From contig JAEWIS010000021.1 of assembly GCA_023386955.1 (NCBI GenBank), forward strand, positions 1-64,000: DNA of 64,000 bases, in the 5' to 3' direction. This DNA is from Bacillota bacterium (GTDB taxonomy: Bacteria; Bacillota; Bacilli; Paenibacillales; NBRC-103111). Numbering within the stretch: position 1 is the stretch's first letter; each line of letters starts with the position of its first letter. Shown here one piece after another: positions 1-64,000 of this stretch. The notes beneath the pieces were generated by a model. The model was not told the DNA's origin and did no database searches. It was given only the letters and a program-made list of their open reading frames with translations. The translations under genes and the position numbers were made by a program.

Positions 1-127
1 CTCAGGGCGAGCGTCTCTTTTCATGCACTATCCCCTTTGCTCAGGGCGAGCGTCTCTTTTCATGCACTATCCCCTTTGCTCAGGGCGAGCGTCTCTTTTC
101 ATGCACTATCCCCTTTGCTCAGGGGGA
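1..127. repeat. 39-bp tandem repeat, 3 copies plus partial
   Basis: Copies at 1-39, 40-78 and 79-117 are identical, and a fourth begins at 118 and decays. Each unit contains the core CACTATCCCCTTTGCTCAGG, which also occurs near 31.65 and 62.73 kb. An inverted copy of the core lies at 190-209, so a hairpin between about 104-123 and 190-209 is possible. The reading frame crossing the repeat encodes only a repeated peptide with no ribosome site, so I treat the first 287 bases as non-coding. The array may extend left of the window. Confidence 0.9.
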
Positions 128-189
128 CGTTCCATTCCTCTCATTATCCCTTTCGTTCAGGATCAGAAAGATCGGGGATGGGGCGGGTT

Positions 190-209
190 CCTGAGCCAAG
201 GGGATAGTG
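190..209 (-). repeat. Inverted copy of the dispersed 20-bp repeat
   Basis: CCTGAGCCAAGGGGATAGTG is the reverse complement, with one mismatch, of the core of the upstream 39-bp units. It lies between that array and the 3' end of hrpB. It resembles the inverted pair flanking the 31.65-32.14 kb region. Confidence 0.75.
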
Positions 210-287
210 TCCGAAAAGGAGCAAAAACCCCCCTTTACACCGGAGGGGGTCTACGTCAAGAGCGGTCGGATGCAAGCCAAATTCCCC

Positions 288-2981
288 CTATCCCTGGGGT
301 TTTGGCCTGACCCGGTTAGTGGGGATTGCCTCCAGGGGATTATCCGGCCAGTAATGCTTGGGATACCGGCCCTTGAGGTCCTTTTTCACGTCAAAATAGG
401 TTTCCCGCCAGAAGCCTGCCAGGTCCCGGGTAACCTGCACCGGGCGTTGGGCCGGGGACAGCAGATGGATCACCACCGGCACCCGTCCGCCGCCAATCCG
501 CGGCGTTTCGGTCAAGCCAAAAAGCTCCTGCAGCCGGACTGCTATAAAAGGCTGGCCCGGGTCGCTGTAATCCACCGGAATCCGCGAGCCGCTGGGCACC
601 TGCAAATGGGTTGGGGCATGCCGGTCCAGCTCCTGGCGGCGGCTCCAATCCAACAGCCCCGTTAAGGCCTCCCCCAGATTCACGCGGGTCAAATCCTGCT
701 TGCTGCGCATTCCTTCCGCATAGGGTCCCAGCCAATCCGGCAAAGCAGCCAACAGCGTCTCCTCCGCAACATCCGGCCAGGACGGATCAGCCAGCTGCAT
801 AAAACGAAGCCGCTGGAGCAGCTGCCTGGATGCCTTGGTCCAAGGCAGAGCCTCCAGCCCATCCTTGGCGATAGCCGCAAGCAGCGCCCGAGTCACCAGC
901 GGAGCCGGGGGATTCTGCAGCTGCTTTTCCTTCAGAATCAGCGAACCCAGCCGGAGGCGCTTTTTGGCCCGGACAGCCTGAGCCGCATCCTCCCACTCCA
1001 CTGCTTCCTCTTCCTCCAGCCCTTCGTGCAGGTACGTTTCCAGATGGGCAAGCTCCACCGGTGCCGCCAAATAAATGCGGCTGTCCGCTCCTTGGTCGTC
1101 CAGCTCCGCTGCAACCAAATAGGGAATACCGGCCAGATGCTGGTCAGCCGCCATTACCGCTCCCCGCCCATTGGACAACAGGTACCGTCCACGGGAACGC
1201 TGCTGGCCGATCCGGTCAGGATAAGCAAAAGCAAGCAGCAGTCCGCAATAGGCCAAATCCGCTCCCGGGCTGGAAAGGGCGGGCAGTGGGGCGGTTGCCG
1301 GAGTGGGGCTGCCAGCTGCGGTGGAACCTGCGGGACTTTCAGCTATGGTGGAGCCTGCGGGAATGCCCGCTACGGGAGAGCCTGCCGAACTGCCAGCTGC
1401 GGGAGAAGCGGCTGGTCGGCGGCCGGTGTCTGCCTGGGCGCCGCCCAACTCCCGCGCCCACCAGGATGCCTCCGCACGTACCCGCGCCAGAGCCGCCGGG
1501 TCGGCCCGGAGTCCCAGACTACGGGCCTCGCCCCCGGCGTTTCGCAGCGCCTCTACCCGCAGGCGGAGGTCCGTATTGGGTGCGGCACCCTCCGCCGCGC
1601 GGAGCACGTCACGCTCGCCGAGCAGCGCAGCGAGCTCGCAGCCCAGGCCTTGAAGGCCCAGCTCCCGGGCCTTCAAGGCCATATGGGCCAGCCGGGGGTG
1701 GAGCCCCAGCCCGGCCATGGCCCTGCCGTGGGGCGTAACGGTGCCGTCCGCCCCAAGTGCACCCAAGCGCCGGAGCAGCGCCCGCGCTTGAGCCAAAGCC
1801 GCGGCTGGCGGAGCGTCCAGCCAGCGCAGCTCCTCCGGCGCGGCGCCCCACGCCGCCAGATCCAGGCATAAAGGCGCCAGATCCGCCTCCAGAATCTCCG
1901 GGGTGGTTCGGGCGGGCAGCTGCCCCTGGTCCTGCTCCGGCCACAGCCGGTAGCAGACACCCGGGCCCTGCCGCCCGGCGCGGCCCCTCCGCTGATCGGC
2001 GGAGGCCACCGACACCGGCACCGTGTCCAGCCGGGTCATACCCGTGCGCGGCGAAAAACGCGGCACCCGGGATAACCCCGCGTCCACCACAACGCGGACT
2101 CCGTCTACGGTCAGACTGGTTTCGGCGATGGAGGTGGCCAGCACCACCTTGCGCGTCCCCGGCTGTGCAGGGGCCAACGCCAGATCCTGTGCCTCCTGCG
2201 GCAGGGTTCCGTGCAGCGGCAGAACGCGGACCGGACCAGCTGCCCCACCGGCGAGTTGGGCGGACAACCTTTCCTCGGTCCGGCGGATTTCACCCGCTCC
2301 GGGCAGGAAAACCAAGATATCCCCCTGGTTTTCCCGCAGGGCGGTGACTACAGCAGCGGCTGTCCGGTCTTCCAGACGCCCTTCCGGGCGTTTAGGCAGG
2401 TAGCGGGTTTCTACCGGATACGCCCGGCCCGTGCTCACCACAACCGGCGCCTCTCCCATCAAAGCGGCTACCGGCTCCGCCTCCAGAGTGGCGGACATGA
2501 CCACCAGCCTAAGGTCGTCCCGCAGGAGCTCCTTGGCTTGCAGACACAGAGCCAGCCCCAAATCGGCATGGAGGCTGCGCTCGTGGAATTCGTCGAAGAG
2601 CACCGCCGCCACTCCCGACAGCTCCGGGTCCTCCTGGAGCATCCGGGTCAGCACCCCTTCGGTGATAACTTCAATCCGGGTTTTGGATCCCACCCGTGTG
2701 TCCATCCTCACCCTGTAGCCGACGGTTTGCCCTACCGGTTCACCCAACGATGCCGCCATATAGCGGGCTGCCGAACGGGCCGCCAGCCGTCTGGGCTCCA
2801 GCATCAGAATCCGTTTGCCCACCGCCCACGTCTCCTCCAGAAGAGCCAGCGGCACTCTGGTGGTTTTACCCGCGCCCGGAGGAGCCACCAATACCGCACC
2901 GCACCCATCCCGAAGCGCAACCTTCAAGGAAGGGAGCGCTTCATCCACCGGCAATCCTGCGTTTTCCCGACCACTCACCAT
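288..2981 (-). CDS. hrpB: ATP-dependent helicase HrpB
   Basis: DEAH/RHA-family helicase of the HrpB type, an NTP-driven nucleic-acid unwinder whose cellular role is poorly defined. About 897 residues. Walker A APPGAGKTT is at 33-41, the DEFH box at 130-133, and motif VI QRRGRAGR near 330, followed by the helicase-associated and HrpB C-terminal domains. The ATG at 2981 is chosen because a GGGGTGG ribosome site precedes it; longer readings upstream run antisense into the divergent MerR gene. Odd feature: residues about 514-572 are an Ala/Ser/Gly/Pro-rich insertion encoded by a 27-bp tandem repeat, lying between two well-conserved stretches. This makes the protein longer than the roughly 820-850 residues I expect for the family. 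Confidence 0.93.
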   Translation of the reverse strand: MVSGRENAGLPVDEALPSLKVALRDGCGAVLVAPPGAGKTTRVPLALLEETWAVGKRILMLEPRRLAARSAARYMAASLGEPVGQTVGYRVRMDTRVGSKTRIEVITEGVLTRMLQEDPELSGVAAVLFDEFHERSLHADLGLALCLQAKELLRDDLRLVVMSATLEAEPVAALMGEAPVVVSTGRAYPVETRYLPKRPEGRLEDRTAAAVVTALRENQGDILVFLPGAGEIRRTEERLSAQLAGGAAGPVRVLPLHGTLPQEAQDLALAPAQPGTRKVVLATSIAETSLTVDGVRVVVDAGLSRVPRFSPRTGMTRLDTVPVSVASADQRRGRAGRQGPGVCYRLWPEQDQGQLPARTTPEILEADLAPLCLDLAAWGAAPEELRWLDAPPAAALAQARALLRRLGALGADGTVTPHGRAMAGLGLHPRLAHMALKARELGLQGLGCELAALLGERDVLRAAEGAAPNTDLRLRVEALRNAGGEARSLGLRADPAALARVRAEASWWARELGGAQADTGRRPAASPAAGSSAGSPVAGIPAGSTIAESPAGSTAAGSPTPATAPLPALSSPGADLAYCGLLLAFAYPDRIGQQRSRGRYLLSNGRGAVMAADQHLAGIPYLVAAELDDQGADSRIYLAAPVELAHLETYLHEGLEEEEAVEWEDAAQAVRAKKRLRLGSLILKEKQLQNPPAPLVTRALLAAIAKDGLEALPWTKASRQLLQRLRFMQLADPSWPDVAEETLLAALPDWLGPYAEGMRSKQDLTRVNLGEALTGLLDWSRRQELDRHAPTHLQVPSGSRIPVDYSDPGQPFIAVRLQELFGLTETPRIGGGRVPVVIHLLSPAQRPVQVTRDLAGFWRETYFDVKKDLKGRYPKHYWPDNPLEAIPTNRVRPKPQG
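1294..1401. repeat. 27-bp minisatellite inside hrpB
   Basis: Units begin at 1294, 1321, 1348 and 1375, with a decayed start at 1402, giving an exact 27-bp pitch. Because 27 is a multiple of three the frame is kept, and each unit adds nine residues rich in Ala, Gly, Ser and Pro. Copies differ by several substitutions. Confidence 0.85.
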
Positions 2982-3068
2982 GTCCACCCCTTTTTTTCTG
3001 CCGGCATCTGGCTCTCCCGGAGCCTCCCCGCTATACTGTACATACAATTTCCACGAAGGAGTTTGCTT

Positions 3069-4037
3069 ATGGATACCTTCCATATTACAGAAGCCGCCCG
3101 CCGTTTGGGCATCAGCACCAGAACCATCCGTTTTTACGAGGAAAAAGGGCTGCTTACCCTCTCCAAAGACCCCGAAAACGGCTACCGTCTGTTCAGCCCG
3201 CATGATCTGCTCCGTCTGGAGACCATCCTGGTGCTCCGGGAGGCTGGCCTGTCCATTCCCGATCTCTCCAATGTGCTGGCAACCTACGGAATGGGACAAA
3301 AAGAGGAGAGTCTGTATCTGCTTGAGCTCCAGCGTTCCCTCTTGTATGCCCGGCGGCTGGATCTGGACAACCAGATCCGCATGAATGAAGAACTGATCCG
3401 CAGCTTCTCCGGTACGGGCATGAAGCTGACACCCTCGCTCCATCATCAAGCAGAGGATATCCGCAAACAACGGGAGCTGCGCAGCAGCTGGACCGACCAC
3501 TACCGCTTTGATCTTTTGGCCGAAAGCTTCGACGCACAATTAACTGAGGACAGCACCCGGTATCCGGGCTACAAAGACGCCATCCGGCTGATGGCCGGGC
3601 TGCTTGACCCGAAGCCGGGCGAGTCCGGTCTGGACATCGGAACGGGCACAGGCAACCTTGCAGAGGCGATGAACCGTTATGGCCCTATTATGAAGGGCAT
3701 CGACCAATCCCGGAGGATGCTGCAGGTATGCCGCCGCAAATTCCCCATGATGGAAACCAAGCTGGGCAATGCCTTGGCGATCCCGTACGATGGCGGCAGC
3801 TTCGATTTTGCTGCAAGCGGCTATGTGTTCCATTTGCTTTCTCCCGAAGAGCGCTGCCAAGCATTGGCGGAGCTGCTGCGCGTCCTTAAGCCGGAGGGCC
3901 GGTTTGCCGTCTGTGCTCTCCTGCCGGAGGAGGACTGGTCCTTCGTCTCCACCTTTCACTCAAGGCTGCAGATCAGGCTCCACTCGCTTCCCGGGCAAAA
4001 GAATGTTCATGTGTTATATGCGGCGAAAACCTGTTGA
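3069..4037 (+). CDS. MerR-family regulator fused to a SAM methyltransferase
   Basis: A 322-residue fusion. Residues 1-70 are a MerR winged helix (ITEAARRLGISTRTIRFYEEKG), followed by a helical dimerisation segment to about 125. Residues 160-322 form a class I methyltransferase with motif I LDIGTGTGN near 188. The ATG at 3069 follows AAGGAG at good distance and yields a canonical MerR N-terminus. The methyltransferase domain occupies the place of the usual MerR effector domain, so SAM or a methylatable ligand may act as the signal; this is inference. It is divergent from hrpB. A MerR-type promoter starts within its stop codon and drives the next gene, itself a methyltransferase. Confidence 0.88.
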   Translation: MDTFHITEAARRLGISTRTIRFYEEKGLLTLSKDPENGYRLFSPHDLLRLETILVLREAGLSIPDLSNVLATYGMGQKEESLYLLELQRSLLYARRLDLDNQIRMNEELIRSFSGTGMKLTPSLHHQAEDIRKQRELRSSWTDHYRFDLLAESFDAQLTEDSTRYPGYKDAIRLMAGLLDPKPGESGLDIGTGTGNLAEAMNRYGPIMKGIDQSRRMLQVCRRKFPMMETKLGNALAIPYDGGSFDFAASGYVFHLLSPEERCQALAELLRVLKPEGRFAVCALLPEEDWSFVSTFHSRLQIRLHSLPGQKNVHVLYAAKTC

Positions 4038-4064
4038 CCTTCACGCAGCGTGAACCTGTATAGT
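4034..4064 (+). promoter_or_regulatory. MerR-type promoter with 19-bp spacer and dyad operator
   Basis: TTGACC (4034-4039) and TATAGT (4059-4064) are separated by 19 bp, the stretched spacing typical of promoters activated by MerR-family proteins. The spacer carries a perfect dyad, TTCACG-CAG-CGTGAA (4040-4054). The -35 box overlaps the stop codon of the MerR-methyltransferase gene, making that protein the obvious candidate activator. Confidence 0.82.
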
Positions 4065-4110
4065 GAAACCAACGCCGGCCGGCCAACACTTATGCAGGAG
4101 GAACAATCTT

Positions 4111-4800
4111 ATGCCCGATCATGAACATGTTTACAACCGGCAAGCACATTTGTACGACCAAATGATTTCCCGCCAGCCCAGTCTGCTGCCCGCTTTACTC
4201 CGCATCCGCCCCTTGGAGGGGCTGGATATGGTAGATACAGGAGCCGGCACAGGCCGCCTGGCTGCGGTTTTGGCTCCTTTTGCCCATACGCTGGCGGTGT
4301 TTGACCGTTCGGAGGCCATGCTTCATCTTACCCGGCAAAAACTTGTCCCCCCGCTTTCCACCGAAAAGCTCCGCTACGGAACTGCCGACCACCGATGCCT
4401 GCCCGTTGGCGACAGCACTGCCGATCTGATAACGGCCGGGTGGAGCGTCTGCTACCTGGCCAGCAGCAATCATGCGGACTGGCAAATCGCTCTGGAGCGC
4501 ACTCTTGCAGAATTCCGGCGGATTCTCCGGCCGGGCGGGACCATCGTGATTCTGGAAACTATGGGCACCGGTACGGACGGACCGCAGGCGCCGGATTTTC
4601 TAACCGGTTATTATCAACAGTTGGAGAACACGTATGGCTTCACCTTTTCCCTGCTGCCGATGGATTACACCTTCGAGAGCGTTGAAGAGGCGGTGGAGCT
4701 CACGGAATTTTTCTTCGGCGAAGCCTTGTCCCGGCAGGTCCGGGCCAAGGGGGTTCCGGTTGTCCGCGAGTGGGCGGGCATGTGGACGCTGACGGTGTAA
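4111..4800 (+). CDS. Class I SAM-dependent methyltransferase
   Basis: 229 residues with a Rossmann methyltransferase fold. Motif I VDTGAGTGR is near 40-48, followed by an acidic residue at the end of strand 2 (VFDRSEAML), then LRPGGTIVILET as the post-motif strand. The ATG at 4111 follows AGGAGG at 4096-4101. It lies 73 bp after the MerR-methyltransferase fusion and behind its own MerR-type promoter, so the two are probably a regulator-target pair. The substrate cannot be read from sequence. The fold could serve a small molecule, a ubiquinone/menaquinone-like lipid or an antibiotic. Confidence 0.85.
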   Translation: MPDHEHVYNRQAHLYDQMISRQPSLLPALLRIRPLEGLDMVDTGAGTGRLAAVLAPFAHTLAVFDRSEAMLHLTRQKLVPPLSTEKLRYGTADHRCLPVGDSTADLITAGWSVCYLASSNHADWQIALERTLAEFRRILRPGGTIVILETMGTGTDGPQAPDFLTGYYQQLENTYGFTFSLLPMDYTFESVEEAVELTEFFFGEALSRQVRAKGVPVVREWAGMWTLTV

Positions 4801-4842
4801 GTCTTGGGTTGAGGAGGCGGTTTCTCCCGGCAGCGTCTTTTG

Positions 4843-5748
4843 TCAGGCGGCTTCGCAGGCTTCCGCCCGGGTGCGGCTTGCCTTGGCTGCTGCACGCAAG
4901 GAGGACCATGTGTACACTACCAGCGCCGCCCAAATCAGCCCGAAGCTGATCCAACGCGCCGTGTCAAAGGTTTCGTGATACACCGCCACGCCGAGAATCA
5001 GCGTAATCGTCGGTCCCACGTATTGGATAAAGCCGATGGTGGACAGAGAGAGTGTACCTGCCGCTTTGGCGAACCAAAATAACGGCATAACGGTGGCCGC
5101 CCCCGCCAGCAGCAGCAAAATCCAATGCCATGTGTCCAGACTGCCTGTGCCGGCTTGACCGGTGAACTGGGTATATAACAGATAGATGGCCGCCAGAGGT
5201 GCGACAAAGGTTGTTTCCCATGCCAGTCCAAGGGTGGCGTCTACGTTGGCTTTTTTCTTGATCAAGCCGTAGAGGGCAAAGCTGGCCGCCAGCACCAGGG
5301 ATATCCACGGCAGCCGGCCATGCTCGATGGTCACCACAGCTACACCGGTAAAGGCAAGCGCAATCGCTGCCCACTGTCCGGCATGGAGCCGCTCCTTCAG
5401 GAACAGCACACCCAGCAGCACGTTTAGCAGCGGATTCATATAATAACCGAGGCTGGTTTCCACCATATGCCCGTTGTTCACCGCCCAGATGAATACCAGC
5501 CAGTTGGTGCTGATGAGAATCGAAGCCAGCCCCAGGTAACGGGCCGTCCGCCTGTTCCGGACCACCTGGCGGTATTCGCTGAAGCGGCGGGAAATGAGCA
5601 GAATCCCCATCAGAAAGACCAGGGACCACACCATCCGGTGTCCCAGTATTTCCCACGCCGGCACCGAGTCCAGCGCCTTCCAATATAGCGGGAGAAACCC
5701 CCACGCCAAATATGCCAGCAAGGCATATGTAAATCCTTTGGTGTTCAT
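4843..5748 (-). CDS. rarD: EamA-family transporter RarD
   Basis: 301-residue inner-membrane protein of the drug/metabolite transporter superfamily, with ten predicted hydrophobic segments and two EamA repeats. The opening MNTKGFTYALLAYLAWGFLPLYWK and the following HRMVWS segment are characteristic of RarD (chloramphenicol-sensitive protein). Its physiological substrate is not established. An AGGAGG ribosome site sits about 10 bases before the ATG. It converges with the methyltransferase upstream with 42 bp between them. No partner gene is apparent. Confidence 0.9.
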   Translation of the reverse strand: MNTKGFTYALLAYLAWGFLPLYWKALDSVPAWEILGHRMVWSLVFLMGILLISRRFSEYRQVVRNRRTARYLGLASILISTNWLVFIWAVNNGHMVETSLGYYMNPLLNVLLGVLFLKERLHAGQWAAIALAFTGVAVVTIEHGRLPWISLVLAASFALYGLIKKKANVDATLGLAWETTFVAPLAAIYLLYTQFTGQAGTGSLDTWHWILLLLAGAATVMPLFWFAKAAGTLSLSTIGFIQYVGPTITLILGVAVYHETFDTARWISFGLIWAALVVYTWSSLRAAAKASRTRAEACEAA

Positions 5749-5883
5749 TCCTTATATCCTCCTGTCCGAGCCCAAAATTCCATGACGCCATGGCCATGCT
5801 TTGTCAAACTAAAGGCTAATTATAGCACACTGTTCCGGATTTGGGACGGGGGCCGGATCAGCTGTTTTTGCCAGAATGACGAA

Positions 5884-6063
5884 ATGCAAAAGTGCAGGTA
5901 AATTCTTCGATTTGCGCCAAAATGACAGGCCATCCTGCAAAAGTGCATCTATTTCGGCGCAGATACGTCCAAATTGCGGTTCAGGGTAAAAATAACTGCA
6001 CTTTTGCAGGAAGAGGTCCGAATTCAACGTTGGCCAAGAAAATAACTGCACTTTTGCAGGAAG
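5884..6063. repeat. Nested inverted element D (50-nt pitch)
   Basis: The arm seed TGCAAAAGTGCA occurs forward at 5885 and 5936 (51-nt pitch). Its complement TGCACTTTTGCA occurs at 5997 and 6047 (50-nt pitch), each with an adjacent AAAATAAC or CTATTTCGGC segment. The layout forward-forward-reverse-reverse matches the elements at 31.7, 35.6, 43.9 and 51.6 kb. It lies in the 565-bp gap between rarD and the chemotaxis receptor gene. Confidence 0.85.
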
Positions 6064-6177
6064 CATGCGGAGCGAGGCAGGCGCAGGGTTTGAAAGTAGA
6101 AAATTGGTGGGATTCTGGGTTTCTGGGTTTCGGGGCTGCAGAGGACCGAGTTCCCTCCTGCCTCCTGACCACAGCCA

Positions 6178-6209
6178 ACAGGCCGTCCATCCGGACGGCC
6201 TGTTTTTTA
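6178..6209 (+). terminator. Rho-independent terminator
   Basis: A perfect 11-bp stem (6178-6188 with 6193-6203) with a four-base loop is followed by TTTTTT on the plus strand. No plus-strand gene ends nearby, so it may stop a transcript arising in the repeat element just upstream. Confidence 0.75.
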
Positions 6210-6220
6210 TGCCGAGGCTG

Positions 6221-6334
6221 CTGCCAGCGCTCCACGGCTATTCCTTGCTCTAATTCTGCTGCCAGCGCTCCACGGCTATTCCTTGCTCTAATTCTGCTTT
6301 CAGCGCTCCGCGGCTATTCCTTCACCTTAAACTG
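6221..6334. repeat. 38-bp triplication at the 3' end of the chemotaxis gene
   Basis: Copies start at 6221, 6259 and 6297. The last contains the TAG stop (6314-6316) and last codons of the chemotaxis receptor gene. The two downstream copies are nearly identical to each other and more diverged from the coding copy, suggesting duplication of the gene end into the 3' flank. Confidence 0.85.
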
Positions 6335-8017
6335 CTGCAGCAGCTCCTGCAGGCTGTCCGCCAGGCGGGACAGGTCCGCCGAGGAGGCGGATACCTCCTC
6401 CATGGAGGCCAGCTGCTCCTCGGAGGAAGCGGCCACTGTTTGGGTGTTCATGGATGTGCTCCGGGCCACTTCCTCCAGACCGCCGAAGGTTTGCTCCGCC
6501 TCCTGCACCTGCTCCACGATGGTATTGGTGATCCGGGTGGTTTCCCTGACCTTCAGCTCCACTTCCTTCATGGCCTGGACGATCTCCCCGAACTTCAAAT
6601 CGGTTTCCTCCACCGCCGCCATACCCCCGTTGACCTGGTCCTTCACCTGAACCATGGAGCCCACAGTGCGCTCGATATCCGCACGGATGTCGCTGATCAG
6701 CTCCGCCACCTTCTCCGCAGAGGTCCGGGAGCCCTCCGCCAGCTTCTTCACCTCGCCGGCCACAACCGCAAACCCTCTGCCGGATTCCCCGGCCCGGGCC
6801 GCTTCAATCCCCGCATTCAACGCCAGAAGGTTGGTTTGAACCGCAATCCCTGCAATCACCTTTACCATCTCCTCAATTTGCTCCGACCGGTGGGCCAGGC
6901 TGCGGATCGCCGCATCGGACTGATCCACGGCGCCATGAATCTGCATCATCTGGGCCACGGTGCGCTGAACCGCCTGGGCCCCTTCCCCTGCCAGCTGGCC
7001 CGCCACGGCCGTCCGCTCCAGCGCTTCCCGGGAATCCCCGCCAATGGCGCTCATCCCCGCCGCGATATCCTGCATCAGCTTGCCGCTTTCATTGGTTGCG
7101 GCCAGCTGGGAGTCCGCCCCGGCGGAGATATCCTGGATGGACATGGCGATATGCTCGGTGGCCTTGCTGGTTTCATCGGCGCTGACCGTCAGGATCTCCG
7201 CTGTACCGGCAACCTGCTCGGCAGTGGATGCCGCACCTTGAATAAGACGGATCAGCCCTTCGCGCATCCGGTTAAAGCTGCTCACCAGCATGCCGATCTC
7301 ATCCTGCGACCGGTCCGCCACCTCCACGGTGAAGTCGCCGTGTCCGGCAGCCTCCAGTGAGGCCTTCACCCGGCCGATGCGGCGGGACAAACCCCAGACG
7401 AAGAAGAAAATTGCCACTACGGAGACGACCAGTACACCGGCCAGAATGATCCACACCAGCCTCATGGCTTCATTGGCATGCTCGAGCACAGCCGCCTCGG
7501 AGGTGCCGGCGAACAGAATGCCCACCGTTTCTCCTCCTTTATTTTTGAGAGGCAGATAAGAGGTTTGGTATTCCTCTCCCAGAATAGTGGCGGTGCCCTG
7601 GTAGGCTTCACTCCGCTTCAATACCACCTCTTCCACCGACGGATCCACTGTGGTTCCCACCGCCCGGCTGCCATCCTCCTTCAAAACATTGGTGGCTACC
7701 CGGGTATTGCCCTGAAAAAGGGTCATCTTATTGCCGGTGGACGTTTGGATTTCATCCAATATTTCATTATTGCCGTTCATCTTCTGGGTGCCCTTGTATA
7801 AACCCTCCGCATTCACGGACCAATCACCGGGATAACGGGCCTCCAGATATTTCAACGCCAGAGCATTGGTACCGACCGCATTCTGGGATACCTCATCCCG
7901 GATTCCGTCCTTGAGCATCATCAAAAACATTTGGGACATGGTAACTGCCATCATAAGCAGCAGCAGCAGAAACATCAGAAAAATTTTCGGTCCCAACTTC
8001 ATTTTACGAAGTAACAT
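6314..8017 (-). CDS. Methyl-accepting chemotaxis protein
   Basis: Transmembrane chemoreceptor of about 567 residues. A first membrane helix (residues 10-30) precedes an extracytoplasmic sensor of roughly 150 residues resembling a single Cache domain (GNTRVATNVLKEDG, TSYLPLKNKGGETVGILFAG). A second helix is near 190-210, then HAMP, then a long cytoplasmic coiled coil with the conserved hairpin tip (IAGIAVQTNLLALNAGIEAA). The ATG at 8017 is preferred because AAGGAAG lies at proper distance; an ATG 23 codons upstream lacks this. No chemotaxis kinase genes are nearby, so it is an orphan receptor. A 38-bp repeat begins in its last codons. Confidence 0.93.
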   Translation of the reverse strand: MLLRKMKLGPKIFLMFLLLLLMMAVTMSQMFLMMLKDGIRDEVSQNAVGTNALALKYLEARYPGDWSVNAEGLYKGTQKMNGNNEILDEIQTSTGNKMTLFQGNTRVATNVLKEDGSRAVGTTVDPSVEEVVLKRSEAYQGTATILGEEYQTSYLPLKNKGGETVGILFAGTSEAAVLEHANEAMRLVWIILAGVLVVSVVAIFFFVWGLSRRIGRVKASLEAAGHGDFTVEVADRSQDEIGMLVSSFNRMREGLIRLIQGAASTAEQVAGTAEILTVSADETSKATEHIAMSIQDISAGADSQLAATNESGKLMQDIAAGMSAIGGDSREALERTAVAGQLAGEGAQAVQRTVAQMMQIHGAVDQSDAAIRSLAHRSEQIEEMVKVIAGIAVQTNLLALNAGIEAARAGESGRGFAVVAGEVKKLAEGSRTSAEKVAELISDIRADIERTVGSMVQVKDQVNGGMAAVEETDLKFGEIVQAMKEVELKVRETTRITNTIVEQVQEAEQTFGGLEEVARSTSMNTQTVAASSEEQLASMEEVSASSADLSRLADSLQELLQQFKVKE

Positions 8018-8256
8018 GTGCTCGCTTCCTTTCCATGGTGAGTCTAAGTTGTATAAGTCGGCAACTTTTCTTACTTTATTCGACATTCTTCTTCACAACC
8101 CTTTAGACCTATTTCTGGCATTTCGAATTTAAATGAAATTTGAATCCCATTTACATTAGACTTGATTCAAAAAGCCTCCCCGTCACCTGCCCGGATAAAC
8201 CGGCATATGCTGATTGCAGCCGGAATGCAAGCCCGTGGAAAAAGAGGAGGATCCTT

Positions 8257-8598
8257 ATGCCGCCCCGTTATCGGATCATTGTCGATTTATCGCAGCTTAT
8301 GCTGCATTTGCTGGAGGGAGACACGGTGGTAAAATCTTATCCTGTGGGCATTGGCACCATTGCCTCCGCTTCCCCCGAGGGTCTGTTTAAAATAATCAAC
8401 AAACAGCCCAATCCCGGCGGCCCCTTCGGAGCTTTCTGGATGGGACTCTCTAAACCCCATTACGGCATCCACGGAACCAACCGTCCCGACTCCGTCGGCA
8501 AACGGAGCTCCCACGGATGCATCCGCATGCACAACGCCGATGTGCTGGATTTGGCCGCGAAGGTATCGGTTGGTACTGAAGTACGGATACGGAAATAA
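8257..8598 (+). CDS. Short L,D-transpeptidase (YkuD domain)
   Basis: 113 residues, essentially a bare YkuD domain. The catalytic signature is complete: H72 in the HGTN motif, and S85-H86-G87-C88-I-R-M with C88 as nucleophile. Such enzymes cross-link peptidoglycan peptides 3-3 or attach proteins. The ATG at 8257 follows AGGAGG; no signal peptide, LysM or membrane helix is encoded at this start, and the upstream reading to 8140 does not add one. Either it is released by another route or it acts late, for example in the mother cell during sporulation (inference). Confidence 0.88.
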
Positions 8599-8756
8599 AT
8601 ACATGACATATATATAACATTATATGTTGTGTAATTTAGGTACATGTTACATTTTCAGCAACTTTGAAGCCAAATACATTCCCTTTTCCTGAAAACCGGC
8701 TATAATCAAGCCATAGATATGGCAAGTTATATCCCATAGCAGAGGAGAGGGTAACC

Positions 8757-9071
8757 ATGAACATGCGGTTGAAGGCAATGAAAAAGCATATATTCTTTTG
8801 CGGCAGCGAGCATTGCGAGGGTCAGGAATCCAGCGAGGTGATGGAAGCGGTAAAGGAAAAGCTGGTGGAGGCGGGCATTCATAAGGAAATCAAGCTCAGC
8901 AAAACCAACTGCCTGGGTCTGTGCGGCAACGGCCCCTTCGCCCTGGTTTACCCGGACGGCATCTGGTATTACAACCTGACCACAGATGATGCCGAGCGCA
9001 TTGTGATGGAGCATCTGGTGAACAACGAGCCGGTGGAGGAACTGATCATGCACCGGATTTCCGCCACCTGA
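8757..9071 (+). CDS. Thioredoxin-like [2Fe-2S] ferredoxin
   Basis: 104 residues of the thioredoxin-fold ferredoxin family related to NuoE. The four cluster ligands are C15, C20, C52 and C56 (C-x4-C and C-x3-C). The central NCLGLCGNGP motif is diagnostic. GAGAGGG precedes the ATG. It is likely a small cytoplasmic electron carrier; no partner oxidoreductase is adjacent. It converges with alkA with 29 bp between. Confidence 0.88.
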   Translation: MNMRLKAMKKHIFFCGSEHCEGQESSEVMEAVKEKLVEAGIHKEIKLSKTNCLGLCGNGPFALVYPDGIWYYNLTTDDAERIVMEHLVNNEPVEELIMHRISAT

Positions 9072-9100
9072 TCCGCCGGTACGGACAGTCTTCCTTATAT

Positions 9101-10030
9101 TTAATACAGCGTTCTCCATAAATAAAAGGTGGCATAAGCACGCCACGGCTGCCAAGCACGCCCCATAGTCTCCACTACAGAGAGGGAGGGCTTCACCGTT
9201 TGGCCCAGCCTCATGCGGATGGCATGATGCAATCCCACATCCGACAACGGGAAGGCGTCCGGGTTGCGCAAGCAGCGCATGGACACATATTGGGCCGTCC
9301 ACGGTCCGATCCCCCTTATCTCCATCAGCTTATCCTCCGCCAGCCGGAAGTCCTCCATCAGCAGGAGCTGTTCCTTGGACAGCTCTTTTTCTGCGATGAG
9401 ACTGGCTATGGACAGCAGGGTTTCCGCCTTGAACCGGCTGAACTTCAGCGTTTGCAGCTCCTCGGGAGGAACGCCGGCCAACCGTTCGGCGGAGGGAAAC
9501 AGCATAAATCTGCGGCCCTGATGGACAAGCTCCTCTCCATATGTCTCCACCAGTCTTTTTTTGAGAGTATAGGCAAAGGAAAGATTGATCTGTTGGCCGA
9601 TAACCGTCCAGCACAAGGCCTCCAGAAGACTGGGCACTCCCACCAGCCTTAACCCCCTGAACCGCTCCGCCACAGGCTGAAGCACCGGGTCCCGGGCACA
9701 TAAGTCATAAAATTCCTCCAGCCGGGTATCCAGATCGAGCCATTCCCGGACAAAAGCCACCGCTTCCTCCCGCTGCGCGGCAGCAGGCTCACCGTTCAGA
9801 AAACGCAGGATGAGATGGCGCCCCCCCTCTACAGAAGAGGCCTCCGTTTCCCGGCCTTCCTCCTCGCCGATAGCCATAAGCACCGGTTCGTTTCCGATCC
9901 GGATGGCCTTGTATACGATCCGGTCCTCCACCTGGTGCAAACATTCCGACTCATTGCGTTCCAGGTACCCCAATGAATGGCTGAAGTTATAGTCCTGCGG
10001 CACTGCAAGCCGCACAAGGCTTTTTTCCAT
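9101..10030 (-). CDS. alkA: DNA-3-methyladenine glycosylase II (AlkA type)
   Basis: 309 residues. Excises alkylated bases in base-excision repair. An N-terminal AlkA-N-like domain (1-105) precedes the HhH-GPD domain. The hairpin-helix-hairpin is LMEIRGIGPWTAQYV and the catalytic aspartate lies in LSDVGLHHAI (about D264). AGGAGG is 10-15 bases ahead of the ATG. No adaptive-response regulator (Ada) gene is adjacent. It is divergent from the unknown gene at 10193. Confidence 0.92.
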   Translation of the reverse strand: MEKSLVRLAVPQDYNFSHSLGYLERNESECLHQVEDRIVYKAIRIGNEPVLMAIGEEEGRETEASSVEGGRHLILRFLNGEPAAAQREEAVAFVREWLDLDTRLEEFYDLCARDPVLQPVAERFRGLRLVGVPSLLEALCWTVIGQQINLSFAYTLKKRLVETYGEELVHQGRRFMLFPSAERLAGVPPEELQTLKFSRFKAETLLSIASLIAEKELSKEQLLLMEDFRLAEDKLMEIRGIGPWTAQYVSMRCLRNPDAFPLSDVGLHHAIRMRLGQTVKPSLSVVETMGRAWQPWRAYATFYLWRTLY

Positions 10031-10090
10031 AGCTAAAGTATTCCTCCTATTCCGTTATAGAATGTGATGTCAAGATGCTTGTCCATGGGG

Positions 10091-10096
10091 TATAAT
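10091..10096 (+). promoter_or_regulatory. -10 box of the 10193 gene
   Basis: A perfect TATAAT lies about 100 bp before the 10193 start, in the alkA intergenic space. TGTCAA 17 bp upstream is only a weak -35. Confidence 0.5.
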
Positions 10097-10192
10097 GGCA
10101 GGTAAGGCAGCAGTGCGTTTTTCCGCATGCCATGCAGACTGCCCATTGGGCTCGCGCTGCAGCGGGCGCCGCATACCGGAGGTGGATGCCCC

Positions 10193-10795
10193 TTGCCAGA
10201 TATTGTCCTTCAACCCCTTAGCCCCAAGCTGTCGGAGCAAGCCTTATCCCGATATATCCAAACCTTCCTCGACCAGGAACGGATGTCCGTTCATGCCTTC
10301 ATGATGCTGGAGAAGCTGCGGCGCAACAAGGGCTACCGGAACAGCGGCTACTCCCTGTGGGATTATTATGCTACGGACCGGAAGCGCCGTCCCTATATCA
10401 TTTCCGAGCAGACCTTCAAGAGCTACACCCACAAGCTGGAGGAGATTCTGGTGTATTGGGACCACCGGTATATGGAAGCGGCTTCACCCTTTGCCCGGGC
10501 CAGCGGGGTCTGCATCGCCAATTACAAGGAGCTGGCCACCCATCTGGAGCAATGTCCGCCTACGCTGTACCTGTTTGACCGGGATTACCAATGGTCTTTG
10601 GTACGGACGGATGAATCCCAGAACGAAATGGACTGGAACTGCCTGCAGATCGGCGAAATCGGCTCGCGCCTGCGGTCAACGCGCACAACGGCAGCAGGGG
10701 AACCGGCCGGGAAACCTCAGGCCATCGTTGCCCCGCCGGAGGGTCCCGCCTCTAATCTGATTCCACTGCTCCAGTCTGTTCCCAAAATCACGTGA
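10193..10795 (+). CDS. Conserved-looking protein of unknown function
   Basis: About 200 residues, not a family I recognise. It looks soluble and mixed alpha/beta, with a Tyr- and Arg-rich stretch (residues 35-75), a central part containing CIANYKELATHLEQCPP, and an Ala/Pro-rich C-terminal tail. The TTG at 10193 is chosen because GGAGGT lies nine bases upstream (10178-10183); a longer ATG reading from 10127 has no ribosome site. Codon use matches its neighbours and a terminator follows directly, supporting a real single-gene transcript. No functional statement is warranted. Confidence 0.75.
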   Translation: MPDIVLQPLSPKLSEQALSRYIQTFLDQERMSVHAFMMLEKLRRNKGYRNSGYSLWDYYATDRKRRPYIISEQTFKSYTHKLEEILVYWDHRYMEAASPFARASGVCIANYKELATHLEQCPPTLYLFDRDYQWSLVRTDESQNEMDWNCLQIGEIGSRLRSTRTTAAGEPAGKPQAIVAPPEGPASNLIPLLQSVPKIT

Positions 10796-10804
10796 CCATA
10801 ACCA

Positions 10805-10842
10805 AAACTGCTCCCCGGATCGATGCCGGGAAGCAGTTTTTT
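10805..10842. terminator. Bidirectional terminator
   Basis: AAACTGCTCCCCGG pairs with CCGGGAAGCAGTTT around a short loop, followed by a T-run on plus and preceded by A-rich sequence. It serves the convergent 10193 gene and metY. Confidence 0.8.
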
Positions 10843-10871
10843 TGAGTAAAATATGCAATTATAATCTGTGC

Positions 10872-12236
<1,365 letters not shown>

Positions 12237-12238
12237 TC

Positions 12239-12264
12239 ATTATACCAAGTATTCAAGTCGGTAT
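12239..12264 (-). promoter_or_regulatory. metY -10 box and overlapping inverted repeat
   Basis: On the minus strand TATAAT occupies 12239-12244. An inverted repeat, ATACC-N13-GGTAT (12242-12264), overlaps it, and a further half-site ATACC lies at 12280-12285. This suggests repression at the promoter, perhaps by an Rrf2-type sulfur regulator. The regulator's identity is inference. The rest of the 12165-12497 gap shows no other recognisable element. Confidence 0.5.
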
Positions 12265-12497
12265 TGTAATAATTTAAATCATACCAACTTTACAGGACTC
12301 CGTCAATTCATTTACTTCTTTTCCCCGCCTGAAAATTCCTGCTTTCCTATGCAAAAGGGATTAAACGCCCTGCTTAGCCTCTCCGGGTATGGAGTGGCAT
12401 CCCCGGGTTATACTAGGGTGTATGTGCAAACTTAAGGGCTTGCATGAGATGCCGGTCTAAGATGTACACCTATCTTTTTCAAGAGAGAGACCCAGCC

Positions 12498-12989
12498 ATG
12501 ATTAAAGAACGCGTGATTCTGACAGCTACCTGGATTCTTGTCCTTGCAGCCATTGGCCTGCTGGTGAAACGAAGCACCTGGCACCGGTTTGCCGCAGGAT
12601 ATCTGATGGCCCAAAACCTGACCTGGCTGAATGTCCTCATCCACTGCCAGCTGGGGATGTTCGATTATCCCGTACGGGAGTTCCCCAAGGCTACTGACGT
12701 GGGCTTCACTCTGCAATATCTCCTTTATCCTGCCGTTGTCGGCTTTTGCATCCTGTTCGAGCCGCGGGGCTCCTTTGTGAAAAAAACCTTATATATTCTC
12801 ATATGGCCCACAGGATTGATTATCCTCCGGCTGGTGCTGATGCGTTATACGCAGCTCATTGTTGCCCACCACTACAATTTGCTGCTGGATTGGGTGACGA
12901 TGCTCGTCATCTTCCTCATTCCCTTAGGCGTGACCAAATGGCTCTTCCGGGGCCCGGGTTATCTGCAGGCGGAGGAGAGGATTGTATGA
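12498..12989 (+). CDS. CBO0543-family membrane protein (first of pair)
   Basis: 163 residues with four or five hydrophobic helices. Features seen in this little-studied Firmicute family are the YPVREFPKATDVGFTLQYLLYP block and a C-terminal HHYNLLLDWVTMLVIF helix. The ATG at 12498 has a purine-rich leader (AAGAGAGAGA); an upstream ATG at 12462 is possible. The last codons overlap the next gene by four bases, so the two are translationally coupled. Function is unknown. Confidence 0.8.
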   Translation: MIKERVILTATWILVLAAIGLLVKRSTWHRFAAGYLMAQNLTWLNVLIHCQLGMFDYPVREFPKATDVGFTLQYLLYPAVVGFCILFEPRGSFVKKTLYILIWPTGLIILRLVLMRYTQLIVAHHYNLLLDWVTMLVIFLIPLGVTKWLFRGPGYLQAEERIV

Positions 12990-13483
12990 GCATAAGACTG
13001 GATCATTGGATTCTGCTGGGGGTCTGGGTGCTTTCCTTCTTGCTGCTGTTCTTTATTCCCCGGGACAAAAGAAGACTGGCTTTGATTGCATACCTGTTCA
13101 AACAATCCATCACCTATCTGCTTGGTCTCGTTGCAGTAGAATACGGATTCCTGGAATACCCGGTCCGGGAGCTGGCCAAGGTCAACCGGACCAGCTTCAC
13201 CTACGAATATATGGCCTATCCGGTTATATGCGCCGTGTTCAATGCATATTATCCGGTAGAGAGCAGCCGGCTGCGCAAATTCCTGTATTATGCGGCCTTT
13301 TGTACCGCTCTGACCATCCCCGAAGTCCTGCTGGAAAGGTACACAGAGCTGGTGCGGTATATTCACTGGCATTGGTGGACCACCTGGCTGTCGCTATTGG
13401 TGACGTTTTTTGCCACCCGCAGTTTCTGTGTACTGTTCTTCAAGAACATCAGCCGCTATACAAAAGAAACCAAAAGTCCCTGA
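12986..13483 (+). CDS. CBO0543-family membrane protein (second of pair)
   Basis: 165 residues, paralogous to the preceding gene. It repeats the block as YPVRELAKVNRTSFTYEYMAYP and the C-terminal HWHWWTTWLSLLVTFF helix. Start by ATGA overlap, with GGAGGAGAGG ahead. The tandem coupled arrangement suggests the two proteins form a heteromer in the membrane (inference). A terminator follows directly. Confidence 0.82.
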   Translation: MSIRLDHWILLGVWVLSFLLLFFIPRDKRRLALIAYLFKQSITYLLGLVAVEYGFLEYPVRELAKVNRTSFTYEYMAYPVICAVFNAYYPVESSRLRKFLYYAAFCTALTIPEVLLERYTELVRYIHWHWWTTWLSLLVTFFATRSFCVLFFKNISRYTKETKSP

Positions 13484-13513
13484 CCTCGCCTGAAAGCGGA
13501 GCAGGGACTTTCA
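13471..13513 (+). terminator. Terminator of the CBO0543 pair
   Basis: AAAGTCCCTG pairs with CAGGGACTTT around a 19-base loop at the stop codon region. The following T-run is weak. Confidence 0.6.
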
Positions 13514-13531
13514 CTTTGCAGCAAATATTGC

Positions 13532-14344
13532 TTACCGGTAAGTCCGGACCGTCAGCTGGTCCAGGTGTTTGAAGGTGTAGCCCTGTTTTCGGGCTTCATC
13601 AATAATCCTGCCCAGCGCCTGGGCATTATCCTTGGAAACGGAATGGAGAAGCAGCACCGCCCCGGGATGGAGCTGCTCCATAACCCGGTTATAGGCATAA
13701 TCCGCCCCCTTCTGCTTATCCGTCTCCCAATCCTTGTAAGCGATGGACCAGAATACACTGGTATAGCCCTGATCCGCGCACTCCTTCAGTACCCGTTCAC
13801 TGAAAATTCCGCGGGGCGGACGCAGGTACTTCATGTCCTTCTGGCCGGTTAGAGCCTCCACGCCGGAACGCACCTTCTCCAGCTCGTCGGTTATGCGGGC
13901 TGTGCCCAGTGTGCTCATATCGGGATGGCTCCAGGAATGGTTCCCCACTGCATGCCCCTCCGAAGCCATCCGCTTGATCAGCTCCGGCTGATCCTTAATA
14001 TAATGGCCGGTGACGAAAAAAGCCGCGGGCACCTGTTTTTCCTTCAACACATCCAGGATCCCCGGCGTATATCCGTTCTCGTATCCGTTGTCAAAGGTCA
14101 GGTAAAGCTCCTTTTCCTCGGTGTTGCCCAAAAATATGGCGTTATGACGTTTCAGCATCTCCATAAAGCCTTCCTGGGCGATGGAGGGAAGCTGTCCGTT
14201 TTTGCTTTTGTAGAAGCCGAAGTTGTAGGTCTTGCCGCTGATTTCCTGCTGCACCCCAACTGTGCTGCGGTCTGCAGCATACGCCGCCTGGGGAACGGCT
14301 GCCAAGATAGCCGCTATTGCGGCAACCGCCAATAAACGCCTCAT
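13532..14344 (-). CDS. pdaA: Delta-lactam-biosynthetic polysaccharide deacetylase (PdaA)
   Basis: 270 residues with a Sec signal peptide (RRLLAVAAIAAILAAVPQAAYA) and a NodB domain. FDNGYENGYTP carries the metal/catalytic aspartates and HSWSHPD the zinc histidines. RPPRGIFSE and the HPGAVLLLHSVSKDNAQAL ending closely follow the B. subtilis PdaA pattern, including the Asn in FDN. PdaA makes muramic-delta-lactam in spore cortex, needed for germination. The ATG at 14344 follows AAGGGG at eight bases; a GTG three codons earlier overlaps the ribosome site. It supports an endospore-forming host. Confidence 0.93.
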   Translation of the reverse strand: MRRLLAVAAIAAILAAVPQAAYAADRSTVGVQQEISGKTYNFGFYKSKNGQLPSIAQEGFMEMLKRHNAIFLGNTEEKELYLTFDNGYENGYTPGILDVLKEKQVPAAFFVTGHYIKDQPELIKRMASEGHAVGNHSWSHPDMSTLGTARITDELEKVRSGVEALTGQKDMKYLRPPRGIFSERVLKECADQGYTSVFWSIAYKDWETDKQKGADYAYNRVMEQLHPGAVLLLHSVSKDNAQALGRIIDEARKQGYTFKHLDQLTVRTYR

Positions 14345-14410
14345 GCTGTTCACCCCTTGCCCTAATAATCAAATCTCCGACAAGGGTAATATGGCACAAA
14401 GAGGCGGAAT

Positions 14411-16738
14411 TCAACCTTCCTGATTTCCCCAGAAGGAGGGAAGCTTCAACGGTTCCGGCGGCTTCCATTCCTCCGGGAGCAAATCCCAATAAGGCGGCAT
14501 CCGGTAACGGTCATCCACCAGAAGCAGTGTCCCGGTGTCCGCCTCGGAGCGGATCAATCGGCCTCCGGCCTGCAGCACCTTGCCCATGCCGGGGTACACA
14601 TAAGCATACTGAAACCCGTCGCGGCCGCTGCGGTCATAATATTCCCGGATCATATTCCGCGTAAGCCCAACCTGCGGCAGCCCGGTTCCAATGACGGCTA
14701 CCGCCTTCAGCCTGTCCCCGGGCAAATCCACCCCCTCGGCAAAAATGCCCCCCAGCACCGCAAACGCCAATACAGGGGTCTCTGCATCCGCCCGAAAGCA
14801 GGCGAGAAACGCCTCCCGTTCCTCTTCACCCATTCCCGCCTCCTGCAGAAGTATCAGATGGCTGGGGGAAGGATGCTCCTCCATATACCGGGCATGCACC
14901 TTGCGCATGTAGTCATAGGAGGAGAAAAAGACGATTGCATTGCCAGATTGCTCACGGAGCAGGACATCGATCAGTCCGGCGACGGGACCGATATTCTGTT
15001 CCCGGTCCCGGTAGCGGATGGAGACCGGAGCATGCAGCACCCGCAGCTGCTCTCTCTTGAAGGGCGATGGAACCGCCAGCCCATAATCCTCTTCGCTGCC
15101 GCCCAGCAGCTCCTGATAGAAGCGGATTGGCGCCAGAGTGGCTGAGAAAAACACATGGCTGCGGTAGCTTTTGCCCGCCTGTTCCAGCAGGCGGGAGGGA
15201 TTCAGGCAAAAAAGCCGCAGGTGCAGCTCCTGCCGCTCCTCTTCCACAAAAACGGCGTATTCCTCACCGAACCCTTCGGCTACACGGAGATAACCCAGCA
15301 CCGCATAATAGGTATCGGCCAGCAAGCTGTCCCCGGGACCACCCGACTGGGCTCCGGAGGCAAGCATGGCCTCCGCCTCCTGCCGGAATTCCTCCAGAAG
15401 GGGCCCCAACTCCTCGGGTGGAGCAGCCAGCCGGGGGCTGTCCCCGTTCTGGAGTTGTTTACGCATGGCGATAAACCAGGCGTTGATGCCCCGGGCGGAC
15501 CGGTACAGGCCCGCGGCGCTTTTGAAGCTGCGCGACAGTTGGAGAAACGCGGATTTGTCCAGGGCAGCGGAATACATCTCCCGAGCCCGGTCAGGCAGAT
15601 TATGGGCTTCATCCGCCAGTACAACCGTCTTCTTGCGATCCGCGTCCCCCACCCTCTTCAGCGCCACCACCGGGTCAAACACGTAGTTATAATCGCCGAT
15701 CATGGCATCCGATTCATAAGCCGCATCCAGAGAGAACTCAAAGGGGCACACCCGGTGCTTCCTTGCATATTGCTCCACCACCTGGCGGGTGATGGCCGTT
15801 TCATGACCGAGCAGGTCCAGCATGGCCCCATTCACTCTGTCATAGTGCCCATCCGCATACGGACAGGCCTCCGGAGTGCAGCGGACCTCCTCCTGGAAGC
15901 AGATCTTCTCCTTGGCAGTCAGCGTCACCCGGCGGAAAATAAGCCCCTGCTTATCCATCAGGCTGAAGGCCTCCTCGGCGGCGGCACGTCCGGTGGTCCT
16001 GGCGGTCACATACATCACCCGCTCCGCCAGCCCTTCCCCAACAGCCTTCACAGCAGGAAATAGGGTAGACATGGTTTTGCCCGTACCTGTTGGCGCCCGG
16101 ACAAACAGCTTCCGTCCCTCGGTTATGGCTTGATATACCGCACCAGCCAGCTTGCGCTGGCCGGGACGGTAACCCTCATAGGGGAAGGGCAGCGATTTAA
16201 TACTGGGCCCGCGCAGGGCTATATGGGCGGCGCTCATCCGGGCAAACGGGGCATACACGGCGAGCATTGCGGCAACCGCCTCCTCCAGCTCTCCGGAGGA
16301 AAATTGCCGTGTAATGGCATGGCGCTGATCCGAGCCGGTATGCACATACAGAAGACGGACCCTGATTCCGTCAAGTCCTTCCTGCCGTGTGAAGAGACAG
16401 GCATAGCAGCAGGCCTGGGCCCAATGCACAGGCAAGCCTGCTTGAATGGCCGGATTCTCCAGCGTCGAGGCGGTGGATTTGATTTCCTCAATAAAAGCGC
16501 CTTCCTCATCCTGCCGCAGGCCGTCGCAGCGCCCCTCCAACACAAACTGCAGCTCCTCGTAGGGAAATTCACCTGATAAGAACACCTCTGTCCGGTCTGC
16601 GGAGCCGTATTCCGCCTGGACCGCCTTATGAATGCGAGTCCCTTCCGCCAGAGGTGTGCTTGTCCGGAAGCTCCCGTCAATGCTTCCCGCCCGGAAAGCA
16701 TATTCGGCTAAGCCGCGGACAGAGACAGGAATTCTCAC
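14411..16738 (-). CDS. DinG/XPD-like ATP-dependent DNA helicase with nuclease-like N-terminus
   Basis: 775 residues. Residues 1-170 resemble a PD-(D/E)XK fold (EGRCDGL, EEIKSTAS). A superfamily 2 DEAD_2 helicase follows, with APTGTGKT near 218 and a DEAH box. Cysteine clusters (KICFQEEVRCTPEACPY, HRVCPFE) fit an XPD-type Fe-S cluster, and a helicase C2 domain contains AEGVDLPG. The start is a GTG at 16738 that overlaps the stop of the upstream hydrolase by four bases, indicating translational coupling. Role is DNA repair or processing of branched DNA by family. This subgroup is common in Firmicutes but its precise function is unclear. Confidence 0.88.
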   Translation of the reverse strand: MRIPVSVRGLAEYAFRAGSIDGSFRTSTPLAEGTRIHKAVQAEYGSADRTEVFLSGEFPYEELQFVLEGRCDGLRQDEEGAFIEEIKSTASTLENPAIQAGLPVHWAQACCYACLFTRQEGLDGIRVRLLYVHTGSDQRHAITRQFSSGELEEAVAAMLAVYAPFARMSAAHIALRGPSIKSLPFPYEGYRPGQRKLAGAVYQAITEGRKLFVRAPTGTGKTMSTLFPAVKAVGEGLAERVMYVTARTTGRAAAEEAFSLMDKQGLIFRRVTLTAKEKICFQEEVRCTPEACPYADGHYDRVNGAMLDLLGHETAITRQVVEQYARKHRVCPFEFSLDAAYESDAMIGDYNYVFDPVVALKRVGDADRKKTVVLADEAHNLPDRAREMYSAALDKSAFLQLSRSFKSAAGLYRSARGINAWFIAMRKQLQNGDSPRLAAPPEELGPLLEEFRQEAEAMLASGAQSGGPGDSLLADTYYAVLGYLRVAEGFGEEYAVFVEEERQELHLRLFCLNPSRLLEQAGKSYRSHVFFSATLAPIRFYQELLGGSEEDYGLAVPSPFKREQLRVLHAPVSIRYRDREQNIGPVAGLIDVLLREQSGNAIVFFSSYDYMRKVHARYMEEHPSPSHLILLQEAGMGEEEREAFLACFRADAETPVLAFAVLGGIFAEGVDLPGDRLKAVAVIGTGLPQVGLTRNMIREYYDRSGRDGFQYAYVYPGMGKVLQAGGRLIRSEADTGTLLLVDDRYRMPPYWDLLPEEWKPPEPLKLPSFWGNQEG

Positions 16739-17229
16739 TGTGCTTCCAGAATGGCGTCAATGGCCGGATACGAAATCATATTCCGGTCCCGGGTCACCTC
16801 AGGCACCACCAACGGATTTCGGCTCACAATCCCCTTTTGGAGCATGACCGTTTTAAAGCCCCGCTCCGTTCCTCCGCCATAGGTGAAGGTAACGCAGTAT
16901 TCCGCGGAATAGCCGGATACAATGACCAGGTCCACCTTTTCCCCGCGCAGCAGCTCCTCCAGGTTGGTTTGCCAGAAGGCGTTGTTGAAGCTTTTCCAGA
17001 CCGTATGATCCTCCGGACCAATCTTCACTTGGGGGATAATCTCACAGCCCAGATCCTCCTTGGATTCGCCGGGATCAACATGCTTCACATGGACCACACA
17101 ATGGCCCTTGGCACGGAACTTCTCCGAGACATAATTGATATATTCGCAGGCGGCCTCCGCTCCGCTTTCCTTTACACAATCCCCCAGATAAGCCAGCTGC
17201 ATATCCACAATCAGCAATGCCATTTTCAT
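16735..17229 (-). CDS. Isochorismatase-family cysteine hydrolase
   Basis: 164 residues. The catalytic triad positions are recognisable: D in LLIVDMQ, a lysine in VVHVKHVD, and the nucleophilic cysteine in GYSAEYCVTFT. Members hydrolyse amides or vinyl ethers (nicotinamidase-like); the substrate is unknown here. The ATG at 17229 is preferred over 17238 because AAGGGA is nine bases from the former and abuts the latter. It is the first gene of a coupled pair with the DinG-type helicase, an unexpected partner. Confidence 0.86.
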   Translation of the reverse strand: MKMALLIVDMQLAYLGDCVKESGAEAACEYINYVSEKFRAKGHCVVHVKHVDPGESKEDLGCEIIPQVKIGPEDHTVWKSFNNAFWQTNLEELLRGEKVDLVIVSGYSAEYCVTFTYGGGTERGFKTVMLQKGIVSRNPLVVPEVTRDRNMISYPAIDAILEAQ

Positions 17230-17312
17230 TGGATCCATTCCCTTCGCCCAGTTGAATTTTCAAACATTTGTTCCTATTTTACAGCCTGCCGGGACGGCTG
17301 GCAATGCGTGAC

Positions 17313-17342
17313 CGAAAAAAACCGGCCGCAAAATACGGCCGG
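17313..17342 (-). terminator. Minus-strand terminator
   Basis: CCGGCCG pairs with CGGCCGG around TATTTTG-like loop bases, followed on the minus strand by TTTTTTT. It terminates the small gene at 17355-17594. Confidence 0.78.
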
Positions 17343-17354
17343 CCAGCAATACCA

Positions 17355-17594
17355 CTAAGGCTTAAACACAAACAGCGCTTTGCCCAAATGCGCTTCGTTC
17401 ACCTTCCGGGAAACAGCGGAGACATACCGGTCCAGCGACTCGGAAAATTCCGCATCCCCCAACGCCTGGACGGGGAAATCGGAGAAGCCGGGGCCGCCCC
17501 CTTTATGCCTCCAGCGACCATCCAAAAACACATAGCCCTTACCGCTCAGCACAGCCCGCTTGCTTTCACTGGCTTGGTTCCCCATGGGCAGCAT
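17355..17594 (-). CDS. Small protein of unknown function
   Basis: 79 codons. The product is soluble with a conserved-looking middle (GYVFLDGRWRHKG, DRYVSAVSRKVNEAH). GGGGAGGA lies just before the first ATG, and a second ATG four codons in is also possible. A strong terminator follows the stop. I do not recognise a family. Ribosome site, terminator and codon use make it plausible rather than certain. Confidence 0.55.
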   Translation of the reverse strand: MLPMGNQASESKRAVLSGKGYVFLDGRWRHKGGGPGFSDFPVQALGDAEFSESLDRYVSAVSRKVNEAHLGKALFVFKP

Positions 17595-17683
17595 CAGTCC
17601 TCCCCGGAATGTGATGGGGTTAGGATGCCGCGCCGCGCCGGGGGTTACCCGTGCGGATGTTTGGCAGGGCTGGCTGACCGGGC

Positions 17684-19723
17684 TTAAGGGTGAAAGGAGC
17701 GCCAGAAAGCGCCGGTTTTGTCCAGAATCGGGTCCAGCTCCGCAAAGGGAATCTTGAATTCAGGGAAGCCCGCTGCATAAGGGGCAATCTCATAAGGCGT
17801 AAACAACAGGTGGAGGTCATTCTCGGTGACATAGAACAGCTGATCGGCCGTAATGCCCTTGTAATTGTCCGGCCACACATACGGATAAGCACCGCTGTCG
17901 ATCTCCTTTTTCACAATGGCGCTGAGCACCTGGAGATAATTGCTGTCCGCTTTAAACAGATCCTTCAGTTCATAGAACCGGCCTGAGCCCAGATCCAGCG
18001 GCGGATATACCCGGGAGGGCATACCATGGGCGGCGCCGAAGGGATAGTCATATCCCTCCAGCAGCAGCTGGAGCAGCCGGCCGCGGTAGAACATCACCTG
18101 GAAGTCCCCGGTGTAGGAGGATTCCAGCTGCTGGCCCGCCGGAACAGGCTTTACCTTGGAGAGCTCCGCCAGCCGCCGGTTTACCTGCTCCCGCACAGAA
18201 GGAGGCGTGATGCCATCCACTTGGGGATAATACACCAGATAATCCTTGTTCGGTTTGTACTTGAGCTCTCTTACCCGGTAGGGGGGCGTAAGCGGGATCA
18301 CCGTATTCTGAGTCCATACCAACCGTCCGGACTGGGTCAGATATGACAGCCGGTTATCCACCTGGGCCCGGATCAGGCCGTCTTCGAAGGACAACGTGCC
18401 GCTGCCCGGAACAAGGGGAAGCCGGGTAATCCGTTTGCCGTCGGGACCGATGAAATAGGTATTTTTGCCGTCCTGGACGGAAGCGGCCCCCCGCTTGAAG
18501 TCCTCCACCGCCAGAAACTGAAAGTTGGAATAAAGATTCCCGTTCAGATCGGATATGGCATAGCGGGTGCCCACATACGGCCGGGCGGGATCAATGGGCT
18601 TGCCCAGCGCTGCGCGGCCCAGACCCAAGAGACGGATGTCCGAATACCCGGCGGGAATGGTGAACTTCCCGGCTTTATCGATCAATCCGTAATTGGCGCC
18701 GTAATCTTCTGCCGTGTTGACAACCGCATGGCCCGCCTGGAAGGGCTGCGCTCCCGTGAAAGCCGGAGCGATGACCACAGCCCCCTGCTCATTCACGTAG
18801 CCGTATTTGCCCCCGTCGGTATCCTGGTACGCCAATACTCCTTCTGCGGGCGGACCTACAAAGGCAAAGGGCAGCTCCGACAGGGTTTCGCCGTTCAGTC
18901 CGATCAGACGGTACAGCCCGTTCTTCACCTTGACCAAGGCCTTGCCGTTGGCAAAGTCATTCCCCTCCATATAGGAGGCGGGAATCACCTCAGCGCCGTC
19001 CCGGTCGAGATAGCCGTATGCGGTGTTTTCTCCCTGTCCCGTCTGATAGAACAGGGCCCGGCCTTCGCTGTAGGGCTGGATATAGCTGTAGACCTTGTCT
19101 GGCGGCGTCACCCGCCTGCCTTGCTCATCAATCACATAAGAGCCCTTGTCATCCGATACGGATGCTCTCCCCTCGGAAAAAACGCCAATGCTGTCATAGC
19201 GGGGCTCCACCACAAATTGGCCGCGGGTATTGATAATCCCGCTTTTGCCGTTTTTGGACACCACCGCAAGCCCATTGTCCTGGAAGCTCTCCGCATAATC
19301 GTAGACCGCGGGAAGCCTTAGCTTGCCCCCTGCGTCCACATAACCCCATAATTGCCCGGAGGTGGTGTTCACGCTTGCCGGAAGCAATACTTGCGCCCGC
19401 TGAGCAGAGCTTTCCCCGCCGGACAGCGCATAACGCACCCGCTCGGAAGGCCCCTCCGCCGTCCAATCCATTACGGACAGGGAGGCCTGTGTCTCCGCCG
19501 CCCAGCCTACCACCAGATTGTGGCCGCTTCTTCCGTTGACGGCAGCCGGCACCGCATAGAAGGCTTGAACAGCCAGATCCGGCCACTGCCAACGGCCCGT
19601 TTCCGTCCAGCCCCAACCGCTATATTTGTAGACCGTCAGCCACAACCCGTCCTGGGCGCGGGACAGCGCTGCCGCCTCCCAAATCCCGTCCCCGTCAAAA
19701 TCTCCCACTGCATGCATGCTCAA
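17684..19723 (-). CDS. WG-repeat protein with RsiV-like C-terminal domain
   Basis: About 679 residues. An FG-GAP-like segment at the N-terminus (GDFDGDGIWEAA) is followed by about seven WG-type repeats of the form GYVDAGGKLRLPAVYDYAESF across residues 110-430. The C-terminus (460-679) resembles the DUF4163/DUF3298 pair of anti-sigma factor RsiV (YPQVDGITPP, YPFGAAHGMPS, AELDPIL). A TTG at 19723 sits six bases after GGAGGG; the ATG at 19717 is an alternative. Neither start gives a signal peptide, odd for domains usually found outside the membrane. Role unknown; possibly a repeat-based binding protein. Confidence 0.82.
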   Translation of the reverse strand: MSMHAVGDFDGDGIWEAAALSRAQDGLWLTVYKYSGWGWTETGRWQWPDLAVQAFYAVPAAVNGRSGHNLVVGWAAETQASLSVMDWTAEGPSERVRYALSGGESSAQRAQVLLPASVNTTSGQLWGYVDAGGKLRLPAVYDYAESFQDNGLAVVSKNGKSGIINTRGQFVVEPRYDSIGVFSEGRASVSDDKGSYVIDEQGRRVTPPDKVYSYIQPYSEGRALFYQTGQGENTAYGYLDRDGAEVIPASYMEGNDFANGKALVKVKNGLYRLIGLNGETLSELPFAFVGPPAEGVLAYQDTDGGKYGYVNEQGAVVIAPAFTGAQPFQAGHAVVNTAEDYGANYGLIDKAGKFTIPAGYSDIRLLGLGRAALGKPIDPARPYVGTRYAISDLNGNLYSNFQFLAVEDFKRGAASVQDGKNTYFIGPDGKRITRLPLVPGSGTLSFEDGLIRAQVDNRLSYLTQSGRLVWTQNTVIPLTPPYRVRELKYKPNKDYLVYYPQVDGITPPSVREQVNRRLAELSKVKPVPAGQQLESSYTGDFQVMFYRGRLLQLLLEGYDYPFGAAHGMPSRVYPPLDLGSGRFYELKDLFKADSNYLQVLSAIVKKEIDSGAYPYVWPDNYKGITADQLFYVTENDLHLLFTPYEIAPYAAGFPEFKIPFAELDPILDKTGAFWRSFHP

Positions 19724-19933
19724 GGCGGTCCCTCCTAAGGTATCGCAAGGTTTATGCCATAAGCATATGGGGACAACGGGGAGGAAATGACAACTCGGCC
19801 TATGAAATTCGCAACATGCACGCGCAGCCAAAATCCGCTACAATAGGAATAAGCCCCTTGGAAAAGCCCTCCAAGCGGCCAGCAGGTAAATCCGACTATT
19901 CATAACCCTTATAATAAAAAGGAAGGTACCCTC

Positions 19934-20743
19934 ATGCTTCAGGAGCCACAGTCTGCAAGAGAAGAAGAATTGGCTGCGGAATCCGTGGAAGAGGCGGATG
20001 CGCAACGACTCTGTCCACGCTGCAATATGTACAAGCCGCTGTCGCATTTTATGAAGCGGACAGGCAAACGCTCCGGCAAGAATGCCCGACGCGGCATGTG
20101 CCGGGCTTGCCGCAAAAAAACTAAAAAGCTCCGGCGTCTCACCGGCCAGGAGAGTCCTCCTCCGGGTGAGAGCACGGAGCCTGGGGCAGGCAGCCCGTTT
20201 ATGGCTGTGGATATGGAGGGCCGTACATCCCCGTCCCTTACAGACGCAGACGGCAGCACACCGGTTGCGGTCCCCGTTGCGCCGGGAGAGGAGCATCTCT
20301 CCCAGGTGCCTATGCGCAGGCTCAGCCGGCGCCCCTTGCCGGAGCCTCCGCCCAAACCCCCGGGACCCGACGCTTCCGTGCTCCGCCCCACCCGGGAGGG
20401 CATTATCCGCATGCGCGGGCATACGGATAAGGGCCGGCGCTGGGTGCAGGAGACGGATCTGGAGACGGCGTCCGTCCTGGTCAAGGAATATGCAGCCGTG
20501 GTGGTCAACGCCCATACCATCCGCCGCCTTTATTCCAACAAGAAATTCAAGCGCTACATCCTAATGCGCGATCAGTTTACCTGCTATTTCTGCGGCGAGT
20601 ATGGCGATACCATCGACCATCTGCTGCCGCGCTCCCGGGGCGGCCATACCACCCCGATGAACTGCGTCTGCGCCTGCTCCCTGTGCAACCAGAGCAAGGC
20701 CAACCGCAGTTTGGAGGATTTTATGGAAGGCGTGGAGGATTAA
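19934..20743 (+). CDS. HNH endonuclease with N-terminal zinc finger
   Basis: 269 residues. Residues 27-59 form a putative zinc finger (C27-x2-C30 and C56-x2-C59 bracketing SHFMKRTGKRSGKNARRG). A Pro-rich linker spans about 75-150. The C-terminal third is an HNH nuclease: C-x2-C in CYFCG, the catalytic DHLLPRSRGG, Asn in PMNCV, and C-x2-CN. An AAGGAAGG ribosome site lies upstream of the ATG. It is not part of a recognisable restriction system, since no methylase or specificity gene is adjacent. It may be a stand-alone nicking or repair nuclease. Confidence 0.87.
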   Translation: MLQEPQSAREEELAAESVEEADAQRLCPRCNMYKPLSHFMKRTGKRSGKNARRGMCRACRKKTKKLRRLTGQESPPPGESTEPGAGSPFMAVDMEGRTSPSLTDADGSTPVAVPVAPGEEHLSQVPMRRLSRRPLPEPPPKPPGPDASVLRPTREGIIRMRGHTDKGRRWVQETDLETASVLVKEYAAVVVNAHTIRRLYSNKKFKRYILMRDQFTCYFCGEYGDTIDHLLPRSRGGHTTPMNCVCACSLCNQSKANRSLEDFMEGVED

Positions 20744-20775
20744 CCCTCTAAGCTGCTGTCCGAAGGACAAGCGGT

Positions 20776-21876
20776 TCAGGCCTCCGCCGCAGTGAGATGG
20801 TCGCAGATCCGGTTGCGGCCCTTGCGCTTGGCTTGGTACAGGTAAGCATCGGCATGCTCCAGCAGGCGCTCCGCCTCCATCCCCTTGCCGTAGGGATGGA
20901 GCCCGATGCTTATCGTCACCCGCCGCCCCTCCAGTCCGGGATGCTCCTGAAGCTCCACATTCTCCCGGATGCGCTCCAGCACCTGGCGGACCTCCTCCAG
21001 CGTCCGGTCCGTAAAAACAATGGTAAACTCCTCGCCGCCGTAGCGGGCGGCAAAATCACTGCTTCCCACTCCCTCCCGGATGGCGGAGGCAATCCTTTTC
21101 AACACTTGATCCCCCGCCTGATGCCCGAAGGTATCATTCACCGACTTAAAAAAATCCACATCCATCATCGCCACATGGAGGGAAAACCCCTCCGAATCCG
21201 CATACCGCAGCAGCATCTCCAAATGCTCATTCAGCGCCGCCCGGTTATATAGGCCGGTCAGGGGATCGGTCCTCACCATCTTATCCTTAATCACATTCTG
21301 GATCATCAGGTTTTGCTTATCCACCGATTCCATCCGCAGCTCCTGCAGAAGCTCCATCCCCCGCTCCATGGAATTCATCGCCACGAAGGCGGAGACACCC
21401 AGAATAAGGGGGATACCCAGCCATTCCACCAGGGAGGTCCGGTCACGGAGCGCCGGGAAGAGGGATGTGACAATCAGGAACGCGGACAAATTCATAAGCG
21501 CGGTATACACCACTAACCGGCGCTGGAAATACATAATGGAAACTACAATCGGCAAAATCCAAAGGGACTGTATATAGTCCAGGCTATGATGGGCCACGAT
21601 GAGGACGGTGCAAATCAGCGTGGTCATGCCGACCACCACCCAATGGTAGGCGCTTTTCAGCCGCAAATACAGCAGCTCACCCAGACAGAGAATGCCAAAA
21701 TTGATGCCGCCAGGGATCAGCATATATCTCATTTGGGCCTCCCAGCCGCCTCCCCTGCTAAGGAGCAGCATAATCTCCTCCGCCAGAAGGACCAGAAGCA
21801 ATACCCACCAGAAAGAATTGAGAGACTTCCGATTCCACCGCCGGTTGTTCATGCCGAGAAAATCATCCTGCTTCAT
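20776..21876 (-). CDS. Membrane-bound GGDEF diguanylate cyclase
   Basis: 366 residues. Six hydrophobic segments (about 15-190) form a membrane sensor. A short linker coiled coil precedes a GGDEF domain (205-360) with DPLTGLYNR, the active-site signature RYGGEEF and ISIGL. The intact signature predicts cyclic di-GMP synthesis. The ATG at 21876 follows GGGAGA; upstream extension to 22035 lacks a ribosome site. No EAL partner is adjacent. It converges with the HNH nuclease gene. Confidence 0.9.
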   Translation of the reverse strand: MKQDDFLGMNNRRWNRKSLNSFWWVLLLVLLAEEIMLLLSRGGGWEAQMRYMLIPGGINFGILCLGELLYLRLKSAYHWVVVGMTTLICTVLIVAHHSLDYIQSLWILPIVVSIMYFQRRLVVYTALMNLSAFLIVTSLFPALRDRTSLVEWLGIPLILGVSAFVAMNSMERGMELLQELRMESVDKQNLMIQNVIKDKMVRTDPLTGLYNRAALNEHLEMLLRYADSEGFSLHVAMMDVDFFKSVNDTFGHQAGDQVLKRIASAIREGVGSSDFAARYGGEEFTIVFTDRTLEEVRQVLERIRENVELQEHPGLEGRRVTISIGLHPYGKGMEAERLLEHADAYLYQAKRKGRNRICDHLTAAEA

Positions 21877-22130
21877 GTTATCGTCTCCCGCAATCCGACC
21901 TTGTTCTCGCAATGTGTATAGGTCTTTGCGCCCATTGACCTGCGTAATAATTCGACATGCTTTTAGCAATTCCTTTATTATGCAGAAAATATAGAATAGG
22001 TGAATTCTTATACATTTTGTCCCGTTTTTATCCACACCAACCTCTGGAAAATTGGGGTAACCAGAGCTATCTCCGGGGAATATGGTGAAGGCATAGGCAT
22101 TTATCCCCTATGATGCGGAGGTTATTCGTT

Positions 22131-23036
22131 ATGGAGTGTTACCCCGTTTACCCGTATTACGGTAAGAAGACAGAATGCAAGGAAGAGCCGTTGTCCTTCC
22201 CTCCCCAGCACCAGCCGGTCCAGCCCGGACTGGAATATGCCATGAACCCCAGGCCGATCTTCGAAAATCCCGCTTACCGCGGCAGCGGCAAGCTGGCGGG
22301 ACGCACGGCTATTATTTCCGGCGGCGACAGCGGTATTGGCCGGGCAACAGCGGTTGCTTTTGCCAAGGAAGGCGCCTGTCTGGTGGTTCCTTACCTGTAC
22401 GAAGAGCGGGATGCAGAGGAAACCAAGGCGCGGATCGAAGAGCTGGGAGGCCGCTGCTTGTTTATCCGCACCGACCTGAATACCAAAAAAGCCTGCCAGG
22501 AGGTAGTGGATTGCGCCATTGCCACCTTCGGCAGACTGGATATTCTGGTGAACAACATCGGGGTGCAGTACCCTCAGGAGAAGCTGACGGATATTACCGA
22601 GGAGCAGCTGGAGCATACCTTCCGCACCAATGTCTACTCGTATTTCTTCATGACCCAGGCGGCCCTGCCCCACTTGAAGCCCGGCAGCTCCATCATTAAT
22701 ACCTCCTCCATAACCGCCTACCGTGGAGAAAAGACCCTGTTGGACTATTCCGCCACCAAAGGTGCGGTTGTGTCCTTTACCCGTTCCTTGGCCATGAACC
22801 TGGTGGAGCAGGGTATCCGCGTCAATGCGGTGGCTCCGGGCCCTATCTGGACACCGCTGATCCCCTCAAGCTTCTCCGCCGCCAGGGTGTCCGTGTTCGG
22901 CACCGAAACACCCATGAAACGGGCAGGCCAGCCCTTCGAGCTGGCTCCTGCCTATGTGTATCTGGCGTCTGACGACTCCCGCTATGTGACCGGGGAGACC
23001 ATGCATGTTAACGGCGGGGATTTCATCACCAGCTGA
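22131..23036 (+). CDS. SDR oxidoreductase, general-stress type (YhdF/YhxC-like)
   Basis: 301 residues. A roughly 45-residue N-terminal extension (FPPQHQPVQPGLE, NPRPIFENPAYRGSGKL) precedes a Rossmann SDR core with SGGDSGIGRA and NNIG. The catalytic residues are Ser in NTSSITAY and Tyr/Lys in YSATKGA; VNGGDFITS is at the end. This extension is typical of the B. subtilis GS39-type SDRs. GGAGG is eight bases before the ATG at 22131. The substrate is unassigned. The stop is 11 bp from the convergent RCC1-like gene. Confidence 0.88.
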   Translation: MECYPVYPYYGKKTECKEEPLSFPPQHQPVQPGLEYAMNPRPIFENPAYRGSGKLAGRTAIISGGDSGIGRATAVAFAKEGACLVVPYLYEERDAEETKARIEELGGRCLFIRTDLNTKKACQEVVDCAIATFGRLDILVNNIGVQYPQEKLTDITEEQLEHTFRTNVYSYFFMTQAALPHLKPGSSIINTSSITAYRGEKTLLDYSATKGAVVSFTRSLAMNLVEQGIRVNAVAPGPIWTPLIPSSFSAARVSVFGTETPMKRAGQPFELAPAYVYLASDDSRYVTGETMHVNGGDFITS

Positions 23037-23047
23037 CGCCAAGGCTG

Positions 23048-25162
23048 TCAGGGGAACGGAACGATACCCGGCTTGGGGTCCATTTGCCCGAAGGGGTTAT
23101 ACCCCAGCAGGCTAACCTGGTTATGCTCATTCACCAGCACGTGATAATGCAGCCCCGGCCCTTCGATATTGTAATTGTAGAAAGAAGAAAGCAGCTTAAC
23201 CGGGGCGGGCAGCTGTGCCTGCAGCCGCAGCTTGTGGCGGTCCTCGCCGGCTGTCCCGTCAGCATGCACCTGAAGGCTTCCGCTGATGCGGGTGATGTTC
23301 CGGGCATGGGCCGACTGCACCTGAGGGGTCACCGACAGAATCTCCAGCTTGCCGGTGTTATTCCTCCATTCCATCTCCATGTCGAGCCGGATCTCCCGGA
23401 GATCACCGGTTTCCTCCAGCGCCCATACCTGCAGCGGCTCGGCGGTATGCAGCACATAATCGTCAACCGACAGCTCCTTCACGGGATTAGTCCCCATGAT
23501 GGAACGGAACTGGTACCTGCCCTCCTTGTTGCGGTCGGCATAAAACACCTTTCCGTCCTCCGTCAGCGCCATAAACACATACGGATTCCCGTAGAGGGAA
23601 CGGATCCGCCCGGTCCAGCCCCCTTCTGCGGCCAGCTTTTCCGCCCCAGCAGGCACAAGCCCGGTGGTACTAGGGCTGGCTGCACCAGCCTCTTGACCCA
23701 TGCTCTCCACCGCCTCACGCAAAAATACCAGGTCCAGATTGCCCCGGTCGTCCAGCAGCAGCAGCCGGTCCCCGCCGGCAGCCATCCGTTTCACCGCATT
23801 GGTGAGCGTCAGAGGCTGGGAAGAGGAGAAATCCTTCTCCCACAGCCGGACAGCTCCTGTCTTATCCAGCGTAACGGGATAACCCAGGACAAATTGAAGC
23901 TCCTGAAGCTCTGCCACTCCCGGTACTGGCCCGAAGGTGCGGTCAGGCTGCATGGCGCGCAGGGTCCCGTCCTCCATAATAAAATAGGGACGTCCGGAGG
24001 CAGCCACGGCCTTGCGGACGCCGGTCAGCTCCCCCATGTCCTTCCAACGGTCCAAAATAACCGGAACCCTGCCCAGCTGGCCGTCCATATTCCGGCCCCA
24101 GGTATATACCCGGCCTGCTTCATCTAAGGCCAAGGCATGATGATTGCCCGCTTCAAGACCGACAATATCTTCAAGCCCTTGTATTTGTACAGGGTCCAGC
24201 ACCGTTTCAGTGCCTGGCCCCAGAAGTCCGTCCCCATTCTTCCCGAAGCCCCATACGGTTCCGTCGCTGCGGGTGAACAGATAGGTGCCTTCACCGGCTA
24301 CAGCCATCTTCACCGCACCGGCAAGCCGCGGCTCTGCTGCAAGCTTTTGCTCACGGGGAAGATAGCGCAAAACCTCGTTATTATCCAGCCGGATCAGCGC
24401 CTCATCCTCATAACCGGCCGTTACCGATGCAACTCCCTGCAGCAGCAGCACTTTATGATTCTCCGGCTTCAGAATATCCCCGCTTAACCCTGCCGCATAC
24501 CACAGCCTGCCTTCCTGCTCCTGCACAAAAAGCGAAAAGGATGTTCCGTATATAGCCGATACCCCTGAAAAATTGCCGAAGCGCAGCGGCTTTCCCGTTT
24601 CTCTCGGCAAGTACCATACCGTTCCGTCCTTGCGCAGGGCAAACAGGGTGCCGAACATCTCATCCAGCTGCTGGATGGATATAATCTCGGACAAACCCTC
24701 CACCTGCTGAAGCGCCTCCTGCTGCTTGGTTCCCCGCTTCATAACATGGCCGTCTTTGCCCAACAGATAATTTTGGGTCACCTGCGTCACCGGCCTGTCA
24801 GCGGTTACCCGTTTAGGCCCGGTATCCGCCTCGGGAGAGCCGAAGCCCCAGCCCCAATGCCAGGCAGTGCCGTCCCGGTCAACGGCAAAGGATAGTCCCG
24901 GCTTGCTGCCGTAGCCTGCGGCATCGAATATCCGCCCGGCGGCAACGGAGGCTACCGGAACCCGGACCTGGGAGGCCGGTTCCGCTGCTGGGGCGGAGGC
25001 CGCCGGTGCAGGAGGGGCGGCTGTAGGAACGGGAGACGGGGCCAAGGATGAGGCTGGGGTCTCCTCAGGCGCTGTCCGTTGCTCCCGTTCACATCCGAAT
25101 AAAAGCGCTCCTGCCAAAATCCATATGATGAACAACGCTGAATATTTGCCAGATTGGACCAT
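23048..25162 (-). CDS. RCC1-repeat-like lipoprotein
   Basis: 704 residues. A lipobox ends at C24 (ILAGALLFGC). Then comes an Ala/Pro/Ser-rich linker (30-70) and a series of RCC1-type propeller blades, for example VWGFGKNGDGLLG and VYTWGRNMDGQLG with intervening HALALDEAGR. The C-terminal 200 residues are less regular (ISGSLQVHADGTAG). It should be anchored outside the membrane. GAGGGAGGT precedes the ATG at about eight bases. The function is unknown; by fold it is a scaffold or binding propeller. Confidence 0.85.
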   Translation of the reverse strand: MVQSGKYSALFIIWILAGALLFGCEREQRTAPEETPASSLAPSPVPTAAPPAPAASAPAAEPASQVRVPVASVAAGRIFDAAGYGSKPGLSFAVDRDGTAWHWGWGFGSPEADTGPKRVTADRPVTQVTQNYLLGKDGHVMKRGTKQQEALQQVEGLSEIISIQQLDEMFGTLFALRKDGTVWYLPRETGKPLRFGNFSGVSAIYGTSFSLFVQEQEGRLWYAAGLSGDILKPENHKVLLLQGVASVTAGYEDEALIRLDNNEVLRYLPREQKLAAEPRLAGAVKMAVAGEGTYLFTRSDGTVWGFGKNGDGLLGPGTETVLDPVQIQGLEDIVGLEAGNHHALALDEAGRVYTWGRNMDGQLGRVPVILDRWKDMGELTGVRKAVAASGRPYFIMEDGTLRAMQPDRTFGPVPGVAELQELQFVLGYPVTLDKTGAVRLWEKDFSSSQPLTLTNAVKRMAAGGDRLLLLDDRGNLDLVFLREAVESMGQEAGAASPSTTGLVPAGAEKLAAEGGWTGRIRSLYGNPYVFMALTEDGKVFYADRNKEGRYQFRSIMGTNPVKELSVDDYVLHTAEPLQVWALEETGDLREIRLDMEMEWRNNTGKLEILSVTPQVQSAHARNITRISGSLQVHADGTAGEDRHKLRLQAQLPAPVKLLSSFYNYNIEGPGLHYHVLVNEHNQVSLLGYNPFGQMDPKPGIVPFP

Positions 25163-25338
25163 GAGGGTAAACCTCCCTCTCTCGGGCTATTTCACGGACA
25201 GGACACCCCTGGCCGCTGCTAAGCCCTCTGTTCTACCAATAAAGACGCTTTCATCCACTGGAATGTTTCGGAAGCAGGGATTCTTTCTTTGGATGCACAG
25301 GCAGAAAAAATCGGCCACTAAAATATATAATAATTAGC

Positions 25339-25385
25339 TTTACAAAAGTAAGCTGCTCATGCTAATATACTTACATAAAGTAAGT
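25339..25385 (+). promoter_or_regulatory. doxX promoter and palindromic operator
   Basis: TTTACA (25339-25344) and TAATAT (25363-25368) are spaced by 18 bp. A perfect dyad, ACTTAC-ATAAA-GTAAGT, occupies 25369-25385 at the expected transcription start. A partial copy (AAAGTAAGCT) sits between -35 and -10. The layout suggests repression by a winged-helix regulator of HxlR/MarR type, as for B. subtilis catDE. The regulator gene is not in the window. Confidence 0.7.
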
Positions 25386-25422
25386 TAATTCAAAAAAACA
25401 AGATAATCAGGGAGGAATTTTA

Positions 25423-25809
25423 ATGTTGGATGCAGGTTTGTTGATTATACGGTTGGTGGTCGGATTGACCTTGATGGGGCACGGGGCGCAAAAGCTGTTC
25501 GGCTGGTTCGGCGGATACGGCCCCAAAGGCACCGGAGGCTGGATGGAATCCATCGGTATGAAACCCGGTGTGGCCATGGCTGTGATGGCCGGATTGTCTG
25601 AGCTGGCAGGTGGCCTTCTGTTTGCCGCAGGTCTGTGGCTGCCGGTAGCCGCAGTGCTCATCGCAGGCACGATGCTGGTGGCCATTGTGAAGGTTCACGG
25701 CCCAAACGGTTATTGGACCGATAAAGGCGGTTATGAATATAACCTCCTGCTGATCGCAGTAGCAGTGGCTCTGGCCCTGACTGGCCCCGGTCTGTACGCC
25801 ATCGGCTGA
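25423..25809 (+). CDS. DoxX-family membrane protein
   Basis: 128 residues with four hydrophobic helices. Opens with LLIIRLVVGLTLMGHGAQKLFGWFGG, the hallmark of DoxX-type proteins such as CatD and MhqP, which are linked to quinone/thiol stress in B. subtilis. GGAGG is about nine bases before the ATG. It is a single-gene transcript between a palindromic operator and a terminator. A redox-stress role is inference from homologues and operator layout. Confidence 0.9.
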   Translation: MLDAGLLIIRLVVGLTLMGHGAQKLFGWFGGYGPKGTGGWMESIGMKPGVAMAVMAGLSELAGGLLFAAGLWLPVAAVLIAGTMLVAIVKVHGPNGYWTDKGGYEYNLLLIAVAVALALTGPGLYAIG

Positions 25810-25824
25810 TTTGCTGCATAGTGA

Positions 25825-25857
25825 ACGCCGCCTGGGTTATGCCGGGCGGCGTTTTGG
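25825..25857 (+). terminator. doxX terminator
   Basis: AACGCCGCC pairs with GGGCGGCGTT around a TGGGTTATGCC apex, followed by TTTT. Confidence 0.75.
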
Positions 25858-25926
25858 CATGCGCATAGAACCTTGGCCGCCAAGCCATAGTATGGGTAAA
25901 GATGTGTGTGAAAGGAGGCGGAGAGC

Positions 25927-26157
25927 TTGTCCCCAGATTTTCAAGAGGAGCAAAAGCACGCAGGCACGGGTTTTCCGGAGGCGGATGCCACTGTAGCGGG
26001 CCGCGGGGATGCAGAGGATGACATGGAGGTGGCAGCCTTGACAGGGTTGGCCCAATGGATCAACTGCCAGGGCGAATCAGGAGAAACCGCCGCATTGATG
26101 GACCGTCTGGAGGAGGATTTGCCGGGTAAGGTGGAGCGCGGCGGAGAGAAGTTCTGA
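25927..26157 (+). CDS. Small acidic protein of unknown function
   Basis: 76 residues, acidic, soluble and without a recognised motif. It starts at a TTG eight bases after AAAGGAGG, a very strong ribosome site, and is followed by a bidirectional terminator. These two signals are the main reasons to call it. There is no family or functional hint. Confidence 0.55.
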   Translation: MSPDFQEEQKHAGTGFPEADATVAGRGDAEDDMEVAALTGLAQWINCQGESGETAALMDRLEEDLPGKVERGGEKF

Positions 26158-26188
26158 AGCCATGGTCTTACGCAGGTGCTTCCAACAC

Positions 26189-26241
26189 GAAAAAAAGGCT
26201 GTCCCCGTCATGCTCATGACGTTTGGGACAACCTTTTTTTG
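26189..26241. terminator. Bidirectional terminator
   Basis: AAAAAAAGGCTGTCCC pairs with GGGACAACCTTTTTTT around a CGTCATGCTCATGACG-containing apex. It serves the small plus-strand gene and convergent thiM. Confidence 0.85.
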
Positions 26242-26260
26242 TGACTGGCTGCTTGCAGGC

Positions 26261-27070
26261 CTACTCTACCTGAGCCAGGATGGCCGCTTTTTTGACGAAG
26301 GCGCCTTCCACCAGATGGAGCTGGTTCAACAGCTCCGTCTGGAAGGTTCCGGGACGGTCGCCGCCGGATACCTTCAGGGCTTCCTCGGCAGCTACGCCAT
26401 AGTAGGCCAGGGCGGATACCGCCGCCTTGACCAGGTCCTTCTCTACCGCGGCGAAGGCTCCAATCACAGAGGTGAGCAGGCAGCCGGTGCCCGTAACCTT
26501 GGTCAGCAGGGCGGTGCCGTTGCTGACCTTCCAGGTGACGCTGCCGTCGCTGACGATATCGTCGGCGCCGGTCACTACCACCACGCAGCCCAGCTTCCGG
26601 GCTGCCTGGCGGGCCAGCTCCACCGCATCCGCTGCGGTATCGCCTCCGTCCACACCCTTGATCGTGCCGGATTCGCCGATCACGTTGGCGATCTCTGCGG
26701 CATTGCCGCGCAGGATGGACACCTTGACCTCGTCCATCATCTTCCGCGCCGTATCCGTCCGGTACGGGGTGGCGCCTGCGCCGACGGGGTCAAAAACCAC
26801 CGGCACGCCATGAGCGTTGGCCGAACGGCCGGCCACATGCATGGCGTGGACCACGGTTTCATCCAGGGTGCCCATGTTTAGCACCAGGGCACCGGCGATT
26901 TTGGCCATATCAGCCACTTCTTCCTTGGCGTACGCCATAACCGGGGATGCCCCCAGCGCCAGCAGCCCGTTCGCCGTAAAGTTGGTCACCACCACATTGG
27001 TGATGTTGTGGACCAGGGGCTTCTGCTCCCGTACCTTCATCAGGTTTTGCTCCAGCTCATGTAATTCCAT
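26261..27070 (-). CDS. thiM: Hydroxyethylthiazole kinase ThiM
   Basis: 269 residues. Phosphorylates 4-methyl-5-(2-hydroxyethyl)thiazole for thiamine salvage. Ribokinase-like fold with [12 protein letters not shown] near the N-terminus, [19 protein letters not shown] and KVTGTGCLL carrying the anion hole and catalytic Cys region. The ATG at 27070 follows GAGGAG. A TPP riboswitch with an attenuator-type terminator lies directly upstream. No thiD or thiE neighbour is present, so the gene stands alone in the window. Confidence 0.95.
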
Positions 27071-27128
27071 TTTCCGCCAACTCCTCATTATCGGTAGTCC
27101 AGCTAGCCGGACGCGTGAACCGCAAAAA

Positions 27129-27155
27129 AGACGCCTCGCCAATAGCAAAGCGCCT
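27129..27155 (-). terminator. Riboswitch expression-platform terminator
   Basis: On the minus strand AGGCGCTTTGC pairs with GCGAGGCGTCT (11 bp, some G-U) around TATTG, followed by TTTTT. It lies between the TPP aptamer and thiM, so TPP binding would be expected to permit this hairpin and stop transcription. Confidence 0.82.
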
Positions 27156-27168
27156 CAAAACGGGCAAG

Positions 27169-27250
27169 CTCCCTACGCTGGCATGATCCAACAGGTTCCA
27201 ATGGTAAACGGCGGACAGCCGTACTCTCAGCCCGCTCCTGCGGACTCCCA
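27169..27250 (-). ncRNA. TPP riboswitch (THI box)
   Basis: Minus-strand sequence contains the conserved CTGAGA in GGGCTGAGAGTACGG, then ACCTGTTGGATCATGCC and AGCGTAGGGA, with GGGAGTCC closing the P1 side. These are the defining blocks of the thiamine-pyrophosphate aptamer. It controls thiM by a downstream terminator. Confidence 0.95.
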
Positions 27251-27326
27251 TGCTTCATATGCAATTACGATCATCTTACCAAGAAGGCCTGTGCTTGGCA
27301 ATGCGAAGCAGCCGTCTTATACAATC

Positions 27327-27647
27327 CTAGAACTTCACCAGATCCTGACGGATGGGTGTGAAGGTATCCAGCAGTGCGGAGTCCTCCTCCAGCGCTGTCA
27401 CCCCGTGTTTGGCATTGCTGGGAATGGCGATGGTTTGACCGGCGGATACTTCCGTTTCCTTGCCGTCGATACGGAAGGTAAACCGTCCGCGCAAGCAATA
27501 GCTCATCTGCTCATGGGGATGGCTGTGCTCGTAGCCTTCCGCCCCCTTGGCAAAACGCACCTCCATCATCATCAGGCTGCCCACTGCGTTCAGAATACAA
27601 CGCTTTACGCCCGGCTCCGCATTTTCCCATACTCCGATATTGCTCAC
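27327..27647 (-). CDS. Cupin-domain protein
   Basis: 106-residue single-domain cupin. Motif 1 has the metal ligands in HSHPHEQMSYCLRG and motif 2 lies around IPSNAKHGV. A GTG at 27647 is the start, nine bases after AGGAGG (27657-27662). Small cupins of this kind bind a metal or a small ligand; substrate and partner are unknown. It sits between thiM and def on the same strand but with spaces that suggest separate transcripts. Confidence 0.87.
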   Translation of the reverse strand: MSNIGVWENAEPGVKRCILNAVGSLMMMEVRFAKGAEGYEHSHPHEQMSYCLRGRFTFRIDGKETEVSAGQTIAIPSNAKHGVTALEEDSALLDTFTPIRQDLVKF

Positions 27648-27754
27648 TTGTACCTGCCTCCTGTCTATTCTTGCGGCGCACCGCATATCTCTTCTAAGCA
27701 TACCCATCCTGCCGGGAGATGTCCATAGCTACCCCTTCACCAGGACTCCCCCGG

Positions 27755-28270
27755 TCAGAGAGGTCTGCTGAGCTTCAGTACCTGCAATAGCGGCACCCGG
27801 CCGCTGCCGGATTCATGGAAGAGCCATTGCTCCTGCATGTGGTCGATAAACAGCACCCCGTCCAGATGATCCACCTCATGCTGGATACAGCGGGCCAAAT
27901 ACCCCTCCGCCTCAATAATGACCGTTTCCCCTTGCCGGTTGAGGGTGCTCACCTTTACCCGGTTGGCCCGTTTCACGTTGCCGTAGTAGCCGGGGTAGGA
28001 CAGGCAGCCTTCGGTTCCCATCTGTTCCCCGCTTTGCTCCAGGATAACCGGATTGATCAGCTCCACCAGACCATCCCCACAGTCCATCACAATGAGTCTG
28101 CGCAAAAGCCCTACCTGGGGAGCGGCCAAACCCGCCCGGCCGTCAGCCGCATACAGCGTTTCCGCCAAGTCGTCCAGCATCCGCAGCACCCGGGGCGTCA
28201 GCTCCTCCACAGGTTTGGCGGTTTTCCGCAGAATGGGATCGCCAAAGGGCAAAATTTCTTTTACTGCCAT
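27755..28270 (-). CDS. def: Peptide deformylase
   Basis: 171 residues. Removes formyl groups from nascent N-terminal Met. All three metal/active-site motifs are intact: GLAAPQVG, EGCLSYPG and QHEVDHLDG. Two ATGs are close; 28270 is chosen because AAAGGGG is seven bases ahead, whereas 28276 nearly abuts it. The usual fmt neighbour is absent, so this may be a second deformylase gene. Confidence 0.95.
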   Translation of the reverse strand: MAVKEILPFGDPILRKTAKPVEELTPRVLRMLDDLAETLYAADGRAGLAAPQVGLLRRLIVMDCGDGLVELINPVILEQSGEQMGTEGCLSYPGYYGNVKRANRVKVSTLNRQGETVIIEAEGYLARCIQHEVDHLDGVLFIDHMQEQWLFHESGSGRVPLLQVLKLSRPL

Positions 28271-28399
28271 CCTCATACCCCTTTCGTTTGCTCCTGCGCC
28301 ATATCCTCAATTTCCCTTGTGAAATTGTGCCAACTTATTATAATATTGAAATAATTATAATCACCAAAATTTATTTTCCAAGCGGAAAGGAGACTTTTT

Positions 28400-29077
28400 A
28401 TGAAGAAGAAGCTTTTGGTCACATTCGGAGGAACCCTGCTTCTTTTGGTTGGTATGGCAGCAGGCGCTTTAGCCAGTACGCAGCTTCAGGAAATCCGGGC
28501 TTACCTGAATGGAGAGCTGAAGGTTAGATTCAATGGAGAAATTGCCGTTTTGAAGGATGCGGACGGCAACCAGGTTCTTCCCATTACCTACGAGGGCACC
28601 ACGTATCTGCCTGTCCGGGGAATCGCCAATCTGCTGGAAATACCTGTGAAGTACGATGAGCACGCCAAAGAGGTCCTTCTGGGCGAGCTTGCGGAAGGTG
28701 TTCCGGTTAACCGGGAGGATTTTAACAACACACTCTATTCCAAGGATCCCGCACATACGCAATTCGGTGGCAAAGACTATTCTGAGGTGCTGTACAGCGC
28801 ACCGGACTCCAATATTAAATATACGGCCTTAAGCCCGGCGGGCAAATATACGAAGCTGGTTCTGCAATTTGCCGCAACAGTCCAGGATGTGGAATCGCTG
28901 GAGATCACCGATATTGACAAGAATGCCCTGCTCAAGGAAGTCAAGGGCATCACTCCTTCATCAGGCCTCCAGACCATTGAAGTCACGATCACAGGTGTAA
29001 AAAATATTTCCATTCAGGTCAAACAGCCCACAGACGGAGGGTTTATCATTCCGCTTACAACCTCCTACTATCAATAA
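28400..29077 (+). CDS. Secreted stalk-domain protein
   Basis: 225 residues. A signal peptide (KKKLLVTFGGTLLLLVGMAAGALA) is followed by a copper-amine-oxidase-N/stalk-like domain (30-100) with RFNGEIAVLKDADGNQVLP and TTYLPVRGIANLLEIPV. A C-terminal beta-rich domain of unknown type follows. GGAAAGGAGA precedes the ATG. Stalk domains are common on Paenibacillus surface proteins; the function is unknown. A terminator follows. Confidence 0.83.
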   Translation: MKKKLLVTFGGTLLLLVGMAAGALASTQLQEIRAYLNGELKVRFNGEIAVLKDADGNQVLPITYEGTTYLPVRGIANLLEIPVKYDEHAKEVLLGELAEGVPVNREDFNNTLYSKDPAHTQFGGKDYSEVLYSAPDSNIKYTALSPAGKYTKLVLQFAATVQDVESLEITDIDKNALLKEVKGITPSSGLQTIEVTITGVKNISIQVKQPTDGGFIIPLTTSYYQ

Positions 29078-29096
29078 CTGTCACCCGATGCAAATG

Positions 29097-29132
29097 AACG
29101 GCTGTCCATTTCCAGGGCAGCCGTTTTTTTAA
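29097..29132 (+). terminator. Terminator after stalk-domain gene
   Basis: AACGGCTG pairs with CAGCCGTT around TCCATTTCCAGGG, followed by seven T. Confidence 0.85.
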
Positions 29133-29683
29133 TCCCATGGTTCCGTCAAAGCGCCTCCAATAGCCTCGATAAAATATAAGGCCTGGTCCAGACGCTGATC
29201 GGGGTTGGGGATTATCAGGTCACACCCGAACAGGAGCGAGACCTCTTCTCCATAACTGGCTAACCGCCGCTCCTGCTCCAGAGCGGACAGTCCCCGTTCC
29301 GCCAGGCGCCGGGCGCATTGGTCTTTTTCCGCGTAGATGCCAACAAGCAGCACCTTGTCCCCGTAACGCTCCTTTACCTTGCGGGCTCCGAAGGCATCCA
29401 GCACCACAGAGTGGGGGGTCACATCCTGAATGGCCGCCGCAACGGATGCCATGGAGGTGCCGTACATATTCCCCTGGTATTCGGTTGTCTCCAGAAGCTC
29501 GCCGGAGGCGTACATGGCCTTCAGCTGCTCGGCGCTGCCGAAGTAATACTCTCTTCCATGGGTTTCCCCCTCCCGGGGAGGGCGGGAGGTCCAGGTGACG
29601 ATCCGGGGCAGGCCGAGCTTGGCCTGAAGTGTGCTTTTGCCCGCTGCGCTGGGTCCCTGCAGAACAACTAGCCGATGCGACAT
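29129..29683 (-). CDS. Guanylate-kinase-like P-loop protein
   Basis: 184 residues. Walker A GPSAAGKST is at the N-terminus. TWTSRPPREGETHGREYYFG corresponds to the GMP-binding region of guanylate kinases. It is shorter and more diverged than housekeeping Gmk, so it may be a paralogue with a different substrate. An AAGAGGCGG leader lies before the ATG. It is divergent from the GGDEF gene at 29782, and the stop lies in the preceding terminator. Confidence 0.82.
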   Translation of the reverse strand: MSHRLVVLQGPSAAGKSTLQAKLGLPRIVTWTSRPPREGETHGREYYFGSAEQLKAMYASGELLETTEYQGNMYGTSMASVAAAIQDVTPHSVVLDAFGARKVKERYGDKVLLVGIYAEKDQCARRLAERGLSALEQERRLASYGEEVSLLFGCDLIIPNPDQRLDQALYFIEAIGGALTEPWD

Positions 29684-29781
29684 GTAACCGCCTCTTTTCC
29701 ATTCTTATCCCTATATTATACAATAAAAGTACAAAAAAATCGGATATCGTTTTTTTCTCATTCGTCAGGAGGGACCAAGGC

Positions 29782-31368
29782 TTGAATTCCGAGACCTTTA
29801 TCTACATCACACTGATTACCACGTCCGGAGCCTTGAACGCGCTCCTCTTTGTGTATGCCTTGTCCGACAAAACCCGCTCACAGGCCATGAGGGCATTTGC
29901 TGGCGTTACCGCAACGGCAGCCCTCTATTGCTTCGGAGCGGCACTGCAGCTGGCCAGCACCACCCTCGCCGCGATTAAGGTTTGGATCAGCGTGGCCTAT
30001 TTGGGCATGGCGTTTTCACCAGTGCTTCTGCTTATTCTGGTCAGTCGCTATACCGGAGTGGACAAATGGCTTTCCCGCAAGATAACCGGACTTCTCTTCG
30101 TAATCCCCGCCATAACCTGTTTCCTGGTAGCAACCAATGATCTGCATCACCTCTTCTACAAATCCCTGTATCTGCGGACCGATGCTCCGTCTCCCATGGC
30201 GGATATTATCATCGGTCCGTGGTATATCATCCACGGCGCTTATACCTTCGGCAGCATGTTCCTCGGAGCCTGCCTGCTGGTAGGTCAATGGCGGACGGCC
30301 TCCAGAGCATACCGGAAGCAGATTTTCACACTGTTTCTGGGGACGATGCTTCCGATTATCGCGTCCTTTTTGTATCTGATGGGAGTGATCCCCTACAATA
30401 TGGACCCGGTTCCCTTTATCTTGATCTTCACAACCTCCTTGTATGTCTGGGCCATCCGGACCACGGATTTGTTCCAGGTGGTGCCTATCGCCAGAGGCTA
30501 CGTGTTCGAAAGCATGCGGGATGGCGTGCTGGTGCTGGATCTCAGTGGGAGGCTGGTGGATTATAATCCGGCGGCCCGGCGCATGATTCCACCGCTGGCT
30601 CCGGAGCGGATCGGCGAACCGCTGGAAGCCGTCTGGTCAGGGAAAGCAGGCTTGGAGACGCTGTCTCCGGAAGCCGACCAGCAGGTGAATGCGGAGCAGG
30701 TCTGGCGGACCCGATGGCTGCAGGAGGGAGCAGAGGAACGGCATTATGAGGTCCGTTCCCTGCCGGTGCGGGTAAAGAATGACCGCCGGGTGGGGCGGAT
30801 GCTGATGCTGATCGATGTGACCGAGCATGTGCGCTACGAGGAAAAGCTGCTCCGGCTGGCCTCGTATGACGGACTGACGGGCATATATAACCGTGCCCGC
30901 CTTATGGAGGAAGCCGCGCTGCTGCTGGCCGAGGCGGAGAAAGCCGGCTCCGGCTTATCCATGGTTTTGTTCGATGTGGATCACTTTAAAATCATCAACG
31001 ACCGTTTGGGCCATTCGGCGGGAGACCAGGCTTTGGTCCACCTGGTAGACGTCTGCCGGAGCCAGCTGCGGGAGGGGGAAATCCTCGGCCGGTACGGCGG
31101 CGAGGAATTCGTCCTGTGCCTGCCCGGTATGGAGCTGGCCGAAGCCAGCCGGCGCACGGAGCAGATCCGGGCGGCCATCGCGAACTCTGCCATGCCGCTG
31201 CCCACCGCAGAAAAGCCGCTGCAGCTGACGGCCAGCTTCGGCGTGGCGGAGGCAGGCGGCGCCGCAGGGTTTGAGCTGGAGCCGCTGCTCCAAGCCGCCG
31301 ACCAGGCTCTCTACCGGGCCAAGGCCGCCGGCCGGAACACCGTCTGCTGCAGCACCGGGACAGAATGA
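29782..31368 (+). CDS. 7TM-PAS-GGDEF diguanylate cyclase
   Basis: 528 residues. Seven or eight hydrophobic segments (1-225) resemble the N-terminal 7TM region of some histidine kinases. A PAS-like domain follows (235-350; MRDGVLVLDLSGRLVDYNPAA), then GGDEF (365-520) with DGLTGIYNR and intact RYGGEEF. It is predicted to synthesise c-di-GMP in response to a membrane signal. The start is a TTG eight bases after AGGAGGG (29767-29773). Confidence 0.9.
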   Translation: MNSETFIYITLITTSGALNALLFVYALSDKTRSQAMRAFAGVTATAALYCFGAALQLASTTLAAIKVWISVAYLGMAFSPVLLLILVSRYTGVDKWLSRKITGLLFVIPAITCFLVATNDLHHLFYKSLYLRTDAPSPMADIIIGPWYIIHGAYTFGSMFLGACLLVGQWRTASRAYRKQIFTLFLGTMLPIIASFLYLMGVIPYNMDPVPFILIFTTSLYVWAIRTTDLFQVVPIARGYVFESMRDGVLVLDLSGRLVDYNPAARRMIPPLAPERIGEPLEAVWSGKAGLETLSPEADQQVNAEQVWRTRWLQEGAEERHYEVRSLPVRVKNDRRVGRMLMLIDVTEHVRYEEKLLRLASYDGLTGIYNRARLMEEAALLLAEAEKAGSGLSMVLFDVDHFKIINDRLGHSAGDQALVHLVDVCRSQLREGEILGRYGGEEFVLCLPGMELAEASRRTEQIRAAIANSAMPLPTAEKPLQLTASFGVAEAGGAAGFELEPLLQAADQALYRAKAAGRNTVCCSTGTE

Positions 31369-31489
31369 CCGGGCGCTGCAGCATTCATGACGGCTCAGTA
31401 TGCCCGCTGGCATGCCTGGGCCATGTTCATGGAACCATGGCGGAACATACCATGTACGGGAACCTCCGAAGCCCGCCACTATTATTACG

Positions 31490-31640
31490 GTTTTCTCTTG
31501 CTTTTATCTAGGTTTTCCTTGTTTTTATCTCAGCTTTTCTCGGCTTTATCTCGGTTTCTCACGGTTCTTCACGGCTTTATCTCATATTCATTGTTTTTTA
31601 CATTATTTGCCTTTTTTCAACCGGAAATATTGGATTCTCA
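31490..31640 (+). repeat. Pyrimidine-rich low-complexity stretch
   Basis: Several degenerate copies of TTTATCTCGG-like sequence in a T/C-rich plus strand downstream of the diguanylate cyclase gene. No coding potential is evident. It could hold a terminator or an antisense promoter but nothing definite. Confidence 0.5.
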
Positions 31641-31651
31641 CACCTTATAAA

Positions 31652-31675
31652 CACTATCCCATCTGCTCAGGGCGA
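31652..31675 (+). repeat. Dispersed repeat copy, left end
   Basis: CACTATCCCATCTGCTCAGG followed by GCGA, the same core as at 26-49. It is inverted relative to 32122-32141, so the pair brackets about 490 bp that includes element E. Confidence 0.8.
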
Positions 31676-31713
31676 TCCCCTTCCCCGCCTTCGCCTCCCG
31701 CGCAAAATTCCTG

Positions 31714-31896
31714 TAACGGAACTATCCGTCTCTTACAGAGCAAAAACAGGCGAATTCCAAATCTAACGGAACTATCAGACCGTTAGCGCCAAATTACTCA
31801 CTAAATTTACGAAAAAACCTCCTGTAAGAGCCGGCCAGTTCCGTTAAAAATTCTGGCGGCCTATTTTCGGCACTTAAGAGCTTCTGAGTTCCGTTA
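31714..31896. repeat. Nested inverted element E (50-nt pitch)
   Basis: The seed TAACGGAAC occurs forward at 31714 and 31764 and its complement GTTCCGTTA at 31838 and 31888, both at exactly 50 nt pitch. Outer arms are extended: TAACGGAACTATCCGTCTC pairs imperfectly with the segment at 31821-31846. Further decayed reverse units follow at 31937, 31969 and 32024, including a 32-bp direct duplication with CGCCTCTAAGTT. Confidence 0.85.
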
Positions 31897-32121
31897 AAGC
31901 TCCGGCAGCTTCATTCCCCCACCCAACCGCCTCTAAGTTTCGTTAAAGCTCCGGCCAACCGCCTCTAAGTTCCGTTTAATCGGGGTTCTGACGATTCCAA
32001 CTCGAGCACCTCCCCACCTCCAAGCTCCGTTAAATTCGACAACCTTATTTCTGCAAACCCAGGCTTCCCGGTTCTATAAGAATATCGCATACAACACCTC
32101 CGTTACTGTTCTGCCGACTGT

Positions 32122-32141
32122 CCTGAGTAGATGGGATAGTG
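32122..32141 (-). repeat. Dispersed repeat copy, right end (inverted)
   Basis: CCTGAGTAGATGGGATAGTG is the inverse of the 31652 copy with one mismatch, and is followed by TTCGAACAG. A third, more decayed inverted copy lies at 32229-32248 (CCTGAACAGACGGGATCGTA). Confidence 0.75.
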
Positions 32142-32389
32142 TTCGAACAGGCGTAAAAGACCGTTATACCGCGGCTTAATTTGGAATATTTTTCCTGATA
32201 AAACTATCTCAATCTGTTCTTTCGCTTTCCTGAACAGACGGGATCGTATCCGTATATGTATGCAAGTGTGTTATCCGTTCGAATCCACTGCTCCTCCCGC
32301 AATAATATCCATACCGCTGGGTGCAACTTTAGCGAGAAGGAACGCGTCTCACCATTTGTAAGTAAATTCCCAAAGGGGAGAGGATATCC

Positions 32390-34018
32390 CTGTTTCCCAC
32401 TTCATATAAACTCGGCATCCGGATCGTCTTGGCCGGTTTCATTCTGGCAGGAGCCAGCATCTTATCTGTACCGGAAAAAACACAAGCCGCTGATCCGCGA
32501 TTGACTATTACGCTGCCCTCATTTCCCGTTACGCTAAACGGGCAAACCGTGGATAATCGCAACCGGGAATACCCGCTTATTGTGTACAAGGACATTACCT
32601 ATGTCCCCATGACCTGGTACGATTCCCGCTATCTAGGACTGGAAAACCAATGGTTCCCCGATCAAGGGCTAACCGTGCAGCAGAGCAACATTACTGCGTC
32701 TTACCACGGCTATGCGTCCGCTGAAGCAAACACTGCCCGCAGCTACCGGGCGGAGCTGGCCGCGGGACCAATTACGGTCAATGGGCAGGCCATCGATAAT
32801 CGTACCGAGGAGTACCCGCTCCTGAGCTTCCGGAACATCACTTATTTTCCGCTGACCTGGCATTACGCCCATGATGCCTTCGGCTGGGAATATGACTGGA
32901 GCGACTCCAACGGACTCTCCATTCGTTCGGCCAACCCCCAGGTCAACGATGCTGGGCTTCCGGAGTATGCCGCCGGCAATGGGTTCGCCGTCTATAAGGA
33001 CTATTACTATTTTGCCGAGACCGATGGGCCGCTGAACCACATCTATCGGAGTCCGGTGTCCAACCCGGAAGCCAGAGAGCACGTATATGAGTATGAATAC
33101 AGCACCACGTATGGACCTAACCCCAGATTAAGCTTTTCTGTGCGGGATGGCAGCCTGTGGCTTTACTATCATATGGGCGGCGCGATTATGGGCAGTGACC
33201 ATTATGTGAAGCTGAATGAAGACGGTACGGCGGAGGTAGGGCCCTCCGGCAAGGTGGATTTTCGCGACTCTCCAATGGGGCGGGTGCTTGTGAATTATTT
33301 TGTCGCACCCAGCCCGCCAAATCTGAAACTGGTTCCCGAAGGCTCTCCGGAGGATGCCGAACCGGTTATTCTGGGCGACCCGTCCATGATCTACGGCTGG
33401 GCCATTAACATTTCGGACAATGGAGCAACGGAGTATGCTACAGGAAATATGCAGGTAGTCGGCACCAATCTGTACACGCACGGTTCGGCATACCCCCTCT
33501 CCCCGGAGAACCGTCGGGAGTCAAAACGGGTATGGAGGATCGATCTGAAAACAAGGAAGCCCACCTTGATATTCCAAGAGTCTATAGACAAATTCAAGGT
33601 CACAGCAGATAGGCGCATCTTGTACGTAAAAACAGCCGATGGCCTGCTTTATGCTTCCGACCTGAATGGGCAGCAGGAAACACTGCTCTCCGGCCAGCAC
33701 AAGGTGCATGAATTTGATTCGGTGGGAGGTACGGTGTTTTTCACGGTGCTGGTAGAGGGCTGGATGAATCAGCTTTTTAAAGTAGAGAGGGGTAGGGAGC
33801 CGAAGGAGATCAGCGGAAATTACTTTGCTCCTGTGTACTTCACCCAAGACCGGATTTTGGCGCAAACCCTTGGGAGGCAACTCACTCTGAACGTCTACGA
33901 CAGCCGCGGAGAAGTGCAGCTGCGTATGGAGGGAAATGTGGAAGCCCTTTTTACAGATGGGGATCAATTGCTGTTTAAGCTGGAGGGTGAAACATCACTG
34001 AAGGCTTTACAATTTTAG
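32390..34018 (+). CDS. Exported protein with duplicated stalk domain
   Basis: About 542 residues. A signal peptide (KLGIRIVLAGFILAGASIL, then KTQAAD) precedes two paralogous stalk-like repeats (TLNGQTVDNRNREYPLIVYKD and TVNGQAIDNRTEEYPLLSF). A C-terminal region resembles a DUF5050-like propeller (ADRRILYVKTADGLLYASDLNG). The start is uncertain: the signal peptide needs codons upstream of the first standard initiation codon (TTG at 32429). AGGGGAGAGG at 32374-32383 points to a non-canonical CTG at 32390. An in-frame stop at 32363 excludes longer versions. It is presumably cell-surface; function unknown. Confidence 0.78.
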   Translation: MFPTSYKLGIRIVLAGFILAGASILSVPEKTQAADPRLTITLPSFPVTLNGQTVDNRNREYPLIVYKDITYVPMTWYDSRYLGLENQWFPDQGLTVQQSNITASYHGYASAEANTARSYRAELAAGPITVNGQAIDNRTEEYPLLSFRNITYFPLTWHYAHDAFGWEYDWSDSNGLSIRSANPQVNDAGLPEYAAGNGFAVYKDYYYFAETDGPLNHIYRSPVSNPEAREHVYEYEYSTTYGPNPRLSFSVRDGSLWLYYHMGGAIMGSDHYVKLNEDGTAEVGPSGKVDFRDSPMGRVLVNYFVAPSPPNLKLVPEGSPEDAEPVILGDPSMIYGWAINISDNGATEYATGNMQVVGTNLYTHGSAYPLSPENRRESKRVWRIDLKTRKPTLIFQESIDKFKVTADRRILYVKTADGLLYASDLNGQQETLLSGQHKVHEFDSVGGTVFFTVLVEGWMNQLFKVERGREPKEISGNYFAPVYFTQDRILAQTLGRQLTLNVYDSRGEVQLRMEGNVEALFTDGDQLLFKLEGETSLKALQF

Positions 34019-34104
34019 GGTATGGATTTTTGCATCATCACCGAGGCGTGGTATGATAAAGCCAATAAGGCTTGGCCACCACATTCGAGGGAGTTTGATT
34101 TCCA

Positions 34105-35346
34105 ATGAAAAATGAACTCATCCAGCGCTTCACCTCCTACGTGAAGTTAGATACTCAATCCAATGAGCATAACGATACCTGCCCCTCTACAGAGGGACAA
34201 TGGGCATTGGCCCATAAGCTGGTAGAGGAACTGAAGCAGATGGGCATGAGCGAGGTTACCGTTGACGAGCACGGCTACGTCATGGCTACTCTGCCTGCCA
34301 ATACGAGCAAAACCTCAGTGCCGGTCATCGGCTTTTTGGCCCATATGGATACAGCTCAGGACTACAGCGGTGCTAATGTAAATCCCCAGCTGATCGAAAA
34401 TTACAACGGCCAGGACATTGTGTTGAATGCCTCCAATGGCACCATACTCTCCGTCTCCGCCTATCCGGAGCTGGCCGGGTACAAGGGCCAAACCCTGATT
34501 ACCACGGACGGCACCACCCTCCTGGGTGCAGATGACAAAGCAGGCATCGCCGAAATTATGACGGCTATGGCTTATTTGATCGCCCACCCTGAGGTTCCCC
34601 ATGGCAAAATCCGGGTCGCCTTTACACCCGATGAGGAAATCGGCCGCGGCGCCCACAAGTTCAATGTGCCGGCTTTCGGCGCAGCATTTGCCTATACCTT
34701 GGACGGCGGGCCCCTGGGCGAGTTGGAATATGAGAGCTTCAATGCCGCTGCCGCTACCGTGACCTTCAAGGGTGTGGTCGTTCACCCCGGCACAGCCAAG
34801 GGCAAAATGGTCAACTCCGCCAAGGTTGCCATGGAGTTCAACAGCCGGCTGCCCAAGGAGGAAGCCCCCGAGTTTACAGAGGGGTATGAGGGCTTCTACT
34901 ACCTGCAATCCATTAACGGCACTGTGGACACTACCACCATGCGGTATATGATCCGCGACTTTGACCGGGAGAGCTTCCTGGCCCGCAAGAACCGGATTGT
35001 GGAAATCACCCGGGAGCTGGAAGCCGAATATGGGCCGGGCAGCGTGAAGGTGGAGATTAAGGACCAATATTACAACATGCGGGAGAAAATCGAGCCGGTG
35101 AAGGAAATCGTCGATGTGGCCCACCAGGCTATGGTCAATCTGGGCATTAAGCCCATCGTGAAGGCCATCCGCGGAGGCACGGACGGCTCCCAGCTGTCCT
35201 ATATGGGCCTGCCGACGCCCAATATTTTTGCGGGCGGGGAGAATTTCCACGGCAAATATGAGTACGTGTCGGTGGATACGATGCTGAAGGCCACACAGGT
35301 CATCGTGGAAATTACCCGTCTGTTCGAGGAAAAAGCCGAGGCATAA
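34105..35346 (+). CDS. pepT: Peptidase T (tripeptide aminopeptidase)
   Basis: 413 residues of the M20B family, removing N-terminal residues from tripeptides in the cytosol. Metal-site motifs are visible: [44 protein letters not shown] and [11 protein letters not shown]. The length is typical for PepT. GGGAG is about 10 bases before the ATG. It is a single gene with long repeat-rich non-coding sequence after it. Confidence 0.95.
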
Positions 35347-35407
35347 AAGTACAGGTTACCGGCAGGCAGATGCCTCAGGGTTCAGCGGGCAGCTGTCCTA
35401 AGGCCGG

Positions 35408-35540
35408 GCGGACAGTGGTCTCCAAGGTCCAGCGGACAGCGGTTCCCAGAGTGCAGCGGACAGTGGACAGTAGTCCCAAGATCAGCGGGCGACGGTCTCC
35501 AAAGTCCTGCGGACAGCGGCTCCCAGAGTGCAGCGGTGCC
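35408..35540 (+). repeat. 24-bp tandem repeat, 5 units
   Basis: The motif GCGGACAG starts units at 35408, 35432, 35456, 35485 and 35509, with a last decayed start at 35533. Pitch is 24 except one 29-base interval. It sits just downstream of pepT and just before element A. A 24-bp unit keeps frame, but no ribosome site supports a protein. Confidence 0.85.
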
Positions 35541-35579
35541 ACCAGTTTGGCCGCCGCGAGGCAATTCGCGGGTTGTGAA

Positions 35580-35770
35580 ATTCTAACGGACGCCAGAGCC
35601 CTTAATTGCGCCAAAACGGGTGGCGAAAATTTCTAACGGAAGTGAGAGCCCTTATTGGCTCCAATTGAGCCTGATTGAGGCCATTTTGCCTCAAATAACG
35701 TCTCTCACCGCCGTTAGAAAAAAATCAGCGCCGAAAACAGGCAAATAGCGTCTCTCACCGCCGTTAGCGG
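35580..35770. repeat. Nested inverted element A (50-nt pitch)
   Basis: CTAACGGA occurs forward at 35583 and 35633 and CCGTTAG at 35711 and 35761, both exactly 50 nt apart. The inner arms pair over about 28 bases (CTAACGGAAGTGAGAG and its complement), and a CTTATT/AAATAA segment lies 19 bases from each seed. It lies between convergent pepT and gtfA. Confidence 0.9.
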
Positions 35771-35898
35771 TGAAACAGCCGGCGGCGGACAGAAGTCGGC
35801 GCAGCATCTGATGGGCCGACGGCAGCGGACGGGAGTTGGCGGCAACTCGTGGACCCCAATCTGTAAGTATGGTCTGTTTGTTATAAATCGGCCAAAAG

Positions 35899-35945
35899 CA
35901 AAGAACCGGCTCCAGCACGGAGACCGGTTCTTTGTGGTGTTTTTT
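35899..35945. terminator. Probable terminator
   Basis: A perfect 11-bp stem, CAAAGAACCGG with CCGGTTCTTTG (35924-35934), then GTGGTGTTTTTTG on plus. It is also A/T-flanked on minus, so it may serve gtfA. Confidence 0.65.
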
Positions 35946-36013
35946 GTGGTGATCTTTATCGACCCTGCAGATGCCTGGCGTTCGCTGGCGCCTGCCGCTA
36001 AACGCAGCTTGTC

Positions 36014-37474
36014 TTACACACCCTCCAAAACGGTATAATCGTCGGGGGTTCCGGCCGCATTTCCGTATAAAACGGTAAAGGTGTGTGCGGCCAGATCCGC
36101 CTTCAGCACGGCCTTATGGCCATCGCCGGTCCAGGACAGCTCCAGTAGATGGGGCTCCTCGTGGGAGACTATCGCAAACTTGCCGTTAAAGGCAGGGTGA
36201 GTATTGCGGAAGCGCATCAGGTTGAACAGCCGCTGCACCACCGGACGCTGCAGCTCCGCGTCCACTTCCTCCGTAGAGTAATAGTGGCGGTTAATGTTGC
36301 GCCCCACCTTGGTCTCCTCCAAGAGGGCAATGTCATTGCGGCCTGCCAGAAGCCCCACATAATACACCTGGGGAATGCCGGGGGAGAAGAATTGGATGGC
36401 ACGGGCCAGCACATAAGCATCGTCATTGTCGCCCAAAGCAGAGTAATAGGTGCAGTTCACCTGGTAGATATCCAGGTTGTTGTACGCCATCGTGTTGTAG
36501 ATCTTCTTCACGTTGGCGCCCCGTGAGAACAGGGCCTCCTTGGTTTCCTCGATCTCCTCGTCGGTGAGCAGGCCGCGGACATCCACCACGCCGATGCCGT
36601 CATGGGTGTCGAGAGTGGTGAACTGCTTCCGCGGGCAGATGGACAGCCAATGGAGCAGCCGGTCGCTCCTGCCGTTGTACAGGGCGTGCAGCACCAGCAT
36701 CGGCAGAGCAAAATCATAGACGTAATAATCCTTCTCCGCCAGCTTCAGCTGGATGGAATAATGCTCGTGAATCTCCGGGAGCACCTCCACGCCCCTGGAC
36801 GCCAGAACTGAAGCCGCATCCCCCAGCATGTTCCAGATATCCGGCTCCACAAAAAAGCAACTCGTCCCCACCTTCTTGGTGGCGTATGCGAAGGCGTCAA
36901 GGCGGATAACCGCCGCCCCTCTTTCCGCCAGGTGAACCAGCTCATCGCACACAAACTGCTGCGCCGTTTCCCCGTACAGGTTCAAATCCACCTGCTCTTC
37001 GTCAAAGGTGCACCAAACCTTTTCCGTGCTGCCGTCGGCGAAGGTGATGTCAATGTAAGGAGCCCGGGGCTTCCGTTTGTAAATCAGATCGACATCCTCC
37101 TGCGTAGGCTCCCCATCCGGCCAAAAATCCTTGTACCGGATGAAGAAGTCCGCATAAGGGGATTCATCCTTGCGGGCGGCAAAATCCTTGAAATATTCGG
37201 AGCTGCGGGAGATATGGTTAATCATGAAGTCCACCATCAGATAAAAATCCCGGGCGATCCCCTCCACATCCTCCCAGGTCCCAAAGGCCGGGTCTACCTC
37301 CCGGTAGGTCATGGGGGCAAACCCCCGGTCTGCGGAGGACGGATAAAAGGGCAGCAAATGCACGCCCCCCACTACACCCTTCAGATGGGTATTCAGAATT
37401 CCGGCGGTTTCCTTCAGATTCTTGCCCAGACTGTCCGCGTACGTAATCAGCATGATTTCATTCCGGATTGCCAT
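36014..37474 (-). CDS. gtfA: Sucrose phosphorylase
   Basis: 486-residue GH13 enzyme converting sucrose plus phosphate to glucose-1-phosphate and fructose in the cytosol. The opening EIMLITYADSLGKNLKE and the segments GFAPMTYREVD, RLDAFAYATKKVGTSCF (nucleophile Asp), EVLPEIHEHYS (acid/base Glu), TTLDTHDGIGVVD and GLLAGRNDIALLE match Leuconostoc-type sucrose phosphorylases. The ATG at 37474 follows AAGGAGA. It is divergent from the ABC importer across three LacI operators, fitting import of sucrose-type sugars. Confidence 0.95.
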   Translation of the reverse strand: MAIRNEIMLITYADSLGKNLKETAGILNTHLKGVVGGVHLLPFYPSSADRGFAPMTYREVDPAFGTWEDVEGIARDFYLMVDFMINHISRSSEYFKDFAARKDESPYADFFIRYKDFWPDGEPTQEDVDLIYKRKPRAPYIDITFADGSTEKVWCTFDEEQVDLNLYGETAQQFVCDELVHLAERGAAVIRLDAFAYATKKVGTSCFFVEPDIWNMLGDAASVLASRGVEVLPEIHEHYSIQLKLAEKDYYVYDFALPMLVLHALYNGRSDRLLHWLSICPRKQFTTLDTHDGIGVVDVRGLLTDEEIEETKEALFSRGANVKKIYNTMAYNNLDIYQVNCTYYSALGDNDDAYVLARAIQFFSPGIPQVYYVGLLAGRNDIALLEETKVGRNINRHYYSTEEVDAELQRPVVQRLFNLMRFRNTHPAFNGKFAIVSHEEPHLLELSWTGDGHKAVLKADLAAHTFTVLYGNAAGTPDDYTVLEGV

Positions 37475-37551
37475 GATAACATCTCCTTCGAAGATCGGCC
37501 CCCGCTGCTCCGTCTCCAAAAGGAAGCGTTAACAGGACCAATTTGCCCCTA

Positions 37552-37580
37552 GTATAACCAACCCAAATTGTCTATGTCAA
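37552..37580 (-). promoter_or_regulatory. gtfA promoter
   Basis: Minus-strand TTGACA (37575-37580) and TTATAC (37552-37557) with 17-bp spacing. The -35 lies inside LacI operator O1. Confidence 0.8.
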
Positions 37581-37633
37581 TCGATTAACATAAATTTGTG
37601 CTAACCGATTGACATAGGCTAATCGATTAACAT
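37574..37633. promoter_or_regulatory. Three LacI-type operators
   Basis: Near-palindromes centred on a CG step: O1 37574-37591 (ATGTCAATCGATTAACAT), O2 37598-37615 (core CTAACCGATTGACAT) and O3 37616-37633 (core CTAATCGATTAACAT). Centres are 24 and 18 bp apart. O1 covers the gtfA -35; O2 and O3 cover the importer -35 and spacer. The LacI regulator at 40983 is the obvious ligand. Confidence 0.85.
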
Positions 37634-37638
37634 ATAAT
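37609..37638 (+). promoter_or_regulatory. ABC importer promoter
   Basis: TTGACA (37609-37614), 18-bp spacer, TATAAT (37633-37638). It overlaps O2 and O3. Confidence 0.82.
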
Positions 37639-37654
37639 GCAATTGTCGACGAGT

Positions 37655-37668
37655 TGAAAGTGCTTTCA
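37655..37668 (+). promoter_or_regulatory. cre-like CcpA site
   Basis: TGAAAGTGCTTTCA is a perfect dyad that matches the catabolite-response consensus except for T in place of C at the centre. It lies between the importer -10 and the ribosome site, a position suited to roadblock repression by CcpA. Confidence 0.6.
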
Positions 37669-37699
37669 TTTTTTACATCATTTTAGGGGGATGAAAAAT

Positions 37700-39022
37700 A
37701 TGAATTGGTTCAAACGTTTGTCCTGGACTGCACTTACCGTATCACTTGCCGCTTCCCTGGCCGCCTGCGGAAGCAGCGACAGCAAATCCGGCGCCTCCGC
37801 CTCTTCGGCCTCCGGGTCGGGCAAGGTCAAGATTACCCTGCTCAATTCCAAGGGCGAAATTCAGACCCAGCTTGAGGATGCAGCCAAGAGCTTCCACGAA
37901 GACAACCCGGATATCACCTTAGAGATACAGCTTGTTCCTGCGGGCTCGTCCCCTTTTGAGAAGGCTTCCACCCTGTACGCCTCCGGCAATCCGCCCACCA
38001 TGATTATGCTGGACACCGGCGACGTGGCTAAGTTCAAGGACCGCATCCTTGACCTCACAGATGAAAAATGGAACAAAGACGCCATCGCCAATGCGCTGGA
38101 TCTTACCAGCTTCGACGGGAAAAACTATGCCTTCCCTTTAGCTGTGGAGGGATACGGCTTTATTTATAACAAAGCGGTAGTGGATAAGGCTGTAGGCGGG
38201 ACCTTCGATCCTTCCACCATCACCACTACCACAGCGCTGGAGGAGCTGTTCAAGAAGGTGGAGGCCAGCGGCAAAAAAGCGCTGATCATCTCCCCCATGG
38301 ACTGGTCCCTGGGCGCCCACTACCTGCCCTTGGCGTATGCCGGGCAAAGCAAGGACACTGCCCAGGTCAACAAATTCGTCGCTTCGCTGAAGGCGGGCTC
38401 CGTGGACCTGGCTACCAACAAGGTGTTCAACGGCCTGATGGATACCTTCGATGTGATGATGAAATACAACATGGACAAAGCCTCCCCGCTGTCCACCACC
38501 TACGAGAAGGGCCCGGAGGTATTGGGCAAGGGCCAGGTGGGCCTGTGGTTCATGGGCAACTGGGCGTGGCCGCAGCTGTCCGGCTTTGACACCGCCAATA
38601 AACAATACGGCTTCCTGCCGGTTCCCGTAAGCAATAACCCCGACGACTACGGCAACACCCAAATTTCCGCAGCGGTGAGCAAGCGGATCGTCGTGGATAA
38701 GCAGAAGTCCACCCCCGAGCAGCAGGCGGCCGCCAAGAAATTCTTCGACTGGATCGTGTACCAGCAGAAGGGCCAGGATTTCCTGGTGAACAAGGCCAAT
38801 ATTGTCCCTGCCTTCAAGAACATCACCCTGCCTGCTCCCGATCCGTTAGGCAAGTCCATCCAGGATTATCTGGCCAAGGGCAAGGTGCAGCCTTCCATGA
38901 GCGATTTGCCTGCAGACCACTGGGCCAAGGTCGGCGCCTCCATGCAGAAGTACCTGTCCAATGCGGGAGACCGGGCTACATTGGCCAAGGAAATTCAAGA
39001 TTACTGGAAAACGGTGAAGTAA
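37700..39022 (+). CDS. Sugar ABC transporter substrate-binding lipoprotein
   Basis: 440 residues, type I binding protein of the MalE/MsmE class. A lipoprotein signal ends at C23 (LAASLAAC), followed by a Ser/Gly linker, then the binding fold (GKVKITLLNSKGE, YGFIYNKAVVDKA, GLWFMGNWAWPQ). The ATG at 37700 is preferred because AGGGGG is nine bases away; the ATG at 37691 abuts it. It is the first gene of the importer operon. Sucrose or fructo-oligosaccharide specificity is inferred from gtfA and GH32. Confidence 0.93.
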   Translation: MNWFKRLSWTALTVSLAASLAACGSSDSKSGASASSASGSGKVKITLLNSKGEIQTQLEDAAKSFHEDNPDITLEIQLVPAGSSPFEKASTLYASGNPPTMIMLDTGDVAKFKDRILDLTDEKWNKDAIANALDLTSFDGKNYAFPLAVEGYGFIYNKAVVDKAVGGTFDPSTITTTTALEELFKKVEASGKKALIISPMDWSLGAHYLPLAYAGQSKDTAQVNKFVASLKAGSVDLATNKVFNGLMDTFDVMMKYNMDKASPLSTTYEKGPEVLGKGQVGLWFMGNWAWPQLSGFDTANKQYGFLPVPVSNNPDDYGNTQISAAVSKRIVVDKQKSTPEQQAAAKKFFDWIVYQQKGQDFLVNKANIVPAFKNITLPAPDPLGKSIQDYLAKGKVQPSMSDLPADHWAKVGASMQKYLSNAGDRATLAKEIQDYWKTVK

Positions 39023-39059
39023 CAGTGAGGTAAGGTCCGCTGCCGGGCCGCCCGCGGAT

Positions 39060-39087
39060 TCCGGCAGAACGCTTCTGTTCTGCCGGA
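39060..39087 (+). terminator. Intra-operon stem-loop (attenuator or processing site)
   Basis: A perfect 11-bp stem, TCCGGCAGAAC with GTTCTGCCGGA around GCTTCT, then CTTTTG. It sits between the binding-protein and first permease genes. The weak T-run suggests partial termination or 3' stabilisation, giving more binding protein than permease. Confidence 0.75.
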
Positions 39088-39121
39088 CTTTTGCTACAGA
39101 TATAAAGGAGAGTGAACCTGC

Positions 39122-40006
39122 ATGATTGGAGAAAAAGGCTTCTGGAACCGGCTGCGGCTGCGGCTCCTGTTCACCGGACCTACCCTGTTCGCCTTTATGG
39201 CCGTGATGATGGTCCCGTTTATCTACGGCATTTATTTGACCTTTACCAACTGGGACGGGATATCCACCACCCACAGCCTGGTCGGCTTCAAAAACTATGC
39301 CTCCGTTTTCGCAGACTCCCACTTCTGGAGCTCCTTCGGGCTGACGCTGCGGTACGTGGCCTTTACGGTGGTGCTCACCAACCTGCTGGCGTTTCTCCTG
39401 GCGTATGCCCTGACTACCGGAGTGAAGGGGCAGAACATCTTCCGGGCGGGTTTCTTCATGCCCAACCTGGTAGGCGGGATCGTGCTGGGTTTCATCTGGC
39501 AGTTTATTTTCAACAATGTGCTGGTTTATCTGGGGCAAAAAGCCTCCATCGGCATCTTCAGCGCCTCCTGGCTGGCGGAGCCGGGCAAGGCCTTCTGGAC
39601 ACTGGTGATCGTATCCGTGTGGCAGTATGCGGGGTACATGATGGTGATTTATGTGGCGGGGTTTATGGGGGTACCGGCGGATATCGGGGAGGCGGCCAGC
39701 ATCGACGGGGCCAACAGCTGGCAGAAGCTGACCCGGATGACCATTCCCATGATGGTGCCCTCCTTCATCGTGTGTATGTTCTTGTCCCTGCAGCGGGGCT
39801 TTATGGTGTATGACGTGAACCTGTCCCTGACCAAGGGCGGCCCCTTCAACTCCACCCAGATGGTATCCATGCATGTGTACCAGAAAGCCTTCCTGTCCCG
39901 GGATTACGGCGTAGGCCAATCGGAGGCCTTTGTGCTGTTCCTCTTGGTGGCCGCCATCACGCTGCTCCAGGTGTATTTCAGCAAAAAAATGGAGGTGGAA
40001 GCCTGA
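39122..40006 (+). CDS. Sugar ABC transporter permease (MalF type)
   Basis: 294 residues with six transmembrane helices. The EAA loop that contacts the ATPase is EAASIDGANSWQKLTRMTIP. AAGGAGA precedes the ATG. The stop overlaps the next permease start by one base. No ATPase gene is in the locus; such importers commonly borrow a shared MsmX/MsmK ATPase. Confidence 0.93.
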   Translation: MIGEKGFWNRLRLRLLFTGPTLFAFMAVMMVPFIYGIYLTFTNWDGISTTHSLVGFKNYASVFADSHFWSSFGLTLRYVAFTVVLTNLLAFLLAYALTTGVKGQNIFRAGFFMPNLVGGIVLGFIWQFIFNNVLVYLGQKASIGIFSASWLAEPGKAFWTLVIVSVWQYAGYMMVIYVAGFMGVPADIGEAASIDGANSWQKLTRMTIPMMVPSFIVCMFLSLQRGFMVYDVNLSLTKGGPFNSTQMVSMHVYQKAFLSRDYGVGQSEAFVLFLLVAAITLLQVYFSKKMEVEA

Positions 40007-40833
40007 TGCATGCCCATAAAAAAATCGGCTCCACGCTCAAGCTGGCTGTCCTGTCGCTTCTGATGTTCCTGTTCCTGGTGCCTTTCCTGCTGCTTCTGCT
40101 CAACTCCTTCAAGGAGAACCGGATGATTACCTCCAATCCGCTGGCGCTGCCCACCGGGCTTCATTTCCAGAACTATGTGAACGCCTTTGACAAAATGGGA
40201 TATGTGGACGCCTTCACCAACTCTCTGATTATTACGGCTGTAAGTGTGCTCCTGATTGGCATCTGCGCGGCCATGACCGGCCATTTCTTCGTCCGGAATC
40301 CGTCCCGGTTCAATCAGAATACGTTTTTCCTGATGGTGGCGGCCATGATCATTCCCTTCCAGGCAATCATGATCCCGCTGGTCAAAATTTACGGGTCGCT
40401 GAATATGCTCAACAACAAGTTTTCCCTGATTTTTATGTACCTGGGCTTTGGCAGCTCCCTGGCGGTGTTTATCTATCACGGGTTTATTAAGAGCATCCCC
40501 AAGGAGCTGGAGGAGGCCGCCCTGATCGACGGCTGCAGCCGGACCCGCACCTTTTTTCAGATCGTGTTTCCGGTGCTGATGCCCACCACAGTGACCATCG
40601 CCATACTGAATGTCCTGTGGATCTGGAACGACTTCCTGCTTCCTTCGCTGATTCTGGTGGAGCCGGAGCAGCGCACGCTGCCCTTGTCCACCTTCAATTT
40701 CTACGGCACTTACACCGTAGACTTTGGCCCGCTGATGGCCAGTCTGGTGCTGACCATTCTGCCGGTCATTGTGATCTATCTGTTTGCCCAAAAGTACATT
40801 ATCCAGGGGGTTATGCAGGGTTCGGTGAAGTAG
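40006..40833 (+). CDS. Sugar ABC transporter permease (MalG type)
   Basis: 275 residues with six helices. The EAA loop reads EEAALIDGCSRTRTFFQIVF. It pairs with the preceding permease as a heterodimer in the membrane. The ATG overlaps the upstream stop by one base. It is the last gene of the importer operon before the LacI gene. Confidence 0.93.
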   Translation: MHAHKKIGSTLKLAVLSLLMFLFLVPFLLLLLNSFKENRMITSNPLALPTGLHFQNYVNAFDKMGYVDAFTNSLIITAVSVLLIGICAAMTGHFFVRNPSRFNQNTFFLMVAAMIIPFQAIMIPLVKIYGSLNMLNNKFSLIFMYLGFGSSLAVFIYHGFIKSIPKELEEAALIDGCSRTRTFFQIVFPVLMPTTVTIAILNVLWIWNDFLLPSLILVEPEQRTLPLSTFNFYGTYTVDFGPLMASLVLTILPVIVIYLFAQKYIIQGVMQGSVK

Positions 40834-40982
40834 TTCCGGGGAACAAGGGCGGGGCTTTGTTGGCTGCGGCAGAGCAGCATACCGTTCGCCCGTGCCGGAG
40901 CCTTGCCTCTCTCCTGCCTCCAACGTTATAGTAGAACTATCAAGTTTTTCCTGACCATCCAGCAGAAAACGAGGATCATGCA

Positions 40983-41960
40983 ATGGCAACCATTTATGAT
41001 GTGGCAAAAAAAGTCGGGCTTTCCGTCACCACTGTGTCCCGTGTGCTGAACAACCGCGGGTACATCAGCGAGGCTACCCGCAAGCGGGTGTACGAGACCA
41101 TGGAGGAGCTGAATTACCAGCCCAACGAGCTGGCCCGTTCCCTGCTGCGCAAGCAGTCCAATGTGCTGGGGCTGATTATCCCCGATGTGGCCCATCCCTT
41201 CTTCTCGGAGCTGGCCAGCCATATGGAGGCGTGCGCGTATGCCTCGGGCTACAAAATCCTGCTGTGCAATTCCCATCTTGATCCCGACAAGGAGAGAGAT
41301 TATATCGATATGCTGAAGCGCAACCGGGTGGATGGCATCATTATGGGCAGCCATACCCTGGAGGTAGATGAGTACCGGACTCTCCAGCGGCCGCTGGTGA
41401 CCATCGACCGGATGATTGACGCTTCCATCCCTTATGTCGCTTCAGACAACTACCTAGGCGGACGGCTGGCGACGCAGCTGCTGCTGGACAAGGGCTGCCG
41501 GAAGCTGGCCCATATCTGCGGAAACCTAGCGCTGGACCTGCTGGCGAACCAGCGGGACGCCGCCTATGTAGAGGCAGCCGCCGCCGGTGGAGTGGAAGCG
41601 CTGACCTATGAAACCGGCACCAACGTCTTCGACGAGGGGGAATACCGGGAGCTGGTGAAGCAGCTGTTTGCCGAGCATCCGGAGGTGGATGGCATCTTCG
41701 CCGGCAGCGACCTGATGGCCGCCTTCGTGCTCCAGGAATGCGCCCGCCTGGGCCGCTCCGTCCCGGACCAGGTCAAGCTCGTCGGCTACGACGATGTGCC
41801 TATGGCTTCCTGGTTTGTCCCCTCCATCACCTCCATCCGCCAGCCCATCCGCCAAATGGGCGAGCTGGCCGTGGAGTTGCTGCTCAAGCAGCTGGCCGGG
41901 GAAGAAGTCCCTCCCGCCACCGTGCTGCCGGTAGAGCTGATGGAGCGGGAGACGACGTAG
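40983..41960 (+). CDS. LacI-family transcriptional regulator
   Basis: 325 residues. The N-terminal HTH is TIYDVAKKVGLSVTTVSRVLNN, with a hinge helix including ARSLLRKQSN. The periplasmic-binding-like core follows (GLIIPDVAHPFFSEL, DGIFAGSDLMA, KLVGYDDVPMASWFVP). GAGG lies shortly before the ATG. It is 150 bp after the importer, likely with its own weak promoter. It probably represses gtfA and the importer through O1-O3; the inducer would be a fructosyl sugar or derivative (inference). Confidence 0.93.
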   Translation: MATIYDVAKKVGLSVTTVSRVLNNRGYISEATRKRVYETMEELNYQPNELARSLLRKQSNVLGLIIPDVAHPFFSELASHMEACAYASGYKILLCNSHLDPDKERDYIDMLKRNRVDGIIMGSHTLEVDEYRTLQRPLVTIDRMIDASIPYVASDNYLGGRLATQLLLDKGCRKLAHICGNLALDLLANQRDAAYVEAAAAGGVEALTYETGTNVFDEGEYRELVKQLFAEHPEVDGIFAGSDLMAAFVLQECARLGRSVPDQVKLVGYDDVPMASWFVPSITSIRQPIRQMGELAVELLLKQLAGEEVPPATVLPVELMERETT

Positions 41961-41988
41961 AGGAGATTGTACGAGGGAAACAAACAAG

Positions 41989-42191
41989 GAATAAATATTC
42001 ATGTGGAATGACTGGGAGGGAATGAAGAGACTTGAGGGCGAGTTTTTTGGCGGCTTTGAACCCTTAAGTTTAATTGAATCAAGGCCGACAAAACATGTTT
42101 GAGCATCCAAGGCGCTTCTTTCCTGGTAAGGAATGAACCCTGATGAATATTTATTCACCGATTACTCCGTTGAACAGAATTCCCTCCCAGT
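41989..42191 (+). promoter_or_regulatory. Interleaved inverted pairs upstream of GH32
   Basis: Two exact complementary pairs: X 41989-42002 (GAATAAATATTCAT) with X' 42143-42156, and Y 42011-42023 (ACTGGGAGGGAAT) with Y' 42179-42191. The order X-Y-X'-Y' cannot nest; in RNA both pairs at once would make a pseudoknot, or they are alternative folds. The 279-bp region between lacI and GH32 has no gene. Confidence 0.7.
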
Positions 42192-42239
42192 AAGCAGGAG
42201 CCGCGGGCTCCTTATCTGGATAGAAAGGCGCGGTGGCAT

Positions 42240-43754
42240 ATGCGGGAATCCTTCCTTCAGCCTGCGGACCCCTGGCGTCCGCAGTTTCATTATTCTCCCC
42301 GGGCCAATTGGATGAACGATCCCAACGGCATGGTTTATTTTAATGGGGAGTATCATTTGATGTACCAGTATTTCCCGGGCGGTCAAACCTGGGGACCCAT
42401 GCATTGGGGACATGCCGTAAGCCGCGACCTGATGCATTGGGAGCACCGGCCTGTGGCCTTGTATCCCGATGAGTTCGGGATGATCTTCTCCGGCTCCGCC
42501 GTGGTGGACTGGCGGGACTCCAGCGGCTTCTTCGGCGGTAAACCCGGTCTGGTGGCCGTGTTTACCCATCATGCGGCGCTGCCGGATACCCGGGAGGTCC
42601 GCCAGAGCCAAAGCCTGGCCTACAGTGCCGACGGAGGCCGGACCTGGGTGAAGCACAAGGGCAATCCGGTGCTTACGGAGCCCTCCCTGCCGGATTTCCG
42701 CGACCCCAAGGTATTCTGGCATGAGCCGGAGAACCGCTGGATCATGGTGCTGGCGGCGGGTGACCATGTCCGCTTCTACGCCTCTCCCAACCTGCGGGAG
42801 TGGACCTATACCGGCGAATTCGGCCGCCGGGAGGGCTCCCACCAGGGCGTATGGGAATGCCCGGACGTGTTCCCGCTTCCCGTGGAGGGCAAGCCCGGGG
42901 AAACCCGGTGGGTGCTGCTGGTCAGCATCGGCGGGTTGCCTGAGGATGCGGAGGGCTCGCGGACCCAGTATTTCCTGGGAACCTTCCGGGACGGCTGCTT
43001 CCATGGCGGCGAACCGGCGGAGACCGTCCGCTGGCTGGATGCGGGACGGGATCATTACGCCGGCGTCACCTGGTCGGACGCCCCGGACAACCGCCGCATC
43101 CTGCTGGGCTGGATGAGCAACTGGAAATATGCGGCGGTGACCCCTGCCGCAAGCTTCCGCGGGGCCATGACCCTGCCCCGGGAGCTGTCCCTCTACGCCA
43201 GCGGCGGTGAGGTCCGCCTGCGGCAGCTGCCTGTGGCGGAGGCCGCCGGGCTCCGGGAAGAATCCGCCTCCTGGCATAGGGTCCAAGCCAGCCCCGGCAT
43301 CCCCTTCAGTCCCGATTTGGAAGCCGCCCTGCTGGAGCTGTCCCTGGAATGGGAATGGACCGGGGAGCCGGGAGAAGCAGGGGTGCGGCTATGGACGCGG
43401 GACGGGCAGGAAACCCGGATCGGCATCGACGCCCAAGCCGGAACGCTGTATATCGACCGGACAGCCTCCGGAGAAAGCAGCTTTCATCCGGCTTTCCCCT
43501 GCCGCCATGAAACACCGCTGCCCCCATCCACGTCCCGGCCCCGGCTCCGCATATGGGCGGACCGGATCTCGGTGGAGGTATTCGCCGGTGACGGCGACCC
43601 GGCCATGACAGATCTGATCTTCCCCGCTCCCGGACCATACCGGGTGGAGATTTACGCGGTCCATACGCCGGTAAACATCCATACGCTGGAGCTGCACCGG
43701 CTCCGTTCGGCTATGGCGGAGGGGCCTGGAACTCAAGACAAATGCGGACCGTAA
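42240..43754 (+). CDS. GH32 beta-fructosidase (sucrose/levan/inulin hydrolase)
   Basis: 504 residues. GH32 five-bladed propeller with catalytic W24-M-N-D27-P-N-G (nucleophile D27), R154-D155-P156 and the acid/base E206 in E-C-P-D. A C-terminal beta-sandwich follows. No signal peptide, so it acts on imported sugar. GAAAGG lies about 12 bases before the ATG. It follows lacI in the same orientation but after a 279-bp structured gap. Together with sucrose phosphorylase it offers hydrolysis and phosphorolysis of the same import. A 16-bp tandem repeat begins at its stop codon. Confidence 0.93.
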   Translation: MRESFLQPADPWRPQFHYSPRANWMNDPNGMVYFNGEYHLMYQYFPGGQTWGPMHWGHAVSRDLMHWEHRPVALYPDEFGMIFSGSAVVDWRDSSGFFGGKPGLVAVFTHHAALPDTREVRQSQSLAYSADGGRTWVKHKGNPVLTEPSLPDFRDPKVFWHEPENRWIMVLAAGDHVRFYASPNLREWTYTGEFGRREGSHQGVWECPDVFPLPVEGKPGETRWVLLVSIGGLPEDAEGSRTQYFLGTFRDGCFHGGEPAETVRWLDAGRDHYAGVTWSDAPDNRRILLGWMSNWKYAAVTPAASFRGAMTLPRELSLYASGGEVRLRQLPVAEAAGLREESASWHRVQASPGIPFSPDLEAALLELSLEWEWTGEPGEAGVRLWTRDGQETRIGIDAQAGTLYIDRTASGESSFHPAFPCRHETPLPPSTSRPRLRIWADRISVEVFAGDGDPAMTDLIFPAPGPYRVEIYAVHTPVNIHTLELHRLRSAMAEGPGTQDKCGP

Positions 43755-43822
43755 ACGCACCGTACAGTAAATGCAGCAGACCGTAAATGCAGCGGACTGT
43801 AAATGTAGCAGACCGTAGACGC
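43751..43822 (+). repeat. 16-bp tandem repeat at GH32 stop codon
   Basis: GTAAA-type motifs start units at 43751, 43767, 43783, 43799 and 43815 (GTAGA in the last), an exact 16-bp pitch with core CAGCAGACCGTAAATG. The first unit includes the GH32 stop codon (43752-43754). Confidence 0.85.
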
Positions 43823-43877
43823 AAAAAAGAGCCCGCGGGGCGAGCTCCGCCGGGTCGTATGTGCACCCCCCTGCCAA

Positions 43878-44071
43878 GTTTCTAACGAATCTCAGAAGCC
43901 TTATTTCGGCAAAAACGACCCTTTCGAACATGTAACGAATATGAGCCACCTTATTTCCTGCTCACTGTTCTAATCCGAGCCTGTTTCCACGAAATAAGCT
44001 TCCTCAGATTCGTTAGAACGAGAGACAGGGGGAAACGGGCAATATAACGTTGCTGACATTCGTTAGAAAAA
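43878..44071. repeat. Nested inverted element B (50-nt pitch)
   Basis: TAACGAAT occurs forward at 43883 and 43933; its complement contains CGTTAG at 44011 and 44061. Both pitches are exactly 50 nt. CTTATTTC follows the forward seeds by 18 bases, and GAAATAAG precedes a reverse seed. It lies between convergent GH32 and methyltransferase genes. Confidence 0.9.
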
Positions 44072-44204
44072 CCCGACGCCGGTGAAGGCTGCTTCCCGCA
44101 GCCTACGTCTCCCGAACCGCCTCCTTGCAGAGGACCGCCGACTTATCCTGCCGATTCAAGTAGGCAGGACCTAAGCGCCTCAGCATTTATACGATCTGTT
44201 CATT

Positions 44205-44240
44205 TAAAAAAACGCCCTTACCGGGCGTTTTTGCGTTTTT
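44205..44240. terminator. Bidirectional terminator
   Basis: AAACGCCC (44210-44217) pairs with GGGCGTTT (44223-44230), A-run before and T-rich after. It serves the minus-strand methyltransferase and any plus-strand read-through. Confidence 0.75.
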
Positions 44241-44312
44241 AAGAGGTCTTGGCGGACGCGCCGTTGTTCCTAAGGCGGGCGGGCCCTGAAGCAGGTCTGT
44301 TCATGACCTGCT

Positions 44313-44912
44313 TCAGGGCCTGGCCCAAATCAGGCTGCCCATGCCCAGCCAGCAGCGCTCCGTGCGCTCTACCTGCAGGCCTGCCTCCTGGGCCAAGGCG
44401 CCAATATCCCGGGTATGGTGGCAGCCCAGCATCCGGTACAAAAGCGGATCAGCCGCTTTTTGCAGGAGGGCCAGCGGCGGGTTTGTGCTTTTGCCATGCT
44501 CCAAGAGGAGAATCCGGCCGCCGGGCCTGCACCAGCGGCGCATCTGGCGGAGCACAGCCAGCGGATGCTCATAAGCGCACAGGGACAGGGTGGACACCAC
44601 CGTGTCGAAGCTTTGCTCCGGCAGCACCAGGCTTTCGATGTCGCCACAGACAAACTGCACCTCTAGGTTGGAGGAGGCTGCCGTCCTTATGGCATGCTCC
44701 AGCATAGCCGTGCTGAAATCCACCGCCGTCACCTGAACGCCTGGCGGATAATACGGGAAATTAACCCCTGCTCCCACAGCCAGCTCCAGCACCCGCCCTT
44801 CCACTGCCTTCAGGAGCCGGCTCCGCCAGTCCACCATTAGGGCAGCCTCCCGCTTCACCGCATATTTCCGGGCCTGTTTATCGAATAATGCCGTCTTCGG
44901 ACGTTTGGCCAT
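44313..44912 (-). CDS. Class I SAM-dependent methyltransferase
   Basis: 199 residues. Motif I VLELAVGAGVNFPYYP is followed by VTAVDFSTAMLEHA and RPGGRILLLEHGKS, with a C-terminal CHHTRDIGALAQEAGLQVE typical of small UbiE/PmtA-like methyltransferases. AAAGGGTGAAGG leads into the ATG. It is divergent from mscL. A lipid headgroup or quinone-like substrate is possible but unproven. Confidence 0.85.
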   Translation of the reverse strand: MAKRPKTALFDKQARKYAVKREAALMVDWRSRLLKAVEGRVLELAVGAGVNFPYYPPGVQVTAVDFSTAMLEHAIRTAASSNLEVQFVCGDIESLVLPEQSFDTVVSTLSLCAYEHPLAVLRQMRRWCRPGGRILLLEHGKSTNPPLALLQKAADPLLYRMLGCHHTRDIGALAQEAGLQVERTERCWLGMGSLIWARP

Positions 44913-45003
44913 GGGCCTTCACCCTTTCTGTTTGCTGTGCTCCCAAGAGACAGGCAGTATGGTATAATAAAACGAATTTATGAGTACAGGGGGCTTATCG
45001 GAT

Positions 45004-45393
45004 ATGTGGAAAGATTTTAAGGCTTTTGCATTGAAGGGAAATGTGCTGGATCTGGCCGTCGCCGTTATTATCGGCGCCGCCTTTGGCAAGATTGTTTCGT
45101 CGCTGGTTAATGACATCATCATGCCGCTTTTTGGACTGCTCATCGGAGGCATTAAGCTGGACGGTTTGACTTATCAATATGGGGATGCCGTGCTGAAATA
45201 CGGAGTGTTCCTGCAATCGGTGGTGGACTTCTTCATTATCGCCGCTTCCCTCTTTTTTGTCATCAAGATGGCGGGCAAGCTGAAGCGCAAGGAAGAAATC
45301 AAAGCCCCTGCACCGGCAGCTCCCAGCGCAGAAGTGGTGCTTTTAACAGAAATCCGCGATGCTCTGCGCAAAAACGGCAGCTCGACCAATTAA
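45004..45393 (+). CDS. mscL: Large-conductance mechanosensitive channel MscL
   Basis: 129 residues. Opens with MWKDFKAFALKGNVLDLAVAVIIGAAFGKIV, the amphipathic helix and pore helix TM1. TM2 is VDFFIIAASLFFVIKMA, and a charged C-terminal helix follows. It releases osmolytes under hypo-osmotic shock. The ATG at 45004 is nine bases after GGGGG; the ATG at 44980 would overlap that site. TATAAT at 44963-44968 is the likely -10. Confidence 0.96.
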   Translation: MWKDFKAFALKGNVLDLAVAVIIGAAFGKIVSSLVNDIIMPLFGLLIGGIKLDGLTYQYGDAVLKYGVFLQSVVDFFIIAASLFFVIKMAGKLKRKEEIKAPAPAAPSAEVVLLTEIRDALRKNGSSTN

Positions 45394-45407
45394 TCCTATC
45401 TGCATCA

Positions 45408-45454
45408 AAAACCCGGCAGACCGGAAGCTTATGCTCCCGGCGCCGGGTTTCTTT
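45408..45454 (+). terminator. mscL terminator
   Basis: AAACCCGGC pairs with GCCGGGTTT around a long apex, followed by CTTT. It may also serve the convergent monooxygenase gene. Confidence 0.7.
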
Positions 45455-45463
45455 ATACACATA

Positions 45464-45757
45464 TTAGACTTCCCGTTCCACCAGCAGGCGCTTCACTTGC
45501 GCGGGTTTGGCAAAATAGCTCCCAGCCTCCGCGAAGAAGCTTGTGAAATGCGGCGTATTGTTGTGGAATTCAATCGCCTCCATGTCCTTCCACTCCTCCA
45601 CCACAATGAAGGTTTCCGGCTCATTGGTCTGACGGAACAGATCATAGCTGATATTGCCTTCCTCCGCCTGGGAGCCGGCTACCAGTGCTTTGGACTTCTC
45701 CATGAACGCCTCCACATATTCCGGCTTCACGTACAATCGGGCATGAATGATAATCAC
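45464..45757 (-). CDS. Antibiotic-biosynthesis-monooxygenase-fold protein (YgiN-like)
   Basis: 97 residues. Dimeric ferredoxin-like fold typical of ABM proteins: IIIHARLYVKPEYVEAFMEKSKALV, SYDLFRQTNEPETFIVVEEWKD, and HFTSFFAEA. GTG start at 45757 with GGAGAG seven bases ahead. Family members act on quinones or heme or are cofactor-free oxygenases; specificity is unknown here. Confidence 0.87.
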   Translation of the reverse strand: MIIIHARLYVKPEYVEAFMEKSKALVAGSQAEEGNISYDLFRQTNEPETFIVVEEWKDMEAIEFHNNTPHFTSFFAEAGSYFAKPAQVKRLLVEREV

Positions 45758-45828
45758 GAGTAATCTCTCCTTTTTTCGCTTAACTGCTCTCTTCCCATCC
45801 TACTCCCTTTTGCCGGGTCACGCCATGT

Positions 45829-46782
45829 CTATTGTTCAAACACGGACAAAAACCGGCCCACCGCCCGTTCTTCACGAACATTCACCGCCACCGAAATTTC
45901 GCTGCCCACTTTAGGGATCGGCCTCAGATCGGCCACCACCATACCTGCACAGAGACTGCTTTCGCAGTCCACCCGGACGTGCATGGGCCGGTATTCCAGC
46001 AGCTCGGGATGGACAGCGGCGATTACCGCCAGCGGATCATGGAGGGGAGCACTGTCCATGAAGAAGTTGCTGCGCCGGTAGAAGTCGAAATAATACTCCA
46101 GACTCTCCTGCATAAACCGGACCACCGGCTGTACTGCCTCCGGAGCCTTCAGCTGCAGCAGCTCCAGATGGCTGCGGGTAATCCGCGTGCGGAGGGTGAC
46201 ATCCAGCCCGATCATCATGAGAGGCAATCCTGCGGTGAACACCCGGTCCGCCGCCTCCGGGTCTCCCCACAGATTCGCCTCGGCCACCGGTGACACATTC
46301 CCCGGCGCAAATACCGTTCCGCCCATAACCACCACCCGCTTTAGCAGAGTGGGCAGCTGGGGCTCCAGCTCCAAAGCCAGGGCCAGATTGGTCAGTCGTC
46401 CCATGGTTACCAAGGTCAGCTGGCCGGGATTCTCCCGGGCCATACGGCAGATCAGCTCCGGCCCCGGCTCCTCCACCGGCTGCTGCCGGGAGGTTGGCAA
46501 TTCCACTCCGCCCAGCCCGTTATTTCCGTGCACATGCACAGCATACTCCCGCTGGGGACGGACCAGGGGCTTCCTGGCTCCAAGAGCCACAGGGATTCTG
46601 CGCTCCGGGGCCGCCAGCTCCAACAGCCGCAGCGTATTCTCTGCGGATTGTTCCGTAGCGATGTTACCGAAGCAGGTGGTGATGGCCTCCAATTGGATAT
46701 GCGGGGAGCGGAGCGCGAATAAAATGGCTAACGCATCGTCAATGCCCGTATCGGCATCGATAATCATGCGGGTTGGCTGCAT
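45829..46782 (-). CDS. Inosine-uridine-type nucleoside hydrolase
   Basis: 317 residues. N-terminal calcium/ribose-binding signature D9-A-D11-T-G-I-D15-D16, HVHGNNGLGG, VVMGGTVFAPGNVSPVAEANLWGDPEAA, and a C-terminal histidine region (LHDPLAVIAA). It splits ribonucleosides into base and ribose for salvage. The ATG at 46782 follows AGGAGG. No transporter is adjacent. It is divergent from prkA. Confidence 0.93.
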   Translation of the reverse strand: MQPTRMIIDADTGIDDALAILFALRSPHIQLEAITTCFGNIATEQSAENTLRLLELAAPERRIPVALGARKPLVRPQREYAVHVHGNNGLGGVELPTSRQQPVEEPGPELICRMARENPGQLTLVTMGRLTNLALALELEPQLPTLLKRVVVMGGTVFAPGNVSPVAEANLWGDPEAADRVFTAGLPLMMIGLDVTLRTRITRSHLELLQLKAPEAVQPVVRFMQESLEYYFDFYRRSNFFMDSAPLHDPLAVIAAVHPELLEYRPMHVRVDCESSLCAGMVVADLRPIPKVGSEISVAVNVREERAVGRFLSVFEQ

Positions 46783-46995
46783 GCTGGTTTCCTCCTGATT
46801 TTTTAACATTCTAATTATTTTCTGAATATTCTTATTTGTCCGACAATTAAAAATGTTGTAGAATAGGTTATAAATCCCTTTCATCCGTCACCCCTGTTCC
46901 GTTTCCGGCATCTGCACCGTTTGGTTTCCGGCAGAGATCACCGCAAGGGGTCTTTGTGTTCTTCACATTCTACTACCGAGAAGGAGGAGCCGTCT

Positions 46996-48894
46996 ATGCC
47001 GTTCTTGGACAAGCTGTCCCATTACCGGGAAAAGGAACATCAGCTGCATTGGGAAGGTACGTTTACGGATTACCTGGACATGGTCAAGGAACGGCCGGAA
47101 ATTGCCGGATTGGCCCATGACCGCATCTACCGGATGATTGAGGCCGCCGGTGTGGAGGACAAAGGAGACGGCCGCCGGGAGTACAAGTTCTTCAGCTCCC
47201 AATTATACGGGCTGGAGGAGGATCTGCAAACCCTGGTGGAGGAATACTTCCGCCCCGCCGCCCAGCGCCTGGATGTGCGCAAGCGGCTTCTGCTGCTTAT
47301 GGGCCCGGTGAGCGGAGGCAAGTCTACTCTGCTTGCCCTGCTTAAGGAGGGTATGGAGAAATTCTCCCGGACGGAGGCTGGAGCCGTCTTCGCTATTAAG
47401 GGCTGCCCCATGCAGGAGGAGCCCCTGCACCTGATTCCCCATGAGCTCCGGGAGGAATTTCAGGCGGAATACGGCGTACGCATCGAAGGAGACCTGTGCC
47501 CCGTCTGCCGGATGCGGCTGGACCTGGAGTTCGACGGCCACGCCGAACGGATGCCCGTTACCCGGGTGCTGTTCTCGGAGGCCAAACGGACAGGCATCGG
47601 CACCTTCGCCCCCTCCGACCCCAAATCTCAGGACATTGCGGACCTTACCGGTAGTATTGACTTTTCCACCATCTCCCAATACGGCTCCGAATCGGACCCC
47701 CGCGCGTACCGCTTCGACGGCGAGCTGAACAAAGCCAACCGGGGCCTGATGGAATTCCAGGAAATGCTCAAGTGTGATGAAAAATTCCTCTGGAATCTCC
47801 TCTCCCTGACCCAGGAGGGCAACTTCAAGGCCGGGCGCTTCGCCTTGATTTCCGCCGATGAGCTGATAGTCGCCCATACCAATGAAACCGAGTACCGGTC
47901 CTTTATCGCCAACAAAAAGAACGAAGCCCTCCACTCCCGGATGATCGTCATGCGGATTCCCTACAACCTGAAGGCCAGCCAGGAGGAGCGGATTTACGAC
48001 AAGCTGATCAAGCAGTCCAATATCCAAGGGGTCCACATCGCCCCCGGAGCCTTGAAGACGGCGGCTGTGTTCAGTATCCTGTCCCGGTTGAAGGAATCCA
48101 AGAAACCCGGTATGGATCTGTTGAAAAAGCTGTATCTGTACGACGGCCAGGAGGTGGACGGGGCCAAAAGCGGCGATGCCGCCGAGCTGCGGAAGGAATT
48201 CACCGACGAGGGCATGTCCGGGGTGGATCCCCGGTACGTCATCAACCGGATCTCCAGCGCCCTAATCAAAGGGGATAAACCCTGCATCAATTCCCTGGAT
48301 GTGCTGAAGTCCATGAAGGAGGGGCTGGACCAGCATGCCTCCATCTCCCGGGAGGAGCGGGAGCGGCTCCTGAACCTGATCACCATGGCCCGGGCGGAGT
48401 ACGATCACCATGCCAAAACCGAGGTGCAGCGGGCTTTTGTCTATTCCTTCGAGGATTCGGCCCATACCCTCATGAACAACTATTTGGACAATGTGGAGTC
48501 CTACTGCAACGGCTTTAAGCTGAAGGACCCCATTACCGAGGAGGAGCGGGACCCGGACGAAAAGCTGATGCGTTCCATCGAGGAGCAAATCGGCATTTCG
48601 GAGAACCAGAAGAAGGCCTTCCGGGAGGAAATTCTGATCAAAATCTCCTCCTTGGCCCGGCGTGGCCAAAAATTCGAATACACCTCCCACGAGAAGCTGA
48701 AGGAGGCTATCGAGCGGAAGCTGTTCGAGGATCTGAAGGATGTGGTGAAGATTACCACCTCGGTGAAAAATCCCGATGAAGGCCAGCTGAAGCGGATCAA
48801 CGAGGTGTCCGCACGGCTGATGGACCAGCACGGGTATTGCCCCTCCTGCGCTAACGAGCTGCTGAAGTATGTAGGGAGTCTGTTGAACCGGTAG
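46996..48894 (+). CDS. prkA: PrkA AAA+/serine protein kinase
   Basis: 632 residues. N-terminal AAA+ module with Walker A GPVSGGKST (about 103-111), a characteristic Cys pair region (LCPVCRMRLDLEF), and DLTGSIDFSTISQYG. The C-terminal PrkA domain ends with HGYCPSCANELLKYVGSL. Known in B. subtilis as a spore-related kinase/protease-like protein and in enterobacteria as YeaG. The ATG at 46996 follows AAGGAGGAG. First gene of a three-gene operon with yhbH and spoVR. Confidence 0.95.
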   Translation: MPFLDKLSHYREKEHQLHWEGTFTDYLDMVKERPEIAGLAHDRIYRMIEAAGVEDKGDGRREYKFFSSQLYGLEEDLQTLVEEYFRPAAQRLDVRKRLLLLMGPVSGGKSTLLALLKEGMEKFSRTEAGAVFAIKGCPMQEEPLHLIPHELREEFQAEYGVRIEGDLCPVCRMRLDLEFDGHAERMPVTRVLFSEAKRTGIGTFAPSDPKSQDIADLTGSIDFSTISQYGSESDPRAYRFDGELNKANRGLMEFQEMLKCDEKFLWNLLSLTQEGNFKAGRFALISADELIVAHTNETEYRSFIANKKNEALHSRMIVMRIPYNLKASQEERIYDKLIKQSNIQGVHIAPGALKTAAVFSILSRLKESKKPGMDLLKKLYLYDGQEVDGAKSGDAAELRKEFTDEGMSGVDPRYVINRISSALIKGDKPCINSLDVLKSMKEGLDQHASISREERERLLNLITMARAEYDHHAKTEVQRAFVYSFEDSAHTLMNNYLDNVESYCNGFKLKDPITEEERDPDEKLMRSIEEQIGISENQKKAFREEILIKISSLARRGQKFEYTSHEKLKEAIERKLFEDLKDVVKITTSVKNPDEGQLKRINEVSARLMDQHGYCPSCANELLKYVGSLLNR

Positions 48895-48942
48895 GAGGGT
48901 GTGATCCATGGATTTTCATATTAAAAAGGAGGGATCAGGTCC

Positions 48943-50172
48943 ATGCAAAAGCCGCTATTCGTGCTGTCCCGGGATGATTGGTCGCTCCACCGGAAGGGGG
49001 AACGGGATCAGGAACGGCATGCCCGCAAGGTGAAGGAGGCCATCCGCAACAATCTAAAGGAGCTGGTCAGTGAGGAAGCGATTATTACCTCCCAGGGGGA
49101 GCGGATGGTGAAGGTGCCCATCCGGGAAATGGATGAACCCCGCTTCCGTTATGATTACGGCAGCCAGCAGCATGTGGGCCAAGGCAGCGGAGGCACCAAG
49201 GCCGGCGACGTCCTCGGCCGGGCCTCCCGGAACGGCCGGCAGCCGGGCCAGGGTCAGGAGGGGGAGCCGGGAGACCAGCCCAGCTTGGATTATTACGAGG
49301 CCGAGGTGACGGTGGACGAGCTGGCGGAGCTGATCTTTGAGGATCTGCAGCTGCCCCGCCTGCAGCGGAAGAGTGAAGCGGATATGTCCATCGACGATAT
49401 CCGCTTCAATGATATCCGGCGCAAGGGCATGATGGGCAACATCGACAAACGCCGGACGCTGCTGGAGTCCCTGAAGCGCCGGAGCCTGACCGGCAGCGGC
49501 GACGGCGGCGCGGCGACAGCATGGAGCGACGGTGGAGGCGGGTTGGCCGGTTGGGATGCGGGAGCTGCTTCGGGCGGCGGGGCCGGTCTGATCAAGAATG
49601 AGGACATGCGCTTCAAAACCTGGGAGGATATCCGGAAGCCCCAGAGCAATGCGGTGGTGCTGGCCATGATGGACACCTCCGGTTCCATGGGCAGCTTCGA
49701 GAAGTATATTGCCCGCAGCTTCTATTTCTGGATGGTGCGCTTCCTGCGCATCCGCTACGAGCGGGTGGAGGTCTGCTTCCTCGCCCATGATACCGAAGCC
49801 AAGCAGTTGCCGGAGGAGGCTTTCTTCACCAAGGGGGAAAGCGGCGGCACCCGCTGCTCCTCGGTCTACTCCCTGGCGCTGGACCTGCTGGAGCGGGAAT
49901 ATCCCGGCTCCGCCTATAACGCCTATGCGTTTCATTTTACCGACGGGGATAATATGGATTCGGACAATGCCCTGTCTGCAGAGCTGGTAAAGCAGCTCCT
50001 GCTCCGCACCAATCTGATGGGCTACGGGGAAATCCGCCGGTACATGCGGGCCAGCCGGCTGTGGGACAGCCTCTCCGCCATCAAGCATGAGACCTTCTCC
50101 ACCTCGGTGCTGCAGGAGAAGGGGGACGTGTACCGGACCTTGAAGCAGTTTTTTGGGGAGGGAGTATCATGA
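48943..50172 (+). CDS. yhbH: YhbH/YeaH family (DUF444) VWA-like protein
   Basis: 409 residues. An Arg/Lys-rich N-terminus is followed by the DUF444 core, with a metal-ion-dependent adhesion motif DTSGSMG (about 245-251). A Gly/Ala-rich low-complexity insert lies around 185-215 (GDGGAATAWSDGGGGLAGW), just before the VWA part. Partner of PrkA in Bacillus and YeaG in E. coli; acts in sporulation or stress signalling. It is 48 bp after prkA, and its stop overlaps the spoVR ATG. Confidence 0.94.
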   Translation: MQKPLFVLSRDDWSLHRKGERDQERHARKVKEAIRNNLKELVSEEAIITSQGERMVKVPIREMDEPRFRYDYGSQQHVGQGSGGTKAGDVLGRASRNGRQPGQGQEGEPGDQPSLDYYEAEVTVDELAELIFEDLQLPRLQRKSEADMSIDDIRFNDIRRKGMMGNIDKRRTLLESLKRRSLTGSGDGGAATAWSDGGGGLAGWDAGAASGGGAGLIKNEDMRFKTWEDIRKPQSNAVVLAMMDTSGSMGSFEKYIARSFYFWMVRFLRIRYERVEVCFLAHDTEAKQLPEEAFFTKGESGGTRCSSVYSLALDLLEREYPGSAYNAYAFHFTDGDNMDSDNALSAELVKQLLLRTNLMGYGEIRRYMRASRLWDSLSAIKHETFSTSVLQEKGDVYRTLKQFFGEGVS

Positions 50173-51428
50173 ACCACGCGGAAGCGGAGCAGCTGGAGCG
50201 GGCCATTGAGTCAATTACGGGTATGGCGTTGGAGGCGGGACTGGACTTTTTTACCATGCGTTATGAGGTATGCCCTGCTGAAACGCTGTATTCCATCGGC
50301 GCTTACGGTATGCCCACCCGGTTCACCCATTGGAGCTTCGGGAAAACCTACCACCGGATGAAGTCCGAGTACGACTACGGGCTAAGCCGGATTTATGAGC
50401 TGGTCATCAACTCCGACCCCTGCTACGCCTTTCTTTTGGACCATAACACGCTCCTGCAAAATAAGCTGATCGTCGCCCATGTGCTGGCGCACAGCGATTT
50501 TTTCAAGAACAACGCCATGTTCCGGGGAACGGACCGGCGGATGGTGGAGCGGATGGCGGTGTTTGCCCGGCGGATGCGGGCCTTCGAGCAGGAGTTTGGC
50601 AGTGATGCGGTGGAGGAAACGCTGGATGCGGCGCTTGCCATCCATGAGCATGTGGACCCGCACACCCGCTTCGGCGCCAAGGGCGGCTTCAAGGAAGCCG
50701 AAGGCGGCACCAAGGATGTGGTGGGTTTCATCGCCGGGGAAAGCCGCAGCCTGGCGGACTGGCAGCGGGAGGTGCTGTATATGCTGCGGGAGGAGATGCT
50801 GTACTTCTGGCCGCAGATGGAGACGAAGATTCTGAACGAGGGCTGGGCCACCTTCTGGCATCTGCGCCTGGTGCGGCAGCTGGAGCTGACGGGGGCGGAG
50901 ATTATGGATTTTGCCAAAATGAACGCAGGTGTGGTCCAGCCGGGGACGGGCAGCCTGAATCCGTATTATCTGGGGGTCAAGATGCTGGAGTACATCGAGC
51001 GCCATAAGGGGCTGGACGCGCTGTTCGAGATCCGGGAGACGGAGTCGGACGTGTCCTTCCTCCGCAACTACCTGGACAAGGCCCTGGTGGAGGAAATGGA
51101 CCTGTTCCTCTTCGGCCGCAAGGACGACCTCTACGTGGTCACCTCCAAGGAGGTGGAGGAGGTGAAGCAGACCCTCATCCGCCAGCGCACCAACGGCGGC
51201 TTCCCGTATGTGACCGCCATGGATGGGGACCACGGCGGCCGCGGGGAACTGCTGCTGCTCCACCGCTACGACGGGCTGGAGCTGGACCGCCGGTATGTGG
51301 ACCGTACGCTGCCGCTGGTGCACCGCTTGTGGGGTAAGCCCGTCCACCTGGAAACCCGGGACCGGGACAACCGCAGGCTGGTCTACAGCTTCGACGGGGA
51401 AAAGGTGTTGGCGGGGGTGGCTGGATAG
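50169..51428 (+). CDS. spoVR: SpoVR family protein
   Basis: 419 residues, full-length compared with B. subtilis SpoVR (about 468, with a shorter end here). Conserved blocks include YEVCPAETLYSIGAYGMPTRF, AHVLAHSDFFKNN, NEGWATFWHLRL and NPYYLGVKMLEYIE. Linked to spore cortex formation. The ATGA overlap with yhbH indicates translational coupling. B. subtilis keeps spoVR apart from prkA and yhbH; here all three are together as in enterobacterial yeaG-yeaH-ycgB-type clusters. Confidence 0.94.
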   Translation: MNHAEAEQLERAIESITGMALEAGLDFFTMRYEVCPAETLYSIGAYGMPTRFTHWSFGKTYHRMKSEYDYGLSRIYELVINSDPCYAFLLDHNTLLQNKLIVAHVLAHSDFFKNNAMFRGTDRRMVERMAVFARRMRAFEQEFGSDAVEETLDAALAIHEHVDPHTRFGAKGGFKEAEGGTKDVVGFIAGESRSLADWQREVLYMLREEMLYFWPQMETKILNEGWATFWHLRLVRQLELTGAEIMDFAKMNAGVVQPGTGSLNPYYLGVKMLEYIERHKGLDALFEIRETESDVSFLRNYLDKALVEEMDLFLFGRKDDLYVVTSKEVEEVKQTLIRQRTNGGFPYVTAMDGDHGGRGELLLLHRYDGLELDRRYVDRTLPLVHRLWGKPVHLETRDRDNRRLVYSFDGEKVLAGVAG

Positions 51429-51515
51429 TTGGATCTGGTGCGATAGTTGGCAGGTCTGGTTGTACAGTTGGCGGATAGAGGCAGATGTTCAGCCGGTTTG
51501 TGAGCCGCTAGCGGC

Positions 51516-51565
51516 AAAAAAGCTATCCCGGATGTCATATGTATGACGGGGGATAGCTTTTTTGG
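51516..51565. terminator. Bidirectional terminator
   Basis: AAAAAAGCTATCCC pairs with GGGGATAGCTTTTTT around a CGGATGTCATATGTATGACG apex. It ends the prkA-yhbH-spoVR operon. Confidence 0.85.
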
Positions 51566-51617
51566 GGATTGGTTCAATACCGGCTCTGCTCGGGTGCACA
51601 GGCGGGCGCCGTTTGCT

Positions 51618-51803
51618 TAACGGACAGAGGAGACGCTATTTAGGGGAATATCAGTGTTTTGGCACTGATTCGGACAGAGAGGCCCTTATTGGGCAAGAAC
51701 GAGCCGGTTTGAGCGGTTTTCCAGACTAATAGCGTTTCCTGAGTCCGCGAAACATCCAAACTTACGCAAACTGGAAAAATAACGACCCTACAGTCCGGAT
51801 GCG
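51618..51803. repeat. Nested inverted element C (50-nt pitch)
   Basis: CGGACAGAG occurs forward at 51621 and 51671; its counterparts AGTCCG lie at 51742 and 51792 (50-nt pitch on both arms). GACGCTATTT and its complement AATAGCGTTTC pair just inside the seeds. It lies between convergent spoVR and the GH106-like gene. Confidence 0.88.
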
Positions 51804-51872
51804 AGAGACTCCATCGACTGGCTGGAGGGATGAAACCAAACCAGCGGTATTTCGTCGGCGGATATCCGTTCG

Positions 51873-54800
51873 TTATTCGGTGATTACCGGGTAACCTCTG
51901 CGGCTTGGGGACTGCTGCCCCCCGCTCAGTTCAATCCGGGGCGCACCCGGCAGGCCGAACCTTACGAAGGCGTACCGGTCCGTCCAAATGCTAGTACCCG
52001 GCGAAATGTCCTTGTCCGTCCAGCCCGGCTTATCCTTGAAGCTGTCGGGGCCGATTTTGTATACCTCTCCTTTGATATGGTGATGCGGTCCCAGCAAATT
52101 GCGGCAGCTGTTGGCCAGCTCCAGGGTAATGGTATTGTCCCCCTGCCGCAGGTATGGCGTAATGTCTGCCTCATAAGGCTCCCACAGGAACCGCTCCGCT
52201 TCCTGCCCGTTGACGATCAAGCGGCAAACCGCTGCATCCGGCGCCCCGCCGAATACCCACCGGGCTGCCGATGCCCCCTCCAGATCCAAGGGGAGGGTCA
52301 TCTCCAGTTGAAGTCTGCCCGCGTAGAAGGGAAAGCCCTGGCGGACCAAATCGCTGCCGGATACCGTTTCCGGCAGCTCCGTCAACGTAAACGGCCCCTC
52401 GTTAAACACCGCCCGGCGTTCGCCGTCCGTATAAGGGGCACCGCTGGTTACCCCAAAGGGGCCTATCACATAGATGCTTTCCAGCTCCGTATCCACCTTC
52501 AGCTTGTTGCCCTCTGATTCGAACCGGCGTGCCTTCTCCAAGGCCTCGTAGGTTTCAGGGGAATTGTAGTACAGCGTCTTCACCACGACCGTATTGAGGC
52601 CCGGCACCGTTAACCCCGCGATATTGAGCTTGCGGAAGGAGATATCCCGCCACCAGCCGCAATCCGCCATGTCCACAGGCTGTCCGTTCAGCTCGATGAA
52701 CAGGTTCCCGGGTTTTTCTACCGCCAAAAAAAGCGGACGGTCCGCGTTCGTATCGAATGCTACGCCGAACTGGAAAGCCAGCTCCACCTGCACAGGACGC
52801 CCATACGCCAATAGCTGTTCCTGCAGGAGAATAACGGGCTGCGGCTCTGACCATTCCCCGCCCTCCACCCGCAGCCTGCAGAAATCCAGGGTAAGGCTGT
52901 TCAAGTCCAGCGCGGTCACCCACCAGGACTGGTTCAGTTCCAGCGTGTGGACGGATGGGGATGAGCGTGGAGATAAGGAGGGGTCCGGCGTGACAATGGG
53001 GAAGCTTGGTGCTGCCCCACATCCGGCTGGAGCCAGTCCTCTTTCATCGGCGGATGGGCTGGATGTGGCAACCACTGAGATATAGGCTCCATCCGGCATA
53101 ATCCGGTCTGCCTGCCCCTGCTCCTTCTCCTGAAGCAGCACCCAGGAACCAGCAGGAAGCAGATCAAGGCACAGCTTCACAGTTCCGCCTGCCTCCTCCT
53201 GCTCCAGCGGACGCAGCTTGCCGGTTTTCAGATCCAGAGCAGCCACCCTGCCGCTCTGGCATAACTCCACCTGGGCCTGAGCGTAACGTACCGTTCCGGA
53301 ATTCACCAGATAATAAACCCGGTAACCCGCCCACTCCAGCGTCTGCACGTTCACGTCGTCGGATACAACCGGCGCTCCGGCTGCGTCCCGCACTTGGATA
53401 AACGCAGCATTCGCGCCGCCAACCGCTTCCAGCAGCGCCTCGGGGCTCCACTCCGGCCGGAGCGTTTTTGCCAGCAGTGCCTGCAGCTCAGGATCATACT
53501 CGCCATCCACCAAAACCGGATATGGCGCGAAGGCAACCAGCCTGCCGCCTGCTGCCGCAAACCGCTTCAGCAGCTCCAGCGTCCTGCGGCTCAACGTCGC
53601 ACAAGGAGGCAGAACCACGGTGCGGTAAGCCGCCTCCCCGATGATAAACTCCCCCTGCTCCACCCGGCCGTGGCGGATAATCAGGCTTTCACTGCCGTAG
53701 TCATGCTCCACAAAACGCTGGCACAGCCATCGGGTCAGTTGGGCGAAGGCCTCGTGGTACGGCCTGATCCGGGACACATCCGTCCCGGCCAGCTCCACCC
53801 AGGCGGAGCGCACCGGATGCAGCAGCAGCACCTGCGCCTGGCGGATCCCCTCCGACAGCACCATGGACAGCCGGGCGAAATAGTCGTTGAACGTCCGGTA
53901 CTCCTGCCACCAGGGCTGCTGGAAGAACAGGGAGGGCGGATAATCCCGCTTCCGCAGACCCCGCAGGCTGTAGCCCTGGAGATGCTGGCACAGAAGATTG
54001 ATGCCGTGGACAAACTGCCACTCTCCGATACGCTTCAAATCCGCAAAGGAAGCATCCCAGCCGGAGCAGCCGAAGCTTTCGGTAATAGCCTGCTTCTTCC
54101 CTAATTGGCGGGCGGCGGAGCTGACCTGCTTGGGCACAATGGGCTCCTCACCGGTAAAGCGGCCCAGCCAGTCACAGCCGGGAATTTGCAAATACTCATA
54201 AAACGCCATAGGATCGCCCGTGGAGGTGACCTGATGCATCAGTTCCTGCTCATCCACCACATGGCCCACCGAGGACCAGCCCCGCTCCCCGCACCACTCG
54301 CCGATCTGTTTGGCGTATGCCTCCACGAACAAAGCGGTGACGCACTCCCAGAAGTTATACCGGTGCTTAGCGGCCCCCTGCTCCTGGACGAACAGCGCAG
54401 GCAGCGCTTCCTTTACATCATAGCCATATGCTGCCCGGAAGGCGGCCTCCAGCCCGAAGGACCACGGGATTTGCCCCCGGGCAAACTGGGGCTCATCCGT
54501 AAAAACCCCCTTAATCTCCGCCCCCGCCTCCGCTCCGAACCTGTTCCAGTACACCTCATGGATGTCGTCCAGAAACGCCCGGACAGCATACTTGCTCAGC
54601 GTATCGATATAATAGGGGTTGACCTCGTAATACAACCGCAGATCCGCCTCTTCAGCCGCAGCTCCTGCAGGCAAGCAGGCATACCCCTGCTCCGTCTTCA
54701 GGTACAGCCCCACCGTGTTGTCCCGTTCCTCGGCGAAAGGCCCGCTTTCGCAGTGGAGCGTCTTCTGCTGGCAGGCAAGTCCGCGGGCAGGAACCTTGCC

Positions 54801-55085
54801 GTCGGCAAAGCCGCTGGGCCAGCCGTTTTCGTCATACAGCCAGGGGGACAATCCCAGCTCCCGGCTTTTGCGGATGCAGGTGTCCACTGCAGCCATCCAC
54901 TCTTCTCCCATATACGGCGTCTCCAAACCGGCCCGGGCATGCATAAAAAATCCGCCGATCCCCGCTCGCTTCATCTCCTCCAGCTGGCGCTCCAGCTCCT
55001 CCGGCTCCAGCTTGTCGTTCCACGACCACAGCGGAACAGAACGGTACATGGCAGGCGGATTGCGCAGCTGCTCCAGTTTATCCAT
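51873..55085 (-). CDS. GH106-like glycoside hydrolase
   Basis: About 1070 residues, cytoplasmic (no signal peptide). The N-terminal catalytic barrel has features of GH106/alpha-L-rhamnosidase-like proteins: PLWSWNDKL, GIGGFFMHARAGLETPYMGEEW, LYDENGWPSG, GVFTDEPQF and GHVVDEQELMHQVTSTG. The C-terminal half has beta-sandwich domains (LTGT-like LELNQSWWV, VPGLNTVVVKTLYYN, NTITLELANSCRNLLGPHHH). The ATG at 55085 follows AAGGTGGAG. It is downstream of the DUF5107/TPR gene on the same strand. Substrate is likely a rhamnosyl or related deoxy-sugar glycan (inference). Confidence 0.82.
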   Translation of the reverse strand: MDKLEQLRNPPAMYRSVPLWSWNDKLEPEELERQLEEMKRAGIGGFFMHARAGLETPYMGEEWMAAVDTCIRKSRELGLSPWLYDENGWPSGFADGKVPARGLACQQKTLHCESGPFAEERDNTVGLYLKTEQGYACLPAGAAAEEADLRLYYEVNPYYIDTLSKYAVRAFLDDIHEVYWNRFGAEAGAEIKGVFTDEPQFARGQIPWSFGLEAAFRAAYGYDVKEALPALFVQEQGAAKHRYNFWECVTALFVEAYAKQIGEWCGERGWSSVGHVVDEQELMHQVTSTGDPMAFYEYLQIPGCDWLGRFTGEEPIVPKQVSSAARQLGKKQAITESFGCSGWDASFADLKRIGEWQFVHGINLLCQHLQGYSLRGLRKRDYPPSLFFQQPWWQEYRTFNDYFARLSMVLSEGIRQAQVLLLHPVRSAWVELAGTDVSRIRPYHEAFAQLTRWLCQRFVEHDYGSESLIIRHGRVEQGEFIIGEAAYRTVVLPPCATLSRRTLELLKRFAAAGGRLVAFAPYPVLVDGEYDPELQALLAKTLRPEWSPEALLEAVGGANAAFIQVRDAAGAPVVSDDVNVQTLEWAGYRVYYLVNSGTVRYAQAQVELCQSGRVAALDLKTGKLRPLEQEEAGGTVKLCLDLLPAGSWVLLQEKEQGQADRIMPDGAYISVVATSSPSADERGLAPAGCGAAPSFPIVTPDPSLSPRSSPSVHTLELNQSWWVTALDLNSLTLDFCRLRVEGGEWSEPQPVILLQEQLLAYGRPVQVELAFQFGVAFDTNADRPLFLAVEKPGNLFIELNGQPVDMADCGWWRDISFRKLNIAGLTVPGLNTVVVKTLYYNSPETYEALEKARRFESEGNKLKVDTELESIYVIGPFGVTSGAPYTDGERRAVFNEGPFTLTELPETVSGSDLVRQGFPFYAGRLQLEMTLPLDLEGASAARWVFGGAPDAAVCRLIVNGQEAERFLWEPYEADITPYLRQGDNTITLELANSCRNLLGPHHHIKGEVYKIGPDSFKDKPGWTDKDISPGTSIWTDRYAFVRFGLPGAPRIELSGGQQSPSRRGYPVITE

Positions 55086-55246
55086 GCTTTTCTCCACCTT
55101 TCGCCTACGTGCATAGGTCTTCCGTTTACCCTAGATTATAGCTGCGCGGCGGGCAGGGGATAAGGCGGTGAAGCCCACAGACAGGGCAGACTATCGCAGG
55201 GAAACGGAAGAAGCAGGAGCAGCCGATAGGCGCAGCGCCAAAAAAA

Positions 55247-55278
55247 GCCGGACCCCGGGATTTCTCCCAAGGTCCGGC
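55247..55278 (-). terminator. Terminator after DUF5107 gene
   Basis: Minus-strand GCCGGACC pairs with GGTCCGGC around a TTGGGAGAAATCCCGG apex, followed by TTTTTTT. It separates this gene from the GH106-like gene, so the two may be transcribed apart or by read-through. Confidence 0.82.
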
Positions 55279-55285
55279 CAGTATC

Positions 55286-58200
55286 TTATTGCCCGCCGGG
55301 CATAAACAAGCGGGCGGTATGGGCAGGCTCCAGCTCCAGCGCCTGGCTGAGCTCGGTTGCTGCCGCCTCCTGCCGGCCTTGGCCCAGATAGCCCAGGCCC
55401 ATCATAAAGCGGCAGTGGATCACATTGCGCCGGTCCAGATCGTCGTCGAATACCAGGAAGTCCGGCAGGGAAACGGCGAAGTAGTCAATCTGAACCTCGT
55501 CGGCCAGATGCTCCTGCCCGTACTCCACCAGGCGGCGGAAGCGCGCGGCGCTCTCCTCCGGGCGGCCCAGCTCGGCCAAGGCCAGCCCCTGGTAGTATAT
55601 CATTTCCGGCGGCTGGTCATTGTAGAACATGGCGCCGGCCGGTTCGGCTGTGCCCAGGGAAGCCAGGCCGAATTCGGCGGCCGCTTCACCGGGTTGGCCC
55701 AATGCCTGATGGCACAGCCCCAGGTAATAGTGAATGTGGTTGTCCAAGGTTCCCGTCAGCTTGCCCTCACCCAGGTTCTCCGGATAGATGAGCGCCTTCT
55801 CCAGGGAAACCTTGGCTTCCCTGGCGCGGCCTGCAGCCAGGTCCTGCTTGGCCAGCTCCAGCAGCGCCAGCACATATTGGCCGGGCGCTTTGCCTTCGCC
55901 GCCCTCCCAGGGATGGAACCGGCGGGCCAATAGAAGCTCCAGCGCCTCCCTGTGCTGCCCCAGCAGATTATGGAGCGTCACCAGCTCCACATACATATCG
56001 TCGCGGAGCTCCACCAGAGGCATGTGGCGCCGCAGCCGGTTTAGCCGCTCCGCAGGTGCGGTGCCCAGCTTCTTATGCAGCTGGTCCAGCTCGAAGAGCA
56101 CCCGGGCGTCGGAGGCGTTAAGACGGAACGCCTCCTCCAGGGAAGCCAGGGCGTCTGCAGGGCGTCCCTGCTTGTTGTAATATGCCAGCGCCAGATTCCG
56201 GTGGACGGTGGGGAAGGCCGGGTCGGCCTGCCGGGACCGCTCCCAGCACACCACCGCTTTCGTATGGCGCTTCCGGTCGTAATAGAGGCAGCCGAGGTAA
56301 TAGGCGGCCCGGGCATCCTCCGGCGCTTCCGCCAGCGCAGCTTCCAGCACCTTCTGCTCGAAGGCGGTGTTGGGGAAGCAGTAATCGGCAGGCGCAGCAG
56401 CCGCTAAGGCCAGCTCGGCGTCGGCCAAGGCCTTGTCGCCGTTGTGGCGGTACAGCCACGCCAGCGCGTAATGAGCCATGGGGTAGCGGCTCACGCCATC
56501 GGCGGGGCTATACAGGCGGAGCACACGGATGGCCTCCGCCCACAGGCCGCAGTCGGCGTAGTCCGCCGCCAGGGCCAGGTAGTTATGCGGCTCCCCGCGC
56601 ATGAAGCCGCGCAGCTCCTCAGTCGCCGCAGCCGCTCCGGCGACATCCTTCGCCAGCAGCGCCAGCTCATGCCTGGCGCCGAAGTCTGCGGTATCCGCCC
56701 CCAGCGTTTCCGCTGCGGATACCACTGCCTCTTCCAGCCGCCCCAGCTTGCGCAGCAGGGCGGTACGGAGGAGCCGCGCCTGGAAGTGGCGGCTGTTGCG
56801 CAGAAGCGCCCGCTCCGCCAGCTCCAGCGCCTCCTCGGTTTGCCCCCGGCGGCAGGCGATCTGGGCCAGGGCGAAGTAGCCGCTGTCCTGCCAGGCTGCA
56901 TTCCACACCGCCTTGTAGAAGGCGTTCCACGCCCCGTCCAGCTTGCCCTGCCGCTTCAAGGCCATACCCAGCTGGAACAGGGCTTCGCCGTCGGCCGGGT
57001 TGGGATTGTGGCGGGTTGTAGTCTCCACAGCCTGGCGCAGATACCCCTCCGCCTTCACGTATTCCCCCCGCCGCAGAAGCAGCAGCCCGTAGCCCAGGTT
57101 CAGCCGGATATCCGCCGGAGCGCGGCGCAGCCCCTCCAGATAATAGGGCTCCGGTTCACGGGTAGCGTGGCGGTACTGCTCCAGATGCACAGCTGCGAGG
57201 TACAAGGCCTCCACCGTCGCCAACTCTTCCGGAGCGCCGATGGGTTTAGCCGGCTCTGGCAGCTCCTCTTCCACAGGAGCAGCAGGTTTGTACCGGAGCA
57301 GCTGCTTGCCCTCTGCCGTCCCCAATGCCAATGTCATCTGGTGGAGGGCGATGCCCCCGGGAAGCGGCACCTGGCAGCGGAAAGCCACCGCAGGCGACAG
57401 GTCCGTCCGTTCTGACAGGTAGACCTGCCCGTCCTCCCCGGTGAGGGTCACATACGCACCCGGAAAACGGGAGGTGGCGTACACCTGCACCATCACTCCA
57501 TTCGCCGCTGCTGCACCGGAACGGCCCGCCTCTTCTTCTGCTCCAGCCTCCGATTGTGTCCCCACAGCAGCCCCCGCTCCCCAAGGCTCCAGGCTTACAG
57601 CCACATCCAGGTTGGCCTCCCGGACCACCCCGATTTCCTTATACGGCATAAAGTACTGCTTGAAGGTTTTCTCCTCATAGGGCGCCAGCCAGGAGAAGTC
57701 CGGCTGGTTGTCCGTATAAACGCCGGTCATCAGCTCAATGTACGGCCCGTCCTCATCTGTCAGATTGCGGTCCCAGGCCTGGCCGAAATCCCCGTTGCCC
57801 CAGGTCCACTGTTTTTTGCCAGGGGATATGTGATGGTTGGCAATATGGAGGATACCCGCTTGTTTCCCATGATCGTACCCGCCCACAAAATCATGCTCCG
57901 ACCGGTACGCCATATAGGAAGTAGGCACCGGAATATTCTTGTACCGGGAAATATCCACACCGGCGGAATAATCCATCTTGTAATACACCCCGTGGGCAAT
58001 AGGAAACCGGGAAACATCCCGTTTGCCATGGTCCATCACTGCATGAACATCCGGCGGAAACACGGATTGGGTATGATCGTTAACCGCCACTGCCGGATTG
58101 GCCCACCACAGGAAGGTCTGGGGCAGACTGGTCCGGTTGTACAGCTTGCCGTGTATCTCCAGGTACGCCTTGCCCGCATACAAAGTGAACCCCGCTTCCC

Positions 58201-58708
58201 CCTTGGTACCGTACATACGGTCGATCTCGCTGCACCAGACGGTGGCACTGCCGTCCTCGTTTTCGGCAAGCCGGTATTCCACCGGTCCGAAGGTGTTGGG
58301 CCGGTGATGCTGCGGCCAGTTAAATTCGATGCCGCCGGAAATCCAAGGTCCCGTCAACCCCACCAAAGCAGGTTTGATAACACGGTTATAATAAACGAAG
58401 TCGTAGTTGTTGGTTTTGTCCAAGGCCCGGTAGATGCGCCCGCCCAGCTCCGGCATCACGGCAATGAGGAGATATTCGTTCTCCAGATAGACCAGCCGGT
58501 ACGGACGATCCTCCTTGTTATCTTCTATCCGGTCGATTACCGGATGGGGATAGACCTTCCCCGAGCTGCCCTGATAAATCCGTTTCTCCAAAAACATCGG
58601 GTTCTTGTCCGGCTCCCCCGTTCCGTAGGTGGGGATATGGACAGTTTCCTCCCAAATTCTCACCTTCACCTTCCGTTCTTGACCTGCTCCCTTTTTTTGC
58701 TCCTCCAT
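55286..58708 (-). CDS. DUF5107 domain protein with C-terminal TPR array
   Basis: About 1140 residues, no signal peptide. Residues 15-370 are DUF5107, with an aldose-epimerase-like beta-sandwich (VMPELGGRIYRALDKTNNYDFVYYNRVIKPALVG, GGIEFNWPQHHRP). A linker follows, then tetratricopeptide repeats from about 480 to 1130 (NLGYGLLLLRRGEYVKAEGYLRQA and others). The ATG at 58708 is eight bases after AAGGGA. Proteins of this class often accompany glycoside hydrolases and may bind or process oligosaccharides. It is divergent from an AraC regulator. Confidence 0.85.
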   Translation of the reverse strand: MEEQKKGAGQERKVKVRIWEETVHIPTYGTGEPDKNPMFLEKRIYQGSSGKVYPHPVIDRIEDNKEDRPYRLVYLENEYLLIAVMPELGGRIYRALDKTNNYDFVYYNRVIKPALVGLTGPWISGGIEFNWPQHHRPNTFGPVEYRLAENEDGSATVWCSEIDRMYGTKGEAGFTLYAGKAYLEIHGKLYNRTSLPQTFLWWANPAVAVNDHTQSVFPPDVHAVMDHGKRDVSRFPIAHGVYYKMDYSAGVDISRYKNIPVPTSYMAYRSEHDFVGGYDHGKQAGILHIANHHISPGKKQWTWGNGDFGQAWDRNLTDEDGPYIELMTGVYTDNQPDFSWLAPYEEKTFKQYFMPYKEIGVVREANLDVAVSLEPWGAGAAVGTQSEAGAEEEAGRSGAAAANGVMVQVYATSRFPGAYVTLTGEDGQVYLSERTDLSPAVAFRCQVPLPGGIALHQMTLALGTAEGKQLLRYKPAAPVEEELPEPAKPIGAPEELATVEALYLAAVHLEQYRHATREPEPYYLEGLRRAPADIRLNLGYGLLLLRRGEYVKAEGYLRQAVETTTRHNPNPADGEALFQLGMALKRQGKLDGAWNAFYKAVWNAAWQDSGYFALAQIACRRGQTEEALELAERALLRNSRHFQARLLRTALLRKLGRLEEAVVSAAETLGADTADFGARHELALLAKDVAGAAAATEELRGFMRGEPHNYLALAADYADCGLWAEAIRVLRLYSPADGVSRYPMAHYALAWLYRHNGDKALADAELALAAAAPADYCFPNTAFEQKVLEAALAEAPEDARAAYYLGCLYYDRKRHTKAVVCWERSRQADPAFPTVHRNLALAYYNKQGRPADALASLEEAFRLNASDARVLFELDQLHKKLGTAPAERLNRLRRHMPLVELRDDMYVELVTLHNLLGQHREALELLLARRFHPWEGGEGKAPGQYVLALLELAKQDLAAGRAREAKVSLEKALIYPENLGEGKLTGTLDNHIHYYLGLCHQALGQPGEAAAEFGLASLGTAEPAGAMFYNDQPPEMIYYQGLALAELGRPEESAARFRRLVEYGQEHLADEVQIDYFAVSLPDFLVFDDDLDRRNVIHCRFMMGLGYLGQGRQEAAATELSQALELEPAHTARLFMPGGQ

Positions 58709-58855
58709 GCCCGTTCTCCCTTCCAATCGGCTTACACCGGTATCACCGGCGCTGATGATACCCCAAGTCTATCCCTCCGCCACTTTCAAGCCAATGCATC
58801 ATGTAAGGATTAGGATGGATCATATCCGGTTTTCCTGCATCACCAAACCCTTGCA

Positions 58856-58885
58856 TTGACAAGAATAACGGCTGTTGTTCATAAT
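58856..58885 (+). promoter_or_regulatory. araC promoter (leaderless)
   Basis: TTGACA (58856-58861), 18-bp spacer, CATAAT (58880-58885). The start codon at 58892 is where transcription should begin, so the mRNA would have essentially no 5' leader. Confidence 0.6.
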
Positions 58886-58891
58886 AATCTT

Positions 58892-59785
58892 ATGAAAACC
58901 GACCTTATTCAAAAAATGGAGGGTTTCGCCTCCCAGAAGCTCATTGTCATTCCTCCGGCCTTCCTGGAGGAGCACGGGGAGCATCCCCTGATCCGGCCTT
59001 TGTACGCTACCGATATCGGCTATTTCCCGAAAGCGCGCTACCATAACCGCACCCGGCCGGAGGGCTGCGGAGCGTATATTGTGATGCTCTGCGAGGAGGG
59101 CTCCGGCTGGTACCGCATCGGCAGCGGCAAGGTACAGAGTGTGGAACGCGGCCAGCTGTTTATTTTGCCGCCGGATACGGGACATGCCTACGGGGCATCG
59201 GCGGAGAATCCATGGAGTATATACTGGGTTCATGTGATGGGCAGTGATGCCCCAGCTTTTTTCGGAGCTGCAGATTCCGGAGGTAATCCCGTTCCGGTGG
59301 GCTATGAGAAAGCCGTCAAGCTGGCCGGGCTGTTCAACGAATGCACCGATATTCTGCTGAAGGGCATTACCGCGGACCACATGGTTTACGTCTCCCAAAC
59401 CCTGCGGCATCTCCTGGGTGTAGCCTGTTTTCTTCACGGAGGACTGCAGCCGGGAAGCGAACGCGGGCAGATGATTGAGGAATCGGTGCAGCTGATGAAT
59501 GACCGGGTAGGCTCCACCCTCACCCTGAAGGAGCTGGCGGAGGCGGCGCGGCTGTCGGTGCCCCATTACGTGCAGCTGTTCAAAACCCGCACAGGCTACA
59601 CCCCCATCGATTTTTATCTGAAGCTCAAGATCCAGCGCGCCTGCCAATACCTGGACATGACGGACCTGACCTTAAAGCAGATTGCCGGGCAGGTGGGTTT
59701 TACCGACCCGTATTATTTCTCGCGGATGTTCCGGAAGATTGTGGGCATGGCCCCTTCCGATTACCGCAAAACCAAAAAAGGCTGA
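58892..59785 (+). CDS. AraC-family transcriptional regulator
   Basis: 297 residues. N-terminal cupin sensor (GAYIVMLCEEGSGWYRIGSGK, PPDTGHAYGA) and C-terminal double HTH (LTLKELAEAARLSVPHYVQLFK, LTLKQIAGQVGFTDPYYFSRMFRK). No Shine-Dalgarno sequence precedes the ATG at 58892, which lies at the expected transcription start. It is divergent from the DUF5107 gene with about 180 bp shared. It probably activates that gene and perhaps the GH106-like gene when a sugar binds the cupin (inference). Confidence 0.9.
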   Translation: MKTDLIQKMEGFASQKLIVIPPAFLEEHGEHPLIRPLYATDIGYFPKARYHNRTRPEGCGAYIVMLCEEGSGWYRIGSGKVQSVERGQLFILPPDTGHAYGASAENPWSIYWVHVMGSDAPAFFGAADSGGNPVPVGYEKAVKLAGLFNECTDILLKGITADHMVYVSQTLRHLLGVACFLHGGLQPGSERGQMIEESVQLMNDRVGSTLTLKELAEAARLSVPHYVQLFKTRTGYTPIDFYLKLKIQRACQYLDMTDLTLKQIAGQVGFTDPYYFSRMFRKIVGMAPSDYRKTKKG

Positions 59786-59808
59786 GCCCGGATGAGCTTA
59801 GCCTTTTT
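59775..59808. terminator. Bidirectional terminator
   Basis: AAAAAGGCTGAGC pairs with GCTTAGCCTTTTT around CCGGATGA. It overlaps the AraC stop region and ends thuA-like transcription from the other side. Confidence 0.8.
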
Positions 59809-59817
59809 CGTATGAGC

Positions 59818-60456
59818 TTATAGCTTGCCCGCCGCCCACAAGGCCGCTTGCCGGACCCAGCGGGAATATTCCTCATGCTGGAAGCTGGGCAGATGATGGC
59901 CGGGCGCCAGAACCGCCACCCGGCCCAGGCCATAGGGACGGACCCAGGCAGCCGGATACTCTCCGCCTTCATGCCGGTAGGTCAACAGCACCTGAACCTT
60001 CGCCAGCGGGTCGATGTCATAACGGTAAGGCTCTTCATCCAGGGTGAAGCCCGGCAGCCCTGATGACAGAGGATGCGCCGCGCCCTCCTCCGTGACCTGG
60101 AACTCCAGCTCCGCATATGGCGGATGCCCCGTAAAGTACGCTCCCGCCAGTTGGGCCAGCTCGGGAGCCGCCTGCAGGCTCATGCCGTTATGGAGCACCA
60201 GCAGACCTCCCCCTTGAGCGACATAACCGAGAAGACCGGCAATTTCCTCGGGGGCCGCTGGAGTTTTCCAGCTGTCCGTATAGGACACGACCAGATCATA
60301 AGCACCGATGCTCTCCTTGCGCAGTTCGGCAGTGCCCACCTCCGGGGTCACCTGGAAATCGTCCCCCCATATTTCCGCCAGCCGCTCCTGCACCGCCTTC
60401 AGCGGATGATAAGGGGCGGATTCATTATGTCCCACCAGTAACGTGCGAATAGACAT
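59818..60456 (-). CDS. ThuA-like glutamine-amidotransferase-fold protein
   Basis: 212 residues. ThuA domain (IRTLLVGHNESAPYHP, YDLVVSYTDSW, GGGLLVLHNGMS, PAAWVRPYGLGRVAVLAPGHHLPSF). ThuA proteins accompany disaccharide catabolism in rhizobia and Bacteroidetes, but their reaction is unsettled. GAGGAGA precedes the ATG. It is 30 bp after the SDR gene on the same strand, so the two probably form an operon next to the glycan locus. Confidence 0.86.
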   Translation of the reverse strand: MSIRTLLVGHNESAPYHPLKAVQERLAEIWGDDFQVTPEVGTAELRKESIGAYDLVVSYTDSWKTPAAPEEIAGLLGYVAQGGGLLVLHNGMSLQAAPELAQLAGAYFTGHPPYAELEFQVTEEGAAHPLSSGLPGFTLDEEPYRYDIDPLAKVQVLLTYRHEGGEYPAAWVRPYGLGRVAVLAPGHHLPSFQHEEYSRWVRQAALWAAGKL

Positions 60457-60486
60457 GTTATCCTGTCTCCTCTCATTTCGGTTCTT

Positions 60487-61218
60487 TTACCAGGGCAGCA
60501 CCTGTCCGGAATAATCCAGCAGTGCCATCGTCTCTCCGGCATAATCCGGAGCCAGCCGCTTGTCCACCAGGTCGAGAATAGACCCGGCAGATTCCTCCGG
60601 TATTAATTTCCCCGCCGTATCCAGCTTTCCCTGCATAAAGGTTTTCACATGGCCCGGATGGATCACCATCACCCTGCCGCCTTTGGGCGAGAGCTGGTTA
60701 TGGATCAGCATAGACTGCATATTCAAGGCCGCCTTGGACATGCAGTAGGCGTACCAGGAATTCCGCCAGCAGTCTCCGATGCTCCCTGCCTCCGAGGAGA
60801 TGTTCACGATCAGCTTATCCTGGCTGTCCATCAGTAGAGGCACGAACCGGTTGGACATCCTCAGAGACCCCAGGGTATTCACCTTAAAAACCTGCTCCAT
60901 CTCGGCAAAATCCAGCTCATCCTCCACCGTCGCACTAATATTGCCCAGGATAGCTGCATTATTAACTAATATATCCAACACCCCGGTTTCTTCCTGTACC
61001 CGTTCATACGCTTGCTCCACACTCACTTCGCTGGCAATATCCAGTGTCACGAACCGGAGGCGGCCGCTATATGCTTTCTCCAATTCCTTGTGCGCATCGC
61101 CTTTCTCCAGGAGCAGACCGGCAAAAACCCCATACCCCCGCTCCAATAAACCCTTGGCAAGGGCCAGTCCCAGCCCCCTGTCCGCGCCGCTTACCAGCGC
61201 CCATCGTTGTTGCTCCAT
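60487..61218 (-). CDS. Short-chain dehydrogenase/reductase
   Basis: 243 residues. Dinucleotide-binding SGADRGLGLALA, NNAAI, catalytic Ser in NISSEAGSIG and Tyr/Lys in YCMSKAAL. PGHVKTFMQG follows. NAD(P)-linked oxidoreductase; substrate unknown. The ATG at 61218 is seven bases after GGGGAG. It is the first gene of a probable operon with the ThuA-like gene, hinting at a keto-sugar or sugar-acid step (inference). Confidence 0.88.
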   Translation of the reverse strand: MEQQRWALVSGADRGLGLALAKGLLERGYGVFAGLLLEKGDAHKELEKAYSGRLRFVTLDIASEVSVEQAYERVQEETGVLDILVNNAAILGNISATVEDELDFAEMEQVFKVNTLGSLRMSNRFVPLLMDSQDKLIVNISSEAGSIGDCWRNSWYAYCMSKAALNMQSMLIHNQLSPKGGRVMVIHPGHVKTFMQGKLDTAGKLIPEESAGSILDLVDKRLAPDYAGETMALLDYSGQVLPW

Positions 61219-61736
61219 GCTGCAGCTCCCCATTTCCTCCGATTCATCCCATCCTGCCAAGACGTATGTTTACTGCCTTAAGTTTACGCTTTCATGGACG
61301 CTCCATCAAATAAACGGACGCCGTTCCAGGACTTTATTCAAGGCACACCCGATCCCTGCCTGCTCAGGCATAAAGGACAGGAAGACGTCCGCCGATTTCC
61401 TCATTCATCCGTTTCAATGCTTCATGGCGGTATGTCGTCTGCAGTATAAAGCTCAGGCAGGTATCCGACATAGATGCCTGCCCCCTTGCGGGAATCCCGC
61501 CATGGCTCCTTGCGCCAGTCCATCCCGTCCAGAAATCTGTGCAATTCCTGAAGGTTTCAAATTGATCATTCCATTGCCCTCCCATACCGTCCATATTAGA
61601 CCAATTGCATCCGCTCAGCTATAAGCCAATGGAAGATTGTTATGGCATAATGTCACATGAAACGTAAGCCCTTTCGGATACCCGTCCAGGTAGTGTATAC
61701 TTAAAGAATATCTACAGGACGAAAGGATGGCCCGCT
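61219..61736. other. 518-bp intergenic region
   Basis: I see no gene with a credible ribosome site. Near the AraC end, TATACT at 61696-61701 is a likely -10 for the downstream regulator, with only a weak -35 (TTTCGG, 18 bp upstream). A 76-codon minus-strand frame at 61364-61594 was judged unlikely. Confidence 0.5.
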
Positions 61737-62576
61737 GTGAACCACCGTTCCTCTGAAAAACATTTTATCGGCGAGGCATTCTCCATCCAGCAGCTGCGAA
61801 AGCTCGGCTTTGACAAGATGGCACGTCCCCACTCCCATACCTGCTACGAGCTGTATTATCTCCTGCATGGAGAACGTGTTTACTTTATGAACGGCAATGT
61901 TTATGTAGCCCGCAAAGGCGACCTGATGCTGGTCATGCCGGGAGACCTGCACTCCACCTCCAGCTCCCAGGTTGAGGAGTTCGAGCGGGTGCTTCTCCAT
62001 TTCTCGCCGGAATTTCTTTCCGGAGAGGACGGGTCGATTTTAGAGCAGGCGCCTTTTTTGGAGTCGGGAATGATTCATCTGCCCTTGAAGGAGCAGCCCG
62101 AGCTGGAAAGACTGCTTCTGGGCATGCTGGCCGAATGCCAGGAAAGCCACAATTTTTATGAGACCTTTGTCAGACAGCTGTTGACTGAATTCCTTATCCG
62201 TGTACACCGTACTGCTCTAGGGGCCGACGATATGCCGCAGCCCCGACATCCCATGCACCAAAAGATTTCGGAAATTTCCGCCTATATTCACGAGCATTAC
62301 CGGGAGCCGTTGACGCTGGAGGAGCTTTCCCGGCAATTTTACATCAGTCCGGCTTACCTTAGCCGGGTGTTCCTCAAGCTGACAGGCTTCCATTTGAGCG
62401 AATACATTCGGGTGGTCCGGGTCAGGGAAGCCCAGAATATGCTCCGCAACACCCGGGAAAAGATTCAGCTGATTGCCGAGCAGGTAGGCTTCGAGCATGT
62501 TTCCCACTTTAACAAAACCTTCAAAAGCATTACCGGCTCCTCTCCGCTTCACTACCGGAAGCAGCACAGAATGTAG
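61737..62576 (+). CDS. AraC-family transcriptional regulator
   Basis: 279 residues. N-terminal cupin (PHSHTCYELYYLLHGERVYFMNG, VMPGDLHST) and C-terminal AraC HTH pair (LTLEELSRQFYISPAYLSRVFLK, IQLIAEQVGFEHVSHFNKTFK). GTG start at 61737 after GAAAGGA. This YSIRK-like HxH cupin type usually senses a carbohydrate. No adjacent transporter is in view; its target may be elsewhere. Confidence 0.9.
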   Translation: MNHRSSEKHFIGEAFSIQQLRKLGFDKMARPHSHTCYELYYLLHGERVYFMNGNVYVARKGDLMLVMPGDLHSTSSSQVEEFERVLLHFSPEFLSGEDGSILEQAPFLESGMIHLPLKEQPELERLLLGMLAECQESHNFYETFVRQLLTEFLIRVHRTALGADDMPQPRHPMHQKISEISAYIHEHYREPLTLEELSRQFYISPAYLSRVFLKLTGFHLSEYIRVVRVREAQNMLRNTREKIQLIAEQVGFEHVSHFNKTFKSITGSSPLHYRKQHRM

Positions 62577-62600
62577 ATGGCAGGCCGCAGTACGCAGAAC

Positions 62601-62645
62601 AAACAAACCGTCTTCGGCGTTGGAGGCGGTTTGTTTATGTTTTTC
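62601..62645 (+). terminator. Terminator of AraC gene
   Basis: AAACAAACCG (62601-62610) pairs with CGGTTTGTTT (62627-62636), followed by ATGTTTTT. Confidence 0.78.
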
Positions 62646-62727
62646 CGGTATGAGCTGATATTCCTTTTCTATGGTATTTTTTTACATCCCCTTCTCCACC
62701 AAATACCCTCCTACCTCTTCTTTCGAA

Positions 62728-62746
62728 CACTATCCCATCTGCTCAG
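62728..62746 (+). repeat. Dispersed 20-bp repeat copy
   Basis: CACTATCCCATCTGCTCAG, preceded by TTCGAA, matches copies at 31652 and (inverted) 32122. It directly precedes the 22-bp tandem array. Confidence 0.8.
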
Positions 62747-62754
62747 AAACAGGC

Positions 62755-62866
62755 TTATGGCCTAAGCCTGTTCGCTTATGATCTAACCCCTGTTCGCTAT
62801 GATCTTACCCCTGTCTGCTTACCATCTAAGCCCTGTTTGGTTGCGATCTAACCCCTGTTTGAATAA
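62755..62866 (+). repeat. 21-22-bp tandem repeat, 5 units
   Basis: CCTGT starts at 62767, 62789, 62810, 62832 and 62854, a pitch of 22, 21, 22 and 22. The unit is close to GATCTAACCCCTGTTCGCTTA. Units diverge at several positions, and there is no spacer-repeat alternation, so it is not a CRISPR. Confidence 0.85.
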
Positions 62867-62978
62867 ATTTCAAATAATCAAGTCCAGAAAATAATCGAGT
62901 TACAGCTTGAAACAGGAACAAACGTTTGGTATAATGGGAACATAAGTTCTTGTTTCGCTATATATGAAGGTTGAGGCG

Positions 62979-63845
62979 ATGCTGGTGTCACAGGTCAATT
63001 ATGAGCAAATTCTATCGGCTGGGGAGCATGAACTGGTCTCGGAAGAGGCGTGCGCGGCTTATTTGTTTGCGCTTAAATGGCCCCACGGATTTGTTTGCCC
63101 CGAGTGCCGCCATTGTAAAGCCTACACGATTGCCACCCGCAGACTGCCTTTATTTGAATGTGTAAAATGCAGCTTTCAGGCTTCATTGACCAGCGGCACC
63201 ATTATGGAGAGATCCAGAACCCTCCTGGTAAAATGGTTTGCCGCCATCCGTTTTATTTCCAGCATGGATAATGGAATTAGCGCACTGGCTTTATCCCGGG
63301 AGCTTAGGCTTACCTATAAGACAGCCTGGACCATGCTTCACCGGATCCGCACGGCTATGGCCAGCGAAGAGCTGGATTTTCCCTTGGAAGGGGAGGTTGC
63401 GATCCATAATGATACTTATGCCAGCCCCTGGTACCATGGTTCATTGTCGCCACATCCCCGGGAGAGCCGGGTAATCGTGGGGGCCACCCTGTCCAAGGCT
63501 GGGGAACCCGAACGCGTAACCATCCAGCTTGTAGCCCGAGAGCATTGGAACAGCTGGCGCTTCAACCGGAGTGCTATCCGGCATTTTATGGAGACACGCA
63601 TGGACTGGAAAGCCAGGCTGGTTTATTGTCCTATCAATTTCTATGCCTCTCCCCGCCATAAGAAAAGGCTGTCTATAATGAAAGATGCAGCCCGATGGCT
63701 GAACAACATCTTCCATGGCATCGGGAAAAAGTATCTGCAGTCTTATTTGCTGGAATTCTGCTGCCGTGTGAACCTGTCCCTGGCGGGCCGGCCGGCTTTC
63801 CATGCCATCAGTCAAATTTGCACAGGCAGCAGGACGGTGACCTGA
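62979..63845 (+). CDS. IS1595-type transposase-like protein, probably inactive
   Basis: 288 residues. N-terminal zinc ribbon (C-x2-C in FVCPECRHC and FECVKC) followed by an ISXO2-like domain. C-terminal WLNNIFHGIGKKYLQSYLLEFCCRVN matches the family end. The catalytic DETYVGG-like block reads HNDTYASPWY and other acidic residues are hard to place, so the DDE/N triad looks lost. No terminal inverted repeats flank it. The ATG at 62979 has AAGG eight bases ahead. Best read as a domesticated or decayed transposase. Confidence 0.72.
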   Translation: MLVSQVNYEQILSAGEHELVSEEACAAYLFALKWPHGFVCPECRHCKAYTIATRRLPLFECVKCSFQASLTSGTIMERSRTLLVKWFAAIRFISSMDNGISALALSRELRLTYKTAWTMLHRIRTAMASEELDFPLEGEVAIHNDTYASPWYHGSLSPHPRESRVIVGATLSKAGEPERVTIQLVAREHWNSWRFNRSAIRHFMETRMDWKARLVYCPINFYASPRHKKRLSIMKDAARWLNNIFHGIGKKYLQSYLLEFCCRVNLSLAGRPAFHAISQICTGSRTVT

Positions 63846-64000
63846 CAGCCAGTATTATATAGGCGCGTCTTCGTCACGCAGCCAGATCTTTCTTACATCG
63901 GCTGGACCCTGCCCCAAAAGCGGAAACATTAGCTTTGTTGGCCCTTTTCGTTCCCTTCATACTGGATTCCTTATCCTTCCTCTCTAGTTCCTTGTCTCAA
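63846..64000. other. Window end, no gene recognised
   Basis: No coding frame with a ribosome site and no clear repeat or terminal inverted repeat is visible in the last 155 bases. Confidence 0.5.

Follow-up and report, generated by a model that had tools for sequence, protein, structure and literature searches.

In soil bacteria related to Bacillus and Paenibacillus there are intergenic stretches of about 170-190 bases in which a short dyad recurs at fixed intervals, and three unrelated dyads share one geometry, with centres 50-52, then 61-63 (or 72), then 50-52 bp apart. The best reading of such an element, to which we give a probability of roughly one half, is a site wrapped by a putative sequence-specific DNA-binding complex, the main rival being a non-autonomous mobile element. 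Put in terms of the molecule, and with the same confidence, the 170-190 bp would be double-stranded DNA made for holding by one symmetric, putative nucleoprotein complex.

The window, i.e., the whole stretch of 64,000 nucleotides that was analysed, holds five such elements, to which no strand is assigned:

5885..6058, no strand: element D, TGCA-type; dyads TGCAAAAGTGCA / TGCACTTTTGCA, starts at 5885 and 5936 (forward), 5997 and 6047 (reverse), spacing 51/61/50
31714..31945, no strand: element E, TAACGGAAC-type, five units; forward at 31714 and 31764, reverse (CGTTA) at 31842 and 31892, extra reverse at 31941
35584..35766, no strand: element A, TAACGG-type, 183-bp class; forward at 35584 and 35634, reverse at 35712 and 35762
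43883..44065, no strand: element B, TAACGAAT-type, 183-bp class; forward at 43883 and 43933, reverse at 44011 and 44061
51618..51800, no strand: element C, GGAC-type, partly decayed; CGGAC at 51621 and 51671, GTCCG at 51743 and 51793

The first-pass annotation had described all five as a locus-specific seed given twice forward and twice as its complement. The two-forward, two-reverse design is confirmed at A, B, D and E, with a pitch of 50-51 bp. A scan of the 64-kb window for exact 8-mers in the order F,F,R,R (pitch 15-120 bp) returned only D (51/50, with TGCAAAAGTGCA or its complement at all four starts), E (50/50) and B (50/50), and the same scan returned nothing in 20 second-order Markov control sequences. 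Element A appears among exact words by a single 7-mer, CTAACGG, at 50/50; since F,F,R,R sets of 7-mers of any pitch also arise in controls (one each in 5 of the 20), the case for A is made by its 50/50 pitch together with its score against a unit matrix, 97 bits. On that matrix, built without L086 (a duplicate of an element in genome G022), B scores 132 bits, E only 32 and C 30, and no control reached 18 bits. At E the 50/50 pitch stands, but the third reverse unit makes the element FFRRR rather than a set of four; at C, CGGAC/GTCCG is kept four times at 50/50, whereas the seed claimed for it, CGGACAGAG, is not.

The seeds themselves turned out not to be specific to their loci. The words of A, B, C and E are versions of (C)TAACGRA or of its GGAC part, and D alone is unrelated; in other genomes one word mostly serves the whole genome (TAACGATC in G022, TAACGAAY in G024), with few exceptions and with some genomes holding two or three subfamilies. 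The TTATTT-type segment said to sit about 14-20 nt inside is the weak half of the dyad TAACG-N11-CGTTA; two 400-kb stretches each contain 11 cases of the half-to-half distance of 16. The proposed genome-wide search for the 50-nt pitch bore it out, as 19 of the 22 same-strand TAACGATC pairs lying at most 200 bp apart in 400 kb of G022 are spaced at 50. We likewise recognised no described family in Rfam or in the literature searched, most subscription journals lying outside that literature.

Among 197 Paenibacillaceae genomes, 96 carry the TAACG version, in up to 68 copies each. The TGCA-N4-TGCA version of locus D turned up in 57 of 394 genomes, and CGGA-N5-TCCG, the third word, in 11 of 45, every one a member of the Bacillaceae; several word families co-occur in single genomes. 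The relative G023 has no element by the TAACG or TGCA pattern. An early TAACG count of 16 in 40 genomes includes G033, whose row L096 (171 bp) is a different repeat; L096 was excluded from the unit matrix, the shuffled-spacer tests and the length-class profiles, and is included in the 38-element column profile and in the unit-similarity and target-duplication tests.

The three words share their spacing. TAACG elements, retrieved with patterns that permitted inner gaps of 60-90 or 66-84, are 182-184 bp long in 55 and 192-194 bp in 26 of the 82 distinct cases, L096 being the odd one, so that the two length classes lie 10 bp apart. Four exact TGCA units are present at 24 of 32 scanned loci (22 distinct), every one spaced 50-52/61-63/50-52 under a pattern that allowed a pitch of 48-53 and a centre of 52-82; 8 of the 12 first-choice loci lack four exact units, and at the G599 loci, chosen on three units, the fourth follows at 50-51 in 10 of 10. 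The CGGA type has four units at 6 of 9 loci, all 51-52/61-62/51, and no four exact units at the other 3. For the TGCA and CGGA sets the forward pitch is bounded by the search pattern itself.

Because the dyad centres are near 5, 6 (or 7) and 5 helical turns apart, the sites face one side of the DNA, and the composition between them is periodic. Compared with shuffled spacers, the Fourier amplitude of A/T in 81 TAACG elements peaks at 10.0 bp (mean z 3.1, against 0.7 at 10.5), and that in 23 TGCA elements at 10.0-10.25 bp (z 3.4, against 1.7 at 10.5). In both sets the oscillation runs from end to end, through the centre, and it is flat in the flanks of TAACG elements. The CGGA set (n=6) has its best period at 10.25-10.5, and the TAACG column fit contains a weaker second band at 11.8-12.2. 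Curvature of free DNA, calculated with a wedge table, is not raised (mean z -0.26).

A period below 10.5 bp disfavours a positive, gyrase-like wrap of DNA. The repeat observed lies closer to 10.0-10.25 than to 10.5 bp, which suits a left-handed wrap of the nucleosome type better; nor is gyrase known to require strict identity of a word. A BIME-like site for DNA gyrase or topoisomerase at convergent gene ends would suit the location of the elements, and REP sequences are gyrase-binding sites (PMC1525189); with period and word identity both speaking against it, we consider this explanation hardly probable at all.

Elements tend to sit where gene ends converge and are mostly missing from divergent promoters. 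Within G022, G024 and the window, convergent gaps hold 13 of 23 elements, compared with 19 convergent cases among the 183 other gaps of at least 250 bp (p 1e-6); divergent gaps hold none, compared with 38 among the 183 (p 0.01), and all 23 elements lie between convergent or co-directional genes; with a cruder gene caller this placement holds for 69 of 76 TAACG and 20 of 21 TGCA elements. Element A is flanked by convergent genes, pepT (+) and a sucrose phosphorylase gene (-), and B and C each occupy a convergent gap. A cognate gene beside the element was rejected, as no neighbour family recurs among 137 element-adjacent proteins (the commonest reaches 4/137; one of 138 flanking ORFs was left out). 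As a separate observation, the copies in G077 and G127 stay within the half that surrounds coordinate 0. A general tendency to cluster on the origin side was rejected: the 39 copies of G094 are spread, and the arc in G103 is weak.

The 3'-end location and the nesting of the inverted repeats could also suggest RNA, with nested 3' UTR hairpins stabilising or terminating transcripts. Hairpin partners should then resemble each other most, and word positions 5-9 of the outer pair are indeed slightly more alike (0.79 vs 0.73-0.75). Over whole units, however, F1-R2 (0.63) and F2-R1 (0.62) barely exceed the other pairs (F1-F2 0.63, F1-R1 0.60, F2-R2 0.61, R1-R2 0.61); hairpin partners are hardly favoured, and the arrangement therefore looks like double-stranded DNA geometry, as do the 10-bp A/T phasing and the 10-bp size step, which are DNA features. 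A known RNA family was rejected on Rfam searches: in the window these returned only a TPP riboswitch, away from the elements, none of which matched at gathering score, and 11 element loci gave just two weak unrelated hits. We regard an RNA element as highly unlikely.

Comparison of orthologous elements points to constraint on the words. Across five groups of orthologs, 5 of 80 columns vary at word positions 5-8, where the search pattern imposes nothing, vs 141 of 644 spacer columns (p 0.0006), and gap columns number 1 in spacers vs 122 in near flanks, these elements having been picked as intact. Conservation of the weak half is not significant (p 0.08), and a constraint test at locus X that carries no pattern bias also falls short of significance (5/32 vs 43/133, p 0.08). 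Nine G022 elements have intact words and apparently saturated spacers. Orthology of G022:340543 and G024:158790, in the same gap and 64% alike, is unproven, a non-orthologous control pair being 63% alike. Elements undergo gain, loss and decay by whole units, and individual copies are dispensable: G023 has none by either pattern, and at locus X all four units have intact words in only 7 of 30 species read (G108 was excluded from the second count there).

The elements might instead form a non-autonomous, MITE-like superfamily with two transposase-binding sites 50 bp apart at each end, whose words differ because different transposons supply them and whose short centre spans whole turns so that both ends can pair. 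Among 9 copies taken from the complete genome G103, 7 match one another at 76-94%, and their alignments stop no more than about 15 bp from the outer words (the pairs L177/L180 and L182/L183 share longer flanks), and dispersed or nearby near-copies recur in G183, where they sit inside larger repeats, in G204 and in P. barcinonensis. TAACG copy number ranging from 0 to 68 among genomes of the family, more than one word family in a genome, the lack of elements by either pattern in G023 and the avoidance of divergent gaps also fit. Against this, exact target-site duplications of 2-10 bp show no excess over shuffled flanks in 82 elements (the share of matching letters is a little higher at 4-5 bp, 0.36 vs 0.31 and 0.32 vs 0.27), and none of 18 single-arm hits examined in G022 leads to a longer parent element. 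No autonomous transposon with the same arms emerged from these G022 hits: 5 of the 18 are IS110-like interruptions at contig ends, and 13 are mutated or truncated elements. The saturated spacers around intact words in G022, the constraint in place in ortholog groups, the phasing through the centre and the half-genome distribution in G077 and G127 also argue against mobility, which we hold to be possible rather than probable.

The interrupting sequence inserts at a fixed base, after CGTT, in R1 (G022 contig ends C23 and C45; locus X of G108) or R2 (C14, C20, C31). Its IS110 identity is weak (best E 0.02, with IS110 annotation in 5 of the 12 matches listed and 7 unannotated; nothing in Pfam) and concerns a 27-residue C-terminus, the only part compared because the search for a full copy ended at contig ends.

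The first-pass annotation had proposed selection on structure or within-locus conversion, and not simple copying of one element. Selection on structure survives, as double-stranded geometry (dyad spacing, 10-bp classes, A/T phasing at 10.0-10.25 bp); conversion need not be invoked, given a mostly genome-wide word and four units that resemble one another to about the same degree; and the exclusion of copying was only half right, given the near-copies described above. On the wrapped-site reading, a putative sequence-specific protein would bind the four dyads as dimers and would bend or wrap the DNA between them; the word would co-evolve with the protein while the scaffold geometry stayed fixed, and the element would serve to fold the chromosome locally, to insulate it topologically or to act as a road-block separating transcription units. 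Several results speak against this reading: no neighbour family recurs, curvature of free DNA is not raised, the CGGA period and the second TAACG band lie outside 10.0-10.25 bp, single copies are dispensable, the outer pair is slightly more alike, and neither weak-half conservation nor the locus X test is significant. More speculatively, Bacillales sensu lato may possess a modular, nucleosome-like "wrapping cassette", a 5-6-5 or 5-7-5-turn scaffold with exchangeable words, every word having a cognate reader protein of one and the same architecture, with dozens of copies at gene ends folding or insulating the chromosome and word and protein turning over together between species. If true, this would be a bacterial, sequence-encoded wrapped DNA particle with a swappable address, for which the present tests gave no counterpart among REP, MITE or RNA families; precise and cheap predictions follow (spacing, phase, word), as does a route to the protein. 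Even if mobile, the elements would be a transposon group with MITEs helically phased from end to end and freely changing words, new to specialists.

Among known systems, the outer CTAAC...GTTAG resembles the R boxes of integron attC sites, in which IS110/IS1111 elements insert; the present elements differ in their four units, 50-bp pitch and double-strand phasing. REPs are 20-40 bp long and stand alone or as inverted pairs, most of them bearing a GTAG or CGTC tag; the GTAG REPs are thought to be mobilised by Y1 transposases (RAYT), whereas no transposase is known for the CGTC REPs (PMC3733652). Like REP, BIME and REPIN sequences, our elements are palindromic repeats scattered through intergenic DNA, for the most part where the neighbouring genes converge or run in one direction (PMC3733652), and are hit by insertion sequences at a fixed base, REPs being a fixed-point target most often of the IS110 family (PMC1525189); unlike the 20-40 bp REP units, they have four dyads at fixed helical spacing. 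By eye, the column profile of 38 elements contains no GTAG or CGTC tag. Identity with RAYT/REPIN was rejected: the Y1 domain PF01797 occurs in 10 of the 26 genomes with elements and in 5 of the 24 without, and is absent from the other 16 element-bearing ones, including those with 68, 52, 47, 46, 44 and 42 copies.

Bacterial MITEs are non-coding, 70-300 bp long, with inverted ends, and often stand beside genes (PMC3733652); bcr1-bcr18 of Bacillus cereus are repeats named in PMC3446304. Our elements resemble bcr1, NEMIS and RUP in size, inverted ends, absence of coding capacity and gene-adjacent position, and differ in having no exact target duplication, two sites per end at exact pitch, a centre that is phased and a geometry common to three unrelated words. 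Correia elements, likewise bacterial MITEs, count with them among the near systems. Nucleosome positioning DNA and LrpC-type wrapped DNA show A/T steps with a period of ~10.0-10.2 bp over ~150-190 bp. The elements share this period and length, and differ in having four sequence-specific dyads and a bacterial host.

The window was searched exhaustively for words set as two forward and two reverse units (F,F,R,R, or F1, F2, R1, R2) at pitches of 15-120, and exact 8-mer sets were found only at elements D, E and B, with none in twenty Markov control sequences. Element A was detected through one 7-mer only, and 7-mer sets occur, one each, in 5 of the 20 controls. The single design that the first-pass annotation had proposed for five loci, with a seed kept four times, holds for D, E and B by 8-mers, for A by one 7-mer, and for C only through the shorter CGGAC/GTCCG. 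The features of the window are:

about 5885: element D, word TGCA-N4-TGCA
27153-27261 (-): TPP riboswitch, the window's sole Rfam hit at the gathering threshold
about 31714: element E, with an additional reverse unit at 31941
about 35584: element A
about 43883: element B
about 51618: element C, CGGAC at 51621 and 51671 and GTCCG at 51743 and 51793, the sole word kept four times

Flanking genes include rarD, pepT, SpoVR, GH32, sucrose phosphorylase, and genes for a chemotaxis receptor, a GGDEF protein and a GH106-like product. Tandem repeats (periods 24, 16 and 10 bp) lie directly to the left of A (array end about 35536), B (about 43817) and E (about 31583).

A scan with pepT gave 80 relatives with a best identity of 73%, so that no close kin of the window was found; among these relatives (1.63 Mb), exact 50/50 8-mer sets occur only in Paenibacillus barcinonensis (L038, two sets). 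The pattern TAACG-N45-TAACG-gap-CGTTA-N45-CGTTA is present in 16 of 40 genomes, in one of them (G033) through a different repeat, and in 28 of 398 genomes sampled from the class; a stricter version is present in 96 of 197 Paenibacillaceae genomes, at 0-68 copies per genome. Read backward, the pattern has no match in the 40-, 197- and 398-genome sets. The 50-nt lag, which the annotation had suggested seeking in wider genomes, does stand alone, together with a fixed inner distance, in a 400-kb stretch of P. barcinonensis (G022) and in another of P. amylolyticus (G024). A unit matrix detected 9 elements per stretch, each scoring more than 110 bits; no scores fall between 24 and 110 bits, and the controls are empty. 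About 13 further G022 elements, read by hand as solo arms, have one unit mutated or lost. Full TAACG matches also occur on four viral contigs (L237-L240) out of 2.9 million, where the flanks may be phage or host.

The same geometry recurs with other words. The TGCA-type word of element D is present in 57 of 394 Paenibacillaceae genomes, with 94 and 65 forward matches in G599 and G035, and its reverse-read control is absent from all genomes except G078 (4). Four exact units were found at 24 of 32 scanned loci (22 distinct), spaced 50-52/61-63/50-52, and 10 of 10 G599 loci that had been selected by three units have a fourth, 50-51 bp further on. A scan with free pitch (22-99 bp) covered the 80 relatives and the window and gave 36 matches, 16 at 50-52 (six being elements of the window and L038, and some others tandem palindromes), 8 at 60-62, and the remainder scattered. 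Its matches led to a third word, CGGA-N5-TCCG, which 11 of 45 genomes contain (control 0); all 11 belong to the Bacillaceae genera Neobacillus, Mesobacillus, Pseudoneobacillus and Bacillus. Four units are present at 6 of 9 loci, spaced 51-52/61-62/51. Dyad centres of the TAACG type (TAACG-N11-CGTTA), derived from element profiles, are spaced 50/62/50 or 50/72/50. The TAACG pitch was preset by the search pattern, and the forward pitch was confined by the patterns to 48-53 for TGCA and 49-53 for CGGA; the pattern-free tests of geometry are the inner spacings, the fourth units, the 8-mer search of the window, the G022/G024 lag analysis and the pitch-free scan. By hand count, 35 of the 197 Paenibacillaceae genomes have the TGCA type, 18 of these also the TAACG type, and 113 have at least one, so that the two types co-occur about independently. 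L012 possibly holds a fourth word, GCATACGGAC, at 50/77/50.

Related arrangements were also seen. F,F,R,R sets with a 60-62 bp pitch, one helical turn above 50-52, occur at L045, L046, L060 and other Bacillaceae loci. Cohnella terricola (L051, 8770) has four ATGAAATTTCAT-like dyads 51-52 bp apart, apparently in one orientation (ATATA tail). Adjoining elements are arrays of a 52-bp repeat with TAAGC-N11-GCTTA in G183 (L170-L172), which keeps the 5-N11-5 layout but uses a different word, and short arrays of CTAACGACYACGGCGCGGTTATTGGATG-like units in G103 (L235, about 6000-6150 and 7200-7430). G094, G058 and G083 each have two TAACG subfamilies (TAACGCTTG and TAACGGA) and the TGCA type; many copies of their GGA type repeat ATTTCCCG in one spacer, a sequence similar to a Noc half-site.

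A custom gene caller places 13 of 23 elements between convergent genes and 10 between co-directional ones, with none in divergent gaps; with a cruder caller, divergent gaps hold 7 of 76 TAACG and 1 of 21 TGCA elements. Tandem repeats are found in 17 of 23 element gaps versus 29 of 81 other gaps of at least 450 bp, an association also seen in G022; in G024 alone the counts are only 4 of 9 versus 10 of 36. A tandem array (L105) 245 bp left of G022:C3:161722 has a unit resembling a type I-C CRISPR repeat. In the complete genomes G077 (17 copies) and G127 (13), the arc opposite coordinate 0, assumed to be the origin, is free of copies and makes up 54% of the chromosome (p 0.0001 and 0.001); the arc is weaker in G103 (48%, p 0.03), and the 39 copies of G094 are spread round the chromosome.

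Elements are both lost and gained. Locus X was sought through its flanking gene in 64 genomes, of which 58 matched, and the best 30 of the 58 were read. All four words are intact in 7. By eye, 4 show a point mutation within a word, 6 have lost precisely unit F1 (and one of these an R unit too), 1 carries the insertion sequence described below, 1 is truncated, 3 have diverged or other-word elements (one of TAACGATC type, G633), 6 have no element and 2 are not judgeable. No element matches the TAACG or TGCA pattern anywhere in the genome of G023, which is closely related to G022, and an overlapping 400 kb has none; of 12 loci with anchors to the left and right, 10 have a shorter gap in G023, 1 has a longer one and 1 a misplaced one. 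Near-copies in G103, G183, G204 and L038 indicate that copies also spread. The rival reading is that these elements are non-autonomous, MITE-like mobile elements with two binding sites per end, which would account well for dispersal and word exchange; we give this reading clearly less than even odds. No exact target duplication, recurrent neighbouring gene or link with RAYT was found at the elements. An insertion sequence is placed after CGTT of an R unit at G022 contig ends C14, C20, C23, C31 and C45 and at locus X of G108 (L331), two host species with different element words. It is tentatively classed as IS110-like, from its 27-aa C-terminus only, and the site may be a seekRNA/bridge-RNA target.

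The element looks like a double-stranded DNA feature rather than RNA. A/T content oscillates within TAACG elements and is flat outside, with a best column fit of 10.0 bp in both length classes and a weaker band at 11.8-12.2. Against shuffled spacers, the A/T amplitude peaks at 10.0 bp (TAACG), 10.0-10.25 (TGCA) and 10.25-10.5 (CGGA, n=6 elements). Surface-wrapped, left-handed DNA shows a repeat near 10.0-10.2 bp. Wedge curvature of the elements as free DNA, estimated with a wedge table, shows no rise. The four units are about equally alike, and hence pairing partners are not what is conserved; in the word, the outer pair has only a slight excess of similarity. In five ortholog groups, spacers vary more than the word and the weak half of the dyad, and internal indels are nearly absent; the groups were chosen by intact TAACG and 45-bp gaps, a bias from which word positions 5-8 are free, and the lower variation of the weak half is not significant. 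A symmetric protein complex sitting on one face of wrapped DNA would most simply explain why spacing is fixed and whole-turn while words are exchangeable; we infer the binding, the wrapping and the role. Common to the wrapping and mobile-element readings is a protein reading four sites in phase.

Among known repeat families, MITEs differ in their target duplication. The bcr repeats of Bacillus cereus (PMC3446304) are another known family. REPs differ in their tag and RAYT (PMC3733652), and are similar in location and in being targeted by insertion sequences (PMC3733652, PMC1525189).
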